DNA from: a bacterium
GTDB lineage: Bacteria > Orphanbacterota > Orphanbacteria > Orphanbacterales > Orphanbacteraceae
Length of the DNA: 64,000 nt
Reading direction: 5' to 3'
Assembly: GCA_025782575.1 (NCBI GenBank)
Contig: JALGYY010000017.1
Coordinates: forward strand, 932,857 to 996,856
Of the stretch, positions 1 to 64,000 are shown piece after piece. The notes under the pieces were generated by a model. It worked only from the letters and a program-made list of their open reading frames with translations, was not told the origin of the DNA and made no database searches. The position numbers and the translations under genes are program-made. Numbering within the stretch: position 1 is the first letter of the stretch; every line of letters begins with the position of its first letter.

Positions 1-1
1 C

Positions 2-1753
2 GTAAGCGCTTCGATTCCCGCCGCAGTCATCTCCATGGGGATTCTGCGGGGCATATTGAAGCGGGGCACGATCCTCGAAAACAACATCGTGCAGACCATC
101 GCTTCCGCAGGAGAGTCGGTCGCGGCCGGAATCATCTTTACCGTGCCGGCGCTCGTGCTGACGGAAGCGTGGCATAAATTCCATTACTGGCCAGTCACTC
201 TGATCGGCATGCTCGGCGGCCTGCTCGGCGTGCTCTTCATGATCCCACTTCGTCGAGCGCTCATCGTGGAAGAAGAGGAGCTGATCTACCCGGAGGGGCT
301 CGCCTGTGCGGAAGTACTCGAAGCGGGAGAACGGGGGGGCACCGGCCTGAAGACCGTTTTCGGCGCGATGGGTCTCGGTATGCTCTTCAAGACGATGATC
401 GGAGGTGTGGCGATCATCAAGGGGACAGTCGAGTGGGCCACTCGGGCGGGCAACACGATTCTTTATATGGGAAGCGACCTCTCCCCCGCTCTGCTGGGCG
501 TCGGATTTATCGTCGGCCCCAATGTGGCGACTCTCGTCTTTCTCGGCGGCGCCATCGGCTGGCTGATCGCGATTCCCATCTATGTCGCATCGAGCGGATT
601 GATCGGCGTCACCGACTATGTCGCCCATGCCGGTTCGATCTGGGATGCCCAGATCCGTTATATGGGTGTGGGGGCGATGGTGGTGGGTGGCCTCTGGTCA
701 ATCTGGTCGGTTCGCCATGGTATTCGGAAAGGGATCCAGGGGGGGATCGGCGGTTACAAGGGCGAAACCGATGAGACGGGCCGGGCCATTCGAACAGAGA
801 GAGACATGCCCATGAAGCAGCTCGGGCTCATGCTGGCGCTCATTCTGCCGGCCGTTTTCGGCCTCTACATTTACCTGGCCAATGGCGTAATAATCGGCCT
901 GCTCGCCGGCCTCATCATGACAGTGACCGGTTTCTTCTTCGTTGCGGTATCAAGTTATATCGTCGGACTCGTCGGCAGCTCGAACAACCCCGTTTCGGGG
1001 ATGACGATCTGCACAGTGCTGTTCGCTTCGGGCCTCTTGCTCCTGTGCGGGCTTACGGGAACGACCGGAATCATAGCTGTGCTCGGTATTGCCGGCGTAG
1101 TCTGCTGCGCCGCCTGTACGGCGGGTGACGTATCCCAGGATCTGAAGACCGGCTGCATGCTGGGTGCCACGCCTGTCAAGCAGCAGTGGACTCAAGTTAT
1201 CGGCGTGATAGTGCCCGCATTTATCGTCGCGCCGATTCTCATGGTGCTTCATCATTCGTACGGAATCGGCGATCAGCTCAGGGCGCCCCAGGCGACCCTA
1301 TTCGCCAGCCTGACAAGCACCATGTTTAAGGGGGGAACGCTTCCCTGGGCCATGATCATTGCCGGTGCCGCGATCGGGATCGCCATTATTATCATCGATC
1401 TGATTCTGAAAAGCCGAGGCGCTTCTTTTCGCGCACATGTCATGCCTGTGGCGGTCGGTATCTATCTGCCCCTTTCTTTATCTGTTCCCATTCTCGTGGG
1501 CGGGCTGGCCAGCTATTTCGTCGCGCGAGCTGTTCGTGGCGGCGGGGAAAAGGCCATAAGTAACGCACAAAGCAAGGGCGTACTCTTCTCTTCCGGGCTC
1601 GTTGCCGGGGAGGCGATCACCGGAGTGATTCTGGCGACGCTGATCTTCTTCAACGTCAATCTGCCGATCCAGGTGTTCGACAGCTCCGCTCTTTCCCTGA
1701 TTCTGTTCGCTGCGATCGTCGCTATTCTCATCCGGGCTTCGAGAAGAAATTAG
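2..1753 (+). CDS. OPT family oligopeptide transporter (5' end outside window)
   Basis: Integral inner-membrane transporter of the OPT family, which moves small peptides or metal chelates by proton symport. The reading frame is open to the window edge. Residues before the first internal ATG at 35 (SIPAAVISM) and the following GTILENNIVQT match the conserved OPT core, so the gene starts upstream and the ATG at 35 is not the start. At least twelve hydrophobic segments are visible, together with the conserved region around GDVSQDLKTG and GATPVKQQ. It ends in TAG. Substrate cannot be told from sequence. The RND genes follow 41 bp downstream on the same strand. Confidence 0.9.
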   Translation, partial: VSASIPAAVISMGILRGILKRGTILENNIVQTIASAGESVAAGIIFTVPALVLTEAWHKFHYWPVTLIGMLGGLLGVLFMIPLRRALIVEEEELIYPEGLACAEVLEAGERGGTGLKTVFGAMGLGMLFKTMIGGVAIIKGTVEWATRAGNTILYMGSDLSPALLGVGFIVGPNVATLVFLGGAIGWLIAIPIYVASSGLIGVTDYVAHAGSIWDAQIRYMGVGAMVVGGLWSIWSVRHGIRKGIQGGIGGYKGETDETGRAIRTERDMPMKQLGLMLALILPAVFGLYIYLANGVIIGLLAGLIMTVTGFFFVAVSSYIVGLVGSSNNPVSGMTICTVLFASGLLLLCGLTGTTGIIAVLGIAGVVCCAACTAGDVSQDLKTGCMLGATPVKQQWTQVIGVIVPAFIVAPILMVLHHSYGIGDQLRAPQATLFASLTSTMFKGGTLPWAMIIAGAAIGIAIIIIDLILKSRGASFRAHVMPVAVGIYLPLSLSVPILVGGLASYFVARAVRGGGEKAISNAQSKGVLFSSGLVAGEAITGVILATLIFFNVNLPIQVFDSSALSLILFAAIVAILIRASRRN

Positions 1754-1794
1754 CGCGATCCGCGGGATCGCCTGTCTTTATTCCAGAGGGATGT

Positions 1795-2877
1795 ATGCAG
1801 ATGTCCGACCACCGCTCCTGTTTCGTATCCATGTTTCTATTGCTGGCGGCGAGTCCCGGATTCGCCCAGGGCCCGCCGGTAGCGCCTGTCCGCCATGCTG
1901 AGGCGATCATTCATGATGTAACGAAAATGATCCAGCTCCCGGGGACCCTCGAGTCGCCGCGGACGAGTCTCGTGGCAAGTGAGGTTGCCGGAATCGTCAT
2001 TGAGATGGCGGCTCGCGAGGGTACGGCGGTTACGAAGGGGGACATGCTGGTCCGGCTCAGCAGTTCCAATCTGGATCTGGAGCTTCGCGGTCTCGACGGG
2101 GAACTGAGAGAAGCTGCGGCGCGACTCGAAAGAGCACGCAGCGCCTATGACCGTGCCAAGAACCTTCACAGCGAAAGCCTTCTGTCTGAGGACGAATATG
2201 ATGAGGCACATGCCGAGCTGACAGCGTGGCAAGGAAGGGCTGACAAGCTCGAGGCACAGCTGGAACGGGTCAGGCTCGATCTGCGGCGGTGTCGTATTGT
2301 GGCTCCCTATGGGGGCGTTGTGGTATCCGAGTCGTGCGACCTCGGGGAGTGGATCAGTGTGGGCGAGCCGGTGATCGAACTGGTCGCTACAGACGAGCTT
2401 GATGTTCGTGTTGAAGTACCGGAACAGCACTTCAATGGAATCAAGCGGGGATCGAACGCCCGCGTGACGATCGAGGCGATCCCGGGTTACGAAGTGCAGG
2501 GAACGGTCGACGCGCTCATCCCCCGAGCCGATCCCCGGGCGCGTACATTCCCGATCAAGATTCGCGTCCCGAACCCGGAGGGGCTCCTGAACGCCGGCAT
2601 GCTAGGGAAGGCGTTTCTTCCTGTCGGCCGGACGAAAAAGATGCTCATCGTTCCTAAAGATGCGGTCGTCTCGCTCGGATTCGGCGTCTCCGTATTCATC
2701 ATCTCCCCCGACAGCACAGTGGCGCAGGTCAGTATAACGACGGGCGAAGGATACGGAGACTGGATCGTGGTGCAGGGTGATGTCCAGCCGGGCCAGCAGG
2801 TGGTAGTCCGCGGAAATGAACGGCTCCGCCCCGGCCAGAAAGTCTCGGGCGAGAGCCTGGATTACGATCTCCCGTGA
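1795..2877 (+). CDS. RND efflux periplasmic adaptor (HlyD/MFP family)
   Basis: Periplasmic membrane-fusion protein that would link the RND pump encoded next to an outer-membrane channel. It has an N-terminal signal peptide ending near SPGFAQG, a lipoyl/barrel-sandwich half around residues 50-80 (EVAGIVIEMAAREG), a helical hairpin rich in E, R and A at about 95-150, the second lipoyl half (VAPYGGVVV), and beta-barrel and membrane-proximal domains after residue 190. At 360 aa it is normal for the family. ATG at 1795 follows a GAGGG ribosome site; a second ATG lies two codons later. Its TGA overlaps the GTG start of the pump gene, so the two are coupled. No outer-membrane channel gene is adjacent. 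Confidence 0.92.
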   Translation: MQMSDHRSCFVSMFLLLAASPGFAQGPPVAPVRHAEAIIHDVTKMIQLPGTLESPRTSLVASEVAGIVIEMAAREGTAVTKGDMLVRLSSSNLDLELRGLDGELREAAARLERARSAYDRAKNLHSESLLSEDEYDEAHAELTAWQGRADKLEAQLERVRLDLRRCRIVAPYGGVVVSESCDLGEWISVGEPVIELVATDELDVRVEVPEQHFNGIKRGSNARVTIEAIPGYEVQGTVDALIPRADPRARTFPIKIRVPNPEGLLNAGMLGKAFLPVGRTKKMLIVPKDAVVSLGFGVSVFIISPDSTVAQVSITTGEGYGDWIVVQGDVQPGQQVVVRGNERLRPGQKVSGESLDYDLP

Positions 2878-5800
2878 AAATCGTACAGAGTGCAATCCGA
2901 TATCCTGTGACGACAACGGTGGGAGTCCTGTTCCTGGTTCTCTTCGGCATGCTCGCCATTTTCCGCATTCCCGTCCAGATGAGCCCCGATGTCGATGAGC
3001 CGATCATCTCCGTTTCCACGACCTGGCCGGGCGCCTCTCCTCGCGAAATCGAAAGGGAGATCGTCGAAGAGCAGGAAGAACAGCTGAAATCGCTCGAAGG
3101 GCTACGGAAGATGGAGAGCTCCTGCTCGGACAGCCGGGGGAGCATCACTCTCACGTTTTATGTCGGAACCGATATCGACGCCGCGATTCTGAAGGTCTCG
3201 AACCGTCTCGAACAGGTTCCCTCCTACCCGTCCGAGGCGGATAAGCCGGTCATTACAACCGGCAATATTTTCGCCAACGCCATCGGCTGGTTCATTCTTC
3301 GACCGACCGAGGAGAATGGATTCGAGGGTGACATCTCCACGCTCTTCGATTACGCGGATAACGTGATCAAGCCGGCGTTCGAAAGGGTGTCCGGTGTGTC
3401 GGGGGCCAATATCTACGGCGGCCGTACGCGTGAAATGCAAGTGATCGTCGACCCAGCCAGGCTTGCCACCCGCCAGGTTACGCTGGGCGAGCTCGCCACC
3501 GCCCTCGACCGGGAGAACAAGAACTACAGTGGCGGCGATTTCGACGAAGGGAAGCGGCGTTATATCGTTCGCACTGTAGGCGAATACGAAACGGCTGAGG
3601 ATATCGAATCGATCGTCATCGCCGTCCGGAACGGTCTTTCCATTTACCTGCGTGACGTGGGTCGGGCCGAGCTCGGTTACCGAAAGGCCGGCGCCCGTGT
3701 CTTCCAGAACGGCCGGCCGGTACTCGCCATCAACGCCGTCCGCGAACCAGGTTCGAATGTGCTCGACGTCATGACGCGACTCCAGGAAGTTATGGGGCAC
3801 CTCGACGAGACCGAGCTTACGGGCCGGGGGCTCCACCTGATCCAGGTTTATGACGAAACCGAGTACATCGTAAGCGCCATTTCACTCGTCCGGCAGAGCC
3901 TGATCATCGGCGGCGCACTCGCGATTCTGATCCTATTGCTTTATCTCCGTAGCTTTACGAGCACATTCGTGATTGCCGCGGCGATTCCGGTCAGCGTGGT
4001 GGGGGTGTTCCTTATGATGTACTGGTTCGGCCGCACGATCAACGTGGTGAGCCTCGCCGGTATGGCCTTCGCAATCGGCATGGTGGTCGATAACTCGATT
4101 GTGGTGCTCGAGAACATCTATCGCCATCGACAAATGGGAAAATCGAGGCGCGATGCGGCCCATGACGGAGCCTCCGAAGTATGGGGGGCGGTGCTCGCAA
4201 GCACACTCACGACAATCGCCGTCTTTGTTCCGGTCCTGTTCATCCGCGAAGAAGTGGGACAGTTGTTCGGCGACATCGCCATCGCGATCAGCTGCGCTGT
4301 CGCGTTCAGTCTGGTGGTCGCCGTTACCGTGATCCCGAGCCTCTCGGCCAAGATATTGGGAACTGAGAATGCCGCAGTGAAAGCAAGAAGCGGGTTCAAG
4401 GATCTTTGGGGAGGGGCCGCGATCGCCGGCCGGATCAATCGATGGATTGCCGATACGGTGTACAGGATAACAGGAAGTAACCGGTTGCGAATCACACTCG
4501 TCGCCGGGCTCGTCGTTCTTTCGATCGGGGGGAGCCTGCTGCTCGCGCCCGACACCGAATATCTGCCGGCGGGAAATAGAAATTTCCTGTTCGGCTTCCT
4601 GCTTCCTCCCCCCGGCTACAATCTGAACGAAGTTTCGGATATGGAGTCCGTGTTCAGCGAACAGTTGAGTTACCTGTGGGAAGCGCCCGCTGATACCCCC
4701 GAAACAGATGCCCTCCCCGGCGGAGGGATCGAAAGCTACTTCTTCGTGGCACTGAACTCCAACGCTTTCATGGGTGCCCGATCCCGAAGCGAAGAGCGAT
4801 CGAGGGAACTGCTCCCCGAATTTCGAAAAGTGAACGCCAAACTTCCCGGAACGATCTTTGTGATGAATCAGGCGGGGATTTTTTCGGGGGTCGGCGGCCG
4901 TTCAATCGATCTCGAAATTCGCGGGCCCGATCTCGAGCATCTGCTTGGACTGGGGGGCGAGATTTTCGGCAAGGTGATGCAGAATCTACCGGGCGCGCAG
5001 GCACGGCCGATCCCCGGACTTGATCTCGGGAATCCCGAGGTGCAGGTGCGCACTCACCGGCGCCGCGCGGCGGAACTGGGAATTTCGAATCGCGAACTCG
5101 GCTATGCGGTAAGCGTTCTGGTGGACGGGGCGAAGGCGAGCGAGTTCCAGTATCAGGGAGATGAGATCGATCTCCGGCTCACTACTGAAAACAGCGGGGC
5201 TCACAGGACTCATCTTCTGGAAGAGCTTCCGATTGCGACGAGAAGCGGCGAGTTGGTCACACTGGGTTCGGTAGCGGACATCACGCTGGAAACCGGCCCG
5301 ACGACAATCAACAGGAGCGAGCGCCAGCGAACGATTACGATCCGGGTGAGCCCGTCGGATGAAATGCCGCTCGAGCGTGCGATGAAGACGATCGAAAGCG
5401 AAATTCTGGCACCCATGAGAGAGTCGGGGCGTCTCGGCGGGCTCTATCGTGTCGAATTGTCGGGAACAGCGGACAAACTCGCCCAGACCTGGTCGGCCCT
5501 TAAATGGAATCTATTGCTGGCGCTCGTAATTACGTTCCTGCTTCTTTCCGCACTGTTCGAGAACTTCATCTATCCATTCGTCATCATGTTCAGCGTCCCC
5601 CTGGCCGCGTTCGGCGGGTTTCTGGGGCTCGCGATACTCACACTGTTCACGCCGCGCCAGTCTCTTGATGTACTCACGATGCTCGGCTTTATCATTTTGA
5701 TCGGTACTGTGGTGAACAACGCCATCCTGATCGTCCATCAGACGCTCCATCACATCAGAACCGACGGGATGTCGAACCGCGAAGCGATCCGGGAGGCTGT

Positions 5801-6071
5801 TCGTAATCGTGTACGCCCGATCTTCATGAGCGTCAGCACTTCGGTCTTCGGCATGCTGCCGCTGGTAATCTTCCCCGGCGCAGGCTCGGAGCTCTATCGG
5901 GGCCTCGGAAGTGTAGTGGTCGGCGGCCTCATCGTATCCACCCTCTTTACGCTCTTTCTCGTCCCTGCGCTTCTCAGCATGATGCTTGATGTTCGGGCAG
6001 CAGCCGAGATCCGAATTCGTAGCATCTTCCAAGGGACACCCGGTCCCGAGGATGGGGCGACGGCCCCCTGA
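2874..6071 (+). CDS. RND family inner-membrane efflux transporter
   Basis: Proton-driven tripartite efflux pump subunit of the AcrB/MexB class. At 1065 aa it has the expected length, with a TM helix at the N-terminus, two large periplasmic loops and two groups of TM helices. The TM4 motif GMVVDNSIVVLEN keeps one proton-relay aspartate (about D406); the second aspartate found in AcrB is asparagine here, as in many RND subfamilies. It starts with GTG inside a GTGA overlap with the adaptor gene. Substrate is not predictable; drug or lipid export is as likely as metal export. Confidence 0.93.
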   Translation: MKIVQSAIRYPVTTTVGVLFLVLFGMLAIFRIPVQMSPDVDEPIISVSTTWPGASPREIEREIVEEQEEQLKSLEGLRKMESSCSDSRGSITLTFYVGTDIDAAILKVSNRLEQVPSYPSEADKPVITTGNIFANAIGWFILRPTEENGFEGDISTLFDYADNVIKPAFERVSGVSGANIYGGRTREMQVIVDPARLATRQVTLGELATALDRENKNYSGGDFDEGKRRYIVRTVGEYETAEDIESIVIAVRNGLSIYLRDVGRAELGYRKAGARVFQNGRPVLAINAVREPGSNVLDVMTRLQEVMGHLDETELTGRGLHLIQVYDETEYIVSAISLVRQSLIIGGALAILILLLYLRSFTSTFVIAAAIPVSVVGVFLMMYWFGRTINVVSLAGMAFAIGMVVDNSIVVLENIYRHRQMGKSRRDAAHDGASEVWGAVLASTLTTIAVFVPVLFIREEVGQLFGDIAIAISCAVAFSLVVAVTVIPSLSAKILGTENAAVKARSGFKDLWGGAAIAGRINRWIADTVYRITGSNRLRITLVAGLVVLSIGGSLLLAPDTEYLPAGNRNFLFGFLLPPPGYNLNEVSDMESVFSEQLSYLWEAPADTPETDALPGGGIESYFFVALNSNAFMGARSRSEERSRELLPEFRKVNAKLPGTIFVMNQAGIFSGVGGRSIDLEIRGPDLEHLLGLGGEIFGKVMQNLPGAQARPIPGLDLGNPEVQVRTHRRRAAELGISNRELGYAVSVLVDGAKASEFQYQGDEIDLRLTTENSGAHRTHLLEELPIATRSGELVTLGSVADITLETGPTTINRSERQRTITIRVSPSDEMPLERAMKTIESEILAPMRESGRLGGLYRVELSGTADKLAQTWSALKWNLLLALVITFLLLSALFENFIYPFVIMFSVPLAAFGGFLGLAILTLFTPRQSLDVLTMLGFIILIGTVVNNAILIVHQTLHHIRTDGMSNREAIREAVRNRVRPIFMSVSTSVFGMLPLVIFPGAGSELYRGLGSVVVGGLIVSTLFTLFLVPALLSMMLDVRAAAEIRIRSIFQGTPGPEDGATAP

Positions 6072-6172
6072 TTTCATCGAAACACCTCTCTCCTGCTTGT
6101 CCCATCCCGCCGAATCGCTTATTGTTCGAACAAATCAGCAGCCTGTACATATGGTAGGGAGGAACGACCGGG

Positions 6173-8962
6173 ATGAGAGGGAGAGCTGTTTTTTCACTAT
6201 TGGTGGCGCTCATGGCGGGGGTAGCCGGGATCGCCGGCGCCGGTGACGACAAGCCGACCGACAACAAGCGAATCGTCGACAGAATCATTGAAAAGCGAAA
6301 CGGGGTGGAAGCGGCGATTCCTGATCTCGACCGACGGCCATTGGAAAAGGCGGAAAGCCTGATCCGGCTGGGTATGCTTGATGAGGCCCGCGCGATTCTG
6401 AATCAACTGGAATTCGACCTGGACGAGAACCGGATCGAGGCGGCTCTTCTGCTCGCTGATCTTCAGCTCCGGCTCTACGATTTTAACGGTGCTGCGGAGT
6501 CTGTCCGAATCGCCGAAGAGATCGATCCTGAAGATGACGGCGTTTTCGCCCATCAGATGGCGATCATGAACGCCCGTGAAGATCTCGCCACAATCGACAA
6601 GCTGACCAAAGAGCGACTCCGGGATCGGCCCGGCTCAGTTGCGGGACGGCTTGCACGCGGTTCTCTTCTTTATCAACTCCTCCGGCATGACGAATCCGAG
6701 GTCGAATACGAAGAGGCGCTCGCCCTCGCGAAGAAACCGGACCAGGGCGTGCGTGCCCTGACCGGCCTGCTCCTGATCGCATACAAGCGTGGGGATTATG
6801 ACGGCGCGCTCGCCATAGGGGAGCGGGCGATCGAGGCGGGATTTCCGACGCCCGGCCTGATCAACTCGATCGCGCAGACCATGATCCGGACCGGCGACGT
6901 CGGCGAAGCGATCGAGCTCTGTCATGAGAGCTTACGATGGGATCCTTTGAATGAATTCGCCCACTACATGCTCGGCAACGGTTACGCGGAACAAAACTAT
7001 ACCGAACTGGAAGCGGACTACCCGGGCGCCTTCCCCGACTCTTTGACTGAGCCTTACCTGATCGAAGCCAAGAGACTTCTGGCAGAAGGGAAAAGGGGGC
7101 CGGCCCGGGCGACGCTGATCAATCTGAAGCGAGATGAGCCCGGCCTCGCCGATCCCGATCTACTTCTCGGCACAATGTTCTGGGAAGAGGGTGAGCCCGA
7201 TTCGGCAATCGCTCATTTCAATGCCTCCCTCGAAGTCTGTCCCGGGTACGGCCGGGCTCATAATGCGTTTGCGAAGGCGATGGAATGGAAGAAGCTCCGC
7301 GCCAATGTCCATCGACAGGTCTACGAGAAGACCTTCGCGGAGACGGCTATGCCGGAGATTCCCCGGATCGAAGAATTCGTACTCAACTTCGACGGTCTCT
7401 CCGACCGTCACAAGAAGCGAGTCGCCCTCTCGATCGATCCCTGGAAACGCTTCCTGCCCGTGCTGATCGAGGCGGGAGCGACTTATTATATCAAGCCGCT
7501 GTTCGAGCGACTCTCGGAAACGCCCCATCAGGAACTGCTCGCCGACATGCGGATCGACTACGATTCGAGACTCTGGGACGATGTGCGGGGATGCGGCGGC
7601 TTTCATACGGTAACCGGTGTGGAGGATGTGGAGCGCACGGTATTCATGAAGTACAACACAGTCCTTCATGAGATGACCCACCAGGTGCATTACGTTCTGA
7701 CCCCCGATGAGCAACGGATTATTCAGGATCACTATCGAAACGCGAAAGAGCAGGAGGGGAACGGCCAAAAAACGTTTGTCTCCCGTTATCAGGGGTCGAG
7801 CGTCTGGGAGTATTTTGCGGAGGGGATCAACTCCTACTTCAGCCCGAAGCGAGACGAGTACGACACAAGGGAAATCGTCCGGGAGCGTCTCATCGAGTTC
7901 GATTCCGGACTGCTCGGTATGCTCGATCAGTTCCTCGTTGATGGATCGATAGAAAAATACTATGCACCTGCCTACGTGGTAGCGGCCTATGACGAAGTTG
8001 AAAACGGCGATGCCGATAAGGCGGTGACATTGCTCGAGAAGGCGCTCGGCCGCTCGCCGGACGACGAGTCCGCGCTCAGCTCGCTCGCCCGAACGTATTC
8101 GATTCTCGATCGCGACGATGACGCGGTTCGGTCGGGGGAGCGGGCAACCGAAGTTCACGAGAGTGCTTCGCAAACCTGGGTGCATTATTCTCAGGCTGTC
8201 TTCCATAAGACCGGGTCAAGGGCGGACGCCATCCGGCTTCTTCTTAAGGCGCGCCAGTCGGTCGACAAGAACCAGCGATGGGAGATCGAACTGGCGCTCG
8301 GAAGCGCGTATGCGGCGCGGGGTGAGCTCCGGAACGCGCGCGATGCGTACGAATGGGTACTCAGCTATCAGAATGACAACCCCGAGGCACTCTGGGGGCT
8401 GGCGTACACTCTCGGATTCAACGGGGCCCGGGAGCGGGCGGACGAGCTCTTTCAGAAAGTGGTCCGGAGGCGAAGCGGCATCGTGGAACTGCGGACTGAC
8501 TACGCCCGTTTTCTCATTCGGGAAGGCCGTTATGATGAGGCGGAGAAGCAGCTCGGCGAGGCGCGGGGTCTCGATCCTGTAAGCACGGATGTCGAAACGG
8601 CGGCCGGGTTGCTTGCGCTCTACCAGGGTGATCCTGAAGGTGCGAAAAGGTCGCTCGAGTCGGCCAGGCTATACGCTGATTACAACGATCTTGCCACCGC
8701 GCTTCTTGCCAATTCCCTCGTTCGTCTGGGTGATCTGGAAGGGGCCGAAACCCTTCTCGATCCGATCCGTGAGTCGATGGAGAGGGGAGATCCGCCCACC
8801 TGGGTTTACGTGAAAAAGAAGGCCGACTTCATTCCCGCCCACGAGTACCCGGCCGAACTCCGCTGGATCCTCTACCAGACCGCTTCGAAGCTCGCGGAAG
8901 CGCAAGGGGATGAAATCAAAGCTAAGGAGTACGCGTTCCTGATGGAGCAGAGCTTCAGGTAG
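6173..8962 (+). CDS. Secreted TPR protein with a gluzincin-type metallopeptidase domain
   Basis: Predicted exported protein of 929 aa with an N-terminal signal peptide (ending near IAGAGDD). Tetratricopeptide repeats occupy about residues 50-390 and 600-900. Between them lies a peptidase-MA-like domain with the zinc motif HEMTH at 499-503 and a probable third ligand, E550, in YFAEG. The metal-binding set looks complete, so proteolytic activity is plausible. It follows the RND genes with a 101-bp gap and has a GGGAGG-like ribosome site. The TPRs suggest a partner-bound or scaffolded protease in the periplasm or at the surface. Substrate is unknown. Confidence 0.8.
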   Translation: MRGRAVFSLLVALMAGVAGIAGAGDDKPTDNKRIVDRIIEKRNGVEAAIPDLDRRPLEKAESLIRLGMLDEARAILNQLEFDLDENRIEAALLLADLQLRLYDFNGAAESVRIAEEIDPEDDGVFAHQMAIMNAREDLATIDKLTKERLRDRPGSVAGRLARGSLLYQLLRHDESEVEYEEALALAKKPDQGVRALTGLLLIAYKRGDYDGALAIGERAIEAGFPTPGLINSIAQTMIRTGDVGEAIELCHESLRWDPLNEFAHYMLGNGYAEQNYTELEADYPGAFPDSLTEPYLIEAKRLLAEGKRGPARATLINLKRDEPGLADPDLLLGTMFWEEGEPDSAIAHFNASLEVCPGYGRAHNAFAKAMEWKKLRANVHRQVYEKTFAETAMPEIPRIEEFVLNFDGLSDRHKKRVALSIDPWKRFLPVLIEAGATYYIKPLFERLSETPHQELLADMRIDYDSRLWDDVRGCGGFHTVTGVEDVERTVFMKYNTVLHEMTHQVHYVLTPDEQRIIQDHYRNAKEQEGNGQKTFVSRYQGSSVWEYFAEGINSYFSPKRDEYDTREIVRERLIEFDSGLLGMLDQFLVDGSIEKYYAPAYVVAAYDEVENGDADKAVTLLEKALGRSPDDESALSSLARTYSILDRDDDAVRSGERATEVHESASQTWVHYSQAVFHKTGSRADAIRLLLKARQSVDKNQRWEIELALGSAYAARGELRNARDAYEWVLSYQNDNPEALWGLAYTLGFNGARERADELFQKVVRRRSGIVELRTDYARFLIREGRYDEAEKQLGEARGLDPVSTDVETAAGLLALYQGDPEGAKRSLESARLYADYNDLATALLANSLVRLGDLEGAETLLDPIRESMERGDPPTWVYVKKKADFIPAHEYPAELRWILYQTASKLAEAQGDEIKAKEYAFLMEQSFR

Positions 8963-9013
8963 GGGTCGAGGATCGGAATCGATTTGCCGGTCAGTTTCCG
9001 GCCGCCATCCCCG

Positions 9014-9769
9014 TCATCGCTTCATTGATTCCGCTTCACCGGTCATGGGAACGAAGCGGACGGGGATGATCGCCCGTCTTTTGAGTACGCCGTTCTCTTT
9101 TCGTACTTGTATGAGTTCCTGTGAGTAACCACCTACCGGAATGACGAGCCTCCCCCCTTCGGCGAGCTGCTGGAGGAGCGGAGCGGGAATCTGTTCGGGT
9201 GCAGCCGTCACGATGATCGCATCGAACGGGTCTTCGCCCGGCCATCCTTGATAGCCGTCGCCGGCCCGTACGGTCACATTCTCGTAACCCAGAATTTCGA
9301 GAATCTTCGCAGCTGAATCCGCCAGCTCCTCGACGATTTCAATCGAGAAGACCTGACCGACGATTTCGGAAAGAACGGCAGCCTGATAGCCGGAGCCGGT
9401 ACCGACTTCCAGAACCTTGTCATCGGGCTCGAGTTCGAGCAGTTCTGTCATGATCGCCACGATGTAGGGCTGTGAAATAGTCTGGCCCTCGGCGATCGGA
9501 AGAGGGTGGTCATCGTATGCTTCTGATTCGAGCGCGGCCGGAACGAATCGGTGTCTTTGGACCGAACGCATGGCGTCCAGCACACGCGGGTCCTTGATCC
9601 CCCGCGAGACGATTTGATTCTCTACCATGTCCATTCGATCACTCCACCTGGGATCGGCATTCGCCGGCGGCCGCCGTTTCGAGTCTTCACCGTTGCCGAC
9701 ATCGGCCCAGAACATGAGAACCAGCGTAGCCGCGACAATCAGGACCGCAAAACCTTCTTTCCAATCCAT
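9014..9769 (-). CDS. Protein-L-isoaspartate O-methyltransferase-like, exported or membrane-anchored
   Basis: SAM-dependent methyltransferase of the PCM family, which repairs isoaspartyl residues in ageing proteins. The SAM motif EVGTGSGYQAAVLSE, the family region EGQTISQPYIVAIMTELL and the post-I motif VFSIEIVEELA are all present. The ATG at 9769 is preferred over the longer frame because GGGGAG precedes it. From there the 251-aa protein begins with a hydrophobic segment (MDWKEGFAVLIVAATL), pointing to a membrane-anchored or periplasmic form, whereas E. coli Pcm is cytoplasmic. It is divergent from the SbcD-like gene. Confidence 0.9.
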   Translation of the reverse strand: MDWKEGFAVLIVAATLVLMFWADVGNGEDSKRRPPANADPRWSDRMDMVENQIVSRGIKDPRVLDAMRSVQRHRFVPAALESEAYDDHPLPIAEGQTISQPYIVAIMTELLELEPDDKVLEVGTGSGYQAAVLSEIVGQVFSIEIVEELADSAAKILEILGYENVTVRAGDGYQGWPGEDPFDAIIVTAAPEQIPAPLLQQLAEGGRLVIPVGGYSQELIQVRKENGVLKRRAIIPVRFVPMTGEAESMKR

Positions 9770-9933
9770 TTTCGCTCCCCGTGTGATGCCCTGAATAGAA
9801 TATAGCCTCCCCCGGCCGATCGACCAGAAGAACAAGCCCTGACACCCTTGAAGGTTGAGCCGACCCCGCGCATACTCAGGTGAGTCGGCGCAGGTGCTAC
9901 CCCACATCGGCACTGCAGGAAGGGGCCCGCTTC

Positions 9934-11277
9934 ATGAAACAGCGCTTTCTCTTCATCGGTGACATTCACCTCGGTCGCCGCCCCTTGCGACTCCCCGACG
10001 ATCTGACCGAGTACGGTGTGGATCCCGCCCAGCTCACCCCAGCGACCGCCTGGCGACTCGCCGTCCGATGGGCGGTCTCCAATAATATTGACGCAGTCGT
10101 TCTCGCAGGCGACGTCATCGAGGGAATGGACGACCGCTTCGAAGCGCTGGCACTGCTCGAGAGGGGCATCCGGACCCTTGTGGATACAGGGATTCCCGTG
10201 TTCGGCATAGCTGGGAACCACGATGTAGAGGCGCTTCCCCTGGTGGCTGCAAGGATCGACGGTTTTCGGCTGGTGGGTGAAGGAGGACGATGGGAAACGG
10301 CCGATCTGGGAGGCGAAAGTGGTGCCCGGCTTCTAGGATGGTCGCACCACGAAAAGCGGCATGAGACTGATCCCACGGAAAGCCTTGTCAACTTCGTTCC
10401 AGACAAAACCAGGGCGACTATCGCCGTTCTTCACGCCGATCTTGATGATTCACGAAGCAATTATGCTCCTGTCTCTCGGGCAGGGCTGGAATCGATCCCG
10501 ACAGACGCCTGGTTTCTGGGGCACATCCACACGCCATCAGATCTTTCGGGATCGCGGCCGATCGGTTATCTCGGCTCGCTCGTCGGATTGGACCCGGGAG
10601 AGCCGGGGCGACGCGGCCCCTGGCTGGTAACTGTCGGTGGCCCCGGGGAAGTGGAGGCCGAGCAGATTCCCCTCGCTCCGATTCGCTGGGAACGCTTGGA
10701 TGTCTCAGTAGAAGAGATGAGCACGGACGAAGGCCAGCCGATCGACGACCGATTCCATCAATTGCTCTACAGTGCTCTCGAAACGATTCGAGATAGGATA
10801 GACGGCGGCACGGAATTGCTCGCGGTCGGATGCAGGCTCCGGCTCACGGGCAAGAACGAAGACCATCTCTTGATCGGACAGCTGGTACGGGAGGGAATCG
10901 ACTTTCCCCGGCTGACCGCCGACCGCACCCACTACTTCGTGGAAAAGATTATAGATGAATCGACCGCCCCGTTTGACCTGGAGAAAATCGCGGCCGGCTC
11001 GGATCCACCCGCCATTCTCGCCGGTAAAATATTGGCACTCCAGGGGAGAGGGGTGGAGGGGGAGAATATTCTGCGAGATGCTACGAATGCCCTCGCCCCG
11101 GTTTCCGGTGCGGCCCGCTGGCAAGGGGTGGACACCCAAGCGGATGACCCCGCTACTGTTCGAGAAATTCTCGTCCGGGCGGGATTGGAGGTGCTCGAAA
11201 AACTGATGGCCCAGCAGGCTCCCCCGGCCTCGGCTGATTCATCGGCGACATTGACTCGCAGTGAGGGCGAATCATGA
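9934..11277 (+). CDS. SbcD/YhaO-like metallophosphoesterase (DNA repair exonuclease subunit)
   Basis: Calcineurin-like phosphoesterase that in the SbcCD/Mre11-Rad50 class cleaves DNA ends and hairpins. Signature blocks are in order: GDIHLGRRP near the N-terminus, GDVIEGMD, GNHDVE, a HADLDD block, and GHIHTP. The start chosen is ATG 9934 (447 aa), because the motif GDIHLG then sits 9 residues in, as in the family, and AGGAAGG lies upstream. Its TGA overlaps the ATG of the ATPase gene by 4 bp, confirming a two-gene unit. The C-terminal third is a capping or partner-binding region with no recognised motif. Confidence 0.9.
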   Translation: MKQRFLFIGDIHLGRRPLRLPDDLTEYGVDPAQLTPATAWRLAVRWAVSNNIDAVVLAGDVIEGMDDRFEALALLERGIRTLVDTGIPVFGIAGNHDVEALPLVAARIDGFRLVGEGGRWETADLGGESGARLLGWSHHEKRHETDPTESLVNFVPDKTRATIAVLHADLDDSRSNYAPVSRAGLESIPTDAWFLGHIHTPSDLSGSRPIGYLGSLVGLDPGEPGRRGPWLVTVGGPGEVEAEQIPLAPIRWERLDVSVEEMSTDEGQPIDDRFHQLLYSALETIRDRIDGGTELLAVGCRLRLTGKNEDHLLIGQLVREGIDFPRLTADRTHYFVEKIIDESTAPFDLEKIAAGSDPPAILAGKILALQGRGVEGENILRDATNALAPVSGAARWQGVDTQADDPATVREILVRAGLEVLEKLMAQQAPPASADSSATLTRSEGES

Positions 11278-14200
11278 AACTCACCCGACTCCTGGTGCGC
11301 CGCCTGCCCGGCATCGACCAGGGCTTCCGCCTGGAGAACATCGCCGAAGGGATCAATCTGATCGTCGGCCCCAACGGTTCGGGCAAGACTTCCATCTGCC
11401 GGCTCATTCGAAACATGCTCTGGCCGTCAAAGCGCCGGGAGCAGGTAGACGCGATCGCTCACTGGATCGATGGGGAGGAACAACTGACGTCGGAGTTCAT
11501 CGGTCAGGTTCGGTGGCAACGAGAAGGGGAGGACACCCCCTCACCCGAACTTCCGGATCGACATCTCGCCGGGTGCTTCACAATTGGGCTCACTGATCTT
11601 CTCGATGAAAAACGGGAAACTGAAAAAAGGCTCGCCTCAGAAGTGAGACAGCTTCTGGCCGGCGGTTACGATGTGGAAGCTGTCGGCGAGGAATACAGCA
11701 AGTCGAATCGCTTCGGTCAGACCGCTTTTAAAGAAGTGGTGGAATCGAAAAGAGTCCTTCGTGAGATCGAAAACGACCGGCGGTCACTCGCGGAAAACGA
11801 AGACCGTCTGCAGAGTCTCGAGGAACAACGCGCCCGGGCAGAGGCGGCGGGCCGGGAAAAGGAAAAACTCCAGCACGCCGCTGAGTTCGCCGGCTTTCGC
11901 GAAGATCTCGATTCGATCGAAGCGGAGATGGCGACCTACCCGGAGGGGATGGACCAGCTGGGCGGCGAAGAGGGGGAGCGACTCGCCGAGCTCATGCGTG
12001 AGCGTGAAGAGACTGAGCAGAGCCTTGGCAAGCGGGAGAAAGAGAAGAGCGACGCCGCTGAGGCGCTTGCTGCTCTTGATCTCCCGGGAGGGGCGGTCGA
12101 TGAGGAACGGCTGGAGTCAATGGGCGAGAGGGCACGCGCTCTCACGCGTACGGAGGAGAAGCTCGCCGACGCCGTCTTGAATGAGAGTAGTGCGGCGACG
12201 GAACTCGAGAACCGCGAAGCCGAACTGGGTGTCCCACCTGATCGGACGATCGAATCGATCGATGACGGCGACCTCGAGTCACTCGAAAACTGGGTTTTCC
12301 GTTCGGGGCTCCTCCGCGAGCAAATGCAATCGAATGAAGCGGCGCAGAACGCTTTCGAAGATGATAACGACCCCGGTTTCGCTCCGCTCGACGCTCTCCG
12401 TGAATCAATCGCCCGTCATCAGGATTGGCTTGCCGCTCCGGCGCCTGTTATGTCCCGGGGATTGGCGATCGGCGCCTATCTGGTGCTTGCGTTGCTGATT
12501 GGTGGAGGGATCGCGGGCGCCATTCTGATTGACCCCTGGATCGGCGCGATTTCGGCCGGGGCGCTCGTCCCGATTGTAATGCTGTTCACTTTGCGGCGAA
12601 AGAGCATGGCCTACCGGACACTCATCCAGGAGCAGATCGAGCGTGCGGGAGCTGAAGTGCCCGATGGCTGGGAAACCGAGCTCGTACAGGCCAATCTGGA
12701 TCAGCTGATCGACGGCCGCAATGAATCGGAAAGCCATCGTGGCCGGATGGAGGATCGCCGGCGTTATCAGGCAAGGCGGGATCAGCTCGAGGAAGATCAA
12801 CAAGAGATGGAACGAGAGCGTCTGGAGCTCGCGGCAGTTACGGGGATTGACGCATCGGTGACAGGGCTCAAGCTTGGTGATCTGGCCGGACGGATTCGAA
12901 GCTGGCGGTCAGCAAAAGGGGCGCACGAACGGGCGGAGTCGGACCGCCTGGCGCTCACCGGATCACGAGATAGCGAGATGGCTACGCTACTTGAAGCTCT
13001 CGAAGGGCTCATCCAGGATTCACCTGGCGATGGCATCGGGCTGTCCGAGGCGATTGAGCGCCTGCGGACGGCGAGCAGACAGCACCGTGAGCAGAGCCGT
13101 CTTCACGACCAGGCGGAACGGGAAATGAAGAGGCTCGTGGGACTGATCGAGCGACGAACCGGTGAAATCGATGCACTGCTGAGCCGAACGGGCACCCAGG
13201 ACGGGAATCTGGATGAACGGGCCCGGCTGTTGGATCGCAAACTCGATGCTCTTGTTACATACAGGAAACTGGCTGATCGAAAATTGGCTACCGAAGCACA
13301 GATGGCTGGTGTGAGATCTAAGCTCGGTGAGAGATCCGACCTTCTCTCGATCGACAGGGATGATGCGGAACAGCAGATCGCAGAGGCCTCCCGTACCATG
13401 GAATCGGCCGACGAACTGAGTAGAGAGATCGGTGAGATCCGAGGTCGAATCGATGACGCCCGAAAGAGCAGCAAACGGGAAGAAGCGCTCGCCCGCCTGA
13501 TGGATGCGGAGTCACGGCTGAGAGACCGGGCGGAAGAGGCGATGTACGCGGCTGCCGCCCGCTTTCTACTCGAGGACGTCGATCGGGAACACGAAGACCG
13601 GACCAGACCCGAAGTTCTTCGCATGGCTACACAGTATTTCGCTGAGTTTACGCAGTACAGATATGAGCTCCGCCCGCCGGGAAAGAAATCGGGATCCGAT
13701 TTCCGCGCCATCGAAAAGGATTCCGGCCGGTGGTTGTCACTTGAAGAGCTTTCCGATGGCACCCGTGTCCAGCTTCTACTCGCCGCACGACTCGCGTTCG
13801 CCACGAAAGCGGAAGGGGGGTCACTCCTCCCGATTTTTCTGGATGAAGCGCTTTCAACAGCCGACCCCGAGCGATTCGCCGCCGCCGTAAAGAGCTTCGC
13901 GGTACTCGCCGGCCAGGGGCGGCAAATATTTTACATGACCAGTAATCCGGGGGATGTTCGATTATGGCAGCAGATCATCTTGGAAGAGGGTGCCCCGGAA
14001 CCGGTTCTGCTCGATCTGGCCGAATTTCGAAAACTGGGGCGGGGCATGCTCGATGAGGAGAGTGCCGCCGTTCCCCACCGGGAACCGGTCCCCCCGCCGG
14101 AAGGACTCGCAGCCGAGGAGTATGCTGCGCGGATCGGCGTCCCCCCCATTGATCCGTATGGACCGCTCGATTCTCTCCATCTGTTTCATCTGCTGCGTGA

Positions 14201-14723
14201 TGACCTGGAGCTTCTCCACAGACTGCTCGATAAGGGCGTCGAAACCGCCGGCCAGTGGGAGCTCCTCTCCCGATCAATCGCGTGGAGTCGCTTCGTCGAT
14301 GAAGCAGGCCGGGAGCGTCTCGCGGCAAAGCGGGAGCTCGCGGATGCTACACTTCGTGCCTGGCGAATCGGACGAGGGCGGCCGATCGGCCGAGAGGATC
14401 TGATCGTAGCCGGCGTTGTGGAAGGGAAGATCGACGCATTCGCCGATCTGATTCGTGAGCTGGACGGGGATGCCGAACGGTTCATCGCGTGCCTGAAATC
14501 CAGAAACGACCCCCGCACGACAGGTTATCGCAGCAAGAAGATTAACGAGCACGAAAGCTATTTCGCAGAGAACGGTTTTGTCGATCACCGTTCCGTTCTG
14601 AGTGATGGGGATGTGCGGGTCAAGGCGCTCAACGACATCGCGGTCCATCTGGACTCCGACCGCATCTCCGTCGACGAAGCGAACCGAATGGTGGAGGAGA
14701 TCCTCGCCCCTATCCGCCCCTGA
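11274..14723 (+). CDS. SbcC/YhaN-like SMC-type ATPase
   Basis: Rad50-like ATPase partner of the upstream nuclease, 1149 aa. Walker A GPNGSGKTS lies near residues 35-43, and the signature and Walker B region (LSDGTRVQLLLAARL, then FLDEALSTADP) near 820-865. Long E/R-rich coiled coils fill the middle. A hydrophobic hairpin at about residues 400-440 (two TM-like stretches) is typical of YhaN rather than E. coli SbcC. About 240 residues follow the ATPase core, including LHLFHLLRDDLELLHRLL, and are absent from classical SbcC. Likely role: membrane-associated processing of DNA ends. Cellular role is inferred from family only. Confidence 0.88.
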   Translation: MKLTRLLVRRLPGIDQGFRLENIAEGINLIVGPNGSGKTSICRLIRNMLWPSKRREQVDAIAHWIDGEEQLTSEFIGQVRWQREGEDTPSPELPDRHLAGCFTIGLTDLLDEKRETEKRLASEVRQLLAGGYDVEAVGEEYSKSNRFGQTAFKEVVESKRVLREIENDRRSLAENEDRLQSLEEQRARAEAAGREKEKLQHAAEFAGFREDLDSIEAEMATYPEGMDQLGGEEGERLAELMREREETEQSLGKREKEKSDAAEALAALDLPGGAVDEERLESMGERARALTRTEEKLADAVLNESSAATELENREAELGVPPDRTIESIDDGDLESLENWVFRSGLLREQMQSNEAAQNAFEDDNDPGFAPLDALRESIARHQDWLAAPAPVMSRGLAIGAYLVLALLIGGGIAGAILIDPWIGAISAGALVPIVMLFTLRRKSMAYRTLIQEQIERAGAEVPDGWETELVQANLDQLIDGRNESESHRGRMEDRRRYQARRDQLEEDQQEMERERLELAAVTGIDASVTGLKLGDLAGRIRSWRSAKGAHERAESDRLALTGSRDSEMATLLEALEGLIQDSPGDGIGLSEAIERLRTASRQHREQSRLHDQAEREMKRLVGLIERRTGEIDALLSRTGTQDGNLDERARLLDRKLDALVTYRKLADRKLATEAQMAGVRSKLGERSDLLSIDRDDAEQQIAEASRTMESADELSREIGEIRGRIDDARKSSKREEALARLMDAESRLRDRAEEAMYAAAARFLLEDVDREHEDRTRPEVLRMATQYFAEFTQYRYELRPPGKKSGSDFRAIEKDSGRWLSLEELSDGTRVQLLLAARLAFATKAEGGSLLPIFLDEALSTADPERFAAAVKSFAVLAGQGRQIFYMTSNPGDVRLWQQIILEEGAPEPVLLDLAEFRKLGRGMLDEESAAVPHREPVPPPEGLAAEEYAARIGVPPIDPYGPLDSLHLFHLLRDDLELLHRLLDKGVETAGQWELLSRSIAWSRFVDEAGRERLAAKRELADATLRAWRIGRGRPIGREDLIVAGVVEGKIDAFADLIRELDGDAERFIACLKSRNDPRTTGYRSKKINEHESYFAENGFVDHRSVLSDGDVRVKALNDIAVHLDSDRISVDEANRMVEEILAPIRP

Positions 14724-14726
14724 CCC

Positions 14727-15140
14727 CTACTCCGTACTCTTCGCGGAAACGCGATGAGCCTCGATCGAAATCTCCGGTGCCTGGACGAGATGCTTCTTTA
14801 CCGAACAGAGTGCGGCCGCACGGACGATCGCTTTTTCGTATTTCGTTGGGAAACCATCCGGCAGGATGATCTCCTGCTTGATCTGTGTGATCAGCCTGTT
14901 TTGCGGATCCCTCTCCCAGGACTGCAGAAGCTTGATCCTGTCTGTCGGAATACCCCGGGAGGCGCAGAAGTCGAGTACATAGTAGCCCGCGCATGTGGCA
15001 AGAGAAGCGAGAAAAAGATCGAACGGCTCCGGCGCCGTCCCTCCTCCCCCTTCACTCTCCGATTGATCGGTACGAATGGTCCGTCCGTTGTACTCTGCGT
15101 CAACCCGCTTCCCCCCAGGGAATGAAATCTCCATCGCCAT
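14727..15140 (-). CDS. OsmC family protein
   Basis: Small OsmC/YhfA-type protein of 137 aa; family members are thiol-dependent peroxidases or related redox proteins. The core EPFDLFLASLATCAGYYVLDF carries one conserved cysteine, and a second cysteine lies in ALCSVKKHL. The longer frame is rejected because ATG 15140 gives the usual family length and N-terminal beta-hairpin (MAMEISFPGG). It is the last gene of the long minus-strand operon, 16 bp after the DinB-like gene. Its stop lies 3 bp from the converging SbcC-like gene. Confidence 0.88.
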   Translation of the reverse strand: MAMEISFPGGKRVDAEYNGRTIRTDQSESEGGGGTAPEPFDLFLASLATCAGYYVLDFCASRGIPTDRIKLLQSWERDPQNRLITQIKQEIILPDGFPTKYEKAIVRAAALCSVKKHLVQAPEISIEAHRVSAKSTE

Positions 15141-15156
15141 CTTTGGAACCTTTCGT

Positions 15157-15687
15157 TTATCGATTCTGCATGTTCCTGTCGAATTCATCTGAACCGCCCC
15201 GCGGGATGCTGAGAGTCTTCCAGTTGTCACTGGCGAGGTGCCGGGCGAGCTGTACGATCTGCCCGGTATGATAGGCGGTATGAGCGAGGTTTCTTTCAAT
15301 CGCGCCGATTACGGTGTGCCGTTCGCCGCGAATGGTCACGGTCTTCTCCGCATCCTCCGGCTGAAGCTCTGCAAGCGTTTCGAGCGCCGTTTTCCAGGCC
15401 CGTTCCCACCGATCGGTGATCGCGGCACGTCCATCCGTTTCCCGTTCGAACTCAGCGTCTCGATTCCGGCCGGGCTTCTGGCCATCTGTCGTCAGAAAAT
15501 CGGTCCAGCGAGAAATCATGTTTCCCGCGATATGCTTCACGAGCACAGCCACGCTGTTCGAATCACCGTCAAACTCAGCGAAATAGAGTCCGTCATCCAG
15601 CTGTGAAACAGCTCGATCGGCCAGATCCTTGATGGACCGATAGCGATCCCCGACTTCTTCAAAATAGAGAGCGCCGAACTCCGTCAT
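15157..15687 (-). CDS. DinB-like / DUF1572 family four-helix protein
   Basis: Predicted cytoplasmic four-helix bundle of the DinB/YfiT-like superfamily, which binds a divalent metal through histidines and often serves thiol-dependent transferases. The histidine-containing motifs VKHIAGNMISRW and HTAYHTGQIVQLAR are spaced as in DUF1572 proteins. At 176 aa it has the usual size. It lies 6 bp downstream of the AP-superfamily lipoprotein gene and 16 bp upstream of osmC-like, so it is co-transcribed. The pairing with OsmC hints at thiol or redox chemistry, but the substrate is unknown. Confidence 0.8.
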   Translation of the reverse strand: MTEFGALYFEEVGDRYRSIKDLADRAVSQLDDGLYFAEFDGDSNSVAVLVKHIAGNMISRWTDFLTTDGQKPGRNRDAEFERETDGRAAITDRWERAWKTALETLAELQPEDAEKTVTIRGERHTVIGAIERNLAHTAYHTGQIVQLARHLASDNWKTLSIPRGGSDEFDRNMQNR

Positions 15688-15693
15688 GTTTAG

Positions 15694-17256
15694 CTATCCC
15701 AGATAAGGAAGAGCCTCGAGGCCTTCCCGTTCTTTCTCCCGCCGCTCATCGGGAATCTTGCGATCAATCGACCGATTCCCTTCCCGAAGGGGAGCGATTT
15801 CCTCGAAACCAGGGGTAAAGAGATCGTCAATCGGCACGCCGTCCATATCCCGCGGCACTGTCTCACCCAGAATGCGGAGCAAGGTCGGCGCGAGATCCAT
15901 AAGGCGGGGTCGCTCGCCGGGGGGCGCCCGCTTTCCCGATTTCACATGGGGCCCTTTCACGATCAAAATGCCCCGCCGGTTATGGTAACCCGAAAATGTA
16001 AAGGACGGTTCCCGAAAGAGATTCGTGCCGTCGAAAGGGGAACCACGGCCAAAGAAGAAGCCGGGTCTCGGCTCGAAGAGAAGATCAGGCGCCCTGTCGA
16101 GATAAGGCCCGCTGTAGATTTCATCCCGCCGGTAGACCTCTGCGACCACACGCTCTCCTGTCTCCGAATCGACGAGTCTGGTAAGCTTCCCTTCCAGCTC
16201 AGCAATCAGATCGTCATACTCTCGCCCGCCGTCCACCACCCCCCGTTTGAATGCGCTCTTCGTGTTGATCGTCATTCGTCCACCGAGATGGGTGAAGTAG
16301 AGTACACGGGATCTCGGGAAATCAGTGTCGCAATACCCTTCGTTCCAGAGCCACTTGAGCACAGCCATTTCCCGGCTTACACTCTCGAAGCCATGATCGG
16401 AGGCCACCAGAACGATCGTGTTCTCGTCCGCCCTTTCCAGAAATTCGCCGACTATTTCGTCGATTCGAATCCAGAAATCACGAATTGTATTCTGATATTT
16501 TTCAGCAAGCGCGGGATCAACCCCATGCCTGCCCTCTTCGTCTTCCATGAACTTCCAGAAAAAATGCTGCACTTTATCCGTCCCCATGAACACGACCCAG
16601 AAAAGCTCCCAGTCGTCCTCTTCGAACAGCTCGATTGCGGCACGGAAACGGGCCTCCCGCGTGGCGATCAGATTCCCGAGAAATGCTTCTTCGCTACCTT
16701 CGGGCAGGTACTCCCCATAACGGTCGAGGCGCCAGGGGCCAAGACCTTTTTCCAGTTCGGGAGGCCATGTGTATCCGGTATCACGAAGATGGGGAAATCC
16801 GCCGACCATCTTGCCTGCAATCGGATCGGGAGGAGTTGTAAGGGGGACCGTCATGATGACGGAGGGGCGTTCCGATTCGGTCAGATACTCCCATACAGCC
16901 TTGGCCCGGCGGTCGAGAGCTGTCGCGGGAACGGGCATGAAGCGGTCGCGATCGACGAGCTCGAAGTCATAGATTCCATGCTTGCCCGGATTGACGCCGG
17001 TAATCGCACTTGTCCATGCAGGAGCGGATAGCGGGGGAATCACGGACTCCAGCTCGGCGGAATACCCGTCATTCCTCATGGCGGCAAGATTCGGCAGAAG
17101 GCCCTGATCCATCCAGGGTTCGATGAGGTCGAATGTAGCGCCATCCAGACCGATCACAGCCACGCGGAGGCCTGTCGGGAGAGGCGAATCGGCACACCCG
17201 GTTAAGAGAAGCAGAGCGTAACCGAACAGGATCGCTCTCACTCCGGCAGCTCTCAC
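15694..17256 (-). CDS. AP-superfamily phosphodiesterase/nucleotide pyrophosphatase-like lipoprotein
   Basis: 520-aa member of the alkaline-phosphatase superfamily (PF01663-like). GTG 17256 is preferred as the start because it forms a GTGA overlap with the upstream gene and leads straight into a lipoprotein signal with lipobox LLTGC. Metal and nucleophile blocks look intact: VIGLDGATFD, SAPAWTSAITG (Thr nucleophile), GTDKVQHFFW, ASDHGFESV and GYHNRRGILI. It should sit in the periplasm facing a phosphodiester- or phosphomonoester-type substrate. The C-terminus (GLEALPYLG) is a degenerate form of the LGY tail found on other proteins here. Confidence 0.85.
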   Translation of the reverse strand: MRAAGVRAILFGYALLLLTGCADSPLPTGLRVAVIGLDGATFDLIEPWMDQGLLPNLAAMRNDGYSAELESVIPPLSAPAWTSAITGVNPGKHGIYDFELVDRDRFMPVPATALDRRAKAVWEYLTESERPSVIMTVPLTTPPDPIAGKMVGGFPHLRDTGYTWPPELEKGLGPWRLDRYGEYLPEGSEEAFLGNLIATREARFRAAIELFEEDDWELFWVVFMGTDKVQHFFWKFMEDEEGRHGVDPALAEKYQNTIRDFWIRIDEIVGEFLERADENTIVLVASDHGFESVSREMAVLKWLWNEGYCDTDFPRSRVLYFTHLGGRMTINTKSAFKRGVVDGGREYDDLIAELEGKLTRLVDSETGERVVAEVYRRDEIYSGPYLDRAPDLLFEPRPGFFFGRGSPFDGTNLFREPSFTFSGYHNRRGILIVKGPHVKSGKRAPPGERPRLMDLAPTLLRILGETVPRDMDGVPIDDLFTPGFEEIAPLREGNRSIDRKIPDERREKEREGLEALPYLG

Positions 17257-17873
17257 TTCGATTCGATCGGTCGGAGAACGAGGCTGAGCTCGCACTTCTC
17301 ACAGCTCCCGGGGAACATGGAGGTGATGCCCGGATGATTCGGGCATTGATACTCCATCCTGGCAAGAACCAGATCTTTTCCGCCGCACTTCACACACTTG
17401 GTCGGATAGGGGAACGAGATGTCCGGATGCTCGGGGCAGGTGTAACCCTGAATCTGTCCCAACACGAAAGGTGCCGAAAATCGAATCGGTTCGCCGTCGT
17501 CGGTTTCGAGACCGACAATCTCGAAAGAGAGCTCGCCGAAACCATCCTGCTTACCCGAGAAATCGAACTGGCCGTAAAGCGCCTCACCATGCTGCCGGAA
17601 CCCCTGGCGATCGGTCTCCCCTCCGGCCTCCGTGACCAGAACCGTCCCCTTCAGACCTTCTACGGGGAGAAGATCCCCCTCACGTGTGTGCGGGTAGATT
17701 TCCACACCGACGTTAGAGCAGAGCACCTCCATTTTGTAATCGCCGGCGGCAACGATCACGCCACCATGGGGACCGGACTCCGGCTCACCACCCCCACCGC
17801 ATCCGCCGCAACCGGCCCCGAACAGGGCGGCCACACCGAGAACAAATGCTATTTTTCGATAGACAAGATTCAT
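17253..17873 (-). CDS. Lipoprotein with two heavy-metal-binding zinc-ribbon-like repeats
   Basis: 206-aa predicted lipoprotein (lipobox near LFGAGC, followed by a Gly/Cys-rich linker). The C-terminal half carries two copies of the heavy-metal-binding motif seen in copper and silver efflux proteins: YTCPEHPDISFPYPTKCVKC and YQCPNHPGITSMFPGSCEKC. The second ends in ELSLVL where family members usually have GMDLV. The middle is a beta-rich region without a recognised family. ATG 17873 is chosen because GGAGGAG sits 9 bp before it. Its TGA overlaps the start of the following AP-superfamily gene. It may bind or deliver metal to those metal-dependent enzymes; this is inference. Confidence 0.75.
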   Translation of the reverse strand: MNLVYRKIAFVLGVAALFGAGCGGCGGGGEPESGPHGGVIVAAGDYKMEVLCSNVGVEIYPHTREGDLLPVEGLKGTVLVTEAGGETDRQGFRQHGEALYGQFDFSGKQDGFGELSFEIVGLETDDGEPIRFSAPFVLGQIQGYTCPEHPDISFPYPTKCVKCGGKDLVLARMEYQCPNHPGITSMFPGSCEKCELSLVLRPIESK

Positions 17874-17926
17874 CTGATTACTCCTCCAAACTGCTGCTCC
17901 CACCATAACCGAGCATGGGGGCACGA

Positions 17927-19297
17927 TCAATCGATGTAGCCGAGTGCTTCCAGCTCCCGTCTTACTTTTTCGTCGGCAGGCGCGGTTCGCCCGGACTTCC
18001 CATCCAGAAAACGGACCGCCCGCGTCGCCTGAGATTCCAGAACTTTCTCCAGCCTGGTCTGAAGCTCTGACAAGATATCGAACCGGATCTCATGAAGATC
18101 ATTCAGCTCAAAAGGATCCGCTTCCAGATCGAAGAGAGACGACTTTCCGTCGGACTCGAAAACCGCTTTCCAGCGATCACCCGTCAAAGCGTAGCGCCCG
18201 TACGGATTGTTCCTGCTGCGCCACCGCGCGCTCGATTCGCTGAGAACATACCGGGACGGAATCTCTTCACTCAGCACATCGACCCCGCTTGCCTGCAATG
18301 CCAATGCACCGGCCGGGATCTTCGCCGACAGGCCAAAGAGTGTGGGGAAGACGTCGACAAGGGACATGACTGTCGTCATCCGTTCGGGGGAAACACCCGG
18401 GACACGAATGATGAGGGGCACGTGAAGCTGCTCGTTCCAGTTGAGTCCATGGTGCCAGTGGCCATGCTGGCCGAGCCCTTCACCATGGTCACCCGCGATG
18501 ACTACTACTGTACGCTTCCAGTCGGCCTGCACTCGAAGTCGATCGAGCAGCCTCCCGACCTCGGAATCAACATAGCGAACTTCATTGTCATAATATGACA
18601 GGACGTCCTCAGCGATAAACGTGGCCGGATCCCATTCATCTCCTGTGACGATCTTGTCATCGAACGCCCTCGTCCTCACGAAGAAAGAAGCTCCGTCACC
18701 AGGCGCAAAAAAATCCTGATAATCGGGAGGAGGTTCGTACGGAGCGTGGGGATCGAAGTAGTGCACCCAAAGAAAACAGGCTTTCTCCCCTCTCCGGCTC
18801 TCATTCAACCATCGAAAGACAGCTTCATTCGTTTCCCTCGCGTTCCGCTCGGCTCCATCCGGTTCATTGAACGTATCGAAGCCGGCGTCGATCCCTGTGT
18901 CTTTCTTGATCGGTGTAGCGCTCACGAACGCGGCGGTCTGGTAGCCGGCTTCCTGCGCCACCTCGGCATAGCTCTTCAGGACGGGCGAGGGGATGAACCG
19001 AGAGCCGTCGATATCGGCATTGGCGTGAATGCCGTGCTCGACCGGATAGGTACTCGTCAAGAGTGAAACATGGGACGGGAGGGTCGTCGCAATCGGAGCA
19101 ATACAACGCTCGAACAGGAGTGCATCCTTGGCGAACCGGTCGATGTTCGGCGACGTGTCGCGAAAGTAGCCGTAACACCCGAGGTTTTCCGCACGGATCG
19201 TGTCGATCGTAATCAGAACGACGTTCCATGGGATCGACTCCGAGCCGCAGGAGAGAATCGTCAAACAGAGGATAGTGACCGCCGCCGGGAATCTCAT
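17927..19297 (-). CDS. Sulfatase-like AP-superfamily lipoprotein with C-terminal LGY tail
   Basis: 456-aa sulfatase-like hydrolase. The start ATG 19297 overlaps the upstream stop as TAATG and yields a lipoprotein signal ending TILSC. Family blocks: LITIDTIRAENLGCYGY, the nucleophile region ATTLPSHVSLLTS, IAGDHGEGLGQHG and HHGLNWNEQLHVPL. The nucleophile position holds Thr (TLPSH) instead of the Cys or Ser of C-x-P-x-R, so it is not a formylglycine sulfatase; phosphodiesterase or phosphotransferase chemistry is more likely. The protein ends in RRELEALGYID, the tail discussed in the findings. Confidence 0.85.
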   Translation of the reverse strand: MRFPAAVTILCLTILSCGSESIPWNVVLITIDTIRAENLGCYGYFRDTSPNIDRFAKDALLFERCIAPIATTLPSHVSLLTSTYPVEHGIHANADIDGSRFIPSPVLKSYAEVAQEAGYQTAAFVSATPIKKDTGIDAGFDTFNEPDGAERNARETNEAVFRWLNESRRGEKACFLWVHYFDPHAPYEPPPDYQDFFAPGDGASFFVRTRAFDDKIVTGDEWDPATFIAEDVLSYYDNEVRYVDSEVGRLLDRLRVQADWKRTVVVIAGDHGEGLGQHGHWHHGLNWNEQLHVPLIIRVPGVSPERMTTVMSLVDVFPTLFGLSAKIPAGALALQASGVDVLSEEIPSRYVLSESSARWRSRNNPYGRYALTGDRWKAVFESDGKSSLFDLEADPFELNDLHEIRFDILSELQTRLEKVLESQATRAVRFLDGKSGRTAPADEKVRRELEALGYID

Positions 19298-21396
19298 TAC
19301 CGGAGATCGACCCGCATGGGAGAGAGACCGGATGGCCATTCCCCTTTCGCCACATTCTGATCGCCATCGAAGGCAAGGTAACCATATTTCCCATAGTGCG
19401 GAATCTTCCGTCCGATGGATGGGATCGAGGTGGCGTCGGCCGGTAAAAAGAGGCTCCAGGAAAGGTCAGGTGTCGCCGGGTGTGGCACTGTGAGAACAAG
19501 TGAGTGGTTCGAAGGGTCATGAAGCTCCCCATCGAGATTCCACGAGCCCTCTTCCAGCGCCGAGCCTGGCGGCAACGCCGCTGCGAATCGATCAGTGAAA
19601 CGAGTATCGCCAAAAAGCCAGACCGCTTGATCGGACGGAATCGTGTCGACCTCGGACTCGTCGGTGATTTCGAACCCGCCTGAGTCACCCCAGCCTTCGA
19701 TCATGGTGCGGAGCGCGTTTCGCTTCTCCTCTGATTCACTCGATGAGATGATGATCAGCGTTTTTTCCGCTCCCAATGTCTGTGACAATGCGGCGGGAAT
19801 CTCCGCGCGATAGAGTCTCCGAAATAAATCGAACTCGGGATCCACACCGATCGAAACGGGCCGGCTTCGCCCCTCCCAGTGGAATTCACTCTCCTCCCCG
19901 TCGAGAATGACGATCATATCTTCCGATCCGCCGTCCCACTCGATTCGAACGGGAACCTCTAACTCATAACAGGGCCTCTCCTGAGTGAGCCGCCCTTCGA
20001 GCAGGAAATGGCCATCCTCTTCTTTCACTCGACAATCCTGAACACCGATCACAGGCGCCCCTTCCCGTTCCACCCATTGCTCGAAGAATGTCTCCAGATT
20101 CTGACCACTCACTGTTTCGAATGACTCACGGATTTCCCGCCACGAGGAGACCTGAAACCGATTCCTTTTATAGAATGCCGCGAGGCTCTTTTTGAAAGGG
20201 ACCTCGCCGACACCACGTCTCAGCATATGAAAGACCATAGTGGCTTTGGAGTAACCGACCGCCTGAGTCGACGCTGAAGTACGGCTCCTGAATTCATTCA
20301 AGGGGAAATCTTTCTCGTCTTGCACGTAGTTCAGATACTTCCGAAGTTCGCCGCGCCTGTAGGATGCTGCGCTTCCTGCGCTTCGCTCCTCTTTGTACGC
20401 GTGATCCGCACCATAGCTCGTCAAGCCCTCACACCAGTTTCCCGCCTCCCAATCGACGTATACGCCGTTTCCCCACCAGTTGTGCAGGATTTCATGTCGG
20501 TAAGATGTATAGGGGATGAACGGCAGACGAATCACCGTACTTCCGAGCAGGGTAAACGAGGGCATGCCGTAACCTGTTTGCCAGAAGTTCTCGACAATTG
20601 CGAACTTGGGAAACGGATAGGAGCCGATCTCCGCTTCGTAAAGATCGATGTAACGGGACGTGAGAGGGACGTAGGTTTCCCATAGTTCGCCGGCATCGTC
20701 AGCCTCATACAGGAAGCCATAGATCGCGACGTCATTCAGATCGGACTCATAGAATCGATAGGGCCCCGCAATGAGATAGACCTCTTCATTGGGGACCGAC
20801 GACTCCCACCGACTGGTTCGCATCCCCCCGCGATCGGTGCGCGATTCGAGCGCACCCTGGCTCACAGACTCCCAGTAATCGGGAACGGTGACGAGAAGTT
20901 TGAATTCAAAAAGGGAGCCTGGAATGGTCGGGAGCCAGCAGGTACCACCATCCAGGTAGGCGCCGCGCCCTTCGATCAGGCCCGTGGTCGTCTCGAACGA
21001 GCGCGCATAGGCGGCCGATGGTGGATGAAGGGAATCCATTACGGTGCCCTCCGCCCGTAGATTGACCAGGGCTCTGGTCTCCATGCTCGCGGGAAGACTC
21101 GCCCGATATCGCACGACATGCGCCTCATCACCCTCTTCGGCGCCGACGACTCGCCAAGTAGCGCGCCGGTCTCCGACGTTCAGCTCTTTGATCTCCAGGT
21201 CGCGGTGAAACAGGAACTCAAAGCTGCTCCCCTCGATTCCTTCGACAGTGAATTGATCATCTAAGACCAGACGGGATGATCGGGGTGTGATTTCCGCGCT
21301 GATGACATGGGATACGATTGTCGGCTCCGCATTGACTACGGCGGCAGTCGCAAGAACCAGCATCAACATGATTCCGATAGTCGATCGAGCCATCAT
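19297..21396 (-). CDS. Exported M1-like (gluzincin) aminopeptidase family protein
   Basis: 699-aa secreted protein with signal peptide MMARSTIGIMLMLVLATAAV. The zinc motif HEILHNWWGN starts at residue 301, and the downstream glutamate lies in WCEGLTSY at about E323. That leaves 17 residues between the last His and the Glu, one fewer than the 18 usual in M1 peptidases. The N-terminal 250 residues are beta-rich as in M1 enzymes. The C-terminal 150 residues resemble no domain I can name. Its gene lies between the tandem membrane AP-superfamily genes (11 bp away) and the sulfatase-like gene (1-bp overlap). Activity is plausible but the spacing should be modelled. Confidence 0.8.
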   Translation of the reverse strand: MMARSTIGIMLMLVLATAAVVNAEPTIVSHVISAEITPRSSRLVLDDQFTVEGIEGSSFEFLFHRDLEIKELNVGDRRATWRVVGAEEGDEAHVVRYRASLPASMETRALVNLRAEGTVMDSLHPPSAAYARSFETTTGLIEGRGAYLDGGTCWLPTIPGSLFEFKLLVTVPDYWESVSQGALESRTDRGGMRTSRWESSVPNEEVYLIAGPYRFYESDLNDVAIYGFLYEADDAGELWETYVPLTSRYIDLYEAEIGSYPFPKFAIVENFWQTGYGMPSFTLLGSTVIRLPFIPYTSYRHEILHNWWGNGVYVDWEAGNWCEGLTSYGADHAYKEERSAGSAASYRRGELRKYLNYVQDEKDFPLNEFRSRTSASTQAVGYSKATMVFHMLRRGVGEVPFKKSLAAFYKRNRFQVSSWREIRESFETVSGQNLETFFEQWVEREGAPVIGVQDCRVKEEDGHFLLEGRLTQERPCYELEVPVRIEWDGGSEDMIVILDGEESEFHWEGRSRPVSIGVDPEFDLFRRLYRAEIPAALSQTLGAEKTLIIISSSESEEKRNALRTMIEGWGDSGGFEITDESEVDTIPSDQAVWLFGDTRFTDRFAAALPPGSALEEGSWNLDGELHDPSNHSLVLTVPHPATPDLSWSLFLPADATSIPSIGRKIPHYGKYGYLAFDGDQNVAKGEWPSGLSPMRVDLR

Positions 21397-21407
21397 CTCT
21401 TCCTTTA

Positions 21408-23684
21408 CTATTGGATGTAGCCGAGAGCCCGAAGCTCTTTTAGTACTGATTCATCTGCGCCTTCCGACGCGGGATCATCCTCGCCGGCGTCAGGCACCCC
21501 CCCCTCATACCGATCAATCCATGTAACAGGATTGGCAGCACGATACTTTTCGCTGAGGGCGCCCAGCATCACTTTCCCTTCCCACTCCAGAGACTGGGGA
21601 AGCCCGAGAAGATAGAAAAGGGTCGGCACGACGTCGTAGATGGTCGCCCCTCGAAACCTCTTTCCCTTTGCCGCGTTATCACCCGACAGAATCACGATCC
21701 CGTTGATCCTGTGATTGCCCGACTTGGGCGATCGTTTGGCGATCAGCGATACCGGAATCTCGCTTCCTGGAATTGCCATCACCCCGCCGAGAGCATCAAG
21801 GTTCAGTTCGGCTAAGAGATCCCCTTTACTCGACGTCTCGCCGGCATGGGGATCGCGCCGGATATCCAGGAAAACCGGTGTGCCGATACCGGTCCGAAGA
21901 CCTTTCAGTATGCGCTCCGCCTCGTCGAGGGCACGCGGGAAATCGGCAGGTGACACGATTCCCTCCTCTTCCCGCCCGATCAGGTTCACGAACAACTTCA
22001 GGACATGGGGGCGCTCCGAATCACGCCCTCCATGAAAGCGGGACTTCGAAAGTATGATCTTGCCGTCCGCCTCCGCCGCCCAACCGAGTGAAAGCAGGAG
22101 CGGCTTCGGTTGCACTGAAATCTGGCGGTCGTACCGGTAACCGCTTCCATGGTCGCTCACCACCATTACCGTCGTCATCGGTTCCATGCGGTCGAGGATT
22201 TCCCCGATACACTCATCTACGAACCGCGTGTACGAGTCGATGACTCGAGAGAGTTCGCTCATTTCGTCGCTCCCGATTTCGTAGAGCCAATCGGTCAGCT
22301 TGGGGTTATGCTCGGATCCGTAGAACTTGCGAAACTTGTGCTGGGTGGCGTCGGTTCCTCGAAAGTAGATCGCCATGACATCGGGTTGGCCTTCGTCGAT
22401 ACGCCGCAATGCGAAATCCTTCGTCACGAGATCGCGCAGGAATGTCTGATCGAGTACCTCGACCGCACTCTTCCTTAGATCCGACGCTCCCCGGTCATCT
22501 TCTCCCGGTTGATCACGCAACGGATCGTATGAAGTGAAACGATCCCGCATGTCCCCGATCCGCGGCCGGTAGTTATCGAGCAGGGAATCCAGAAACGGTT
22601 CGTAGCTATCAGGGAAGACGCGCTCGGGAATCGTGTGGTAGGTCGCCCGGTCTGTCAGCATCACTCCGCTCACCGAGTCGGGTGGCCATGACGGATACCA
22701 TGACAGAACATCGACCGGGAGATCGAGATCAGTCAGTACATCCCAATAGGTTGCTTTCTGGCGAATCCGGTTGGTCGTCGTCACCCATCGGCCCCGGGCC
22801 TCGGAATACGAGAGGAAATCGAATACGCGGTGATCCTCGGGACGTCGGGAGGTCGCCACGCTCGTCCAGACCTGGGGCGACTTGATCGGGGGAAGGGTCG
22901 ATCGCAATATGCCGGTGGAGCCGTTTTCAATCAGACGTGCGAGCGCCGGCAGTTCCCCCTTTTCGAAGAGGGGATCGAGGAGATCCCAACCTACGCCGTC
23001 CAGGCAGAGAATGATCACTTTTGAAGCATCCTGCCCGGGCATGATCATGTCCGCCCGATTGCGGCCCCGTTCGGCGATGGCACCTGCAATCGAGACGCAC
23101 AGGATGACGAACAGAATGGCGGTGAGCGCGGGGGCGATCCATGGTATTAGGAGGGCCTCTTTCCGCGGGACGGGACGGGAAATGATGAAAGATATGAGGC
23201 CGGCCGCCAGAAACGAGAGGAGCACCAGCACGAGAAACCCCACGCGGGCGGCGGAACCGGGCAGACGAAAATGGAGGAGCGCCAGAAGAGTGTAGCCGTA
23301 GAAAATGCCGCCCAGTACGACTGTGGAAAGCAGAAAAGTAATGGACCGGCCGTCGGGGCGGCGACCGGCGGCACGGGAAATCAGACCGTGCGCGAGGCCG
23401 GCAAGTGCCCCGGCCAGAGCTCCTCCAAGAGCATAGACTAGAAAGAGATGGAACGGGCTATCCAGGGCGCGCGCAACGGCACCGGAAAGAATCCGCCGGC
23501 TCACTTCGATGATCAGTTCATTGCCGACCAGAGTGTAATTGGGGAACGGGTACTCCAGATAGCAGACGAGAAAACCGACCAACGCGCCGTAGATGAGACC
23601 GACCGCCGTTCCTGCTCGCCAATGTTTTCCCAACACTCGCCAGATCCTTCCCGCGTTCTCGGGAAACAGACTCCCGGGCAGCAA
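21408..23684 (-). CDS. Membrane-anchored AP-superfamily phosphodiesterase with LGY tail (copy 2)
   Basis: 758-aa protein. About 215 N-terminal residues form five or six TM helices, followed by a periplasmic AP-superfamily domain with intact blocks: ILCLDGVGWD, SPQVWTSVATS (Thr nucleophile), YFRGTDATQHKF, VVSDHGSGY and GNHRINGIVIL. It ends in LKELRALGYIQ. It is a clear paralogue of the gene directly upstream: same architecture, shared phrases such as VWTSVATSRRPEDH and VDVLSWYPSWPPDS. The TTG at 23684 follows immediately after the upstream TAA; a GTG 17 codons later, with GGAAGG before it, is an alternative start. Confidence 0.85.
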   Translation of the reverse strand: MLPGSLFPENAGRIWRVLGKHWRAGTAVGLIYGALVGFLVCYLEYPFPNYTLVGNELIIEVSRRILSGAVARALDSPFHLFLVYALGGALAGALAGLAHGLISRAAGRRPDGRSITFLLSTVVLGGIFYGYTLLALLHFRLPGSAARVGFLVLVLLSFLAAGLISFIISRPVPRKEALLIPWIAPALTAILFVILCVSIAGAIAERGRNRADMIMPGQDASKVIILCLDGVGWDLLDPLFEKGELPALARLIENGSTGILRSTLPPIKSPQVWTSVATSRRPEDHRVFDFLSYSEARGRWVTTTNRIRQKATYWDVLTDLDLPVDVLSWYPSWPPDSVSGVMLTDRATYHTIPERVFPDSYEPFLDSLLDNYRPRIGDMRDRFTSYDPLRDQPGEDDRGASDLRKSAVEVLDQTFLRDLVTKDFALRRIDEGQPDVMAIYFRGTDATQHKFRKFYGSEHNPKLTDWLYEIGSDEMSELSRVIDSYTRFVDECIGEILDRMEPMTTVMVVSDHGSGYRYDRQISVQPKPLLLSLGWAAEADGKIILSKSRFHGGRDSERPHVLKLFVNLIGREEEGIVSPADFPRALDEAERILKGLRTGIGTPVFLDIRRDPHAGETSSKGDLLAELNLDALGGVMAIPGSEIPVSLIAKRSPKSGNHRINGIVILSGDNAAKGKRFRGATIYDVVPTLFYLLGLPQSLEWEGKVMLGALSEKYRAANPVTWIDRYEGGVPDAGEDDPASEGADESVLKELRALGYIQ

Positions 23685-25931
23685 TTAGTCAATATAACCC
23701 AGGGCGCGAAGCTCTTCCATCACGCTTTCCTCCCCCCCCGATCCCTCTGCCGCGTGTCCGGAACCGCCGCCGGTTCCGTCGTAGGATCTTACATATCGAA
23801 CCGGTCGACCGTGCCGCCATTCGCCGTCCAATGCGTCGAGAATCGGCTTCCCTTCCCAGGCCAGCGAAAGTGGGAGCCCCATCAGATGGAAGAGGGTGGG
23901 CACTACATCGTAGACCGTCGCTCCCCGGACTCGTCCCCCCTGATTAGACGGCGTCCCGGCGAGGACGAATACTCCCCCCATCCTGTGATTTCCGGAGCGA
24001 GAAAACCGGGCGACCTCTTCTGTAATCGCCACAAGAGAGTCGCCAATCGCGATCTCTCCTCCCACGGCGCCCGCGTTGATCCTGCAAACGAGATCGCCGT
24101 TACTGTACCGGGTGCCCGCACGCTTCCCCATTTCCACAGATGAAAAAACGGCATCACCACCTGTGGTGCGGAGCCCGCCGAGCCGGTCGAGCATTTGGGC
24201 GATTAGTTTTTCATACTCGGTCCGCGAAACGGTCCCCGATGTGTGCCTGCCGACCAGGTTGACATGAATTCGAAGGGAATTCGTCTTCGCTTTGTCCCAG
24301 TGGGCAACGACTTTCGATCCGGCCCTGTCAATCCGATTGCCCTCCCCTTTCGCCCAACCGAGAAGACGGAGCAGCCGGCCTTCCTGCAGGTGGCTCTGCC
24401 GGTCATACGAGTAGCCGCTCGCATGGTCGGAGACCAGAAGGACCGCTGTATTCTCTCCGGATAGATCGAGAATCGAACCGATCTCCCTGTCGACGTAGCG
24501 CAGGTAAGCGTTCACGATATCGCCAAAAAACCCCATCTCCTGATCTGTCATTTCGAATAGACGGCTCGCCAGCCAGGGATCGTTTCTAGCTGCGTGATAC
24601 TTGCGGAATTCGTGTTGCACCGTGTCGGTACCCCGGAAATAGACGGTGAGGAGATCGGGTTGACGCTTTCTCATGATCCGTCTCGCCAGGGCGGACGTGA
24701 CGAGATCCCGCAGATAGGACTGGTCGAGTATGTACATATCGAATCGACGGAGCGCGGCCGGGCCGTTCGAACCAAGGTCATCTTCGTCTTCATCCGGCAC
24801 GTAGCTCGTCAGATCCAGGCGAAGCGCCGGCAGGCGCGACCGGAAGTCCGTGAGCAACGTGTCGAGTACCGGTTCCAGCTGCTCCGGAAACACTCGTCCT
24901 GTCACGTTGGGATAAGTGGCTCGATCGGACAGCATGATTCCGGGAATGGAGTCGACCGGCCATGATGGATACCACGATAATAGGTCGACGGTGAGACCGA
25001 GACTCCCGATGATCTCCCAGAAAGTCGGTTGGAGACGGTGCTTGTTCGTTACCGGAATAAACCTGCCCGGCTGGCTCGATTCAGTGATGAATCCCTGGAT
25101 ACCATGATCTTCGGGGCGACGAGAAGTGGCGACGCTCGTCCAGACGACGGGTGATTCAATCGGCGGCAGGAGTGAACGGAGCACGCCGCAACTTCCATTG
25201 GCAATCAGTCTGTCCAGGTTAGGGAGATCGCCGGTACCGAGAAGCGGTTTGATTGTCGGCCAGTCTATGCCATCCACTGCGAACAGAATGATTTTGTGCG
25301 ACGGTTCGCCGAAGGTCGGGTAGTCGATCAGTGATGCACGCCGCGCGCGGTTCTCCGTAACTATCGTAAGGGCAAATAGAACGAGGAGACCGGAGAACAC
25401 CAGAACAGGGATCCGGCGAGATCGGACGGGTTCGCGCAGGGGGAGGAGTCTGCCGGCGAGCCAGCCGACACCGGTTGCGAGAAGCAGCGCCGCCAGAAAG
25501 AAGGCCACCCAGAGCGGTTGCCACATGCGGGGGGGGACTTGAAGCGTCCGCACCATGACCGCCGGATAGAAAAAGAGCAGAAACGTGGCGAGTGTCGTGA
25601 GCGGGATCCGGAAACGCGTTCGTCTGCCGGGGCTGATCCGGAACGCCGCCGCCGCGATCTGAACGAGGAGACCGAGCGCTCCCCCGGCGAGTGCGCCCGA
25701 AAGAGCGTAAAGCAGAAAGAGAGGATAGGGGCGGTCGGCAAGTGAAGCGACTTCGCCCGGGACAATCGTCCGGAGCGCCTCGATCAGGAGGGCGTTCCCG
25801 GCGACCGTATAAGTCGAAAAGGGTATTTCCAGCAGGGCGAAGAAAAGCCCGGCAAGGGCGCCCGTAAGCAACCCCGCGGCGAGACCGGCCTGCAGGTATC
25901 GATCCTTGCTCATGCCGAGTGATGGTAACAT
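23685..25931 (-). CDS. Membrane-anchored AP-superfamily phosphodiesterase with LGY tail (copy 1)
   Basis: 748-aa paralogue of the following gene and probably the first gene of the 25.9-14.7 kb minus operon. About six TM helices (residues 15-200) precede the catalytic domain with LFAVDGIDWP, SPVVWTSVATS, YFRGTDTVQHEF, LVSDHASGY (the usual Gly after DH is Ala) and GNHRMGGVFVL. The tail MEELRALGYID ends the protein. ATG 25931 is chosen; a second ATG lies six codons in. The membrane part plus an external AP-type domain recalls lipid- or glycan-modifying phosphotransferases, but the TM region is not that of LtaS or EptA, and the substrate is unknown. Confidence 0.85.
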   Translation of the reverse strand: MLPSLGMSKDRYLQAGLAAGLLTGALAGLFFALLEIPFSTYTVAGNALLIEALRTIVPGEVASLADRPYPLFLLYALSGALAGGALGLLVQIAAAAFRISPGRRTRFRIPLTTLATFLLFFYPAVMVRTLQVPPRMWQPLWVAFFLAALLLATGVGWLAGRLLPLREPVRSRRIPVLVFSGLLVLFALTIVTENRARRASLIDYPTFGEPSHKIILFAVDGIDWPTIKPLLGTGDLPNLDRLIANGSCGVLRSLLPPIESPVVWTSVATSRRPEDHGIQGFITESSQPGRFIPVTNKHRLQPTFWEIIGSLGLTVDLLSWYPSWPVDSIPGIMLSDRATYPNVTGRVFPEQLEPVLDTLLTDFRSRLPALRLDLTSYVPDEDEDDLGSNGPAALRRFDMYILDQSYLRDLVTSALARRIMRKRQPDLLTVYFRGTDTVQHEFRKYHAARNDPWLASRLFEMTDQEMGFFGDIVNAYLRYVDREIGSILDLSGENTAVLLVSDHASGYSYDRQSHLQEGRLLRLLGWAKGEGNRIDRAGSKVVAHWDKAKTNSLRIHVNLVGRHTSGTVSRTEYEKLIAQMLDRLGGLRTTGGDAVFSSVEMGKRAGTRYSNGDLVCRINAGAVGGEIAIGDSLVAITEEVARFSRSGNHRMGGVFVLAGTPSNQGGRVRGATVYDVVPTLFHLMGLPLSLAWEGKPILDALDGEWRHGRPVRYVRSYDGTGGGSGHAAEGSGGEESVMEELRALGYID

Positions 25932-25982
25932 AGCGTTGCTGCGACGGCACGAGCAGGTGCCACCCTCTCGCCCTCAATTTGG

Positions 25983-25988
25983 TATACT
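25983..25988 (+). promoter_or_regulatory. Candidate -10 element (TATACT) for the M28 peptidase gene
   Basis: TATACT ends 8 bp before the ATG at 25997, and no Shine-Dalgarno sequence is seen between them. Transcription would then begin at or next to the start codon, as in leaderless mRNAs. The 65-bp gap to the divergent gene leaves little room for another promoter. No good -35 match is present, so confidence is low. Confidence 0.3.
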
Positions 25989-25996
25989 CGCTCGTA

Positions 25997-28687
25997 ATGA
26001 ATGATCGATCGGACGTAACCATATTCCAGGCTGTTGTAATTGCGCTGCTCTTCCTGGTTTCTACAGCCGGGGCGGGTGCTCCCCCTCACGACTCGCTTGA
26101 TGATCCGAATCCCGCCGAACAACCATTTCACGGGCATGGGACTGTTACGCCCCTCCGCATTCTTTCTCCCGATTATGCCAAGCAGGCTGAACCGAACCCG
26201 CTCCTGGCCGGCGCGATCGAGCAGATCGATCGTGACTCCCTCTATCGAACCGTGGCCGATCTCGAAGCGTTCGGCACGCGCTACGAATTCGCCGCCGAAC
26301 AGGAGAGTGCGGCGGTCTATCTGGCGGACCGGTTCTCCGCCCTGGGGTATGAAGCCCGGTTCCACCACTACAACCTGACCACATGGGACGTGCGCGCCGT
26401 TTCGTTCGCTGATTCTTTCGTCGGCTGGATGGCCATGACCCGGACCGGACCGAACGATTCGACTGTCATGCTCTCATCGATCGATGGAGGGCGGTCATGG
26501 GATCCTGTATTCGAAGCGGAACTCGCCGTCTATGGACTCGCGGCAATCAGCCCCGCTCTTGCCTGGGCGGGCGGAACGGCCGGACGGCTTTACAGATGGG
26601 ATGGGGACTCCTGGTCACTTGACAGAACTCTGGGAGACTCCCGTCTGATCGCGATCGACTTCATGGATCAAGATAATGGCATGGTCGCGGGAAGGAACGG
26701 CCTCGTCTGGAAGACGGAAGACGGCGGCGTGACCTGGCAGGAAATCTCGATCCCGGGCGCGATTCTCTATGACATCGAATACCTCGATTCAGTGACTGTG
26801 TGGACGTGTGGCACATCGGGACGGATCTGGCGCTATGACGGCGCCGACTGGACAGTTGTATCGACGCCATCCAACAAAACTGTGCGAAGCCTCGACTTTG
26901 CCGGACCCGGTTTCGGGTTCGCGGCCACCAGCGGAACTGACGGCCTTCTCTGGGACGGCTCGACCTGGAGTTCTCTCCCGATAGATTACAAGGAGGGCCA
27001 GGTGGTCGCCGTGCAGGGGGATTCCACCGTCTGGCTCGTCGTCCATCCTCTTCTCACCGTGGTTCTCCGATCCGAGAACCGGGGAACCACATGGGAGGAA
27101 GTGGAGTTTCCATTCGGGCTCAACTGGCGTTCGTTTAACGCCGTTCACCTGGAAAATGACGGGGGTGTTTTTCTGGCCGGTTTCGACGGCATGATCGTCG
27201 GCCGGTCGGATAATAATGCCGGCTGGAAGATCCCCGACCTTCCTCTCCGCGTGGCTCATCCTTCGCGCAATGTATACGCGGAGAAGCGGGGTCTGGAGCA
27301 GCCCGACCAGTACGTCATTCTGTCGGGCCACTATGACTCGATTATTCAGAACGGTCTCGCCGATCCTCTCGAATATGCTCCGGGCGCGGATGATGACGCC
27401 AGCGGTATCGCCGCCATCCTCGAAGCGGCTCGGGTGCTCGCTGACGTTCCCACTTCCCGGTCCATTCGATTCCTTTGCTTTTCGGGCGAAGAGCTCGGGC
27501 TTCTCGGGAGCATCGCCTATGTAACGGAATTGAAAGAAGCGGGAGCGGAGATCTTCGCCGATCTGCAGATCGACATGATCGCATTTTCCGACGACGGACC
27601 GCTCCGGGTAATCGCGAACGATCCGTCCGAGTGGATTCTTGATCGTGCGATCCCTCTCGGTGAGGCCTACTCTGAGAGCCTCGACATCTCGTATCAGATT
27701 TCTCCTGAAGAGACTTTCAGCGATCACGCCCCTTTCTGGGCGAACGGCTACAGCGCGGTGCAGATCAGCGAGACCATACTCCCTCTCACCAATGCGCTTC
27801 ATACCCCGGGCGACACGATCGGCCATCTCGACTTCGACTTCGCGTACCGGTCGACGAGACTGGCGACCGCTCTTGCGGCCGATCTTGCAGGAGTGATGCA
27901 ACCTTTGGATAGTCCGGCCGACATCATTGCCCAGGGGGTGTGCGGCGGTGTCTCGATAACATGGTCCCTCGTACAAGGGGCGGCGGAATACGCCATTCTG
28001 CGTGACGGAATCGTGATCGATACTTCGTTCGGACTCCCCCCAGTCTACTTCGATCAGGGAGCGATTGAGAATGTCCAGCATGAGTATGAAGTCGAAACAA
28101 GAGCGGCAGGACAGACAGCCGGCCGGTCCATTTCGGTTCCCGCCATGCGGCCTTACAATCGTCCCGGGGCGCCCGAGGGCTTTTCGGTTAACCAGAGTGG
28201 GCAGCTCTCTGTCGTTCTCAGTTGGGAACCGCTCCTGACCGCCGATGAACTTCGTGTCTTCAAAGACGGGGAACAGATCGCCTCGTTGCCGGGAAATGCG
28301 GTTGAATGGACCGATCCTGATGGATGTTGTGGCCAGGTTACCTATGAAGTTGTTGCGTTCAACTCGTGCGGTGCGAGCAGGGAAAAAGCGGCCGATTCTC
28401 TAGTAACTGCACCCGCCGGGTTCGTCCCTTACCCTAACCCGGCGGCAGCTACTATGGCATTCCCCTTCCGACGCACATCAGGTGGGGAGACGGCTCTCAC
28501 TATCTACGACGCTGCAGGACGCGAGGTGCGCCGGATTCTCGCTCCGGCCGGTCAGTCAGGAACAACGGCCGAACTGATCTGGGACCTCAAGGGCTCGGAC
28601 GATCGAGTTGTTTCGCCCGGCATCTATTTCGCTCGCATTAAAAACGGCTCTGCGGTGACCACCAGAAAAATCGTGGTTGTGCGCTAA
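25997..28687 (+). CDS. Secreted M28-family metallopeptidase with inserted beta-propeller and FlgD-like C-terminal domain
   Basis: 896-aa secreted zinc peptidase. Signal peptide (MNDRSDVTIFQAVVIALL...) is followed by an M28-type N-terminal region (to about 130). Next comes a block of roughly 280 residues with YCF48/BNR-like propeller repeats (GGRSWDP, DGGVTWQEI, NRGTTWEEV), then the catalytic part with SGHYDS, APGADDDASG, FSGEELGLLGS, DMIAFSDD and SDHAPFW, which supply the two-zinc ligand set. Fibronectin-like repeats follow, and the C-terminus (FVPYPNP..., LTIYDAAGREVRRI, GIYFARI) is a FlgD-like domain used for secretion or surface attachment in related phyla. The ATG at 25997 is preferred to the TTG six codons upstream. 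Confidence 0.85.
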   Translation: MNDRSDVTIFQAVVIALLFLVSTAGAGAPPHDSLDDPNPAEQPFHGHGTVTPLRILSPDYAKQAEPNPLLAGAIEQIDRDSLYRTVADLEAFGTRYEFAAEQESAAVYLADRFSALGYEARFHHYNLTTWDVRAVSFADSFVGWMAMTRTGPNDSTVMLSSIDGGRSWDPVFEAELAVYGLAAISPALAWAGGTAGRLYRWDGDSWSLDRTLGDSRLIAIDFMDQDNGMVAGRNGLVWKTEDGGVTWQEISIPGAILYDIEYLDSVTVWTCGTSGRIWRYDGADWTVVSTPSNKTVRSLDFAGPGFGFAATSGTDGLLWDGSTWSSLPIDYKEGQVVAVQGDSTVWLVVHPLLTVVLRSENRGTTWEEVEFPFGLNWRSFNAVHLENDGGVFLAGFDGMIVGRSDNNAGWKIPDLPLRVAHPSRNVYAEKRGLEQPDQYVILSGHYDSIIQNGLADPLEYAPGADDDASGIAAILEAARVLADVPTSRSIRFLCFSGEELGLLGSIAYVTELKEAGAEIFADLQIDMIAFSDDGPLRVIANDPSEWILDRAIPLGEAYSESLDISYQISPEETFSDHAPFWANGYSAVQISETILPLTNALHTPGDTIGHLDFDFAYRSTRLATALAADLAGVMQPLDSPADIIAQGVCGGVSITWSLVQGAAEYAILRDGIVIDTSFGLPPVYFDQGAIENVQHEYEVETRAAGQTAGRSISVPAMRPYNRPGAPEGFSVNQSGQLSVVLSWEPLLTADELRVFKDGEQIASLPGNAVEWTDPDGCCGQVTYEVVAFNSCGASREKAADSLVTAPAGFVPYPNPAAATMAFPFRRTSGGETALTIYDAAGREVRRILAPAGQSGTTAELIWDLKGSDDRVVSPGIYFARIKNGSAVTTRKIVVVR

Positions 28688-28742
28688 CCCGGATTTCTCA
28701 TCAGCTTTCGCCGCAAGGAGAAATCGATGAACGTGCCCCGCT

Positions 28743-28812
28743 AATTCTGGGGACACAATACGCATCTCTACCAATACCGTGCGTGGGAATTGCGTATTGT
28801 GTCCCCGGAATT
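28743..28812. repeat. Palindromic REP/MITE-like element
   Basis: Two 22-bp arms (28743-28764 and 28791-28812) are reverse complements with one G-T wobble position and a 26-bp spacer, so the transcript would fold into a long hairpin. Each arm contains GGGGACACAATACG. The same core occurs in the inverted repeat at 41718-41805, so this is a repeated element. Sequences of this kind often flank REP-associated tyrosine (Y1) transposases and move in trans. No transposase gene is next to it. It lies in the 180-bp gap between the M28 peptidase and cytochrome genes. Confidence 0.75.
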
Positions 28813-28867
28813 CATTGGCTAGACTCGTCGTGTTAATGGCATCTCAAACCAGGAGGCCACCAGGCAG

Positions 28868-29377
28868 ATGAACAAAGCAGCGATCGCATTGTCCATACTC
28901 GCGCTCATCCTGAGCACGATCGCCATCCTCCAGATGGTCGGTCTTCGTGAGATCGAGATGGCCACGTCGTCGGCCGAGGATATGTTCCGTCCCGCCCGGA
29001 AAGCAGAAGAACGCCTCACCGTTCAAATGGAAAGGCTCCATCATTTTGCCGACAAACTCTATCTCTCGACTTACTGGGAGAACACCGACCTCGCCACATT
29101 CTACGTCAATAAAATCGAAGGGATAATCGAGGATATTTCATTCGGACAATACGAGCAGAACGGCCTGGAGATCGGTGCGCTGGCCCGGGACATGTTACGG
29201 GGACCGCTTGACGGCATGGCAGCATCAATTCAGACCGAAGAACAGGAGGCGATGGAGAGTGCGTGGTACGAGCTCGCTGCAGCCTGCAACGATTGCCACG
29301 CAGTAGCGGAACGGGAGTATATTCAGATCGAAGCACCCGACAAAGGGATGTACACCAGTCAGCGGTTCATGAAGTAG
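28868..29377 (+). CDS. Membrane-anchored monoheme cytochrome (cytochrome c'-like)
   Basis: 169-aa protein with an N-terminal TM anchor (about residues 5-25) and a helical periplasmic domain with a single heme-binding motif CNDCH at residues 140-144 near the C-terminus. This layout is that of cytochrome c'/c556-like four-helix bundles, where the CxxCH lies in the last helix. AGGAGG lies about 11 bp before the ATG. It converges with the Oxa1-like gene (9-bp gap). It may carry electrons or bind small gases; nothing in the immediate neighbourhood fixes its role, although other c-type cytochromes lie at 41.9-44.4 kb. Confidence 0.75.
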   Translation: MNKAAIALSILALILSTIAILQMVGLREIEMATSSAEDMFRPARKAEERLTVQMERLHHFADKLYLSTYWENTDLATFYVNKIEGIIEDISFGQYEQNGLEIGALARDMLRGPLDGMAASIQTEEQEAMESAWYELAAACNDCHAVAEREYIQIEAPDKGMYTSQRFMK

Positions 29378-29386
29378 GATCGCAAG

Positions 29387-30205
29387 CTAGACCTCTACGC
29401 CCACCACACCCTTGATCGCAAACCCGAACAGTACGGAAACCACGAAGAAGACGAGCAGCCAGTGCAGGCTGTAGCCCCATGCTTTTGTGTCGCGATCAGG
29501 GTACTGGAATGAGATCGCCTGGAATGCCGAGCCCTTGGGGATGGGTTTCTCGGCGGGCGCCAACCAGACGGCCAGGATCCCCGCCTGATCTCGTCCTTCG
29601 GCAATTTTCGTAATCTTGTCGCCCACGACGATTCGCTTGGTCACGGTCTCGCCGGCCACGGTGATCTGGAGATCGTACTCCCCCTCGTTTTCGGCGCGCA
29701 GTCGCCAGTCCACTTCATGTTCCCTCGGAATCCGAACCGGTAGGGCACTGATCGCGATGCCGGCCGGCACTTCGAGAGTCACATCACCCGGGTCAACGCT
29801 CTCACTGACCATGACTTTGAGAAGCGTCGATTCGCCTGGTAGAAGCGGCCGACGCTCATAGCGAACATCCAACTGAACAAGAATCGCCACCACAGGGAGC
29901 AGAACTACGATCAGAGGCGGAACGGCAAGCGACAGATACTTCATGTTGGCCAGAAACGCCTTTCGCTGCGCAGCCATCTGGAGTCCCATGTCTTCCTGGA
30001 AGATTCGAATCTCGTAGATATAGGCGCTGATTTTAGACTTCGCAGCAGCAATCGCTTTCTGGTTGGACGTGAATTTCCAGACAACGAGCATGACGGCGCC
30101 GGTAAGAATCGATACGACAGATAGCCCGACGAACGGATGCATACCGCCGAAAAGGCCGATCAAGCCGTCGAAGAAAGCGGTCACCGCTTTGACGATAGGC
30201 CACAT
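29387..30205 (-). CDS. Oxa1-superfamily (EMC3/DUF106-like) membrane protein with inserted beta domain
   Basis: 272-aa protein and last gene of the sat operon. The first TM helix (SVVSILTGAVMLVVWKF) leads into a cytoplasmic helical hairpin (SNQKAIAAAKSKISAY, RIFQEDMGLQMAAQRKAF) and a second, Pro-containing TM pair (VPPLIVVLLPVVAI). This order matches the core of EMC3/TMCO1/YidC-type insertases. A beta-rich periplasmic section of about 100 residues follows, then a final TM helix. The family assignment rests on topology and a few residues, so it is tentative. If right, it could help insert or fold the membrane-linked enzymes of this operon. It starts 34 bp after the small RHH-like gene. Confidence 0.5.
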   Translation of the reverse strand: MWPIVKAVTAFFDGLIGLFGGMHPFVGLSVVSILTGAVMLVVWKFTSNQKAIAAAKSKISAYIYEIRIFQEDMGLQMAAQRKAFLANMKYLSLAVPPLIVVLLPVVAILVQLDVRYERRPLLPGESTLLKVMVSESVDPGDVTLEVPAGIAISALPVRIPREHEVDWRLRAENEGEYDLQITVAGETVTKRIVVGDKITKIAEGRDQAGILAVWLAPAEKPIPKGSAFQAISFQYPDRDTKAWGYSLHWLLVFFVVSVLFGFAIKGVVGVEV

Positions 30206-30239
30206 GGAGATTCAATTCCTTCCAATGGCTGGAGGGGAG

Positions 30240-30434
30240 CTACGAGATATAGCCGAGACCCTGCAGTTTCTTTTTGATTTCCTCTTCCGACGCCCCTTCT
30301 TCCACCGAGCTCAGCTCTTTCTCGAGGGCATGAACGACAAACTCATCGACCGAAGAATATCCGGCGATTTCCGCGTACTTCTTTACTCGGACGAACAGGT
30401 CCTTTGTCAGTTTGACTTTTGGTCCACCAAACAT
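30240..30434 (-). CDS. Small ribbon-helix-helix-like protein with C-terminal LGY tail
   Basis: 64-aa protein. Residues 5-42 (KVKLTKDLFVRVKKYAEIAG and SSVDEFVVHALEKEL) have the beta-strand, helix, turn, helix pattern of CopG/Arc-type RHH domains, usually dimeric DNA binders. The rest is an acidic linker and a tail ending KKKLQGLGYIS, nearly the same as on the RHH protein at the other end of the operon and on APS kinase. AAGGAG precedes the ATG; the gap to the upstream AP-superfamily gene is 22 bp. It may be a regulator or, given the tail, a dimeric adaptor. The DNA-binding role is inferred from the fold pattern only. Confidence 0.7.
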   Translation of the reverse strand: MFGGPKVKLTKDLFVRVKKYAEIAGYSSVDEFVVHALEKELSSVEEGASEEEIKKKLQGLGYIS

Positions 30435-30456
30435 GATGTCTCCTTCCTGCGGTGAT

Positions 30457-32505
30457 CTAAAAAACGGAAGCGCCGATCATGTCAGGCCCCTTCTCGATTC
30501 CGAAGAACTCGAGAATGGTCGCTGTCAGATCGTACAGCCTGGGATTCGGATTAGTTATCTCCCGGTTTACGATCAGAATTCCGGGTACGAGATCTTCGGC
30601 GATACAGTGATCACCGCTCCACTTGCCGGTATTGTCCCCGAACCACTCTATCGGGAATTCGCCGAGGGCCGATTCATTCGATCCTCGATAGGTAAGCGCG
30701 TACCCGACATTCATGTCAGGAGCGTATTTTGCGAAGGCACCGGAATAGACATCGTCACTCTTATAGACTTCTTTGATAGCGTACATACCGGTCACCGGAT
30801 CTTCGATTCCCTTCAACTTCTGCACGAGTTCCTCGATCAACTCATCACGCTCCGCGCCAGGCGCCACTGTCCCGAACTTCTCGCGCCCCCTCACGTTGAT
30901 GTAAAGGCCGTTAATCCCGAGCGCGTAGGCCCGTGTGTTCTTCCAGTCCACATTCATGAAGAAGTCAGACGTTTCGCGCGCCGCCTGGGAAGGATCCTTG
31001 AGCGTCAGATAGCCATTATCGGCAAGCCAGGAATTCAGATGCATTTCCCGATACCACGGCGCGAATCCATGATCCGACATGACGACGATCGTCGCATCCC
31101 CTTCCAGTTCATCGAGGGCCACCCCGACCGCCTCATCGAGCCGCTTGAATATGTTGACCACCACGTCGGAGTGCTTGAGCGATTCTTCATCAGCCGCCGG
31201 ATGGTTCGGATCGAACGCCCGCCACATCATGTGAGTCTGCTGGTCGAGACTGGAAAAATAGAAGAACAGGAAACCCCACTCTTCCTGTGCGAAATCCCTG
31301 ATCATCGCTTCGAAGAGCATCATACGCTCATCGAGCACCATCCCCGCCTGGTGGATGTACTCGGAGTCATCGAAGATGCCCCCTTCGAGAGCCTTGGAAT
31401 CTTCGGGCATGCCCTGCGTGTAAAAACGGCCCAGTCGATCAGAGAGTTCGACCGACCAATTGTCGGGGGTCGAAACAGGCTGCGCCGGATTGGCGGGATC
31501 GATCTGCACGGGCGTTACGTAGAGGCCGAACTGGGGGGAGACCGACCGGAGGTAGAGCCGGGCGATCCCGTTGATCGCGAGCCCCATGGGAGCTGCGACC
31601 GGCTTCACCTTTGCGCCGAATCCTTCCTCGCCCAGCATGTAGTACTCCACCGGAACCCAGTCGCTCCATTCACCTTCGGCGAGTAGAACTTCCTCTCCGT
31701 CGCCGAGAACGATCTTTGCGGTCTTGTTCTCTTCATCTCGGTAGATGCGAATGGGGCACTCCGCCTTCTTCCCCTTCTGACTGAACGGATTCCCCGGCCC
31801 GGGGATTCCCCCTTTCGCCACACCACGATCGAAATAGATATCGATCACCTCGCCGCCGGAAATGTCGTCGGCATCCTCAGGAGGGTGTGTGGTGAAATAG
31901 GTAAACGTTCCGGGCGTCCCCTGCATATCAGGCGTACCCATCCCGGACAGCGATCTTGCTTCGCTTTCGGTCGGAGGATAATTCGCGGGGATCTTGAAGA
32001 TCGTTGTCGGCACCCCGCCTTCGTCCAGATACTCCCAGAACGCTTTCCCCTCACGAAGATTAATGACTTCGCCGCCGCCGAGAGGGAGCTGCCAGTCCCC
32101 CCACAGCTTGATTGATTTATCCGAACCTACCGCCTCTGACGTGGACAGGTAGGGTAGATAGGTCTCCGGATCGCGATGGATGAAATCGAAAATATTATGG
32201 CCACCCGGATTCTGGCCGGTAATAAAGTTCGACCACGCGACCGGGCTCTGGGGCGGAATGCTCGTGCCGAGAGTGGTGAACTCCCCGCTTGCGATGAGCC
32301 GCCGGAAGTTCGGCATATAGCCGGCGTCCAGATGTTCCCGAAGTTGCTTGGGATCCATGCCGTCCAGGCCGATCACCACCATCTTCTTTTTCTCGGGAGC
32401 CGCCTCGCCCGGACTCGTGAGCATGGCGATCGCCAGGCCTCCCGTCAGAAGCGTTGCGATACCTGCGGGCTTCCACCAGGACTTCACTATCTTGAGACTA
32501 ACCAT
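30457..32505 (-). CDS. AP-superfamily phosphodiesterase-like protein, exported (sat operon)
   Basis: 682-aa protein with an N-terminal hydrophobic signal or anchor (IATLLTGGLAIAMLTSP). AP-superfamily blocks look intact: VVIGLDGMDP (D48), SPVAWSNFITG (Ser nucleophile, S92), FSSLDQQTHMMW, VMSDHGFAPW and SGDHCIAEDLVPGIL. An insertion of roughly 150 residues between the nucleophile and the next metal block is shared with the adjacent 737-aa protein, so the two are sister paralogues. Its start overlaps the upstream gene by 8 bp, with AGGAGAAG as ribosome site. No LGY tail: it ends in IGASVF. Substrate unknown; periplasmic location predicted. Confidence 0.83.
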   Translation of the reverse strand: MVSLKIVKSWWKPAGIATLLTGGLAIAMLTSPGEAAPEKKKMVVIGLDGMDPKQLREHLDAGYMPNFRRLIASGEFTTLGTSIPPQSPVAWSNFITGQNPGGHNIFDFIHRDPETYLPYLSTSEAVGSDKSIKLWGDWQLPLGGGEVINLREGKAFWEYLDEGGVPTTIFKIPANYPPTESEARSLSGMGTPDMQGTPGTFTYFTTHPPEDADDISGGEVIDIYFDRGVAKGGIPGPGNPFSQKGKKAECPIRIYRDEENKTAKIVLGDGEEVLLAEGEWSDWVPVEYYMLGEEGFGAKVKPVAAPMGLAINGIARLYLRSVSPQFGLYVTPVQIDPANPAQPVSTPDNWSVELSDRLGRFYTQGMPEDSKALEGGIFDDSEYIHQAGMVLDERMMLFEAMIRDFAQEEWGFLFFYFSSLDQQTHMMWRAFDPNHPAADEESLKHSDVVVNIFKRLDEAVGVALDELEGDATIVVMSDHGFAPWYREMHLNSWLADNGYLTLKDPSQAARETSDFFMNVDWKNTRAYALGINGLYINVRGREKFGTVAPGAERDELIEELVQKLKGIEDPVTGMYAIKEVYKSDDVYSGAFAKYAPDMNVGYALTYRGSNESALGEFPIEWFGDNTGKWSGDHCIAEDLVPGILIVNREITNPNPRLYDLTATILEFFGIEKGPDMIGASVF

Positions 32506-34711
32506 TCGCTATCTTCTCCTGAGGGGTGGGCTCGCGACGCTCTTCAGTCTGATCCGGCCGGAAGAATGACCGGCCCTGCATATGTCTCGGCGCGGCAATA
32601 CCGAAGAGATCGAGCACCGACGCGGACATGTCAATAATGCACGGATTCTCACGGACGAGCCTCTTGCTCGAGAAGAGAATGCCGGGTACGAGCCGCCAAT
32701 CCGTGCAATGGTCACCGCTCCACGCCTTCGGATTATCGTGGATCACCCGGCCGTCCGCTTTCCCGACCGCGGCGGCCCATGACTGCCTGTAGTTGTGATT
32801 GAAGCCGGGCAGCAGATCGGGACCATTCCCGACATATGGCCCGTCGTAGAGCTCGTTCGTAATAAAGACTTCCGTGATCGCCACATCATTGTTCCGCTCG
32901 GAATCGCGAAGCCCGGACAGCTTCTCTTTGATCTCCCGGCGTAATGCCTGAGCTTCTTCACCCGGTTCGACGATCCCCTGCCCTTCACGACCCTTGATAT
33001 TCAGATAGATTCCGGTGAGACCGAAACTGTAGGCCTTTGTCTTCGACCAGTCGACGCCGCGAAACCAGTCGGAGCAATCTGTGCCGCCATCCTTCATATA
33101 CATGTAGCCATTCTCGACGAGCCACGAATTCAGATTGAATCCCCGTGCGAACTGAGTGAATCCATGATCGGACATCACCATCAGGACCGTCTTCTTGTCC
33201 TTCTCCGTGATTCTCATGATCCGCCCGAGCATCTCATCCATGCGCTCATAGAGATTGTCGATCGCTCCCTTGTGGACTTCTGTATCCTGGCCTTGATTGG
33301 CGGGATGATCGTCGAGCTTGTATCGATGAAACATGTGCTGAATCCGGTCGGTTCCGTCGAACACGCAGACCAGCAGTCCTTTCCTGCATTGACTGAGAGC
33401 GTTGAAGAACATCTTCTCCCGCTCCTCATGCGTGAGCCAGGCCTGTTCCAGAAACGCCTGCTCATCGATCACCCGCTCATTCAGCCCCCAGGTATCCTCG
33501 CAGAACCCGAGTGTGGCGTAGCTTCCCTGCAGCTTCGAAAGATAAGTGGAATAATAGGCCGGATGGGAAATCGGCATGGCCGGCTTCTCCGGGTCGATCT
33601 GCACCGGCGAAACATAAAGTTTAAAGTGAGGCGTCATCTCCATGACATAGAAGCGAACAAGTCCCCAGACTTTGATTCCCAGCCCCGGCTTGAACGCCGT
33701 GCGGATCCAGGGGGAATACTCTTTAGGCTTCAGCGTGAATTTCTCACCATTAAACTCGAAGTGGGCAACCCCTTTGGCTTCATCAATCTTGATCTTGAAC
33801 GGCTCTCGGAGCTCCTCGTTATCTTTCGACATCGAATTTTCGGGCCCGGGAACGTAGGCTTCGACTATGTCATTGACCTTCTTGATACGGTATCGAACAC
33901 CGCCGGTCGCTTCACCCAGTTCACTTTCATCGTCCGTATAATAGGTAAACGTCCCCTGGGATCCCTTGAGATCGGGAACGCACATCGCCGAGAGAAGAAC
34001 CCCTTTGTGTTTTTCCGGCGGGAAAGTAATCGGCACTCGCAGTACATGCGAAAAAATGCCGTAATCGCCGAGAATCCTCCAGAACGGCACCGACTTCCGG
34101 AGCATGCGGATCACCGGCTTGCCTAGAGGGATCTTGTATTTGCCGAGATTCAGCGTTCGGGAGACATTCCCGATAAAGACCGATGCGAGATCGGGCAGAT
34201 AGGTTTTGGGATCGCGATTCAGGAAATCGAACTGGTTGTGCCTCGAGGGATCGACACCCGTAGCGAATGACGACCAGGCGACCGGGGACATGGCGGGCAT
34301 CACGGTTTCGAGCTGCTGGAAATCGCCGCTCTCCGCGAGCTCCTCGAAGTTGGGCATTTTCCCTTCGTCCATGTACTTCCGGCAATAGTTGGGATCGAGT
34401 CCGTCGAGTCCGACAATCACCACGCGTTCGGTGTCCGTTTTGGGCGCTCGTTTCTTGAAGATCAACTTCCAGAGGAAGCGGATCGGCCAGAGCAGGATCG
34501 AAGCCATCGCCAGTACGAACGTGACGAAGAAGACTGCGAATGAAGAGAGAAATGCAAAGCCCGCACCCGGCCCGATGTACGCGTCTACCGGTGCCGGCGT
34601 GGCGGCGAAAAGTGCCACCAGCGCTACGAGAAAAAAGAGGCCCCGCGGAGCCGGAACAGAACCGGGCGCGATCTGTCCGCCCCATCCGCCCGTTCCTTTC
34701 AGTCTAGCCAC
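32498..34711 (-). CDS. AP-superfamily phosphodiesterase-like protein, membrane-anchored (sat operon)
   Basis: 737-aa paralogue of the following gene. The GTG at 34711 is preferred over a longer ATG form because AGGGGG precedes it and it gives the same 8-bp overlap as at the next junction. Two hydrophobic segments (FFLVALVALFAATP and SSFAVFFVTFVLAMASILL) anchor it. Catalytic blocks: VIVGLDGLDP, SPVAWSSFATG (Ser nucleophile), FDGTDRIQHMFH, VMSDHGFTQF and SGDHCTDWRLVPGIL, all apparently complete. The C-terminus is a charged tail without LGY. It is co-transcribed with sat and cysC, suggesting a link to sulfate or nucleotide chemistry, but the reaction is not known. Confidence 0.83.
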   Translation of the reverse strand: MARLKGTGGWGGQIAPGSVPAPRGLFFLVALVALFAATPAPVDAYIGPGAGFAFLSSFAVFFVTFVLAMASILLWPIRFLWKLIFKKRAPKTDTERVVIVGLDGLDPNYCRKYMDEGKMPNFEELAESGDFQQLETVMPAMSPVAWSSFATGVDPSRHNQFDFLNRDPKTYLPDLASVFIGNVSRTLNLGKYKIPLGKPVIRMLRKSVPFWRILGDYGIFSHVLRVPITFPPEKHKGVLLSAMCVPDLKGSQGTFTYYTDDESELGEATGGVRYRIKKVNDIVEAYVPGPENSMSKDNEELREPFKIKIDEAKGVAHFEFNGEKFTLKPKEYSPWIRTAFKPGLGIKVWGLVRFYVMEMTPHFKLYVSPVQIDPEKPAMPISHPAYYSTYLSKLQGSYATLGFCEDTWGLNERVIDEQAFLEQAWLTHEEREKMFFNALSQCRKGLLVCVFDGTDRIQHMFHRYKLDDHPANQGQDTEVHKGAIDNLYERMDEMLGRIMRITEKDKKTVLMVMSDHGFTQFARGFNLNSWLVENGYMYMKDGGTDCSDWFRGVDWSKTKAYSFGLTGIYLNIKGREGQGIVEPGEEAQALRREIKEKLSGLRDSERNNDVAITEVFITNELYDGPYVGNGPDLLPGFNHNYRQSWAAAVGKADGRVIHDNPKAWSGDHCTDWRLVPGILFSSKRLVRENPCIIDMSASVLDLFGIAAPRHMQGRSFFRPDQTEERREPTPQEKIANG

Positions 34712-36035
34712 CGTTCGAATCCCCCTTGGTGAGCCTGTTCTCAATCACAGACGCAATCCCAGTAATATCAAAGGCCTCCGGCATTTTGTCCGGGCTCCAT
34801 AGAAATGCGTCGTCCCAATTGTGCATCCCAGTGAAATGGCTCCTACCGAACGGATCGCCCGATCGATGCCACCCCTTTACATCATAGCCGTCATTTGCCA
34901 CAAGGACCAGATCCGGACCACGGTGTTTCTCGGGGCCCGAGTAAAGATCAGCCCCCAGATGTCCCGCCTGAAAGACCTTCTCCCCCTGATATTCGACAGC
35001 AAGCGCCTTTTCTCTAAGCTCCTCACAAAGGGGTCGGACCTCGTCGCTACGCACCCCACCCCGCGGGAATCGATCAGCCGTGTGAATGTAGATGCGAGTC
35101 GGATCGAGTGCGAGCGCCAGCGCCCCGGGCGCAATCTCTTCGAACCCGGTTGCATTGTCCGACCGGTAGGCGAGGTACCCCTCGTTTTCGAGCCAGGCGT
35201 TCAGGTAGAACTCCTCTTTGATCTCGGTGAAACCATGATCGGAGAGCGCGAAAAACCCGGCGCCGCTTTCATCACCCGTCTTCTCGATATACCGGTCGAA
35301 GGCCCGCCCGAGAAACGCGTCGACATCGTGATAATAGTCCAGGAAGCGTTGATGATTCCCATGGGATTCGTCGAACGCCCCATCCATCTGAAAGTGCATC
35401 AGCCGATCGGTTCCGGTGACGACGATCTCGAAGAGATCCCACTCTTTCTCCCAGAAGTAATCGAACGCCCGCTCCCGTCCTTCGAGCGTGGAACGCAACT
35501 GCTTGAAGAGAAAATCGGCGTCTTGCCCCCCCTTTCGGGAGTCCACGTCGATCTCGTAATCCATCTCGATCAATTTGTCATAGAGTGTAATCGGATGAAC
35601 CGCTCGCTTCATGTCGATCGCGACGAAACCGGAGACGAGCATCCCCGGGATCGGCCTCGCCGGATAGGTAGACGGCTGATTGATTACAATCGAGCGCTTC
35701 CCCTTTTCGCCGAGCCTGTCCCAGAACGTCGATGCTTTCAGTTCGGGAAAAGAGGGAAAGCGGATATCGTAGCTTCGGGGTTTGAAGTCGGTGAATCCAT
35801 AGACACCGTGGACGCCGGGGCCGGCGCCTGTCATGAAGCTCGTCCAGCTCACAGAAGAGACTTCCGGCAGGGTGACTTTCATTCGATGCAGCGTGCCACG
35901 CTCGAAAATTTCCACCGCCCGAGGCATGACCCCCTCGTCCATGAACCGGCGGAGCAATTTATGCGGAACGCCATCGACGCCGAAGACACATGCCTTCGGC
36001 GCCGACTTCCCGCGCTTCAAAAACTTGAAAGCCAA
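34704..36035 (-). CDS. AP-superfamily phosphodiesterase-like protein, apparently cytoplasmic (sat operon)
   Basis: 443-aa protein without any signal peptide or TM segment, so it probably works in the cytoplasm beside ATP sulfurylase and APS kinase. Blocks: VFGVDGVPHK (D21), SVSWTSFMTG (Thr nucleophile, T65), VTGTDRLMHF, ALSDHGFTEI and the final metal histidine region SHFTGMHNWDDAF. The ligand set looks complete, unlike the 459-aa relative two genes upstream. It ends in TAG, which overlaps the next start by 8 bp. A soluble nucleotide- or APS-hydrolysing role is possible but is inference from location. Confidence 0.82.
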   Translation of the reverse strand: MAFKFLKRGKSAPKACVFGVDGVPHKLLRRFMDEGVMPRAVEIFERGTLHRMKVTLPEVSSVSWTSFMTGAGPGVHGVYGFTDFKPRSYDIRFPSFPELKASTFWDRLGEKGKRSIVINQPSTYPARPIPGMLVSGFVAIDMKRAVHPITLYDKLIEMDYEIDVDSRKGGQDADFLFKQLRSTLEGRERAFDYFWEKEWDLFEIVVTGTDRLMHFQMDGAFDESHGNHQRFLDYYHDVDAFLGRAFDRYIEKTGDESGAGFFALSDHGFTEIKEEFYLNAWLENEGYLAYRSDNATGFEEIAPGALALALDPTRIYIHTADRFPRGGVRSDEVRPLCEELREKALAVEYQGEKVFQAGHLGADLYSGPEKHRGPDLVLVANDGYDVKGWHRSGDPFGRSHFTGMHNWDDAFLWSPDKMPEAFDITGIASVIENRLTKGDSNGG

Positions 36036-36054
36036 ATGAGGCTCCTAGTGGTTC

Positions 36055-36657
36055 CTAAAGATAGCCGAGGTCTTTGAGCCGCTGCTTGATCTTCTCCTCT
36101 TCCTCATCAGAGAAATCCTGCGAAGCGTCGGCACCGGGCACGAGTCCCATCAGTTCGAGAGTCCGAATGATTTTCTGGACACTCTCTTCCTCGCTCTCCT
36201 TGTCGGTTTCGACAAGAATCTCAGGATTCAAAGGCTCCTCGTACGGATCGTCCACGCCGGTAAAGCCCTTGATCTCTCCCGCGAGCGCCTTGGCGTAGAG
36301 CCCCTTTACGTCACGGTCGGTAAGAACTTCCAGAGGACACTTGCAGTAGACCTCTACAAAATTGTCGATCTTGTCGCGGTTCATATCGCGGATCTCACGA
36401 TACGGGCTGATGGCCGAAGCGATCGACGCAACGCCGTTTCGGCTGAGGAGCTGGCAGACAAAACCGATCCGCTTGATGTTCTCGTCACGATCTTCTTTCG
36501 AGAAGCCGAGCCCCTTCGACAGATTCGTGCGAATCACATCGCCGTCGAGAACCTCAACTTTGAGACCCCGCTCACGCATGATGTCTTCCACCTGGCGGGC
36601 CAGGGTCGTCTTGCCGGAACCGGAAAGTCCGGTGAACCAGAGAGTAAAGCCTTTCAT
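36055..36657 (-). CDS. cysC: Adenylylsulfate (APS) kinase with C-terminal LGY tail
   Basis: Phosphorylates APS with ATP to make PAPS, the second step of sulfate activation. Walker [10 protein letters not shown] is at residues 10-18, followed by [10 protein letters not shown], the ISPYRE active-site loop and [11 protein letters not shown]. The catalytic core ends near residue 165. The remainder is unusual: a linker, then an acidic run (SDEEEE) and helix ending [10 protein letters not shown] at the very C-terminus, which I do not expect on APS kinases. Total length 200 aa is near normal because the N-terminus is short. It lies 72 bp after the degenerate AP-superfamily gene and 19 bp before the next one. 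Confidence 0.93.
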
Positions 36658-36729
36658 TTCCTTCGTATCCTCCTGCGAGCCGCCTCCCGGGCGCTCTCGT
36701 CGTTGCTACGCTCGTTTCGCCGTGCCGCC

Positions 36730-38109
36730 TTAGAAGAGAGGCTCGCCGATCATCTGCTTCGGCTGATCGATATCGAAGTACTTCATGATTGTCGGAGCGA
36801 TGTCATAAATCGAATAGGGGTCTTTGGCATTCGGAACGATTTTCGCCGGATGATCCCAGATGAATATGCCTTCCCAGTCGTGGTTCGTATCGTCGTGCTC
36901 CCCTTCGGTATCTTCGAGATGGAGTTCGCCTGAGCCGACCCGGCCTGCGGCGCGCCAACCAAGATTGCCGAAAAAGACGAGGAGGTCCGGCGCCACACCG
37001 GTCACTTCGGTGAACGTCTCCTCGGGATAGAGCACCTTCGTACCGATCGAATTTCCCGAAGGGCCGGCCACAGCTTCGAGCTTCTCTTTCAGCTCCCGCC
37101 GGAACCCGTCGGCCTCCCCTTCCGGGATCGTCCCCTTCGTCTCCCGGCCTTCGATATTCAGAAAGACGCGGCCATAGTTCCCGCCGGTAGCCCACGCTTT
37201 CGTCTTCTTCCAGTCGATCATGTCGTGCGTGAGCGGCCCCGGCTCCTCCGGCTTCTTCTTCAGCTTGAGGAGCTTCTCCTGAATGAGCCACTCGTTCACG
37301 CATACCGACCCTTCGAGCCGCCGTGCGCCGTAGGCGGACGTGATCATGACCGATGTATCCTGCGGGAGGGAATCGAGCAGATTGCCGAGTTCCTCATCAA
37401 GAAACACATAGTAGTCATGGAGCGCCTCGGCGTGCCGGCTGTCAGGCACGAACTTGGGATGTTCCGGATCCATGAAGCGCCAGAACGCCCGCTGCATCCG
37501 GTCGGTGCCTACTTCCCCCAGCATCATGAAGTCGAACTCCTTCTGCTGGGCGTAGTATCGAAACGCCTCGAAACGGCGGCGCGTCATGTCCTTGATCTGC
37601 TCGATCAGCCAGTCTCTGGCGTCGGTGCGATAATCTTTCGTGTCGATGACGTAGTCGCCGCGCGCCACATTGTCCACTTCACCCGCCGCTTCACGCGGGT
37701 GGGTCCATTGCACCGACTTGTTGGGCGTCAATATGCCGGAGACAAGAACACCCTTCATCGGCTTAGGAGGCCAGGTCTGCGGAACACCCATCACGAGCGA
37801 GTTCAGACGGAGCCGGGAGAGGTGGTTCCATATCGTTTTGCCGCGCACGTCCGTCGAATCGAGGGCCGTCATGGAATCGTATTCTCTGCTCCCATGCCCA
37901 TCGAACTCATAGAGGCCGAGCTGCCCCGGATCCTGGCCGGTCACCATCGACGTCCACGCGGGAATCGTCACAGGCGGAGTGGTCGATTGGAGCCTGCGAT
38001 GAAGCCCATCGTCCATCACCGACTTGATGTTCGGCAAATCGTCTATCCATCGCTGGAAAACGAGTTCGGGGGGTGCGCCATCGAGTCCGATTAAAGCGAG
38101 ACGACTCAT
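36730..38109 (-). CDS. AP-superfamily protein lacking several metal ligands (probable pseudoenzyme)
   Basis: 459-aa soluble AP-superfamily protein between sat and cysC. It keeps the first aspartate (LIGLDG, D10), the nucleophile position (IPAWTSMVTG, T53), D203 in GTDR and a late histidine (TNHDW). Three other usual ligands are missing: the His of GTDxxxH is R207, and the SDHG pair is S-A-Y-G at 258-261. Its closest relatives in this window all keep these residues. It is therefore probably inactive as a two-metal hydrolase and could be a regulatory or structural subunit. The reading frame is intact, with an AAGGAGAAGG ribosome site, so it is not simply decaying. Confidence 0.8.
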   Translation of the reverse strand: MSRLALIGLDGAPPELVFQRWIDDLPNIKSVMDDGLHRRLQSTTPPVTIPAWTSMVTGQDPGQLGLYEFDGHGSREYDSMTALDSTDVRGKTIWNHLSRLRLNSLVMGVPQTWPPKPMKGVLVSGILTPNKSVQWTHPREAAGEVDNVARGDYVIDTKDYRTDARDWLIEQIKDMTRRRFEAFRYYAQQKEFDFMMLGEVGTDRMQRAFWRFMDPEHPKFVPDSRHAEALHDYYVFLDEELGNLLDSLPQDTSVMITSAYGARRLEGSVCVNEWLIQEKLLKLKKKPEEPGPLTHDMIDWKKTKAWATGGNYGRVFLNIEGRETKGTIPEGEADGFRRELKEKLEAVAGPSGNSIGTKVLYPEETFTEVTGVAPDLLVFFGNLGWRAAGRVGSGELHLEDTEGEHDDTNHDWEGIFIWDHPAKIVPNAKDPYSIYDIAPTIMKYFDIDQPKQMIGEPLF

Positions 38110-38123
38110 TTGACCCTTCTCCT

Positions 38124-39275
38124 TTATTGATCCTTGTAGAACGACATGAGGAGCTCCGCCACCTCAGGACGAGTGAACTCGGGCGGAGGCATCTTGCCCT
38201 CGGCCAGCATGGCCCGTACTTTCGTCCCGCTCAGGAACACATGATCTTCCGATCCGTGTGAGCAGGTCTTCGACGATGCCATATTGCCGCATTTCTTACA
38301 GAAGAACGAGTGATCAAAAAACATCGGCGTAATATCGATTTCGTAGCGATCGAATTCGGCGAAGATATAGTGCGCGTCGTACGTGCCGTAGTAGCTCCCT
38401 ACGCCGGCGTGGTCACGGCCCACGATGAAGTGGGAGCATCCGTAGTTCTTGCGGACCAATGCATGAAATACCGCTTCCCTCGGGCCGGCATACCGCATCG
38501 CGGCCGGAAAGATGGAAAGGGCGGTCCTGGTGGACGGATAGTAATTCTCGAACAGGATCTTGTAGCACTCCATCCGGATCTCAGCCGGGATGTCCCCCTT
38601 CTGAGTCTCACCGACCAGCGGGTGAACGAGCAGCCCGTCCACGATCTCGAGGGCGCACTTCTGCAGGTACTCATGAGCCCTGTGGATCGGATTGCGGGTC
38701 TGGAAGGCGACAATCGTCTCCCACCCTTTGGCCTTGAACAGAACGCGCGTCTCTTTGGGATCGAGCCGGAAATTCTCAAATCGATTGTGCTGGGGCCGCT
38801 TGAGAAGCGAGATCGTGCCGCCAAGGTACGTGCCTATGATCGTGTCGAGATAGCGAACGCCCGGATGAGCATCATCGTTCGTCAGGAGTACTTTGGAGGC
38901 CTCCTGCTGCTTGTCGACTCCGTATTTCTCCTCGAGGTCCATCACGGCGAGAATTTCACCATCCGATTCGACGAGGGCGATCTGATTCCCCTCGACGAAC
39001 TCATCGCCGTCACCCTCTTTCACCGCAAGCACCACCGGAATCGTCCAGGGGAGCCCTTTGGCAAGACGTTTGAGGTCGAGCACGGAAAGATAGTCTTCCC
39101 GGCCCATGAAGCCTTCCAGGGGGCTCATGGCCCCGATGGCGATCATCTCGAGATCGGCGGTCTCCCGATCGTTCAGCGTGAGCTTCGGGAGAGAAGGAGC
39201 GAGGGATTCCAGCTGTTCGCGCTCCTTGCCCTCCGCGATGCGGTTGATCAGTTTTCCGCCGTGTGCCTTGATCAT
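38124..39275 (-). CDS. sat: Sulfate adenylyltransferase (ATP sulfurylase)
   Basis: 383-aa ATP sulfurylase of the Sat type, which makes APS and pyrophosphate from ATP and sulfate. Active-site blocks are complete: QTRNP at 192-196, HRAH at 198-201, and GRDHAGVGSYYGTYDAHYIF. A CKKCG...C.H cluster near residue 330 suggests a structural zinc. No C-terminal kinase domain is fused; APS kinase is a separate gene downstream. No aprAB or dsr genes are present, so an assimilatory or PAPS-forming role is more likely than dissimilatory sulfur respiration. It starts 32 bp after the RHH gene with an AAAGGA ribosome site. Confidence 0.95.
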   Translation of the reverse strand: MIKAHGGKLINRIAEGKEREQLESLAPSLPKLTLNDRETADLEMIAIGAMSPLEGFMGREDYLSVLDLKRLAKGLPWTIPVVLAVKEGDGDEFVEGNQIALVESDGEILAVMDLEEKYGVDKQQEASKVLLTNDDAHPGVRYLDTIIGTYLGGTISLLKRPQHNRFENFRLDPKETRVLFKAKGWETIVAFQTRNPIHRAHEYLQKCALEIVDGLLVHPLVGETQKGDIPAEIRMECYKILFENYYPSTRTALSIFPAAMRYAGPREAVFHALVRKNYGCSHFIVGRDHAGVGSYYGTYDAHYIFAEFDRYEIDITPMFFDHSFFCKKCGNMASSKTCSHGSEDHVFLSGTKVRAMLAEGKMPPPEFTRPEVAELLMSFYKDQ

Positions 39276-39307
39276 GATGTCCTTTCCATCGCCCGGATTT
39301 GCGGGCT

Positions 39308-39532
39308 TTATTCCAGGTAACCCAGGTTCTTCAGTTTCTGACGGATGCCGCTCAACTCCTCCTGCGAAAAGGTATCGTTGTTCGTTTCCGCCGCCGCCGT
39401 CGCCCCCACCAGATCGCGGAGGACGTAGACTATGAAATCGGTAGGCGAGCTAAACCCTGATTCTTCAATGATTTCTGCGATCCTCCGGTAAAGGGGGCGC
39501 GGAATCTTGATGGTGACCCGGTTCTCTTTCAT
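39308..39532 (-). CDS. Ribbon-helix-helix (CopG-like) protein with C-terminal LGY tail, first gene of sat operon
   Basis: 74-aa protein. Residues 5-45 (RVTIKIPRPLYRRIAEIIEE, then FSSPTDFIVYVLRDL) show a clear RHH pattern: basic beta strand, two helices with a Ser-Pro/Thr cap. RHH proteins act as dimers and usually repress their own operon. The tail after a flexible linker ends IRQKLKNLGYLE, matching APS kinase and the other small RHH protein. An 11-bp tandem repeat directly upstream (39540-39583) is a plausible binding site, so autoregulation of the sat operon is likely. It is the first gene of the unit. Confidence 0.78.
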   Translation of the reverse strand: MKENRVTIKIPRPLYRRIAEIIEESGFSSPTDFIVYVLRDLVGATAAAETNNDTFSQEELSGIRQKLKNLGYLE

Positions 39533-39539
39533 CCGACCT

Positions 39540-39583
39540 TGGCTCCAGTAAGACTCTAATCAGACTCTAATCGCACTCCAATA
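39540..39583 (-). promoter_or_regulatory. 11-bp tandem-repeat array, candidate operator of the sat operon
   Basis: Two perfect 11-bp copies (plus-strand AGACTCTAATC at 39551-39561 and 39562-39572) are flanked on each side by a degenerate copy (39540-39550 and 39573-39583) sharing the CTC-x-A-x-T core in the same phase. The 11-bp period places each copy on about the same face of DNA, as expected for cooperative binding by RHH dimers. It lies 8-51 bp upstream of the RHH start codon. No convincing -10/-35 pair was found in the 114-bp gap. Confidence 0.5.
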
Positions 39584-39646
39584 TGACTACCACAAGGCTC
39601 AGATCATAGCCATATGCCGCGCCCCTGTCAATTCAGAATTTGGAAT

Positions 39647-41500
39647 TCAGCGAATGGGGGGAAGGAGAATCGTAACGGGGGAGTCCTCATCATGCTGGTA
39701 GATCGTCCGCCAGGATTCCAATTCGGCCTGGATGGCGCTGCTCTTGTAGAAGACCATCTGGGTAAAGTCGTCGAGCACGACCGCCCCCGGGGGGTTGTTC
39801 CGAAAATAGTCGTAGGTAAAATCGGCCCACTCGCCATCCACTTCCTCTCGAAAAGACCCGAGCGGATGGTTCAGCCTCAGAAAGGGCATTCTCCCGGCCG
39901 CGTAGGACCAGATCATCCCGCCTGACATGACTTCCTCGTCCGGTTCCGTCTGCGCCTTGATGATCTCCACCACCTCCCGTACCAGATCCGGATGCCACGG
40001 TGCCTGGTAGCTGACTCCCCCTTTAGTCATGGTGGTATTGGCTGAGAAGATTAAGCCGAACAGAGTTACGCCCACCAGCATCCGGCCGGCGATCGCTTCC
40101 CTGGCAGCGTAGAGGGAAAGCACCGTTGCCATGATAAACAGGGCGAGTCCCACGAGTAAGGTCTGGGCAGGACTGATCCCGCTAAGGGGCGCCCCGGCGC
40201 GTCGGAGTGCGAACAACAGAAGAAGCAGCCCGGTACCGAGGACGAGCGAGATGGTCCCGTGCCGGCGCATGGCGAAGGGCGCAGCCAACAGGACCAGCAT
40301 GATGAAGGCCGCCCCACCCGCCAGTGTCAGGCTCTCAATCCAGACAGGCATCCGGTCGGAAATGGTAAGAACACCCCCTGCCAGCAGAATGGCGGCGACC
40401 CCTGCGTGGAGCCAGCCGAAACTGCATTGCCTGCCTGCGGCCGCGAGACCGGCACCGCCAATAATTGCGAGGAGTGGTTCGAATTCGCGGGCATATCCGG
40501 GAAAGAATCCGCGAGCGTACATCCAGTAACCATAGAATGCCGCGAGCGTCATAATACTGATCAGCAGCATTCGCAAGACGCGTTTCGAAGTCTCGCCTGT
40601 CTTGATTCCCAGACGGGTAATCGCGGTAACGGCCGCTACCAGGATGAGGGGCATGATCATCTTGAAAGTAACCGCAAGATAGAGACCGCTGCTCGGCCTC
40701 CCCAGTGTCTCGATCACTTCGGTACCGGCAGCTGAAACATCCTGGGTGGTTTGGGAGAGCGCCGCTCCCAGAAAGCCTTCAACCGCCTCGAGACCAAGGG
40801 CGATCGGATTCAGCCTGTTGTGCCACATCGCTTCGAAGCTCAGCCAGCGGCCGAAGTATGCGAACACGAGAACCACGATGGCGAGAAACCCGCAGACGAG
40901 CGGCCCGCCGAGCCTGAGAACGCCCCCTCTTTTGCGCTCGAAGACAATAAGATAGATCATGAGGGCCAGAGCGACGGCAAGAGCGGATTCACGCACATAG
41001 AATCCGCAGGCGAGAAGTACTCCGGCAGCGAGATAGGTCCTGCTCGTAGCCGACGTTGCCGCCAGAACGGCAGCGAGGGTCAGGCACATGACGATCGGCT
41101 GGGTCTGGACCGCTGTCGAATAGTGGACGGTGAGGGACGAGAATAGAAACAGCCCGGCTGCCACCGGGCCGGCGGGGGGACCACCGATCATGCGGGCGGC
41201 CCGGGAGACCAGAATCGCTGTGGTCAGCGTGAACAGCATCGATACGATTCGGCCGGATGTGAGCGTCTGTCCCAGAACCGCCTGGAACAGAGCGTGTATG
41301 TAACAATAGAGAGGTTGTCTCGAACCGTAGTCGACGAACGGCACTTCCCCGAAGAGGATCCTTTTGGCGCTCATGAGATGAGCCCCTTCATCGGGAGAGA
41401 TCCACCGATGGGGGATCAACCAGACATAAAGCGCTATGGCGATGGAAAATATTGCCCCGTAGGCCGCCCAATAGGAATAGTTTTGTTTCTGTTCGCCCAT
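39647..41500 (-). CDS. GT39/ArnT-like polytopic glycosyltransferase family protein
   Basis: 617-aa membrane protein with about twelve TM helices. The first periplasmic loop holds ISPDEGAHLMSAKRIL, matching the acidic D-E motif of PMT/ArnT-type enzymes that transfer sugars from lipid carriers, followed by SRQPLYCYIH. A hydrophilic C-terminal portion (DEEVMSGGMIW..., ending ILLPPIR) would lie in the periplasm. ATG 41500 is chosen over a start 13 codons upstream because GGGGCG lies directly before it and the TM segment then starts normally. It is upstream of the sat operon on the same strand with a 114-bp gap. Donor and acceptor are unknown. Confidence 0.78.
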   Translation of the reverse strand: MGEQKQNYSYWAAYGAIFSIAIALYVWLIPHRWISPDEGAHLMSAKRILFGEVPFVDYGSRQPLYCYIHALFQAVLGQTLTSGRIVSMLFTLTTAILVSRAARMIGGPPAGPVAAGLFLFSSLTVHYSTAVQTQPIVMCLTLAAVLAATSATSRTYLAAGVLLACGFYVRESALAVALALMIYLIVFERKRGGVLRLGGPLVCGFLAIVVLVFAYFGRWLSFEAMWHNRLNPIALGLEAVEGFLGAALSQTTQDVSAAGTEVIETLGRPSSGLYLAVTFKMIMPLILVAAVTAITRLGIKTGETSKRVLRMLLISIMTLAAFYGYWMYARGFFPGYAREFEPLLAIIGGAGLAAAGRQCSFGWLHAGVAAILLAGGVLTISDRMPVWIESLTLAGGAAFIMLVLLAAPFAMRRHGTISLVLGTGLLLLLFALRRAGAPLSGISPAQTLLVGLALFIMATVLSLYAAREAIAGRMLVGVTLFGLIFSANTTMTKGGVSYQAPWHPDLVREVVEIIKAQTEPDEEVMSGGMIWSYAAGRMPFLRLNHPLGSFREEVDGEWADFTYDYFRNNPPGAVVLDDFTQMVFYKSSAIQAELESWRTIYQHDEDSPVTILLPPIR

Positions 41501-41654
41501 TTCGCCCCTACTGATCCACAAATGACGGCCCGATTGCAACTGGAATAGCTGTTTTCCGCTGATCGGACGGTAGAGGCCTGGAGGTGAGCGACCCCTCCCA
41601 AACCGCTCATGGCCCGTAGCTACCGTTGGGCCATTGACACTCCCCTGCCGAGCC

Positions 41655-41886
41655 CCCGTCCGAAGCCGGGCGATCCTCCTCGCGGGAGAATTAGGGAGAC
41701 GAGGCCGGGCGGGACCTGTTTAATTTAATTATGGGGACACAATACGTAACTCCCCCGCTCCATTCTGGCGGAATTACGTATTGTGTCCCCATAATTAAGT
41801 TAAACGGGCCGAGCGAGCCAGCGAGGGGCGACGACAAGAGTCCCGCAGCGGCTCCTCGGGAGGAGGATCGCCCGGCTACGGACGGG
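41655..41886. repeat. Nested inverted-repeat element (232 bp, MITE/REP-like)
   Basis: Outer arms of 27 bp (41655-41681 and 41860-41886) are reverse complements with one mismatch. Inside them, 32-bp arms (41718-41749 and 41774-41805) are reverse complements with one mismatch around a 24-bp spacer. The inner arms contain GGGGACACAATACG, the core of the palindrome at 28743-28812. The layout resembles a non-autonomous element mobilised by a REP-associated tyrosine transposase. It fills most of the 431-bp gap before the peroxidase gene; the rest of the gap shows nothing else. An open frame running through it from 41731 is an artefact of the repeat. Confidence 0.75.
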
Positions 41887-41931
41887 AGAATTCCCAGCCT
41901 GGGTAGGAGCGGCGAGGGAGGTCAGCTGACG

Positions 41932-43041
41932 ATGAGATCCGAACCATTGAGATCGAGCAGGCGCAATCGTTTCATCTTCGCCCCCCTCGGGCTTCTCGCA
42001 CTCCTCGCCGTTTCGGGTTGCGGGGACGACCAACCGACAGACCCGGGCGACGCCAGCGCTCCGATCGACACATTTCCGCCCCGCGACACGATCACGATCG
42101 AGATCGACGGCCTCCCCCCCATGGCAATCCCCTCGAACAATCCGATTACCGTACAAGGCGTCCGGCTTGGCAGGCGTCTCTTCTACGATCCTATTTTATC
42201 GGGCGACAGCACACTCTCCTGCGGTGGTTGCCATGCCCCCCGGTTCGCGTTCAGCGACAGCTCGAACCGCTTCAGCGAGGGGATCGCCGGTTTATTGGCA
42301 GAGCGAAACACGCCGCCGATAATCAATGCGGGCTGGAGCGCCCAGCTCTTCTGGGATGGAAGGGCTCTTTCACTCGAGGACCAGGCGCGGGAGCCGGTTG
42401 CCGATCCGATCGAGATGAACCTGCCGTGGAATGAGGCGATCTCCCGGCTTCGCACCCACCGGGACTATCCCGCACTCTTCGGGCAGGCGTACGGCACTAC
42501 GGAAATCACGGAGACAAAAGTGGTCCGAGCGATCGCCCAGTTCGAACGGACTCTCATTTCTCTCGATTCAAAGTATGATCGTTTTCTTCGAGATGAAGAG
42601 CCGTTCACGGATTCAGAACGGCAGGGACTCGCACTCTTCTTCAGTGAAAAAGGGGGATGCTTTCATTGTCACGGCGTGAACGATCTGCTGACCGATGATC
42701 TCTTTCATGACATCGCCCTCGACTCGATGCCACCGGACGCCGGAAGATCGGCCGTCACGTCTCTGGAAAGCGACCGAGGCAAATTCAAGACGCCCACGCT
42801 GCGAAATATAGAACTCACCCGACCGTACATGCATGATGGCCGGTTTGATTCGCTCGAAGAGGTTCTCGACCATTACCGGTCGGGTGGGTTCCCTTCACCA
42901 AACGCGGACGCGCTCTTCCCCGTGGGCCGTGGGTTCGATCTCACCGATCAGGAAACGGCTGATCTGATCGCGTTTCTTAAGACGCTCACCGACCTCGGAT
43001 TCGTGCAGAATCCCGACTACGGTCCGCCGGTAAAAGAGTAA
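41932..43041 (+). CDS. Diheme cytochrome c peroxidase / MauG family lipoprotein
   Basis: 369-aa lipoprotein (lipobox AVSGC at residues 26-30) of the bacterial diheme cytochrome c peroxidase/MauG superfamily, which reduces hydrogen peroxide or oxidises protein side chains. Heme motifs are CGGCH (97-101) and CFHCH (243-247); FAFSDSSNRFSEG and PTLRNIELTRPYMHDGRF are typical of the family. ATG 41932 is chosen because GAGG lies upstream and the signal peptide follows; a longer frame would start inside the palindromic element. It converges with the octaheme cytochrome gene, with a hairpin between them. Confidence 0.9.
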   Translation: MRSEPLRSSRRNRFIFAPLGLLALLAVSGCGDDQPTDPGDASAPIDTFPPRDTITIEIDGLPPMAIPSNNPITVQGVRLGRRLFYDPILSGDSTLSCGGCHAPRFAFSDSSNRFSEGIAGLLAERNTPPIINAGWSAQLFWDGRALSLEDQAREPVADPIEMNLPWNEAISRLRTHRDYPALFGQAYGTTEITETKVVRAIAQFERTLISLDSKYDRFLRDEEPFTDSERQGLALFFSEKGGCFHCHGVNDLLTDDLFHDIALDSMPPDAGRSAVTSLESDRGKFKTPTLRNIELTRPYMHDGRFDSLEEVLDHYRSGGFPSPNADALFPVGRGFDLTDQETADLIAFLKTLTDLGFVQNPDYGPPVKE

Positions 43042-43070
43042 CGGCCGCCCGGACAAAAACCGGACGGCCG
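43042..43070. terminator. GC-rich hairpin between convergent cytochrome genes
   Basis: An 11-bp stem (left CGGCCGCCCGG, right CCGGACGGCCG, one mismatch) encloses a short A-rich loop, immediately after the peroxidase stop codon. It sits between two converging genes and may end transcripts from both sides. There is no clear T-tract on either strand, so it is a weak intrinsic terminator at best. Confidence 0.45.
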
Positions 43071-43096
43071 CTCTCGAAATTCAATCAGTGCTCCGA

Positions 43097-44359
43097 TCAA
43101 TTCTCCGCACGGAGCTCCTTATTCATCTGCTTGATATCCGTCAGATCGAGCTGCATCTCATTCCATCCGTACCATAGTGAGTAGTCCGGATTCTGGTGGA
43201 ACGCGCCCTGGAAGAGACGCATCCTGTGCTTCAGATGCATCACGAATAGCCGCTGCTCGATCGGCGTCGGCGCATCGTGGAACGTCAACAGGTCGGGAAA
43301 CGCGTAAGCATAGTTATCCGGCTTCTCCAGAATGCTGTCCTGATAGAGGCCGGCCACAATCCTGATCGCCTCCGCGAATAACTTGTCTCCCTCCCGAATG
43401 ATCCGATCGCCTTTCTCCAGATCGGCCTTAGCATAATTCTCCGAATGGCACTCGGTGCAGGTAGCAAGCATCTTCGCCCGCTCCCTGTCGAAGTCCCCGG
43501 CAGTGAGACGGAGCACGTCGGCACCTGCCATCACGTCGAGCCGTGCCGTCGGTTTCCCATCGGGATCGAGTACGCCGAGGGCCTTCAGAATAGTCACTCG
43601 ATTCGCCCACCATTCCTCATCCTCTCCCGGATAGGGAGCCAGCCCGTCAGTCCGAATACCAAGGAATCCCCAGGCTGTCCGCACCTCATGATTTCCTTCC
43701 TGCATGTGACAGGTCTGGCATGTAGGCGCGGCCGTCCCCTCGGGGAGGACACCGCTCTACACGAGAAGCGCCCGAACGCCGTGTTTCGAAGTGGAGTACA
43801 TCTCCCATTGTGGGTGGTCAAATCCCATGTGGCAGGTCTGGCAAGCCTGCGGCTGACGAGCTTCTTCAGCCGAGAAAAGATGGCGCGTATGACACGCATC
43901 GCATGAAGCAATACCGAAACCGGTTTCGCCCGCGTCTTTCAGCGCCTGAATCTCACCTTCACTCTTGACGCCGATTTTGTGACACCCGCCACACCCTTTC
44001 ATTCCCGATATGAGTTCCATCGGCTTGTAGTGGGTCGTGGGCATCGCATGAAGTACCGCCCACGCAATCGCGTGCTTTCCCTTTCGGAACTGGCCGACCT
44101 GGTCTTCATGGCACTCAGCGCAAACTTCAAGGGTCGGGATCCCCACATTGGCGACGTCCTCTGCAGTCTTATGATCGTCGCCATGGCATTCATTGCAGCC
44201 GATCTCATTTTCGGCATGAGCGCTCAGTTCCCAGTCACCCACAATTCCGGGAGTGAGATCGCGATGACATTCGATACAGGAGTCATCTGCATTGGAAAAA
44301 GATGGATAAAAGAGGAACAGTAAGAGGGTGAGCACGGCAACAGGGGAACCATACTTCAT
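43097..44359 (-). pseudogene. Octaheme HAO-like cytochrome c, interrupted by one in-frame TAG
   Basis: A 420-codon frame that encodes a secreted multiheme cytochrome resembling the hydroxylamine oxidoreductase family. Signal peptide MKYGSPVAVLTLLLFLFYPS is followed by CxxCH motifs at 28, 55, 80, 123, 153 and 173. A single TAG at codon 201 (43759-43757) comes next, and then two more CxxCH motifs (about 214 and CTECH) in the same frame. Similarity continues straight across the stop (KHGVRALLV | SGVLPEGT), so only one base need change; CAG is the simplest ancestor. Either a recent nonsense mutation, a sequencing error or readthrough. GAGGAG precedes ATG 44359. TAG ends other genes here, so recoding is unlikely. 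Confidence 0.8.
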
Positions 44360-44568
44360 GATAGCGCTCCTCGTCTTGTGCCGGTCGGATCGGACAGGCC
44401 GGCTCGGAAACACTTGAACCCACACGAAGGTCGTGCGGACCAATTCAACCGATTTTCAGGCCGGGGATGGCTTATCGACGGGCCGAAGACCCTTCAGCAT
44501 CGTAGCGAAGAGGACCATAGGCCGTCCAGATCAAACAGGCGCCCCCACGGGGCGACGAGTCAATTCGC

Positions 44569-44775
44569 TCAGGTGAATCCGCCGCCGGAAGAACATCCTC
44601 CGCCGGGCAGACCGCCGGATGTTCTGCCGGCAGGGGATGCGAATAGAGAAAGGATCCGCTTCCCGACACCCTTCTCGCACGAGGGGCAGGCCTGCTGTTC
44701 ATCTCGCTCCGCAATTGATGTCATTACGTCGAACTGTTCATCACACTTGGAGCACTTGTATTCGAAAATGGGCAT
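44569..44775 (-). CDS. FmdB-family zinc-ribbon protein
   Basis: 68-aa protein. The N-terminus MPIFEYKCSKCDEQFD, the second pair CPSC and the following GKRILSLF are the FmdB zinc ribbon, thought to bind one zinc ion; the Gly-rich C-terminus with a Cys is common in the family. Function of FmdB proteins is poorly known, with regulatory roles proposed. A TATAAT box lies 30 bp upstream and AGGAGA precedes the ATG. It is transcribed in the same direction as the octaheme cytochrome gene 209 bp away; I see nothing in that gap beyond the ribosome site of the cytochrome. Confidence 0.88.
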   Translation of the reverse strand: MPIFEYKCSKCDEQFDVMTSIAERDEQQACPSCEKGVGKRILSLFASPAGRTSGGLPGGGCSSGGGFT

Positions 44776-44804
44776 TAAGCTCTCCTTCGTAGGTTACGAA
44801 TATC

Positions 44805-44810
44805 ATTATA
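44805..44810 (-). promoter_or_regulatory. Candidate -10 box for the FmdB-family gene
   Basis: On the minus strand TATAAT matches the sigma-70 -10 consensus perfectly, 30 bp before the ATG. The best upstream hexamer, TTGACG, is 23 bp away, more than the usual 17, so the -35 is uncertain. Confidence 0.35.
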
Positions 44811-44895
44811 CTAGATACACTCGTGATTCGATACGTCAAGGTGGGGGACGGATCGGAGCATTCGACCATTGCGCACTTGCGCGGGAAGGGGCGAG

Positions 44896-45963
44896 ATGAA
44901 CAATCGGCTTCGAAGCCTTGCCGCGAATCTCTCTCTCCTCGTGGCAAGTCTCGTTTTTTTTCTGGTGCTCGGGGAAATCGCTCTTCAGGTCGGCCTCCCG
45001 ATCTTCAAACCCCGCTTTACCAGGATTGATCCTGTGGTCGGCTGGTTCCACACCCCCTCCGCGAAAAACGATGAAGAAATCGAAGGGCACCAATACTCGC
45101 TGAGCTACAACAGTCATGGTTACCGTCCTCACGAGCACGAATATGCGAAGCCCGCGGGAACCAGGAGGGTGATCGTGCTTGGCGATTCTTTTGTAGACGC
45201 ATCGGAAGTGGGGGACAACGAAACCTTCACATGGCTTCTCCAGGAGGAACTCCCCGGTGTCGAAGTGATCAATCTGGGCGTCTATGGGTACTCCACAGGA
45301 CAGGAGTTGATCACCCTCGAAGATCGGGGCTTCCGATATGATCCCGACCTGGTCCTTCTCGTTACGATGACAAACGATTACGATGACAATCTGCTGAACA
45401 TCGCCTCGTTCGGACCGATTCCCCGTTTTGTATTGGATGGTGATTCAATCGCTCTCGAAAAAACCGGACATGAAAACGCGATGGCTACTTTCCGGAAGAC
45501 CAACTTGCCTCTGCCCGGAATCCGGTTCTTTCACCAGCACAGTCTGCTCTACTATTTCCTGAATCACTATGTCTATCAGCGCCTGGCAGGGGGCAGAATC
45601 GAATCGATTATCGAGGAACAACGACATGCGATCGCCGGAGATGAAAAGCGAGAGCTTTACGCAAGAATCGTATGCCGCATGAGCGACATCTGCGAAGCGA
45701 GAGGAACAGCGCTCCGGGTTTTATTCGTCTATCCCGAGGCTCACCTGGAGGGTGAGATTGACTCCCCGTCACGCCGGGTGATCGAAACCCTCGAGTCCCG
45801 AGGGGTCGCTACTTTCGATCTTCATGGGCCATTACGGGAGCGGCAGCTTTCGAGCGACCCCTCCCTCTACTACGAGCATGACTTCCACTGGAACCGGACA
45901 GGCCACCGTTTTGTGACCGATCTCCTCGCCCGGGAGATCCCGGCGTGGCTTCCCGAAAACTGA
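44896..45963 (+). CDS. Membrane-anchored SGNH/GDSL hydrolase-like protein
   Basis: 355-aa protein with an N-terminal TM helix (LSLLVASLVFFLVLGEIAL) and an external SGNH-type esterase domain: block I VIVLGDSFVD, a Gly in LGVYGYSTGQE, the Asn block VTMTNDYDD and the C-terminal FHWNRTGHRF with Asp/His. Such enzymes add or remove acyl groups on glycans. ATG 44896 is preferred, with GGAAGGGG upstream; an earlier frame start is less likely. It precedes the lyase gene, but a 234-bp gap separates them in which I see no feature. Role in surface-glycan acylation is inference. Confidence 0.75.
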   Translation: MNNRLRSLAANLSLLVASLVFFLVLGEIALQVGLPIFKPRFTRIDPVVGWFHTPSAKNDEEIEGHQYSLSYNSHGYRPHEHEYAKPAGTRRVIVLGDSFVDASEVGDNETFTWLLQEELPGVEVINLGVYGYSTGQELITLEDRGFRYDPDLVLLVTMTNDYDDNLLNIASFGPIPRFVLDGDSIALEKTGHENAMATFRKTNLPLPGIRFFHQHSLLYYFLNHYVYQRLAGGRIESIIEEQRHAIAGDEKRELYARIVCRMSDICEARGTALRVLFVYPEAHLEGEIDSPSRRVIETLESRGVATFDLHGPLRERQLSSDPSLYYEHDFHWNRTGHRFVTDLLAREIPAWLPEN

Positions 45964-46197
45964 TTCGAACGAACCCCGCAGGTCCGGTGTTCAACCTCCT
46001 GGAAGAAGCCCGCGCCGCAACCATTCGCTCCTGTGGTAGGGTGTGTAAGAGGTGTTTGGTTAAGAACTCCTCTATCTTGTTGAATTGAAATGCGATAGAT
46101 ATGGGGCTCCCCCCTCAATCTCGAGCCCATGAGGCCGATAAGTGGCTTAGATGGATCTAGAGATATTCAACTTCTGATTCAAGCGGGAGAAGCGAGA

Positions 46198-48984
46198 ATG
46201 AAACAACTTCGCCATGGCCTCCTCCTGCCTTTCCTCTGCTGGGTGGTGATGGGGATGGGGGCTTCAATTTCCGAGGCGCAATACAGCTATCCTCCGAATC
46301 ATCCAAGACTGCTGATCACAGAAGCGACTCTGCCGGCTGTAGCGGAGCGCTGCAAAGTGGGCGGTTCCCACAGGCAGTATTACGACAAGCTGAAAGAGTT
46401 CGCCGACTACGTCGTATCGAATAACAGAACGTCATCACCCTATCTTCCGAATGCCGCCCTGATCTACAAGATTCACAAGTATTGGAATGACACCAACTAT
46501 CAGGGAGGCGGCTTCGAGGAGAACGCCTACTGGACGCACGTCAGAGACGCGCTGCTCGGAGTCGGCGCATGGGGTTCAGACGCGAGCGGCGCCGAACAGG
46601 CGATGTCCGCCGACTGGATCTGGGAAAAACTGAGCTCCTCGGATATCTCCGGGATGGCGTCGCGATACGGAACGCCGAGCACGTCGATCTTCGACGGCCA
46701 GACCTGGCGGGGAGGGACAGCTTTCTGGGTGGTCAAGTCGATGTACCGGTCGGCGCTCTTCGCCGGTTCCTCCGTGGACGGCGGCTCCTATTCAAACGAG
46801 TACCAGGCGATCTGCAACTATATTCAGACGGTTTATGCGCCGGCATTCAGTCTCTCGGGGGGAGTCGGTGTAAACGGCGCCGCCTATGCCACGCAAAACG
46901 TGGACAACAGAGTTTACGCGTTTGAAGGATTCACGAGCTCCACCGGTACCAACATCTGGACCACCGCCCACGACTGGGCATTTCAATACGGAAAGTGGAT
47001 CCAATGGGCCAACCCGCCTCACCGGGGCATCTTGGAAGCGAACCAGGATTACAACACACCGATCTGGGGCGACAACTACATGAATGTGGCACTCATGGCG
47101 TGGCGGGGGCAGGACCCCTACAACCAGCGCCACACCAACAAGCAATGGTCACGTATTCAGAGTCGGAATATCAACGACTACAAGAATGTGAACCTGTTCC
47201 TGTTCACACTCTTTTACGATTTCAATCTACAGGAAGTCAATCTGGTCGCCGAGCCCCAGGTGATGCGACTCAGCCCGGGCGGCATGGATCACACCTACAT
47301 GTCGACTAACATCGATGACAAAAACGGGACGTGGGCTTACTTCGAATCGGGCCGTTACTTCTACGGCCACCAGCACCAGGACGCCGGCTCGTTCAGCATC
47401 GGCCGGAAAGGGGACCTCGTAATCGACAGCGGTTTCTACGGACAGTATCGCTCCACCAGGGGCGGCAGCCATGCGAGCAACTACTACCATCGGTCCACCG
47501 CTCACAACTGCGTCTCCGTTTATGACCCTGGCGAGAAGTTTTACTGGGGCGCTTCGTCCACGAGCAATGGGACGGTTTCGAATGACGGCGGCCAGTTCAT
47601 GCCTCAAAGTGCTCCCAGTTTCGCTACCGCGAATTCAGATTCCGCCTATCATCCGGCCAAAGTCGTTTTTCATGAATCGAACAACGAGTACACCTATATC
47701 CAGGGCGACCTGCATAACGCTTACAGCTACGAAGTGTTCGCCGACAACCGGAACCTCAGTTTCCATCCCGACAAACTGAGCGCGATTACTCGGGAGTTCG
47801 TCTTTCTCCGGCCGAACTACTTCATCGTGTTCGATCGTGTGACATCAACCAACGCGAATTTCACCAAAACATGGAACATCCATATGACCGGGGATCCGAC
47901 GATCTTCGGGAGCGGCGGGGTGCAGCGGGCGGGCGACTCACAAGCGGGCATCCGGGACTACGCAGGGGCGAGCCTCGCCAGGTGGACCGACGAGAACTCC
48001 AACTATAACCGCGGCTCGATCTTTCTGAAGACGCTCATGCCGAAGAACCGGGTCATGCGGAAAATCGGCGGTCGTAACCGGGAAGCCAGCGGCTACGCCT
48101 ATTGGATCGGCGGTTTCGACGGCAACGGCAACTACGATCCTACATTCGGCAAGAATTACTACTGGGGAGAATGGACACCGGGCAACGAGTACAACGAAAG
48201 CTTTTTGCAGGACCGGGCCACGCCCGGCTGGGGGCGGATCGAAGTGGAAGCGACGACGCCCCAACTCCACCAGAACTTCTTGAACGTGCTCTACCCTGTC
48301 GATGAAACGAACAATACTTTTCCTGAAACCAATCTGATCGAAACACCGCAGATGGCGGGCGCCGAAATCGTGAACGATCGTGTCATCCTGTTCGGCCGGA
48401 CGGCGACTACCGGAATCGATTCGGTGACCTATCAGCTTGCCGGGCACGACACGTCGGCGCTTCATATGATCTGCAATCTCGATCCGGGGGCGACGTATCA
48501 CATCTATCGAGATGGCGCGACCGTATCGATCCGCAAAGAGGGGCTACCTCCGGGATCGGGGAGCGAACTTGTGACACCCGCGCCGAGCGCCTCCTCGTCC
48601 GGTATCATCGCATTCTATGACGACGGCACCGCGGTCGGGCCGCCGCCTGAAAACGTCGTCATCTCCAACGTCGCCGCTTCGCCGTCCGGTTTTCAATCCT
48701 TTGCCGTGACCATCACATGGACGACGAACATACCGTCTGATTCGAAAGTCGAGTTCGGCTCCACAAGTTCTTACGGAACATCGACCGGTGTCGATCCGTC
48801 GCTCGTCACCACCCACTCGGTGACGTTGCTCGAACCGGAAGTGTTGAATGACCAGACCTATCACTTCCGTGTGATCTCCGACGCGCCGGGAACGGATGCG
48901 ACATCTTCCCAGGACTTCTCGTTCAAATTCGACGTGCCTGGTGTCGGGGACCCTACCAAAATCCCTGATCTTCGAGAGCAGTAA
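46198..48984 (+). CDS. Secreted heparinase II/III-like polysaccharide lyase with fibronectin-like C-terminus
   Basis: 928-aa secreted protein. A signal peptide (to about SISEAQ) is followed by an alpha-helical toroid-like domain (about 40-360) and a beta-sandwich heparinase II/III domain with YGHQHQDAGSFSIGRKGDLV, SGFYGQY and HNCVSVYDPG. This HQHQD-containing block is characteristic of polysaccharide lyases acting on uronic-acid polymers such as heparin-like glycans or alginate. Residues after about 835 form a fibronectin-III-like domain (VVISNVAASPS..., ITWTTNIPSDSKVEFG). ATG 46198 follows GGGAGAAG. The substrate cannot be fixed; no other lyase or sulfotransferase is nearby. Confidence 0.82.
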   Translation: MKQLRHGLLLPFLCWVVMGMGASISEAQYSYPPNHPRLLITEATLPAVAERCKVGGSHRQYYDKLKEFADYVVSNNRTSSPYLPNAALIYKIHKYWNDTNYQGGGFEENAYWTHVRDALLGVGAWGSDASGAEQAMSADWIWEKLSSSDISGMASRYGTPSTSIFDGQTWRGGTAFWVVKSMYRSALFAGSSVDGGSYSNEYQAICNYIQTVYAPAFSLSGGVGVNGAAYATQNVDNRVYAFEGFTSSTGTNIWTTAHDWAFQYGKWIQWANPPHRGILEANQDYNTPIWGDNYMNVALMAWRGQDPYNQRHTNKQWSRIQSRNINDYKNVNLFLFTLFYDFNLQEVNLVAEPQVMRLSPGGMDHTYMSTNIDDKNGTWAYFESGRYFYGHQHQDAGSFSIGRKGDLVIDSGFYGQYRSTRGGSHASNYYHRSTAHNCVSVYDPGEKFYWGASSTSNGTVSNDGGQFMPQSAPSFATANSDSAYHPAKVVFHESNNEYTYIQGDLHNAYSYEVFADNRNLSFHPDKLSAITREFVFLRPNYFIVFDRVTSTNANFTKTWNIHMTGDPTIFGSGGVQRAGDSQAGIRDYAGASLARWTDENSNYNRGSIFLKTLMPKNRVMRKIGGRNREASGYAYWIGGFDGNGNYDPTFGKNYYWGEWTPGNEYNESFLQDRATPGWGRIEVEATTPQLHQNFLNVLYPVDETNNTFPETNLIETPQMAGAEIVNDRVILFGRTATTGIDSVTYQLAGHDTSALHMICNLDPGATYHIYRDGATVSIRKEGLPPGSGSELVTPAPSASSSGIIAFYDDGTAVGPPPENVVISNVAASPSGFQSFAVTITWTTNIPSDSKVEFGSTSSYGTSTGVDPSLVTTHSVTLLEPEVLNDQTYHFRVISDAPGTDATSSQDFSFKFDVPGVGDPTKIPDLREQ

Positions 48985-49031
48985 ACCGTTTTCTCCCGGA
49001 CCGGGTTAGACCGCTCTCCGGAAAATCAGGC

Positions 49032-49805
49032 CTACAGCCGCCAGAGAATCACGATCAAGAGGGCGAACAGAACGGACCCGGTCAGCTCACGCCAGCCGAG
49101 CGCCCTGGCTGTGGCCGGCGGTTTCTCCCATCGAAGAGCGATGGCGCCACGGCCAAGCGAGAAAAGGAGGGCTAGGGTCGTAAGCGGGGGGATCCAGCCG
49201 GCGAAACCGACTGTGCCCGAAACGAGCAGACCGACCCCACCGAAAGTGAGAGCTGTCCGCCCGGCTAACACTGCTTCTTCCCTGTGACCCCTCATCTTTC
49301 GAATCACGGTACGTACAAACAAGACTCGAAACCCGAAATAAGAAACGAGCAGAATCCAGAAGCCGGCGAGTTCCTCCCAGCCGGATTGCGTGCCGAGCCG
49401 AAGAGCGGCAGGTCCCGCTATGGTCAACCCGAGCGTGCCGTAGAGTTCGGCTCCCATACTTCTCATTTTGCGTGAGGGGAAAAACACCATGTAGCCGGCG
49501 CCGATTAGAGCGCCCAATATCACCAGTCCCGTCATGTACGGGGCGTCAGCCAGAAAAAGCGGAACGGCGCACGCCACTCCGACCATGCCGAACAGAACGG
49601 CCCACCCTGCGTTTCCCCGCCGAACTTCGATTGACTGATTGCCGAATGCGCGCGTCACGGGGAGCCTGAGCATAAACGTAAAGAGGGCAGCTCCGGCGAG
49701 AGAGAGATGGAGAAGTGACGGCCTCCCTGACAAAGCCGCGCCGATCGCGATCGGGAGCAACAGCACAGGCCAGGCGCCATGCTCTTTTGGAAGAGGCGGC
49801 TTCAT
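49032..49805 (-). CDS. YwiC-like family membrane protein
   Basis: 257-aa polytopic membrane protein with about eight TM helices. The N-terminus KPPLPKEHGAWPVLLLPIAI is the hallmark of YwiC-like proteins, whose function is unknown, although members are sometimes linked to anaerobic or nitrate-related metabolism. Its ATG overlaps the TGA of the upstream TPR gene (ATGA), so it is translationally coupled to it. Nothing more can be said from the sequence. Confidence 0.8.
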   Translation of the reverse strand: MKPPLPKEHGAWPVLLLPIAIGAALSGRPSLLHLSLAGAALFTFMLRLPVTRAFGNQSIEVRRGNAGWAVLFGMVGVACAVPLFLADAPYMTGLVILGALIGAGYMVFFPSRKMRSMGAELYGTLGLTIAGPAALRLGTQSGWEELAGFWILLVSYFGFRVLFVRTVIRKMRGHREEAVLAGRTALTFGGVGLLVSGTVGFAGWIPPLTTLALLFSLGRGAIALRWEKPPATARALGWRELTGSVLFALLIVILWRL

Positions 49806-51808
49806 CGGCGCGCCGCGATCTGTTCCAGCATACGGCCCGCGCTTTCTATATTGGGTTTCAACTCGATTGCGCGCTTCAGGAACTGCCCGGCGACGTCATC
49901 CTCCCCGAGATTGAAATGAGCGTGCCCCAGCCAGAGATTCACATAGGCGTTATCGGGCAATTGGCGATACGTGATTCCCAATGTTTCAATCGCCCGCCTC
50001 CAATCTCCTCTGACGAGATAGATACGACCGAGATAGCTCGCTGCAGACGAGTTGTTCGGATAGTGATCGAGAAAGCGGACAAAATGTTCCTCCCCCAGAT
50101 CGCCCCGCTTGAGCTGAAATTCGCACGCACCCAGATAGTATCGAATGGGCAACGCTTCGGGGTTCAGTTCGGCGGCCTTCTGCAGATGGGGTAGAGCTTC
50201 TTTGTAGTTTCCTTCCAACCAGAGAAGGATCCCCCTGTTTGCGTTAGCAACAGCAGAATGCGGAGCGAGGCGCGTTCCTTCCTGAATGAGAAAACGGGCC
50301 GACCGGTCGGCGCCCCGCTCCATCATCATCCAGGCAAGCCCGGTGATCCAGGCGTTCTTTCCCCTCACATGATTCGGGTCGTTCAATACCATCCGCGCTG
50401 TACGATCGCCCCCACGCTCGAGCGAGTGATTCCCCAGAATCCAGGGATAGAGTAAGAACGATCCACCCAGAACCGCAAGAAGGGCGTACCGCGGGAGATC
50501 GCGCGAAGGGGCCGATCGAATGACACGGGCAGCCGCCCAGAAAGCAACGGGCGTGACCGGAAGTGAGATCAGATCCCAGTCCCGAGGGCCGAGCCAGGGC
50601 CGGATCGTCATGCCGTAAGCGACCGTAAGAATGGCGACTGATCTCAAGAAACGAAACAGTACCGCCCGGCTATCGGTGTCCGACATCTCCCCCTCGGCCG
50701 ACTGAGCTTCGGAGGCATTGCGGTGCCACAGGAACAGCACCCCGATCAGGATCGGCACCGGCAAGAGAACGACTGAGAGATTCAATAGATCGAGAAGATG
50801 GGCAAGCGAGAATATTCCGAGATGGGTGTCTCCCGCTTTCGCGATCCACGGAAGAAAGAATCCCTTAATACGGAGCTGGCCGGTGGTCGGCATCACCAGG
50901 ATGAAGATGATCGGGGCGGCTTCCGGCCAGTACTTGAGCACGCCCGGCAGCCGCCACCCCTTTCGCTCCATCAAGAGATAGAGAAATGGCGGAAGCAGTA
51001 TCATGCCGAGCCAATGGGCGCTGATCGCCGCGATCAGGCAGAGCGCCGTCGGCGCGAAGGATCTCCCTTTCAGCAGGGCGACTGTCCCTTCCACCAGAAA
51101 ACCGAGAACAAAAAGAGTGAGCCATGCGTAGTTTTCGACGTAACCGAAATAGAGCTGGGTGACACCGGTAGTCAGCAGAAGGCCGACGGCGAGAACAATG
51201 GAGTAATGCCTGTCCTGATCCCTACCGAGCGAGGCGAGAGCGCGCGCGCCCCTGACAGCCCAGAGAAAAGCGAAAAACCCCGCGACGGCAGCCAGGATCG
51301 CGAATGTCCATTCCTCATCAAGCGCAGGGAAGTAGCCTCGAAATGTCCTCAGAAAGAGCCTGTAGAAGAGCAGCGTCCCCATTCCCGGACGGGTCGGTAT
51401 GGGATCGCCATCGTTTTCGAGCAGAGTGATCAGGAGCCAGCCGTCACCGAGAAAATGATTACGGGATCGCCAGAAGAGGGCAAGCCCGGCGAAGAGCGCG
51501 GCCAGGCCGATCGTACTGAACCATGCTCCCCGGCCTCTGGGGCGTGGCCAGATCCGGGCCATATAGCGGCCCCCTGCCGTTCCACGGAGTGCGGCCACAG
51601 AGAGGAGGAGCGTCCCTCCAAGTGTGAACCACACCACTCGCGCCGCCGCCTCCAGATCGGCGCCGTTCGACAGGCCCCACCAGACGAAAGAGGGGTTCAG
51701 AGTGAAGTAAACGGATAGGCCCCCGAAGATAAGAATGAGTATTCCGAGCAGGCCGGGGGAGGCGATACGATTCATGAAAGAAGAGACCGATTCATCGAGA
51801 AGTGTCAT
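49802..51808 (-). CDS. Polytopic membrane protein with C-terminal TPR repeats
   Basis: 668-aa protein. Ten or more TM helices span about residues 15-480, with LGDGWLLITLLENDGDP after the third, where GT39-like proteins keep acidic residues. At least four TPR units follow (about 510-668), for example AVANANRGILLWLEGNYKEA and AELNPEALPIRYYLGACEF. Similar membrane-plus-TPR proteins accompany surface-glycan genes; glycosyltransferase activity is possible but not shown. The start is uncertain: ATG 51808 overlaps the methyltransferase gene by 17 bp, with alternatives at 51835 and 51775. Confidence 0.7.
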   Translation of the reverse strand: MTLLDESVSSFMNRIASPGLLGILILIFGGLSVYFTLNPSFVWWGLSNGADLEAAARVVWFTLGGTLLLSVAALRGTAGGRYMARIWPRPRGRGAWFSTIGLAALFAGLALFWRSRNHFLGDGWLLITLLENDGDPIPTRPGMGTLLFYRLFLRTFRGYFPALDEEWTFAILAAVAGFFAFLWAVRGARALASLGRDQDRHYSIVLAVGLLLTTGVTQLYFGYVENYAWLTLFVLGFLVEGTVALLKGRSFAPTALCLIAAISAHWLGMILLPPFLYLLMERKGWRLPGVLKYWPEAAPIIFILVMPTTGQLRIKGFFLPWIAKAGDTHLGIFSLAHLLDLLNLSVVLLPVPILIGVLFLWHRNASEAQSAEGEMSDTDSRAVLFRFLRSVAILTVAYGMTIRPWLGPRDWDLISLPVTPVAFWAAARVIRSAPSRDLPRYALLAVLGGSFLLYPWILGNHSLERGGDRTARMVLNDPNHVRGKNAWITGLAWMMMERGADRSARFLIQEGTRLAPHSAVANANRGILLWLEGNYKEALPHLQKAAELNPEALPIRYYLGACEFQLKRGDLGEEHFVRFLDHYPNNSSAASYLGRIYLVRGDWRRAIETLGITYRQLPDNAYVNLWLGHAHFNLGEDDVAGQFLKRAIELKPNIESAGRMLEQIAARR

Positions 51809-52595
51809 CCCGTTTTCGAAGACAGGCGGCCACATACCATCCGGTCAGGTACTGGCCGGGCTTTCCCTGCATACCTTCCGACCAGGCGAGAATCTTTTCG
51901 ACCAGACGGTCGGTCCCGCCCAGCCGGCAGGCATGACGGAGACGGCACCATACCGAAAAGAAAACGCGCGGTACATGATAGACAGCCCGGAGATCGATCA
52001 CGTCAGCGCCGAGCCGGCCTGCCAGGTCTCGCACTTCTTGCTCTGCCAAAGTTTCGCCCAGACGGAATCCCACAAGCCCCCGGCGGTCCAGAAACCGGAC
52101 AAACCCGTAAAAGAGCGATCGTGGATTATCGAGTAGCAGGATCATTTCACCACCGGGACGCAATATCCGGAGCCCTTCAGCCACCCCTTCGATCAGATCG
52201 TCGCGCTCCTTGAAGTGATCGAGGGTGGAGCAACTGTACACCAGGTCGAAAACCCCGTCTCGAAACGGGGAACGGCGAGCATCCCCGACGAGCAGATTGG
52301 CGGATCGGCCGGCATCACGGATCCGCTCATGAGCGCGGCGGACGATTTCGTGTGACAGATCGAGCCCCCACGGTGGAGAGCCTCCTTCGTCGTCCGGCCA
52401 GTCGAGGAGAAGTTGATCTTCGCCAAGCGCCTCTTCGAAAAGATCGGTCTTCAGAATGGCGGCGCCGGGCGCCCCCCGCCACCACTCTCTTAGAAGAGCC
52501 CGATGGACCGTGCCCTTCTGCCGCGCCATCAATCGATCGAGGTGGTACCCATCCGCCATCCGACGCGCTACGTTGTCCCAATAGGACCGGCTCAT
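51792..52595 (-). CDS. Class I SAM-dependent methyltransferase
   Basis: 267-aa Rossmann-type methyltransferase. Visible are ILKTDLFEEALGE in place of the usual glycine-rich loop, then WGLDLSHEIVRRAHER, VGDARRSPFRDGVFDLVYSC and LRILRPGGEMILLLDNP. The block order is that of small-molecule or glycan methyltransferases of the UbiE/BioC type. The likely start is ATG 52595; a TTG at 52700 would add 35 residues with no ribosome site. It is divergent from the GT2 gene and coupled to the TPR membrane-protein gene. Substrate unknown. Confidence 0.78.
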   Translation of the reverse strand: MSRSYWDNVARRMADGYHLDRLMARQKGTVHRALLREWWRGAPGAAILKTDLFEEALGEDQLLLDWPDDEGGSPPWGLDLSHEIVRRAHERIRDAGRSANLLVGDARRSPFRDGVFDLVYSCSTLDHFKERDDLIEGVAEGLRILRPGGEMILLLDNPRSLFYGFVRFLDRRGLVGFRLGETLAEQEVRDLAGRLGADVIDLRAVYHVPRVFFSVWCRLRHACRLGGTDRLVEKILAWSEGMQGKPGQYLTGWYVAACLRKRDDTSR

Positions 52596-52736
52596 GGCTG
52601 AATCCAGCCGTTCGGTCCCGGGGCCGGAAACCCCAGAATCCTGTTGCCAGTGGTCTCCGCTATCGAGTATCGTCCCCAGGTCATATTCGTCTCTATCCAA
52701 ATGGTAGTTTGGGGGCGTCAGGGGGTGCCCCGCGTC

Positions 52737-53789
52737 ATGATTTCGATCGTAATTCCCACATACAACGCCCGTTCGAAGCTCGTCAAGCTGCTTCGTTCGC
52801 TCCGGGACCAGCCATTCCGTGATTGCGAGACGATTATCGTAGATGACGGCTCGACCGAGGACCTCTTCTTTCTCCGTCGCGAATTCGAGGTTCGGGTGGT
52901 GCGAACAGGAAAGCGCGGAGGGCCGGCACGGGCCAGGAATATAGGCGCCCGTCAGGCAGAGGGTGACATCGTCCTCTTTCTCGACGCCGACGTCGCGGTC
53001 GAGCCGGGAACTCTATCGGCAGTGGATCGCTTTTTTCGCCTCTACCCCGAGCGATCGGTGCTGATCGGCGTTTATGCTCCCGAACCGCTGAACGACGGCA
53101 TACTCCCCTGGTACAAGGCGCTTCAATGCTACTCCTACTATCGTGACCTTCCCCACATTTCCCGTGTCTCTCTACTATGGGGGGCCAAAGCCGCGTTTCG
53201 ACGCGATGTGTTTTTGGAATCCGGCGGTTTTGACGAGAGTTTCGATACCCCAAGCATGGAAGACCTGGAACTGGGGAGAAGAATTTCCAAAAAGCACACC
53301 ATCTTCCTGGATCGGGACGTGATCGTCAGGCACCACTTTCCCGAGTCATTTCGGAAGAATGCGTACGATCATTTCTATCGCGGCTATCTCTGGATGCGGA
53401 TTTTCTTCCGCTTCGGAAAGTTCGACAACTATCTTCATACGCCGCGCCGCGGGATCGGGCGTATCGCCGCCTCTCTAGTCATCCCGGCACTTGCCGTGAT
53501 GCCGTTTTATCCAGTCACCGGCTGGGTGGCGGCCGCAGGACTTCTTACCTACATTGTCTGCAACTACGACCTCTGGTCGGTCGTCCTCGAGCGAAAACCC
53601 CGGATTCTGTTGCCCGTGCTGGGAATCGACTTCGCACTGGGCGTCATTCTCGGTGCGGCGGCCTTTCGAGCAACCGGAGAAGAAATTTTTCGAAGGATCA
53701 GCGCGATCTTCCGGAGCCGCCGGAACGTCCTTCTTCCCATGGATCAAGGAGAGAGCGGCCACCTCGACAGTCGATCGGAATCGCGCTGA
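52737..53789 (+). CDS. Family 2 glycosyltransferase with C-terminal membrane segments
   Basis: 350-aa inverting GT-A glycosyltransferase. ISIVIPTYNARSKL, VDDGSTED, the D-x-D-type metal block LFLDADVAVE, the acceptor region SMEDLELGRRI and HHFPESFRKNAYDHFYRG are all in family order. Two or three TM helices follow residue 240, placing it at the inner membrane with the active site in the cytoplasm. ATG 52737 with AGGGGG upstream is preferred to a longer frame. Probably builds a cell-surface polysaccharide; donor and acceptor unknown. Confidence 0.85.
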   Translation: MISIVIPTYNARSKLVKLLRSLRDQPFRDCETIIVDDGSTEDLFFLRREFEVRVVRTGKRGGPARARNIGARQAEGDIVLFLDADVAVEPGTLSAVDRFFRLYPERSVLIGVYAPEPLNDGILPWYKALQCYSYYRDLPHISRVSLLWGAKAAFRRDVFLESGGFDESFDTPSMEDLELGRRISKKHTIFLDRDVIVRHHFPESFRKNAYDHFYRGYLWMRIFFRFGKFDNYLHTPRRGIGRIAASLVIPALAVMPFYPVTGWVAAAGLLTYIVCNYDLWSVVLERKPRILLPVLGIDFALGVILGAAAFRATGEEIFRRISAIFRSRRNVLLPMDQGESGHLDSRSESR

Positions 53790-53832
53790 CCACCCCTAGT
53801 TCGAACGGCAACAGGAGACACGGAGTAGTACG

Positions 53833-54408
53833 ATGAAGAAAGTGATCGGCGCCATCGGCAAAAACGGTACGGGCAAAGATACCGTTCTCGATATGATCGC
53901 GGATTCGTATAGTGTACCGAGAATTTCCATGGGCGATATCGTACGAAACATCGCGGAGGAGAAGGGAATCGAGCCGACCCGGGGCAATTTGAACGGAATC
54001 TCGAAGGAATACTTCGGGAAATTCGGGAACGACTACTTCATCAAGATTGTTTGTGACCGGATTGACAGCTCCGATGCTCCGCTTACGGTGGTGACCGGGA
54101 TTCGTACCTATCTGGATGCCAAAACACTGCTCGATCGATATGAGAAGGACTTTCTGCTGGTGAATGTGGTGGTAACGGACGACCGGGCACGGCTGGAGCG
54201 GGCGCTCGCCAGAGGGACGGCACGGGATCCCAAGTCGATCGAGGACATGCTGCGCCACGATGAGCGGGAAGAGAAGCTCTTCGGAATGGACAAAGCGGCG
54301 AAGCTGGCTACCCACACGATGCAGAATGACAGTACGCTTCAGGATTTAAGTGATCAGGTGGATGTCTGGATGAAAGAGAATTTTCCGGACATGATGAAGA
54401 AAGCCTGA
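53833..54408 (+). CDS. P-loop kinase of the UPF0200 / dephospho-CoA-kinase-like type
   Basis: 191-aa cytoplasmic P-loop protein. Walker A is IGKNGTGKDT; ISMGDIVRNIAEEKGIEPTR and the VVTGIRTYLDAK block resemble UPF0200 proteins, which are best known from archaea and related to dephospho-CoA and adenylate kinases. A lid-like R/D region (ARLERALARGTARDPKSIED) follows. The phosphate acceptor is unknown. It lies 43 bp after the GT2 gene on the same strand and converges with the sulfatase-like gene (14-bp gap). Confidence 0.7.
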   Translation: MKKVIGAIGKNGTGKDTVLDMIADSYSVPRISMGDIVRNIAEEKGIEPTRGNLNGISKEYFGKFGNDYFIKIVCDRIDSSDAPLTVVTGIRTYLDAKTLLDRYEKDFLLVNVVVTDDRARLERALARGTARDPKSIEDMLRHDEREEKLFGMDKAAKLATHTMQNDSTLQDLSDQVDVWMKENFPDMMKKA

Positions 54409-54422
54409 TGTCCCGACCCGGG

Positions 54423-55790
54423 TCAGTCGACGTAACCGAGAGCACGTAGTTTTTTAATCACTTCCTCTTCCATGTCGACCACTTCCTCCCCCCGGGGGTT
54501 TCCGCCGGCCTGATCGAGGCTCGCGTTGTACCAATCGAGAAGCCTGGTCGCCATGTCGCTGACTAGCTCGGTTCTCCGTTTCTCCAGATTGTCTTCTTCC
54601 CATCGATCAAGAGTGAGGTCGTAAAGTTGTATGGACCGCGTCGTTTCGCAGTACATGAATTTGTAACGATCATCAAGAACCGCTTTCCACTCCACCCCGC
54701 GAAAAAGAGATTCGGCGAAACGATCCATGCTCATTTCATCACTCTCATCCCCGCGAGCCATCGATAGAAGCGAGCGCCCCTGAAACGCGTCAGGCACCGG
54801 CAGACCCATCGCATCTAATACGGTGGGCATGACATCGATCAGACCGACCCGGCGATCGACCTCCCGCGGTTCGATGGAGCCGGGAAACTTCATGATGAGA
54901 GGGACATGAATCAACTCATCATAAAGGGTGTGGCCATGTTCGAAACTCCCGTGATCCCAGAACTCCTCGCCGTGATCGGCGGTAATGACCACCGCGGTCT
55001 CTTCCGATAGCCCCAGCCGGGCGAGATCGTCCAGAAACAAGCCGCACTCGTGGTCAACCGCGGCAATCTCGGCGCGATAGAGGGCGCGGGCAAACTCGCG
55101 AATCTCCGGCTCGGGCATTTTCCCCAGCCACTTAGCCAGATCGCCGAACGGCGGCTCCATCGGCTGGGGCAGACCGGTCAGAAAACGGGATCGAAACGGT
55201 TCGGGGGGATCGTAGTCCATGTGAGCATCGAAGAGATGGATGAGAAGAAAGAATCTCTCCTCCTGGTGCTCCCGAATCCACTCACCGGCAGCAGCAAAAG
55301 TCTCCGCCGCAGTCCTCAGTTTGAGATTGGAAGCGGGGAAATAATCGAAAGTGTCGAAGCCGCGATCGAGACCGAGCCGAGGGTCGAGAAAGGCGCAGTT
55401 CACGAAGGCGCCGGTTGTGATCCCCGATTCCTGCAGCGACTCAGCTGCCGTCTTGACCCCGTCCCTGATCCGCGAAAAGTCAGGATAGCGGCCGACTGCT
55501 CCGTGAAGGGTCGGATACAGGGAAGTGAGCAGCGTGGTGACCGACGGCAATGTCCAGGGCGCCTGGGCGGTGGCTGACTGGAATCGGACCGCCCCCTCGC
55601 TGAATCTGTCAATCTCGGGTGTGACCGGGCCGTTCGGCGTCGTTCTCCCCACCTCGTCCCATCGACAGGTATCGATCAGGATCAGGACCGTGTTCCGGGC
55701 ATCGACCGGCTCATCCCGGGCGCACGAAAAGGGGATCAACAGGAGCAACAGCAGGAGGATCAACGATTTCGATGTTTTCTCCGTATCCAT
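54423..55790 (-). CDS. Sulfatase-like AP-superfamily lipoprotein with LGY tail
   Basis: 455-aa lipoprotein (lipobox near LIPFSC). Sulfatase-like blocks: VLILIDTCRWDEVG, the nucleophile region APWTLPSVTTLLTS, ITADHGEEFWDHG and YDELIHVPLIMKF. As in the relative at 17.9-19.3 kb, the nucleophile position is Thr rather than the Cys/Ser needed for formylglycine, so it is unlikely to be a classical sulfatase. It ends in EEEVIKKLRALGYVD. It stands alone on the minus strand between two plus-strand glycan genes. The ATG at 55790 is chosen; an in-frame ATG lies six codons upstream. Confidence 0.84.
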   Translation of the reverse strand: MDTEKTSKSLILLLLLLLIPFSCARDEPVDARNTVLILIDTCRWDEVGRTTPNGPVTPEIDRFSEGAVRFQSATAQAPWTLPSVTTLLTSLYPTLHGAVGRYPDFSRIRDGVKTAAESLQESGITTGAFVNCAFLDPRLGLDRGFDTFDYFPASNLKLRTAAETFAAAGEWIREHQEERFFLLIHLFDAHMDYDPPEPFRSRFLTGLPQPMEPPFGDLAKWLGKMPEPEIREFARALYRAEIAAVDHECGLFLDDLARLGLSEETAVVITADHGEEFWDHGSFEHGHTLYDELIHVPLIMKFPGSIEPREVDRRVGLIDVMPTVLDAMGLPVPDAFQGRSLLSMARGDESDEMSMDRFAESLFRGVEWKAVLDDRYKFMYCETTRSIQLYDLTLDRWEEDNLEKRRTELVSDMATRLLDWYNASLDQAGGNPRGEEVVDMEEEVIKKLRALGYVD

Positions 55791-55851
55791 CACCCGGTAC
55801 CATACCATTAGAGTCGATTTGTGAAACCAAGATGTTCCTTTGCCGGGAGCG

Positions 55852-57747
55852 ATGGCGCTTATCCTTTCCTATCTGTTGATTTTTCTGCTCGCGCTCGTCG
55901 TTCGTCTGATCTATCTGACGAGTATCATCGGCGACCCGATGTTCGCCACGCCGATCGTGGATAGCGCGGTCTATCTCGGCGTAGCCGAGTCGCTTGCCCG
56001 GGGGGATGGCTTTCCGCCGGGCCCACTTCGGTTCGGACCGCTCTATCCCATGCTTCTCGGTGCCGCGTTCAAGCTGACTGGCGGCGGGACAATCCCCCTC
56101 CATTTCATCCAGGTGCTCTTCACATCGCTTACCGCCCCCCTGCTCGCTCTGGCGGGGAAGCACGTATTCAATAAACAGGCAGGTCTTCTCACCGGTGTTC
56201 TGGCCGGGATCTACTGGCCGATGGTCTATTTCGATGGTGAATTTCTGATCGAACCTGCGCTCCTTCCCATAGTTGCGGGACTCCTCATCGTTCTGCTCGC
56301 AGCTGACAGGCGGCCGTCAAATAAGATCTACATGGGAGCGGGCCTCCTGATGGGGATCATCGGAATCGCCCGACCCAATCTGCTTCTCCTCGCGCCCGTC
56401 TGGGCAGTCAGGCTTCTGATTGGAAAGCGGCCGATAGCGGCACTGCTGCTCATCGTGGGAGCAACGCTTCCCATAGTCCCTGTTACCGTTCGGAACATGA
56501 CGGCAGGTGATGATTTCGTCCTCATTTCCTCTACGGGCGGCATCAATTTCTATATTGGAAACAACGAAAATGCGACCGGAAGGGATTCTACTTTTCCAGG
56601 GCTTTTCCAATGGACTTTCGAGAAGGTGCAGAAAATCGCGGAACACGAAGCGGGGCGGTCCTTAAGAGATTCCGAAGTTTCACGGCACTACTTTCAGAAA
56701 GGTCTGGAATTCGCCCGACAAAAACCGGGCGCATTCGCCATGGTCACTGCACGCAAGGTAATCCAGACTTTCTCTTCCTACGAAATGCCGAATGTGAAAG
56801 ATCCCGGCTTCCAGAGAGAGCGTTCCTGGTTCTTAGGTCTTCCTTTCTGGCCCGGGTTCGGGATCCTCTTTCCGCTGGCTGTTTTGGGGGTGATCCGAGT
56901 AAGGGGGCGGCAGCGAACGACCTTGCTTCTCTTCGCACTCACGACGGCTCTGTCGATCGTCCTGTTTTTCGTTAACGGACGCTACCGGCTCCCCATGGTT
57001 CCGGTCCTGCTGCTGCTCGGCGGAGCGGGGCTCGCGACGGTTCTCGAACTCCTTCGCTCACGGGGCAAGGGTATCTCGAAGAAGATCAGACTTCTCGCCA
57101 CGTTTCTCATCGCACTCGTTCTCGTCAACCTGAACCCGCTCGGCCGGTTGGATGACCGGTCACAGCTCTACTTCAACGTCGGTTGGGCGGCCCAGAAACA
57201 GGGGGAGAGCCAGGCGGCGATCGAGGAGTACAATCAGGTCGCGCGGGGGAGCCGCTGGTATCCGCCGGCACTGAATAACAAGGCGATTCTTTTCCGTGAC
57301 AGTGACCGGCTGAAAGAAGCGCGCGCGGCATTGCTCGAGGCGACTGAGATTGACTCGACCTACTTCGAAGGGTGGGCCACGCTTGGAAGCGTCCTTTACA
57401 GGGAGCAGGATTTCGGCGGCGCCGTTCGGGCTTATAAGAAAGCGGTCGATCTCTGGCCCTTTCGGGCGACCTGGTTCGTCAATCTGGGGCTCGCCCGGCG
57501 GAATACCGGTGACTGGGGTGGTGCGCTGGCCGAGTACGATCGCGCACTCGCCCAGGATGGGGAGTTCGTAAAGGCGATGCTCCACAAAGGGGAGATTCTG
57601 ATCGCGCTCCAACGGTATGGCGAAGCGGTCTCTCTTTTTGAAGAAACTCTCCGAATCGCCCCGGCCGGTTCGCCTGAAGCGAAGACCGCCCGCGCCGCGC
57701 TCAGAGGACTTGAGTCGCTTCCTGGTCCGGACACTACGGAGGACTGA
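55852..57747 (+). CDS. ArnT/GT39-like membrane protein with C-terminal TPRs
   Basis: 631-aa membrane protein. About eleven TM helices include the first-loop acidic motif IVDSAVYLGVAESLARGDGF, as in dolichol-phosphate-mannose-type transferases. From about residue 440 it carries TPR units (QAAIEEYNQVARGSRWYPPA, FEGWATLGSVLYREQDFGGA and others). ATG 55852 with GGGAG upstream is preferred to an earlier TTG. It heads a plus-strand cluster of five surface-glycan genes whose junctions overlap by 1-4 bp, so it is likely co-transcribed with the heptosyltransferase-like genes. Confidence 0.78.
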   Translation: MALILSYLLIFLLALVVRLIYLTSIIGDPMFATPIVDSAVYLGVAESLARGDGFPPGPLRFGPLYPMLLGAAFKLTGGGTIPLHFIQVLFTSLTAPLLALAGKHVFNKQAGLLTGVLAGIYWPMVYFDGEFLIEPALLPIVAGLLIVLLAADRRPSNKIYMGAGLLMGIIGIARPNLLLLAPVWAVRLLIGKRPIAALLLIVGATLPIVPVTVRNMTAGDDFVLISSTGGINFYIGNNENATGRDSTFPGLFQWTFEKVQKIAEHEAGRSLRDSEVSRHYFQKGLEFARQKPGAFAMVTARKVIQTFSSYEMPNVKDPGFQRERSWFLGLPFWPGFGILFPLAVLGVIRVRGRQRTTLLLFALTTALSIVLFFVNGRYRLPMVPVLLLLGGAGLATVLELLRSRGKGISKKIRLLATFLIALVLVNLNPLGRLDDRSQLYFNVGWAAQKQGESQAAIEEYNQVARGSRWYPPALNNKAILFRDSDRLKEARAALLEATEIDSTYFEGWATLGSVLYREQDFGGAVRAYKKAVDLWPFRATWFVNLGLARRNTGDWGGALAEYDRALAQDGEFVKAMLHKGEILIALQRYGEAVSLFEETLRIAPAGSPEAKTARAALRGLESLPGPDTTED

Positions 57748-58766
57748 TTATCGGAACCGGTGAGAACATACTGGTCATCCAGACCGGGTTTGTCGGCGAC
57801 ATGGTGCTCACTACCCCTATGCTGCGATCACTCCGGCATCATGAACAGGGCGCCACGATCACGCTGCTTCACGCGTTGCGCACGACCGACATCGTTCGCT
57901 ACTCCCCCCACATCGATCATCGAATCGTTTACGACAAGTCGGGCGGCGATCGGGGGACCGGCTCGTTCTTGAGTCTCGTTCGAAAACTGAGTGGAAAGCG
58001 GTTCGACCTGGTTCTCTCACCTCACCGGTCGATTCGAAGCGGGTTGCTCGCCCTCTTCACCGGGGCGCCGAGACGGATCGGTTTCGCCCATCCATCTTCC
58101 GGTCTCTTCTATACAGACACCGTTCCCTACAGCCGATGGGAGTCGACATTTGTCCGGCGAAAACTGGACCTCCTTCTGCCTCTCGGAATCGACGAAGAAA
58201 ACGAGACGCCTGAAATCGCCTGGAGCGACAAAGAAGAAACTGAAGTGAGCGCGCTCCTGAAAAGCGGGGGGGTGAGATCTCCGTTCGCGGTTCTCGCGGT
58301 CGGTTCGGCCTGGGAAACCAAGCGGTGGCCGCCGGAAAGATTTGCTGAGCTGGTGGTGGAGCTGGAACGCATCGGGCTTCAGGCAGTCGCTGTGGGCGGA
58401 CCTACCGATCGGGAAGCGGGACGATCAGTTTCCGATGCGGGGGGAGTCGACATCACCGGAAAGACCTCACTCACCGCAGTGTCGGCGCTCCTCCATCGCG
58501 CCTCGCTATTCGTCGGGAACGACTCGGGCGCCCTTCACATGGCACGGGCGGCGCGGACGCCGGCGATCGGACTGTTCGGCCCCACCGGCCCGGAACAGTT
58601 CCGTTTTGACAGTCAGGTCCGTATTATCCGAAGCGAGGTCGATTGCGCCCCCTGCTCGGATCATGGCGCACGCGATTGCCCCACGGGCAACTGGATCTGC
58701 ATGCCCGGAATCTCGGCCGCTCATGTCGCCCGCGTCGCGTGTGAGCTAATGGAGTCCAGACGATGA
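57747..58766 (+). CDS. Family 9 glycosyltransferase (LPS heptosyltransferase-like) with unusual start
   Basis: About 339-aa GT9 protein. The conserved N-terminal strand NILVIQTGFVGDMVLTTPML begins well before the first ATG (57801), so that ATG cannot be the start. In-frame codons upstream are ATT (57747, overlapping the previous TGA) and ATC (57750), with GGAGG at 57738-57742. Either a rare non-AUG start is used or a base is wrong here. Later blocks are normal: PHRSIRSGLLALFTGAPRRI, VAVGGPTDRE, FVGNDSGALHMARAA and GLFGPTGPEQ. Such enzymes add heptoses to the LPS inner core. Confidence 0.85.
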   Translation: MIGTGENILVIQTGFVGDMVLTTPMLRSLRHHEQGATITLLHALRTTDIVRYSPHIDHRIVYDKSGGDRGTGSFLSLVRKLSGKRFDLVLSPHRSIRSGLLALFTGAPRRIGFAHPSSGLFYTDTVPYSRWESTFVRRKLDLLLPLGIDEENETPEIAWSDKEETEVSALLKSGGVRSPFAVLAVGSAWETKRWPPERFAELVVELERIGLQAVAVGGPTDREAGRSVSDAGGVDITGKTSLTAVSALLHRASLFVGNDSGALHMARAARTPAIGLFGPTGPEQFRFDSQVRIIRSEVDCAPCSDHGARDCPTGNWICMPGISAAHVARVACELMESRR

Positions 58767-59830
58767 GAGAACCACGCCCCATCCGAGCCGGCCGCTTGCT
58801 GGTGGCGCGAACCGACAGGCTGGGCGATTTCATTTTGAGCCTGCCTCTCCTCTCCGCCATTCGCCGGGCGGCGCCCGAGACATCGATCACCGTGCTCGCT
58901 CCCCGTTATGTGCTTCCCGTTCTGGAGAATCATCCGGATGCGGATCACACGATCGCCTGGAGCGAGAATGCCGACGGTGCGCCGCGGAAAGAGATCGAAC
59001 GAGAGGTCAAGAAGGGAAAGTTTGACGCCGCCATTCTGCTGAACCCGGGCACGGCGATCGGTTGGATGCTTGCCCGAGCGGGTATCCCCTATCGAACGGG
59101 GCCGCTCGCCCGTCCCGCATCGTTTCTGTTTCTGAATCGGGGCTTGAGACAATCCCGGTCGACCTCCGGACGCCATCAAACCGATCTGGATGCCGAGTTT
59201 TCCCGTTTTGTCACGGGAGGTCTCGGAGTCGATGTGCGGCCACCACGGATCTATCCCACCGAAGAAGAGAAAGCGGCAGGGGCGAAGGAGCTTCGCGCCG
59301 CCGGAATTCACACCGGTCGGCCGGTAGCCGGAATTCACGCCGGCTCGGGCGATTCCGCCCTTCGCTGGCCCGAAGAGTACTACATCGAAACCGGGCGGCT
59401 TTTCGCATCTGCCGGTTGGGAGATCGCGCTGACAGGCGGACCTTCCGAGATCGATCTGGCTGATCGATTGGCGGAAATGATCGGTGAGAATGCTCATGTG
59501 GTCGCCGGCGACCGGCCGCTCCGCTCATTTTTCGGACTGCTCGCTAACCTCGATCATTTCGTCGCGCCCAGCACGGGACCGCTTCATGCCGCAGCCGCTC
59601 TCGGCATACCTGTTTCCTCCCCTTATCCCCCCTTGCCGTCGCAATCAATCAGACGCTGGGGACCGCTAGGGGACCATGTCACCACACTCGCGCCGAACGT
59701 CGCCTGTCCTGAAACGATTCGATGCTCCGGTAGCGCGTGTTCCCATTATCCTTGTATGAACCAGATCGAGCCCGGGATGTTGTTTGAAGCTTCCCGAAAG
59801 TTCCGCGACAAGGTGGAGGAACGGCCATGA
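58763..59830 (+). CDS. Family 9 glycosyltransferase (LPS heptosyltransferase-like), second copy
   Basis: 355-aa GT9 enzyme. LLVARTDRLGDFILSLPLL at the N-terminus, GIPYRTGPL, GIHAGSGDSALRWPEEYY and the sugar-nucleotide site FVAPSTGPLHAAAALGIPVS match ADP-heptose:LPS heptosyltransferases. The C-terminal region with three Cys (VACPETIRCSGSACSHYPC) is an added detail not present in the first copy at the same density. ATG overlaps the previous TGA (ATGA). Predicted cytoplasmic face of the inner membrane. Confidence 0.88.
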   Translation: MREPRPIRAGRLLVARTDRLGDFILSLPLLSAIRRAAPETSITVLAPRYVLPVLENHPDADHTIAWSENADGAPRKEIEREVKKGKFDAAILLNPGTAIGWMLARAGIPYRTGPLARPASFLFLNRGLRQSRSTSGRHQTDLDAEFSRFVTGGLGVDVRPPRIYPTEEEKAAGAKELRAAGIHTGRPVAGIHAGSGDSALRWPEEYYIETGRLFASAGWEIALTGGPSEIDLADRLAEMIGENAHVVAGDRPLRSFFGLLANLDHFVAPSTGPLHAAAALGIPVSSPYPPLPSQSIRRWGPLGDHVTTLAPNVACPETIRCSGSACSHYPCMNQIEPGMLFEASRKFRDKVEERP

Positions 59831-60636
59831 CCGACCGGGCAGACAGAAGAGAGAAGATCTCGGCCGTCGTTATTACAAAGAACGAAGAGGCCGAAATCGA
59901 AGATTGCCTGGCCAGTCTTACTTGGGTGGATGAAGTGATCCTGGTCGACTCCGAGTCGACCGACCGGACGGTGGCGATTGCCGAGCGCCTCGGCGTCAGT
60001 CTGTTCGTCCGCCCCTTCACGGGCTTTACCGAACAGAAGCAGCATGCCACCGACCTCGCTCTCGGCCCATGGATTCTAAATTTAGACGCCGACGAAAGAG
60101 TGACACCCGAACTGCGGAGCGAGATCGAACGGGTACTCGCCGGCGACGGGACCGGCGGGCGTGACGGCGATCATGACGGATATACTCTCCCCCGACGGAC
60201 GTGGTATGCGGGAGGGTTTATTCGCCACTGCTGGTATCCCGATCGCAAGTTGCGGTTGTTTCGGAAAGGGAAGGGCGTCTGGCGGGGGGGCTCCGTACAT
60301 GAAGGAGTTGAAATCGCAGGGGAACCCGGGGAGCTGTCGTCCCCCCTGCTCCATTATTCTTTTCGAACCCTCTCCGATCACCTGCAGACGATCGACCGCC
60401 TGACCGATCTGGGAGCCCGGGATCTGGCCGATCACAATCGGGGCCGATCATTCTGGAATCTGGTAATCCGCCCACCTGCCACTTTCATCAAAATGTACTT
60501 CCTGCGTTATGGATTCCTCGATGGTTGGCGCGGGCTTGTGATCGCGTTTCTCTCCGCCGCCCATACAGCGATCAAGTATGCCAAAGCGAGACAGATCATC
60601 GACGAGAAACGCGGCCTGTCCGAGGGTGGTTCTTGA
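59827..60636 (+). CDS. Family 2 glycosyltransferase (WaaE-like LPS core type)
   Basis: 269-aa GT2 enzyme of the WaaE/KdtX type, which adds a hexose to core heptose or acts on lipid-linked sugars. ISAVVITKNEEAEIEDCLAS, VDSESTDRTV, FTEQKQHATDLA, NLDADERVTPEL and the WYPDRKLRLFRKG region appear in family order. One C-terminal amphipathic or TM-like helix is visible. ATGA overlap with the previous gene; its own TGA overlaps the next TTG start. Confidence 0.87.
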   Translation: MTDRADRREKISAVVITKNEEAEIEDCLASLTWVDEVILVDSESTDRTVAIAERLGVSLFVRPFTGFTEQKQHATDLALGPWILNLDADERVTPELRSEIERVLAGDGTGGRDGDHDGYTLPRRTWYAGGFIRHCWYPDRKLRLFRKGKGVWRGGSVHEGVEIAGEPGELSSPLLHYSFRTLSDHLQTIDRLTDLGARDLADHNRGRSFWNLVIRPPATFIKMYFLRYGFLDGWRGLVIAFLSAAHTAIKYAKARQIIDEKRGLSEGGS

Positions 60637-61766
60637 ATCCCGAGACTAAAAAGTTTCCCGTCGCAATCGCCTCCTCCTCCCCGTCATGGGGGGGACTCGA
60701 GATGCAGACTCTAATATCAGCCCGTGAACTGGCCGGCCGTGGGTATCGCGTGCATATGCTCACCGGCAGGAACACCGTATTGGAACGGGAAGCGCTGGCA
60801 GTGGGGTTGAATGTCGCGCCGATTCTGACCGGCCGCTCCCTCTCCCCGTTGGCCGTTCTGTCCGTCGCTCGATACTTGACGCAAAACGGAATCGAGATCG
60901 TTCATTCGGAGCTCGCGCGCGATCTCTGGGTGATCGTTCCGGCGGCACGGGCGGCGGGCGGAATTCCCGCTCTCCTTACCATGGGGATGCAGTCATCGGT
61001 GAACAAGAAGGATCCCTTTCATCGTTCACTCTATCGTTATCTCTCCCATGTGTTCTGTGTTTCAGATGTAGTGAGAAAGAACATGTTGAAACGATACCCG
61101 GTTCGAGACGACCAGCTTCTCGTGATTCCCCGGGGAGTCGAGTTAGAAAGGTACACAGAGGCGAGATCCGTTCGAAAAGAAACCAGGCGAGAGCTGGGTC
61201 TGGGAGAGAACGATCTCGGGGTCGTCCATGCCGGGCGAATTTCCCGTGGCAAGGGACAACTCGAATTTTTGCGAGCGATCGAGTCGGTCGCCGAGCACGT
61301 ACCGAGGGCGAGGTTCTTTCTGGTCGGCGGAATTACGGCGGGAGAAGAGGTTTACGGCCGGGAAGTGGAAAAGCTTGCGGCTCGGCTCGCTCTAGGCGAC
61401 AGACTGCGCTTTACAGGCCATCGCTCCGATATGCCGGAAGTGCTCGCGGCGGCCGACCTGCTTGTCGTTCCGTCCGCTTCAGAGGCCGGTGGGAATATGG
61501 TAATCGAGGCGATGGCGGCCGGCCTCGCGGTAGCCGCGGCAGGAAGCGCGAGTTTCCTGGAACTCGTGGTCGACGGGGAAACCGGGCTTTTGTTCTCCCT
61601 CGACGATCCGGGTGAGCTGGCGAGCGTGATGGAACGAATGCTAGTCGATCGCCCGCTTCGGGAATCGATGTCGGTTGCGGCCCGGCGCCGGGCGGAGGAG
61701 CATTACGACCGGGCCGGCCGGACCGATATTACAGAAGAGATCTACGCCGGACTCGTCTCTCAGTAA
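60633..61766 (+). CDS. Family 4 glycosyltransferase
   Basis: 377-aa retaining GT-B glycosyltransferase. The N-terminus SSPSWGGLEMQTLISAREL, VIPRGVELERY, VVHAGRISRGKGQLE, FTGHRSDMPEVLAAADLLVV and the E-x7-E block EAGGNMVIEAMAAGLAVAAA are typical of GT4. The start is TTG 60633, set by a TTGA overlap with the upstream stop and a GAGGGTGG ribosome site; longer versions would run through the upstream gene. It converges with the beta-barrel gene, overlapping it by 7 bp. Confidence 0.88.
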   Translation: MNPETKKFPVAIASSSPSWGGLEMQTLISARELAGRGYRVHMLTGRNTVLEREALAVGLNVAPILTGRSLSPLAVLSVARYLTQNGIEIVHSELARDLWVIVPAARAAGGIPALLTMGMQSSVNKKDPFHRSLYRYLSHVFCVSDVVRKNMLKRYPVRDDQLLVIPRGVELERYTEARSVRKETRRELGLGENDLGVVHAGRISRGKGQLEFLRAIESVAEHVPRARFFLVGGITAGEEVYGREVEKLAARLALGDRLRFTGHRSDMPEVLAAADLLVVPSASEAGGNMVIEAMAAGLAVAAAGSASFLELVVDGETGLLFSLDDPGELASVMERMLVDRPLRESMSVAARRRAEEHYDRAGRTDITEEIYAGLVSQ

Positions 61767-63010
61767 ACGAGCGTACCTGTAGCCATCACCACCAGATCGC
61801 TCTCTTCCCCTGTCAATATGTTTGGCCCATCGAACAGGTAGTCAGGATCGATCACGATATCCAGCGCAAAGTCGCCGGCATGAAGACCGCCCCCCACATT
61901 GAAAGCGAATGTAGTCGTGGTCTTTTCTTTCGCGATTCCGGAGGTCACTTCCTCGTTCGTGATTCGCTTCTGCACGCCGGCACGGAGAGTGAACCAACGG
62001 GCCAGTTCGTACTCCAGCCCCATCGACACTGCGGGCGTATCACGGAATTTGTCTTCGAAAGTCGTCGGTTCGCCGTCACCGAATTGCATTTCAATCTCTA
62101 TAGTCTGGTGTGTGATTTCGACGCCGGCAACAAGCAGGATCTTTTCGTTTCGCTCGGGCCTGTAGTTCACGCCGGCACCGACGGAAATCTGCCGGATATC
62201 ACGACGATCGGTTCTGGTGGTCACACCACCGTCAATCGTCTCCTGACCACGGTTGTCGTTCACGAACTCGAAGTAGGGGATGATGTCCGCTCGATCGTTT
62301 ACGGCAATTGTCGAGCGCGCTCGAAACGAAAATAGATTATAGCCGTCATCAAGATCGCCGGTGTCGTCAGATTCGCCCGGTAGATTATCGAATGAGGTCC
62401 GGAAGAACGATATCGTCCCCTCAAGATCGACCTTTTCGTTCACTCGATAACCGCCGCCGAAATCGAAAGCGTTCCGCGAGAGGGATGATTCCTCAGCGTC
62501 CGGGATCGCCGTTTTGGGTTCGGTCGTTTCGATTGTTTCGATTGCCTTCTCGGAAGTGGCGGCTCTTCCGAAGTGGAAACCATACCGGAATGAACCGCTC
62601 GCTCCGCCGAGAAACAGATCGAGTTTCTGGTCGGCCGGCTCAGGGTAGAAAGAAAGGATCTCATCCGAACCGTCGATAAAGAGCCCCGCACCAAAGCGGT
62701 TCAAGCCGAGCATTTCATCGATTCCGAAAAACGTCCCTCCATACTTGCCGCCCGAGATCGGCGCGAAATCGCGGGGGCGCATGATCGCCTGCTCAGGGGA
62801 TGAGAAGGACTCGCGGCCCCAACCGGCCACGGCTGCGCTTCCGTGATCAGTAATCTCAGCGGGAAAGAGCCAGATGTTCCAGTAGTCGGAAACGATATAG
62901 GCATTGCCCCCCATCGCGGCGATGCGTGAATCGCTCGCCGAAACCGAACCCGACGTGAGGGCGAGAATCGTCAACGAAAGCAGGACCGGGCGCGTCACAG
63001 ATCGGTTCAT
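61760..63010 (-). CDS. Outer-membrane beta-barrel protein
   Basis: 416-aa exported protein with a signal peptide (MNRSVTRPVLLSLTILALTS, cleaved near VSASDS) and many alternating hydrophobic/polar strands ending in an aromatic residue (MATGTLVY), as outer-membrane barrels do. An early MGGNAYIVSDYWNIWLFPAE resembles the start of PorV/FadL-like proteins in FCB-group genomes. An acidic loop around residues 160-175 is probably exposed. Its ATG overlaps the stop of the HNH gene remnant (ATGA). Specific cargo or partner unknown. Confidence 0.72.
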   Translation of the reverse strand: MNRSVTRPVLLSLTILALTSGSVSASDSRIAAMGGNAYIVSDYWNIWLFPAEITDHGSAAVAGWGRESFSSPEQAIMRPRDFAPISGGKYGGTFFGIDEMLGLNRFGAGLFIDGSDEILSFYPEPADQKLDLFLGGASGSFRYGFHFGRAATSEKAIETIETTEPKTAIPDAEESSLSRNAFDFGGGYRVNEKVDLEGTISFFRTSFDNLPGESDDTGDLDDGYNLFSFRARSTIAVNDRADIIPYFEFVNDNRGQETIDGGVTTRTDRRDIRQISVGAGVNYRPERNEKILLVAGVEITHQTIEIEMQFGDGEPTTFEDKFRDTPAVSMGLEYELARWFTLRAGVQKRITNEEVTSGIAKEKTTTTFAFNVGGGLHAGDFALDIVIDPDYLFDGPNILTGEESDLVVMATGTLVY

Positions 63011-63894
63011 TCAAGACCTCCCGGCTTACCGGCAGCAGTGGGTTCAGATTCGGTGCGACAATAGGCGGCCCATCGGTGACCGTCAAGCGCATCGGTTGTG
63101 CCCTCAGGATCACCGAACGAATTTTGCCAATCGTCGGTCTGGCCAGATGAAGACCTGTTCTGACCCAGATTTATCACACCCTTTCCTGAAATCAGTGGTA
63201 AACGCTTTGCCAGTGACATCTCACGCGCGGCCAATCGGTTATGTTTCCCACAAAGCAGACGCAAATTGCTGAGAGTGTGTTCCCCTCCCCAGCAAAATGG
63301 CTCGATGTGATCGATCTGGAGATGAGCGGTTGATTCGCATCTAACGCCGCTCCCGGCGACATAAGTGCATCGCCCCTTGTCGCGATTAAACACCGCATCA
63401 CGGAGTGGGGCGGGGATGTGCCTCAAGCGGCTGGCTGGTGATTGATCACGTTTTGATAGAGATTTCTTACCGATAACTGCCGGGATAAGCTCCACCTGTA
63501 CGGATGCCTTCGGCGGCTCCCCGCTAGCGCGATCTTTACCGATCATTTCCTTCTGCTTGCTCGTTAACATCGACAATTCATGCGCTAATGAAGCCTTCGG
63601 CTGAGTCGGCGCCTCACCCCGGTTCCGCGATTTTCTTTTTTCCCGCCGCGCCTGCTTTCGCTCAGGATCGTGACGCTCGAGAAGTTCATCGAGACCTTTC
63701 TCCAGAATCGCTTCCAGTCTGGGGGACTGGGAGTAGATTGCTCTGGCGCGCTCCAGTTTTTTCAGAAATTGTTCGCTCGCCGAAAACCTGATCTCGTAGC
63801 GTTGCTCAGACTGCGGCTTGGAGCCATTTATCCCTTGGGTGTCATCTCCGCACTCTACCGCCGCCGGTTCCTGGGGATCACGACTCCCAACGGA
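63007..63894 (-). pseudogene. HNH endonuclease, 5'-truncated by an insertion sequence
   Basis: The C-terminal part of an HNH nuclease is clear: a helical region (RYEIRFSASEQFLKKLERAR), a basic linker, and CTYVAGSGVRC followed by HLQIDHIEPFCWGGEHTLSN and RLLCGKHN, giving the H-N-H set. Homologues known to me have an extra N-terminal region of about 150 residues before RYEIRF, which is missing. The frame is open upstream only because it runs into the insertion-sequence end at 63895. The nuclease motif itself is intact, so a shortened product cannot be excluded. Confidence 0.7.
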
Positions 63895-64000
63895 GGCTGT
63901 CCAAAAAGTCTGATTCGCTGGCATATTTTCGTTATTCTGGGCAGAAGTGAAGGAGGGCCAGGATGAGCAAGTTCCGCACGCCACGAGATCGGCACCAGGC
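63895..64000 (+). mobile_element. Left end of an insertion sequence (continues beyond window)
   Basis: GGCTGTCCAAAAAGTC at 63895-63910 resembles terminal inverted repeats of IS1182-like and IS5-like elements, and a transposase-like reading frame starts 68 bp inside it. It interrupts the HNH nuclease gene. The right end and target duplication lie outside the window, so family assignment is provisional. Confidence 0.6.
63963..64000 (+). CDS. Start of probable transposase gene (3' end outside window)
   Basis: ATG at 63963 is preceded by a strong AAGGAGGG ribosome site and encodes MSKFRTPRDRHQ before the window ends. A short basic start of this kind is seen in several insertion-sequence transposases. 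The identification rests mainly on the terminal-repeat-like sequence just upstream. Confidence 0.5.
   Translation, partial: MSKFRTPRDRHQ

Follow-up and report, generated by a model that had tools for sequence, protein, structure and literature searches.

A C-terminal LGY tail tied to alkaline-phosphatase-superfamily enzymes and to a conserved bacterial sulfate-activation operon is a candidate docking helix

A short C-terminal tail closing in L-x-x-L-G-Y (the LGY tail) was found to be conserved far beyond chance on enzymes of the alkaline phosphatase superfamily (AlkP enzymes, such as sulfatases and type I phosphodiesterases) and on the APS kinase and two small regulator-like proteins of one AlkP-containing sulfate-activation operon. 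We tentatively propose a docking role for this helical tail, which most AlkP enzymes would carry in cis and which would be presented in trans to the tail-less ones of the operon.

A six-frame scan of the window (the whole stretch of DNA analysed, 64,000 nucleotides) yielded exactly seven ends of the form L-x-x-L-G-Y-x(0-3)-stop, at 17927, 21408, 23685, 30240, 36055, 39308, and 54423, all on the minus strand. These are the seven tails of the original prediction, and the degenerate eighth that it had listed (LEALPYLG at 15694) is also present. The tails encoded outside the operon are as follows.

15694..15756 (gene 15694-17295), minus strand: degenerate tail LEALPYLG of a PF01663 lipoprotein, from the scan and Pfam
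17927..17989 (gene 17927-19339), minus strand: LGY tail of a lipoprotein sulfatase (PF00884), ending ADEKVRRELEALGYID at the stop
21408..21470 (gene 21408-23684), minus strand: LGY tail of a 5-TM PF01663 phosphodiesterase, ending ADESVLKELRALGYIQ at the stop
23685..23747 (gene 23685-25931), minus strand: LGY tail of a 5-TM PF01663 phosphodiesterase, ending GEESVMEELRALGYID at the stop
54423..54485 (gene 54423-55808), minus strand: LGY tail of a lipoprotein sulfatase (PF00884), ending MEEEVIKKLRALGYVD at the stop

The catalytic domains of all five scored above the Pfam cut-offs. The sulfatases 17927 and 54423 have lipobox-like N termini, and the PF01663 domains of 21408 and 23685 lie behind five predicted TM segments. 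The tail consensus of the operon and sulfatase carriers is a short helix ending in "...RLxxLGYI", with an amphipathic pattern in the sequence logo (I-9, L-5, L-2, Y0, and I+1) and a charged opposite face. In AlphaFold2 models of two AlkP proteins, the tail forms a helix after a low-confidence linker, with intermediate confidence for the helix in these cis models (pLDDT of about 76 and 81); that of sulfatase 54423 is modelled as a separate helix following such a linker. A Foldseek search with the sulfatase model returned ordinary sulfatases only.

The stop-anchored pattern occurs 29 times in the whole genome, compared with 6 times for the reversed pattern, and thus exceeds chance. Twenty-six of the 29 matches are real gene ends; the other three (FIVLGYVL, at the ends of contigs C12, C16, and C17) are copies of one repeat and were rejected as tails. 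Tails had been described as common on sulfatase-like proteins, and the motif was present in 40 of the 43 sulfatases examined in this genome, either terminally or just ahead of a TPR domain. Outside the window operon, every carrier found in the genome was an AlkP enzyme, and the only non-AlkP carriers were the APS kinase and the two RHH-like proteins of that operon (29387-39532). Across 18 genomes, the carriers were likewise either AlkP enzymes or sulfate-operon members, barring one truncated ORF and short tail-like ORFs (in L154, L184, L205, and L208) that were dismissed as chance. In cyanobacteria with ordinary APS kinases, the pattern was seen at background only. The predicted sharing across unrelated folds is thus real but confined to AlkP enzymes and one operon, and the tail is not scattered over the genome. 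The contrary outcome considered there, background frequency outside sulfatases, holds by half: the background level is reached outside AlkP enzymes and operon members.

The operon has the order RHH1-SAT-PDED-APSK-PDEC-PDEB-PDEA-RHH2-MP and comprises the following genes.

29387..30205, minus strand: MP, tail-less membrane protein, the constant partner of RHH2 and a tail-independent bait
30240..30434, minus strand: RHH2, 64-aa RHH-like protein ending SEEEIKKKLQGLGYIS at the stop
30457..32505, minus strand: PDEA, tail-less AlkP-superfamily protein (PF01663)
32498..34744, minus strand: PDEB, tail-less AlkP-superfamily protein (PF01663) with hydrophobic N-terminal segments
34704..36035, minus strand: PDEC, tail-less cytosolic AlkP-superfamily protein (PF01663)
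36055..36657, minus strand: APS kinase (PF01583), with the appended linker and tail at residues about 177-200
36730..38109, minus strand: PDED, tail-less cytosolic AlkP-superfamily protein (PF01663)
38124..39275, minus strand: SAT, tail-less ATP sulfurylase (PF01747 and PF14306)
39308..39532, minus strand: RHH1, 74-aa RHH-like protein ending SQEELSGIRQKLKNLGYLE at the stop

The APS kinase matched PF01583 at 1e-61, and PF01583, TIGR00455, and NF002059 were all above their cut-offs. RHH1 scored 17.0 bits against PF01402 (cut-off, 20.5 bits), while its homologue L098 scored 27.8 bits, above the cut-off; RHH2 matched no Pfam family, PF01402 included, and is RHH-like by pattern only. The label "RHH-like" given to both in the original prediction is fair at this level, and the other carrier types that it named (sulfatase-like lipoproteins, polytopic phosphodiesterases, and APS kinase) agree with the Pfam assignments.

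This operon is conserved in many bacterial phyla. Among the operon loci, the tail was present on RHH1 (19/19) and RHH2 (13/13) and nearly always on the APS kinase, and in some lineages also on a DUF2061 or CysD-like protein of the operon, but on none of the AlkP phosphodiesterases (0/87), SAT (0/38), or MP (0/13). Related cytosolic "LP"-type AlkP proteins in or near the loci were all tailed (7/7). Two tests run without the tail as bait, one of APS kinase neighbourhoods and one of RHH2 beside MP, both support the link between the tail and the AlkP-containing operon. An AlkP neighbour was present for 39 tailed APS kinases and absent for 6, against 4 and 30, respectively, for untailed ones (p 1e-11); in another phylum, this time with no tail bait, 7 of 8 tailed APS kinases had an AlkP neighbour, compared with 0 of 32 untailed ones (p 4e-7). 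With MP as bait, the adjoining RHH2 was tailed in 59/59 homologues, and a tail-less PDEA lay directly upstream in nearly all of these loci. There are exceptions in both directions: (i) the APS kinases of L066, L067, L070, and L085 are untailed or degenerate though beside AlkP genes, and (ii) those of L063, L069, L090, L099, and L260 are tailed with no AlkP gene nearby. Apparent 670-aa fusions ending in a tailed APS kinase (L265 and L274) were rejected as stop-to-stop ORF artefacts overlapping PDEC.

Two regulatory elements precede RHH1.

39542..39590, minus strand: operator, a tandem 11-bp repeat with units GTAGT/GGAGT/AGAGT/AGAGT/GGAGC, between the promoter and RHH1
39603..39631, minus strand: Sigma70-like promoter TTGACA-17-TATGAT, immediately ahead of the operator

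Ahead of RHH1, GAGT pairs with an 11-bp spacing were seen 9 times (0.2 expected). RHH1 has, close to its promoter, the kind of repeated operator that is looked for in CopG/RHH regulators; it is likely an autoregulator of the operon. The operator array occurs only once in the genome, and no wider RHH1 regulon was found there. RHH-family type II antitoxins (ParD/CcdA type) join an RHH DNA-binding part to a C-terminal segment, which binds the protein encoded by a neighbouring gene, and they are autoregulated via repeated operator sites. RHH1 resembles them in having an RHH-like part, a C-terminal segment, and repeated operator sites; however, the window operon has no toxin, and its tail is also found on a metabolic kinase and on other proteins.

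In the docking model, the tail would consist of a flexible acidic linker followed by about 12 amphipathic helix residues closed by Gly-Tyr-aliphatic, would be functionally tied to AlkP enzymes, and would bind an AlkP domain as its receptor. Most AlkP enzymes would carry this putative docking helix on the same chain, whereas those of the operon end at the core and may be given the helix in trans by the APS kinase, RHH1, and RHH2, and in some lineages by the DUF2061 or CysD-like protein. Such docking on the tail-less AlkP enzymes would unite PAPS synthesis and the operon's own regulator with the phosphodiesterases; regulator and kinase would compete for, or share, one site, and docking may feed back on transcription. 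Counted in favour of the model is the observation that carriers occupy both sides of the membrane, with the AlkP domain being the sole partner present on both. The fuller version, a cis/trans code, is more doubtful. In it, the helix would have moved to the kinase and RHH proteins, letting a metabolic enzyme and a transcriptional autoregulator occupy one and the same site on tail-less phosphodiesterases and thereby tying sulfate activation to the expression of its own genes.

That the LGY end is simply the last structural helix of each fold, or a helix-capping motif reached independently, appears quite unlikely. L-x-x-L-G-Y is a plausible helix C-cap resembling helix 1 of peptidoglycan-binding-like domains (weak PF08823 matches), in other lineages core APS kinases, too, can end in ...KLNDLGYIE, and in two Aminicenantes APS kinases (L094 and L113) the core helix itself ends in LGY. 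However, the tail of the operon APS kinase comes after a complete core and then a variable linker, relatives lack it, and all solved APS kinases cease aligning before it. For the APS kinase, the tail is thus appended and separate from the kinase fold, contrary to the last-helix alternative considered with the original prediction. It is also common to RHH, DUF2061, and CysD-like proteins of one operon and goes along with AlkP neighbours. In the residues preceding the LGY core, the RHH1, RHH2, DUF2061, and cytosolic AlkP tails match a profile of APS kinase tails by more than composition explains (z 5 to 21), whereas sulfatase tails differ from those of the operon (z 4.3, with a mean barely above that of shuffled sequences). 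Because the sulfatase and operon tails have little in common beyond (acidic)-LRALGY, these two kinds of tail may have arisen by convergence. It is very unlikely that the tail acts as a signal for stability, degradation, or sorting that is recognised at the chain end. Most copies do lie 0 to 2 residues from the stop, but the placement at the extreme C terminus each time, as first described, fails genome-wide: the motif is internal in five sulfatases, four of which have Pfam-confirmed TPR repeats downstream and one of which ends LGYLDRKKGSKR, with internal copies lying ahead of TPR domains and of longer C-terminal extensions. A free C terminus is therefore not required, which argues against PDZ-, degron-, or sortase-type readings; one soluble sorting receptor is also unlikely, since carriers are found in both cytosol and periplasm, and the tail is confined to one functional network. 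Among the roles originally suggested, docking is thus favoured over sorting or degradation.

Docking need not be on the AlkP domain itself. It is conceivable, if somewhat unlikely, that the tail docks on a different adaptor, perhaps MP or SAT in the operon, and that sulfatases have an extracytoplasmic receptor of their own: RHH2 and MP are almost always found side by side, the DUF2061 carriers are membrane proteins, and one soluble receptor cannot meet both cytosolic and exported carriers. Yet many tailed APS kinases have no MP nearby, some have no SAT, and none of the non-AlkP genes is found with every carrier. Tail-tail pairing would gain avidity from the dimeric nature of the APS kinase and RHH families, and the amphipathic pattern with its charged other face would suit a self-association helix that gathers APS kinase, RHH proteins, and AlkP enzymes in hetero-oligomers. 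We consider this unlikely, as it leaves unexplained both the tail-less operon AlkP enzymes and the tail on nearly all exported sulfatases.

A limited literature search found no description of the tail or of the bacterial operon beyond a paper on a related archaeal gene cluster (PMC8268124). The assimilatory sulfate cluster of Pyrococcus yayanosii described there consists of copG, ATP sulfurylase, DHH pApase, type I phosphodiesterase, and APS kinase genes. Its CopG/RHH-type gene comes first, followed by sulfurylase, type I phosphodiesterase (AlkP), and APS kinase, the same order as in the bacterial core RHH1-SAT-PDED-APSK. However, the window operon lacks the pApase and adds three more AlkP proteins, RHH2, and MP, and its LGY tail has no mention in the cluster description of that paper. 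A solved archaeal APS kinase chain (2yvu), which we take to be the A. pernix enzyme, ends at the core. SGSH_C-type sulfatases with C-terminal TPR fusions are alike in carrying an LGY motif directly after SGSH_C, but their motif is internal, whereas that of the operon is on non-AlkP proteins. The encapsulation peptides of bacterial microcompartment (BMC) and encapsulin cargo, with which the tail had been compared as a structural analogy, are similar in shape, being short amphipathic helices on flexible linkers at the ends of unrelated enzymes of the same pathway. The LGY tail, however, needs no shell, and its carriers include exported lipoproteins. Literal encapsulation is excluded: among 13 tail-bearing genomes, the BMC-H shell protein (PF00936) was found in 5 and the encapsulin shell (PF04454) in none.

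These results turn a vaguely defined shared tail into a testable interaction code and bring to light an operon, so far uncharacterised, in which sulfate activation is linked with several AlkP phosphodiesterases in many phyla. If the docking model is true, interaction partners would be predictable from the tail sequence alone, two small regulator-like families would gain a function, and the C-terminal helix found on most of these bacteria's sulfatases would have an as yet unconsidered role in regulation or assembly.

Scanned in all six frames, the 64-kb window has exactly seven stop-anchored L-x-x-L-G-Y endings, and the seven tail positions of the original prediction, as well as its degenerate eighth at 15694, were all recovered. 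Five of the eight carriers belong to the alkaline phosphatase (AlkP) superfamily, matching sulfatase PF00884 or type I phosphodiesterase PF01663 (Pfam, NCBIfam), two families of a single fold superfamily. The remaining three are an APS kinase and two small RHH-like proteins, RHH1 (74 aa, start ATG at 39532) and RHH2 (64 aa, start ATG at 30434), and all three sit in one minus-strand cluster:

39532 to 29387, minus strand: operon in the order RHH1, ATP sulfurylase, PDED, APS kinase, PDEC, PDEB, PDEA, RHH2, MP (PDEA to PDED, AlkP-superfamily proteins; MP, membrane protein)
39542-39590: GAGT array immediately downstream of a TTGACA-17-TATGAT promoter

Just upstream of the operon region, a di-haem cytochrome c peroxidase (MauG-type) lies beside multihaem cytochrome genes (41731-44443). 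An RHH-sulfurylase-phosphodiesterase-APS kinase gene set is already known from archaea (PMC8268124); a search of open-licence papers found neither the tail nor a bacterial operon that includes RHH2 and MP described, nor any connection with sulfatases. The LGY tail would belong to a known kind, the pathway docking peptides.

In the surrounding 4.88-Mb genome, the pattern LxxLGY[FLIMV]x-stop had 29 matches versus 6 for the reversed control pattern, and omitting the extra residue brought in the APS kinase and two sulfatases. With three copies of one repeat set aside, the predicted sharing of the tail across unrelated folds held for three proteins of the window, namely RHH1, RHH2, and the APS kinase, every other carrier being an AlkP protein; the non-AlkP carriers are the surprising part. 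Among the 43 of 45 genomic sulfatase matches whose C-terminal part was read, the motif ends 35 (some with a few extra residues after it), is internal in 5, directly ahead of a C-terminal extension (TPR in all four tested), is degenerate in 1, and is absent from 2. The terminal and internal motifs together make the tail a family-wide feature of this sulfatase group, bearing out the earlier expectation that sulfatase-like proteins commonly have it. The genome also encodes BMC shell proteins outside the window, where 2.5 kb of sequence (G000:C13:150252-152798) gives three strong matches to PF00936; these proteins are unrelated to the tail.

Operon-type neighbourhoods with a tailed APS kinase were found on contigs labelled Eisenbacteria, Gemmatimonadetes, Poribacteria, delta-proteobacteria, Planctomycetota, Omnitrophota, Acidobacteria, Krumholzibacteriia, Latescibacterota, Armatimonadetes, Sumerlaeota, CSSED10-310, and others. 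In these operon loci, RHH1 was tailed in 19/19 and RHH2 in 13/13 cases, counts that come from queries containing the tail, and the APS kinase in 46/80, mainly where AlkP neighbours were present. No tail was seen on the four operon AlkP proteins (0/87), the sulfurylase (0/38), or MP (0/13).

Because the initial scan for tailed APS kinase loci, like the RHH counts, used tail-containing peptides, two independent bait tests were run, the counts of which come from related genomes and are not fully independent events. The first found APS kinases by whole sequence in a set of 118 genomes centred on a Syntrophobacterales MAG; among those whose surroundings were read, an AlkP gene lay within about 6 kb of 7/8 tailed versus 0/32 untailed enzymes (Fisher p 4e-7). 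The second took the tail-less MP as bait and covered two 199-genome sets, one around an Acidobacteria MAG and the other around a Planctomycetota MAG. Of the 60 loci that were read, 59 had a small RHH2-type gene adjoining MP, and all 59 of these genes had the LGY ending, most commonly as GLGYIS; a tail-less PDEA lay directly upstream in almost all loci. In the single locus lacking RHH2 (L357), MP directly follows PDEA.

The tail logos are YSeEEEEkIKeRLkdLGYI (APS kinase), fS.EEL.aiR.KLRNLGYL (RHH1), SEEEIKKKLQGLGYI (RHH2), YSdEE.e.ve.RLRgLGYL (cytosolic AlkP of the "LP" type; Chloroflexota, CSSED10-310), and lDeE..e.LRALGYi (exported sulfatases). Scored against a profile built from the part of the APS kinase tails that precedes the LGY core, the tails of RHH1, cytosolic AlkP, RHH2, and DUF2061 proteins far exceeded composition-matched shuffles, whereas sulfatase tails did so only slightly, and we therefore distinguish a cytosolic and an exported class. 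Judged by sequence, the cytosolic class is probably homologous; the exported class may or may not be homologous as well. The APS kinase tail comes after a complete core: no solved relative aligns beyond about residue 182, most alignments stopping by 163-176, and untailed homologues end there as well. AlphaFold2 models of a window sulfatase and a cytosolic AlkP protein predict the core with confidence, followed by a linker of low confidence and a helix of its own (pLDDT about 76 and 81).

Upstream of RHH1 at 20 loci, GAGT/ACTC pairs occurred at exact spacings of 11 bp (nine times, versus 0.2 in shuffled sequences) and 22 bp (three times), with none at spacings of 5-10 or 12-21. The window's array has no second occurrence in its genome. 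By analogy with CopG/MetJ-type RHH proteins, RHH1 is most likely the regulator of its own operon. In the equivalent cluster of Pyrococcus yayanosii, the first gene encodes a putative CopG factor proposed as cluster regulator (PMC8268124).

The cytosolic carriers are APS kinase, RHH1, RHH2, and cytosolic AlkP, while lipoprotein sulfatases and 5-TM phosphodiesterases bear the tail outside the cytosol; the sole partner found on both sides is the AlkP domain. Nearly all AlkP proteins outside the operon bear the tail; inside, it is never on them, and their neighbours bear it instead. The simplest interpretation would have the tail dock on AlkP domains, generally in cis and, inside the operon, in trans. 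The distribution and conservation of the tail are observed; its binding, the AlkP domain as receptor, and any feedback on transcription are inferred. An adaptor other than AlkP could be the receptor, a rather unlikely alternative. Association of tails with one another is improbable, and convergent capping helices slightly more so; a signal acting at the chain end is very unlikely, the motif being internal in five sulfatases.

The question of which tail pairs with which phosphodiesterase may have a natural test in three Planctomycetota loci (L066, L067, and L070): the APS kinase tail is lost or degenerate there and no homologue of PDED or PDEC was detected in the operon, yet the tails of RHH1 and RHH2 are kept beside PDEB/PDEA. 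Some lineages have additional carriers, which are again sulfate-activation proteins. DUF2061 membrane proteins bear the tail at five loci (L053, L054, L060, L258, and L259), those at L258:10486-10833 and L259:2629-3060 lying in sulfate operons of Desulfobacterota-like genomes. A CysD/PAPS-reductase-like protein (PF01507) of Hydrothermota (L187, about 3000-3815), downstream of two tailed RHH genes, ends in LRSLGYM and extends the tail to another sulfate enzyme.
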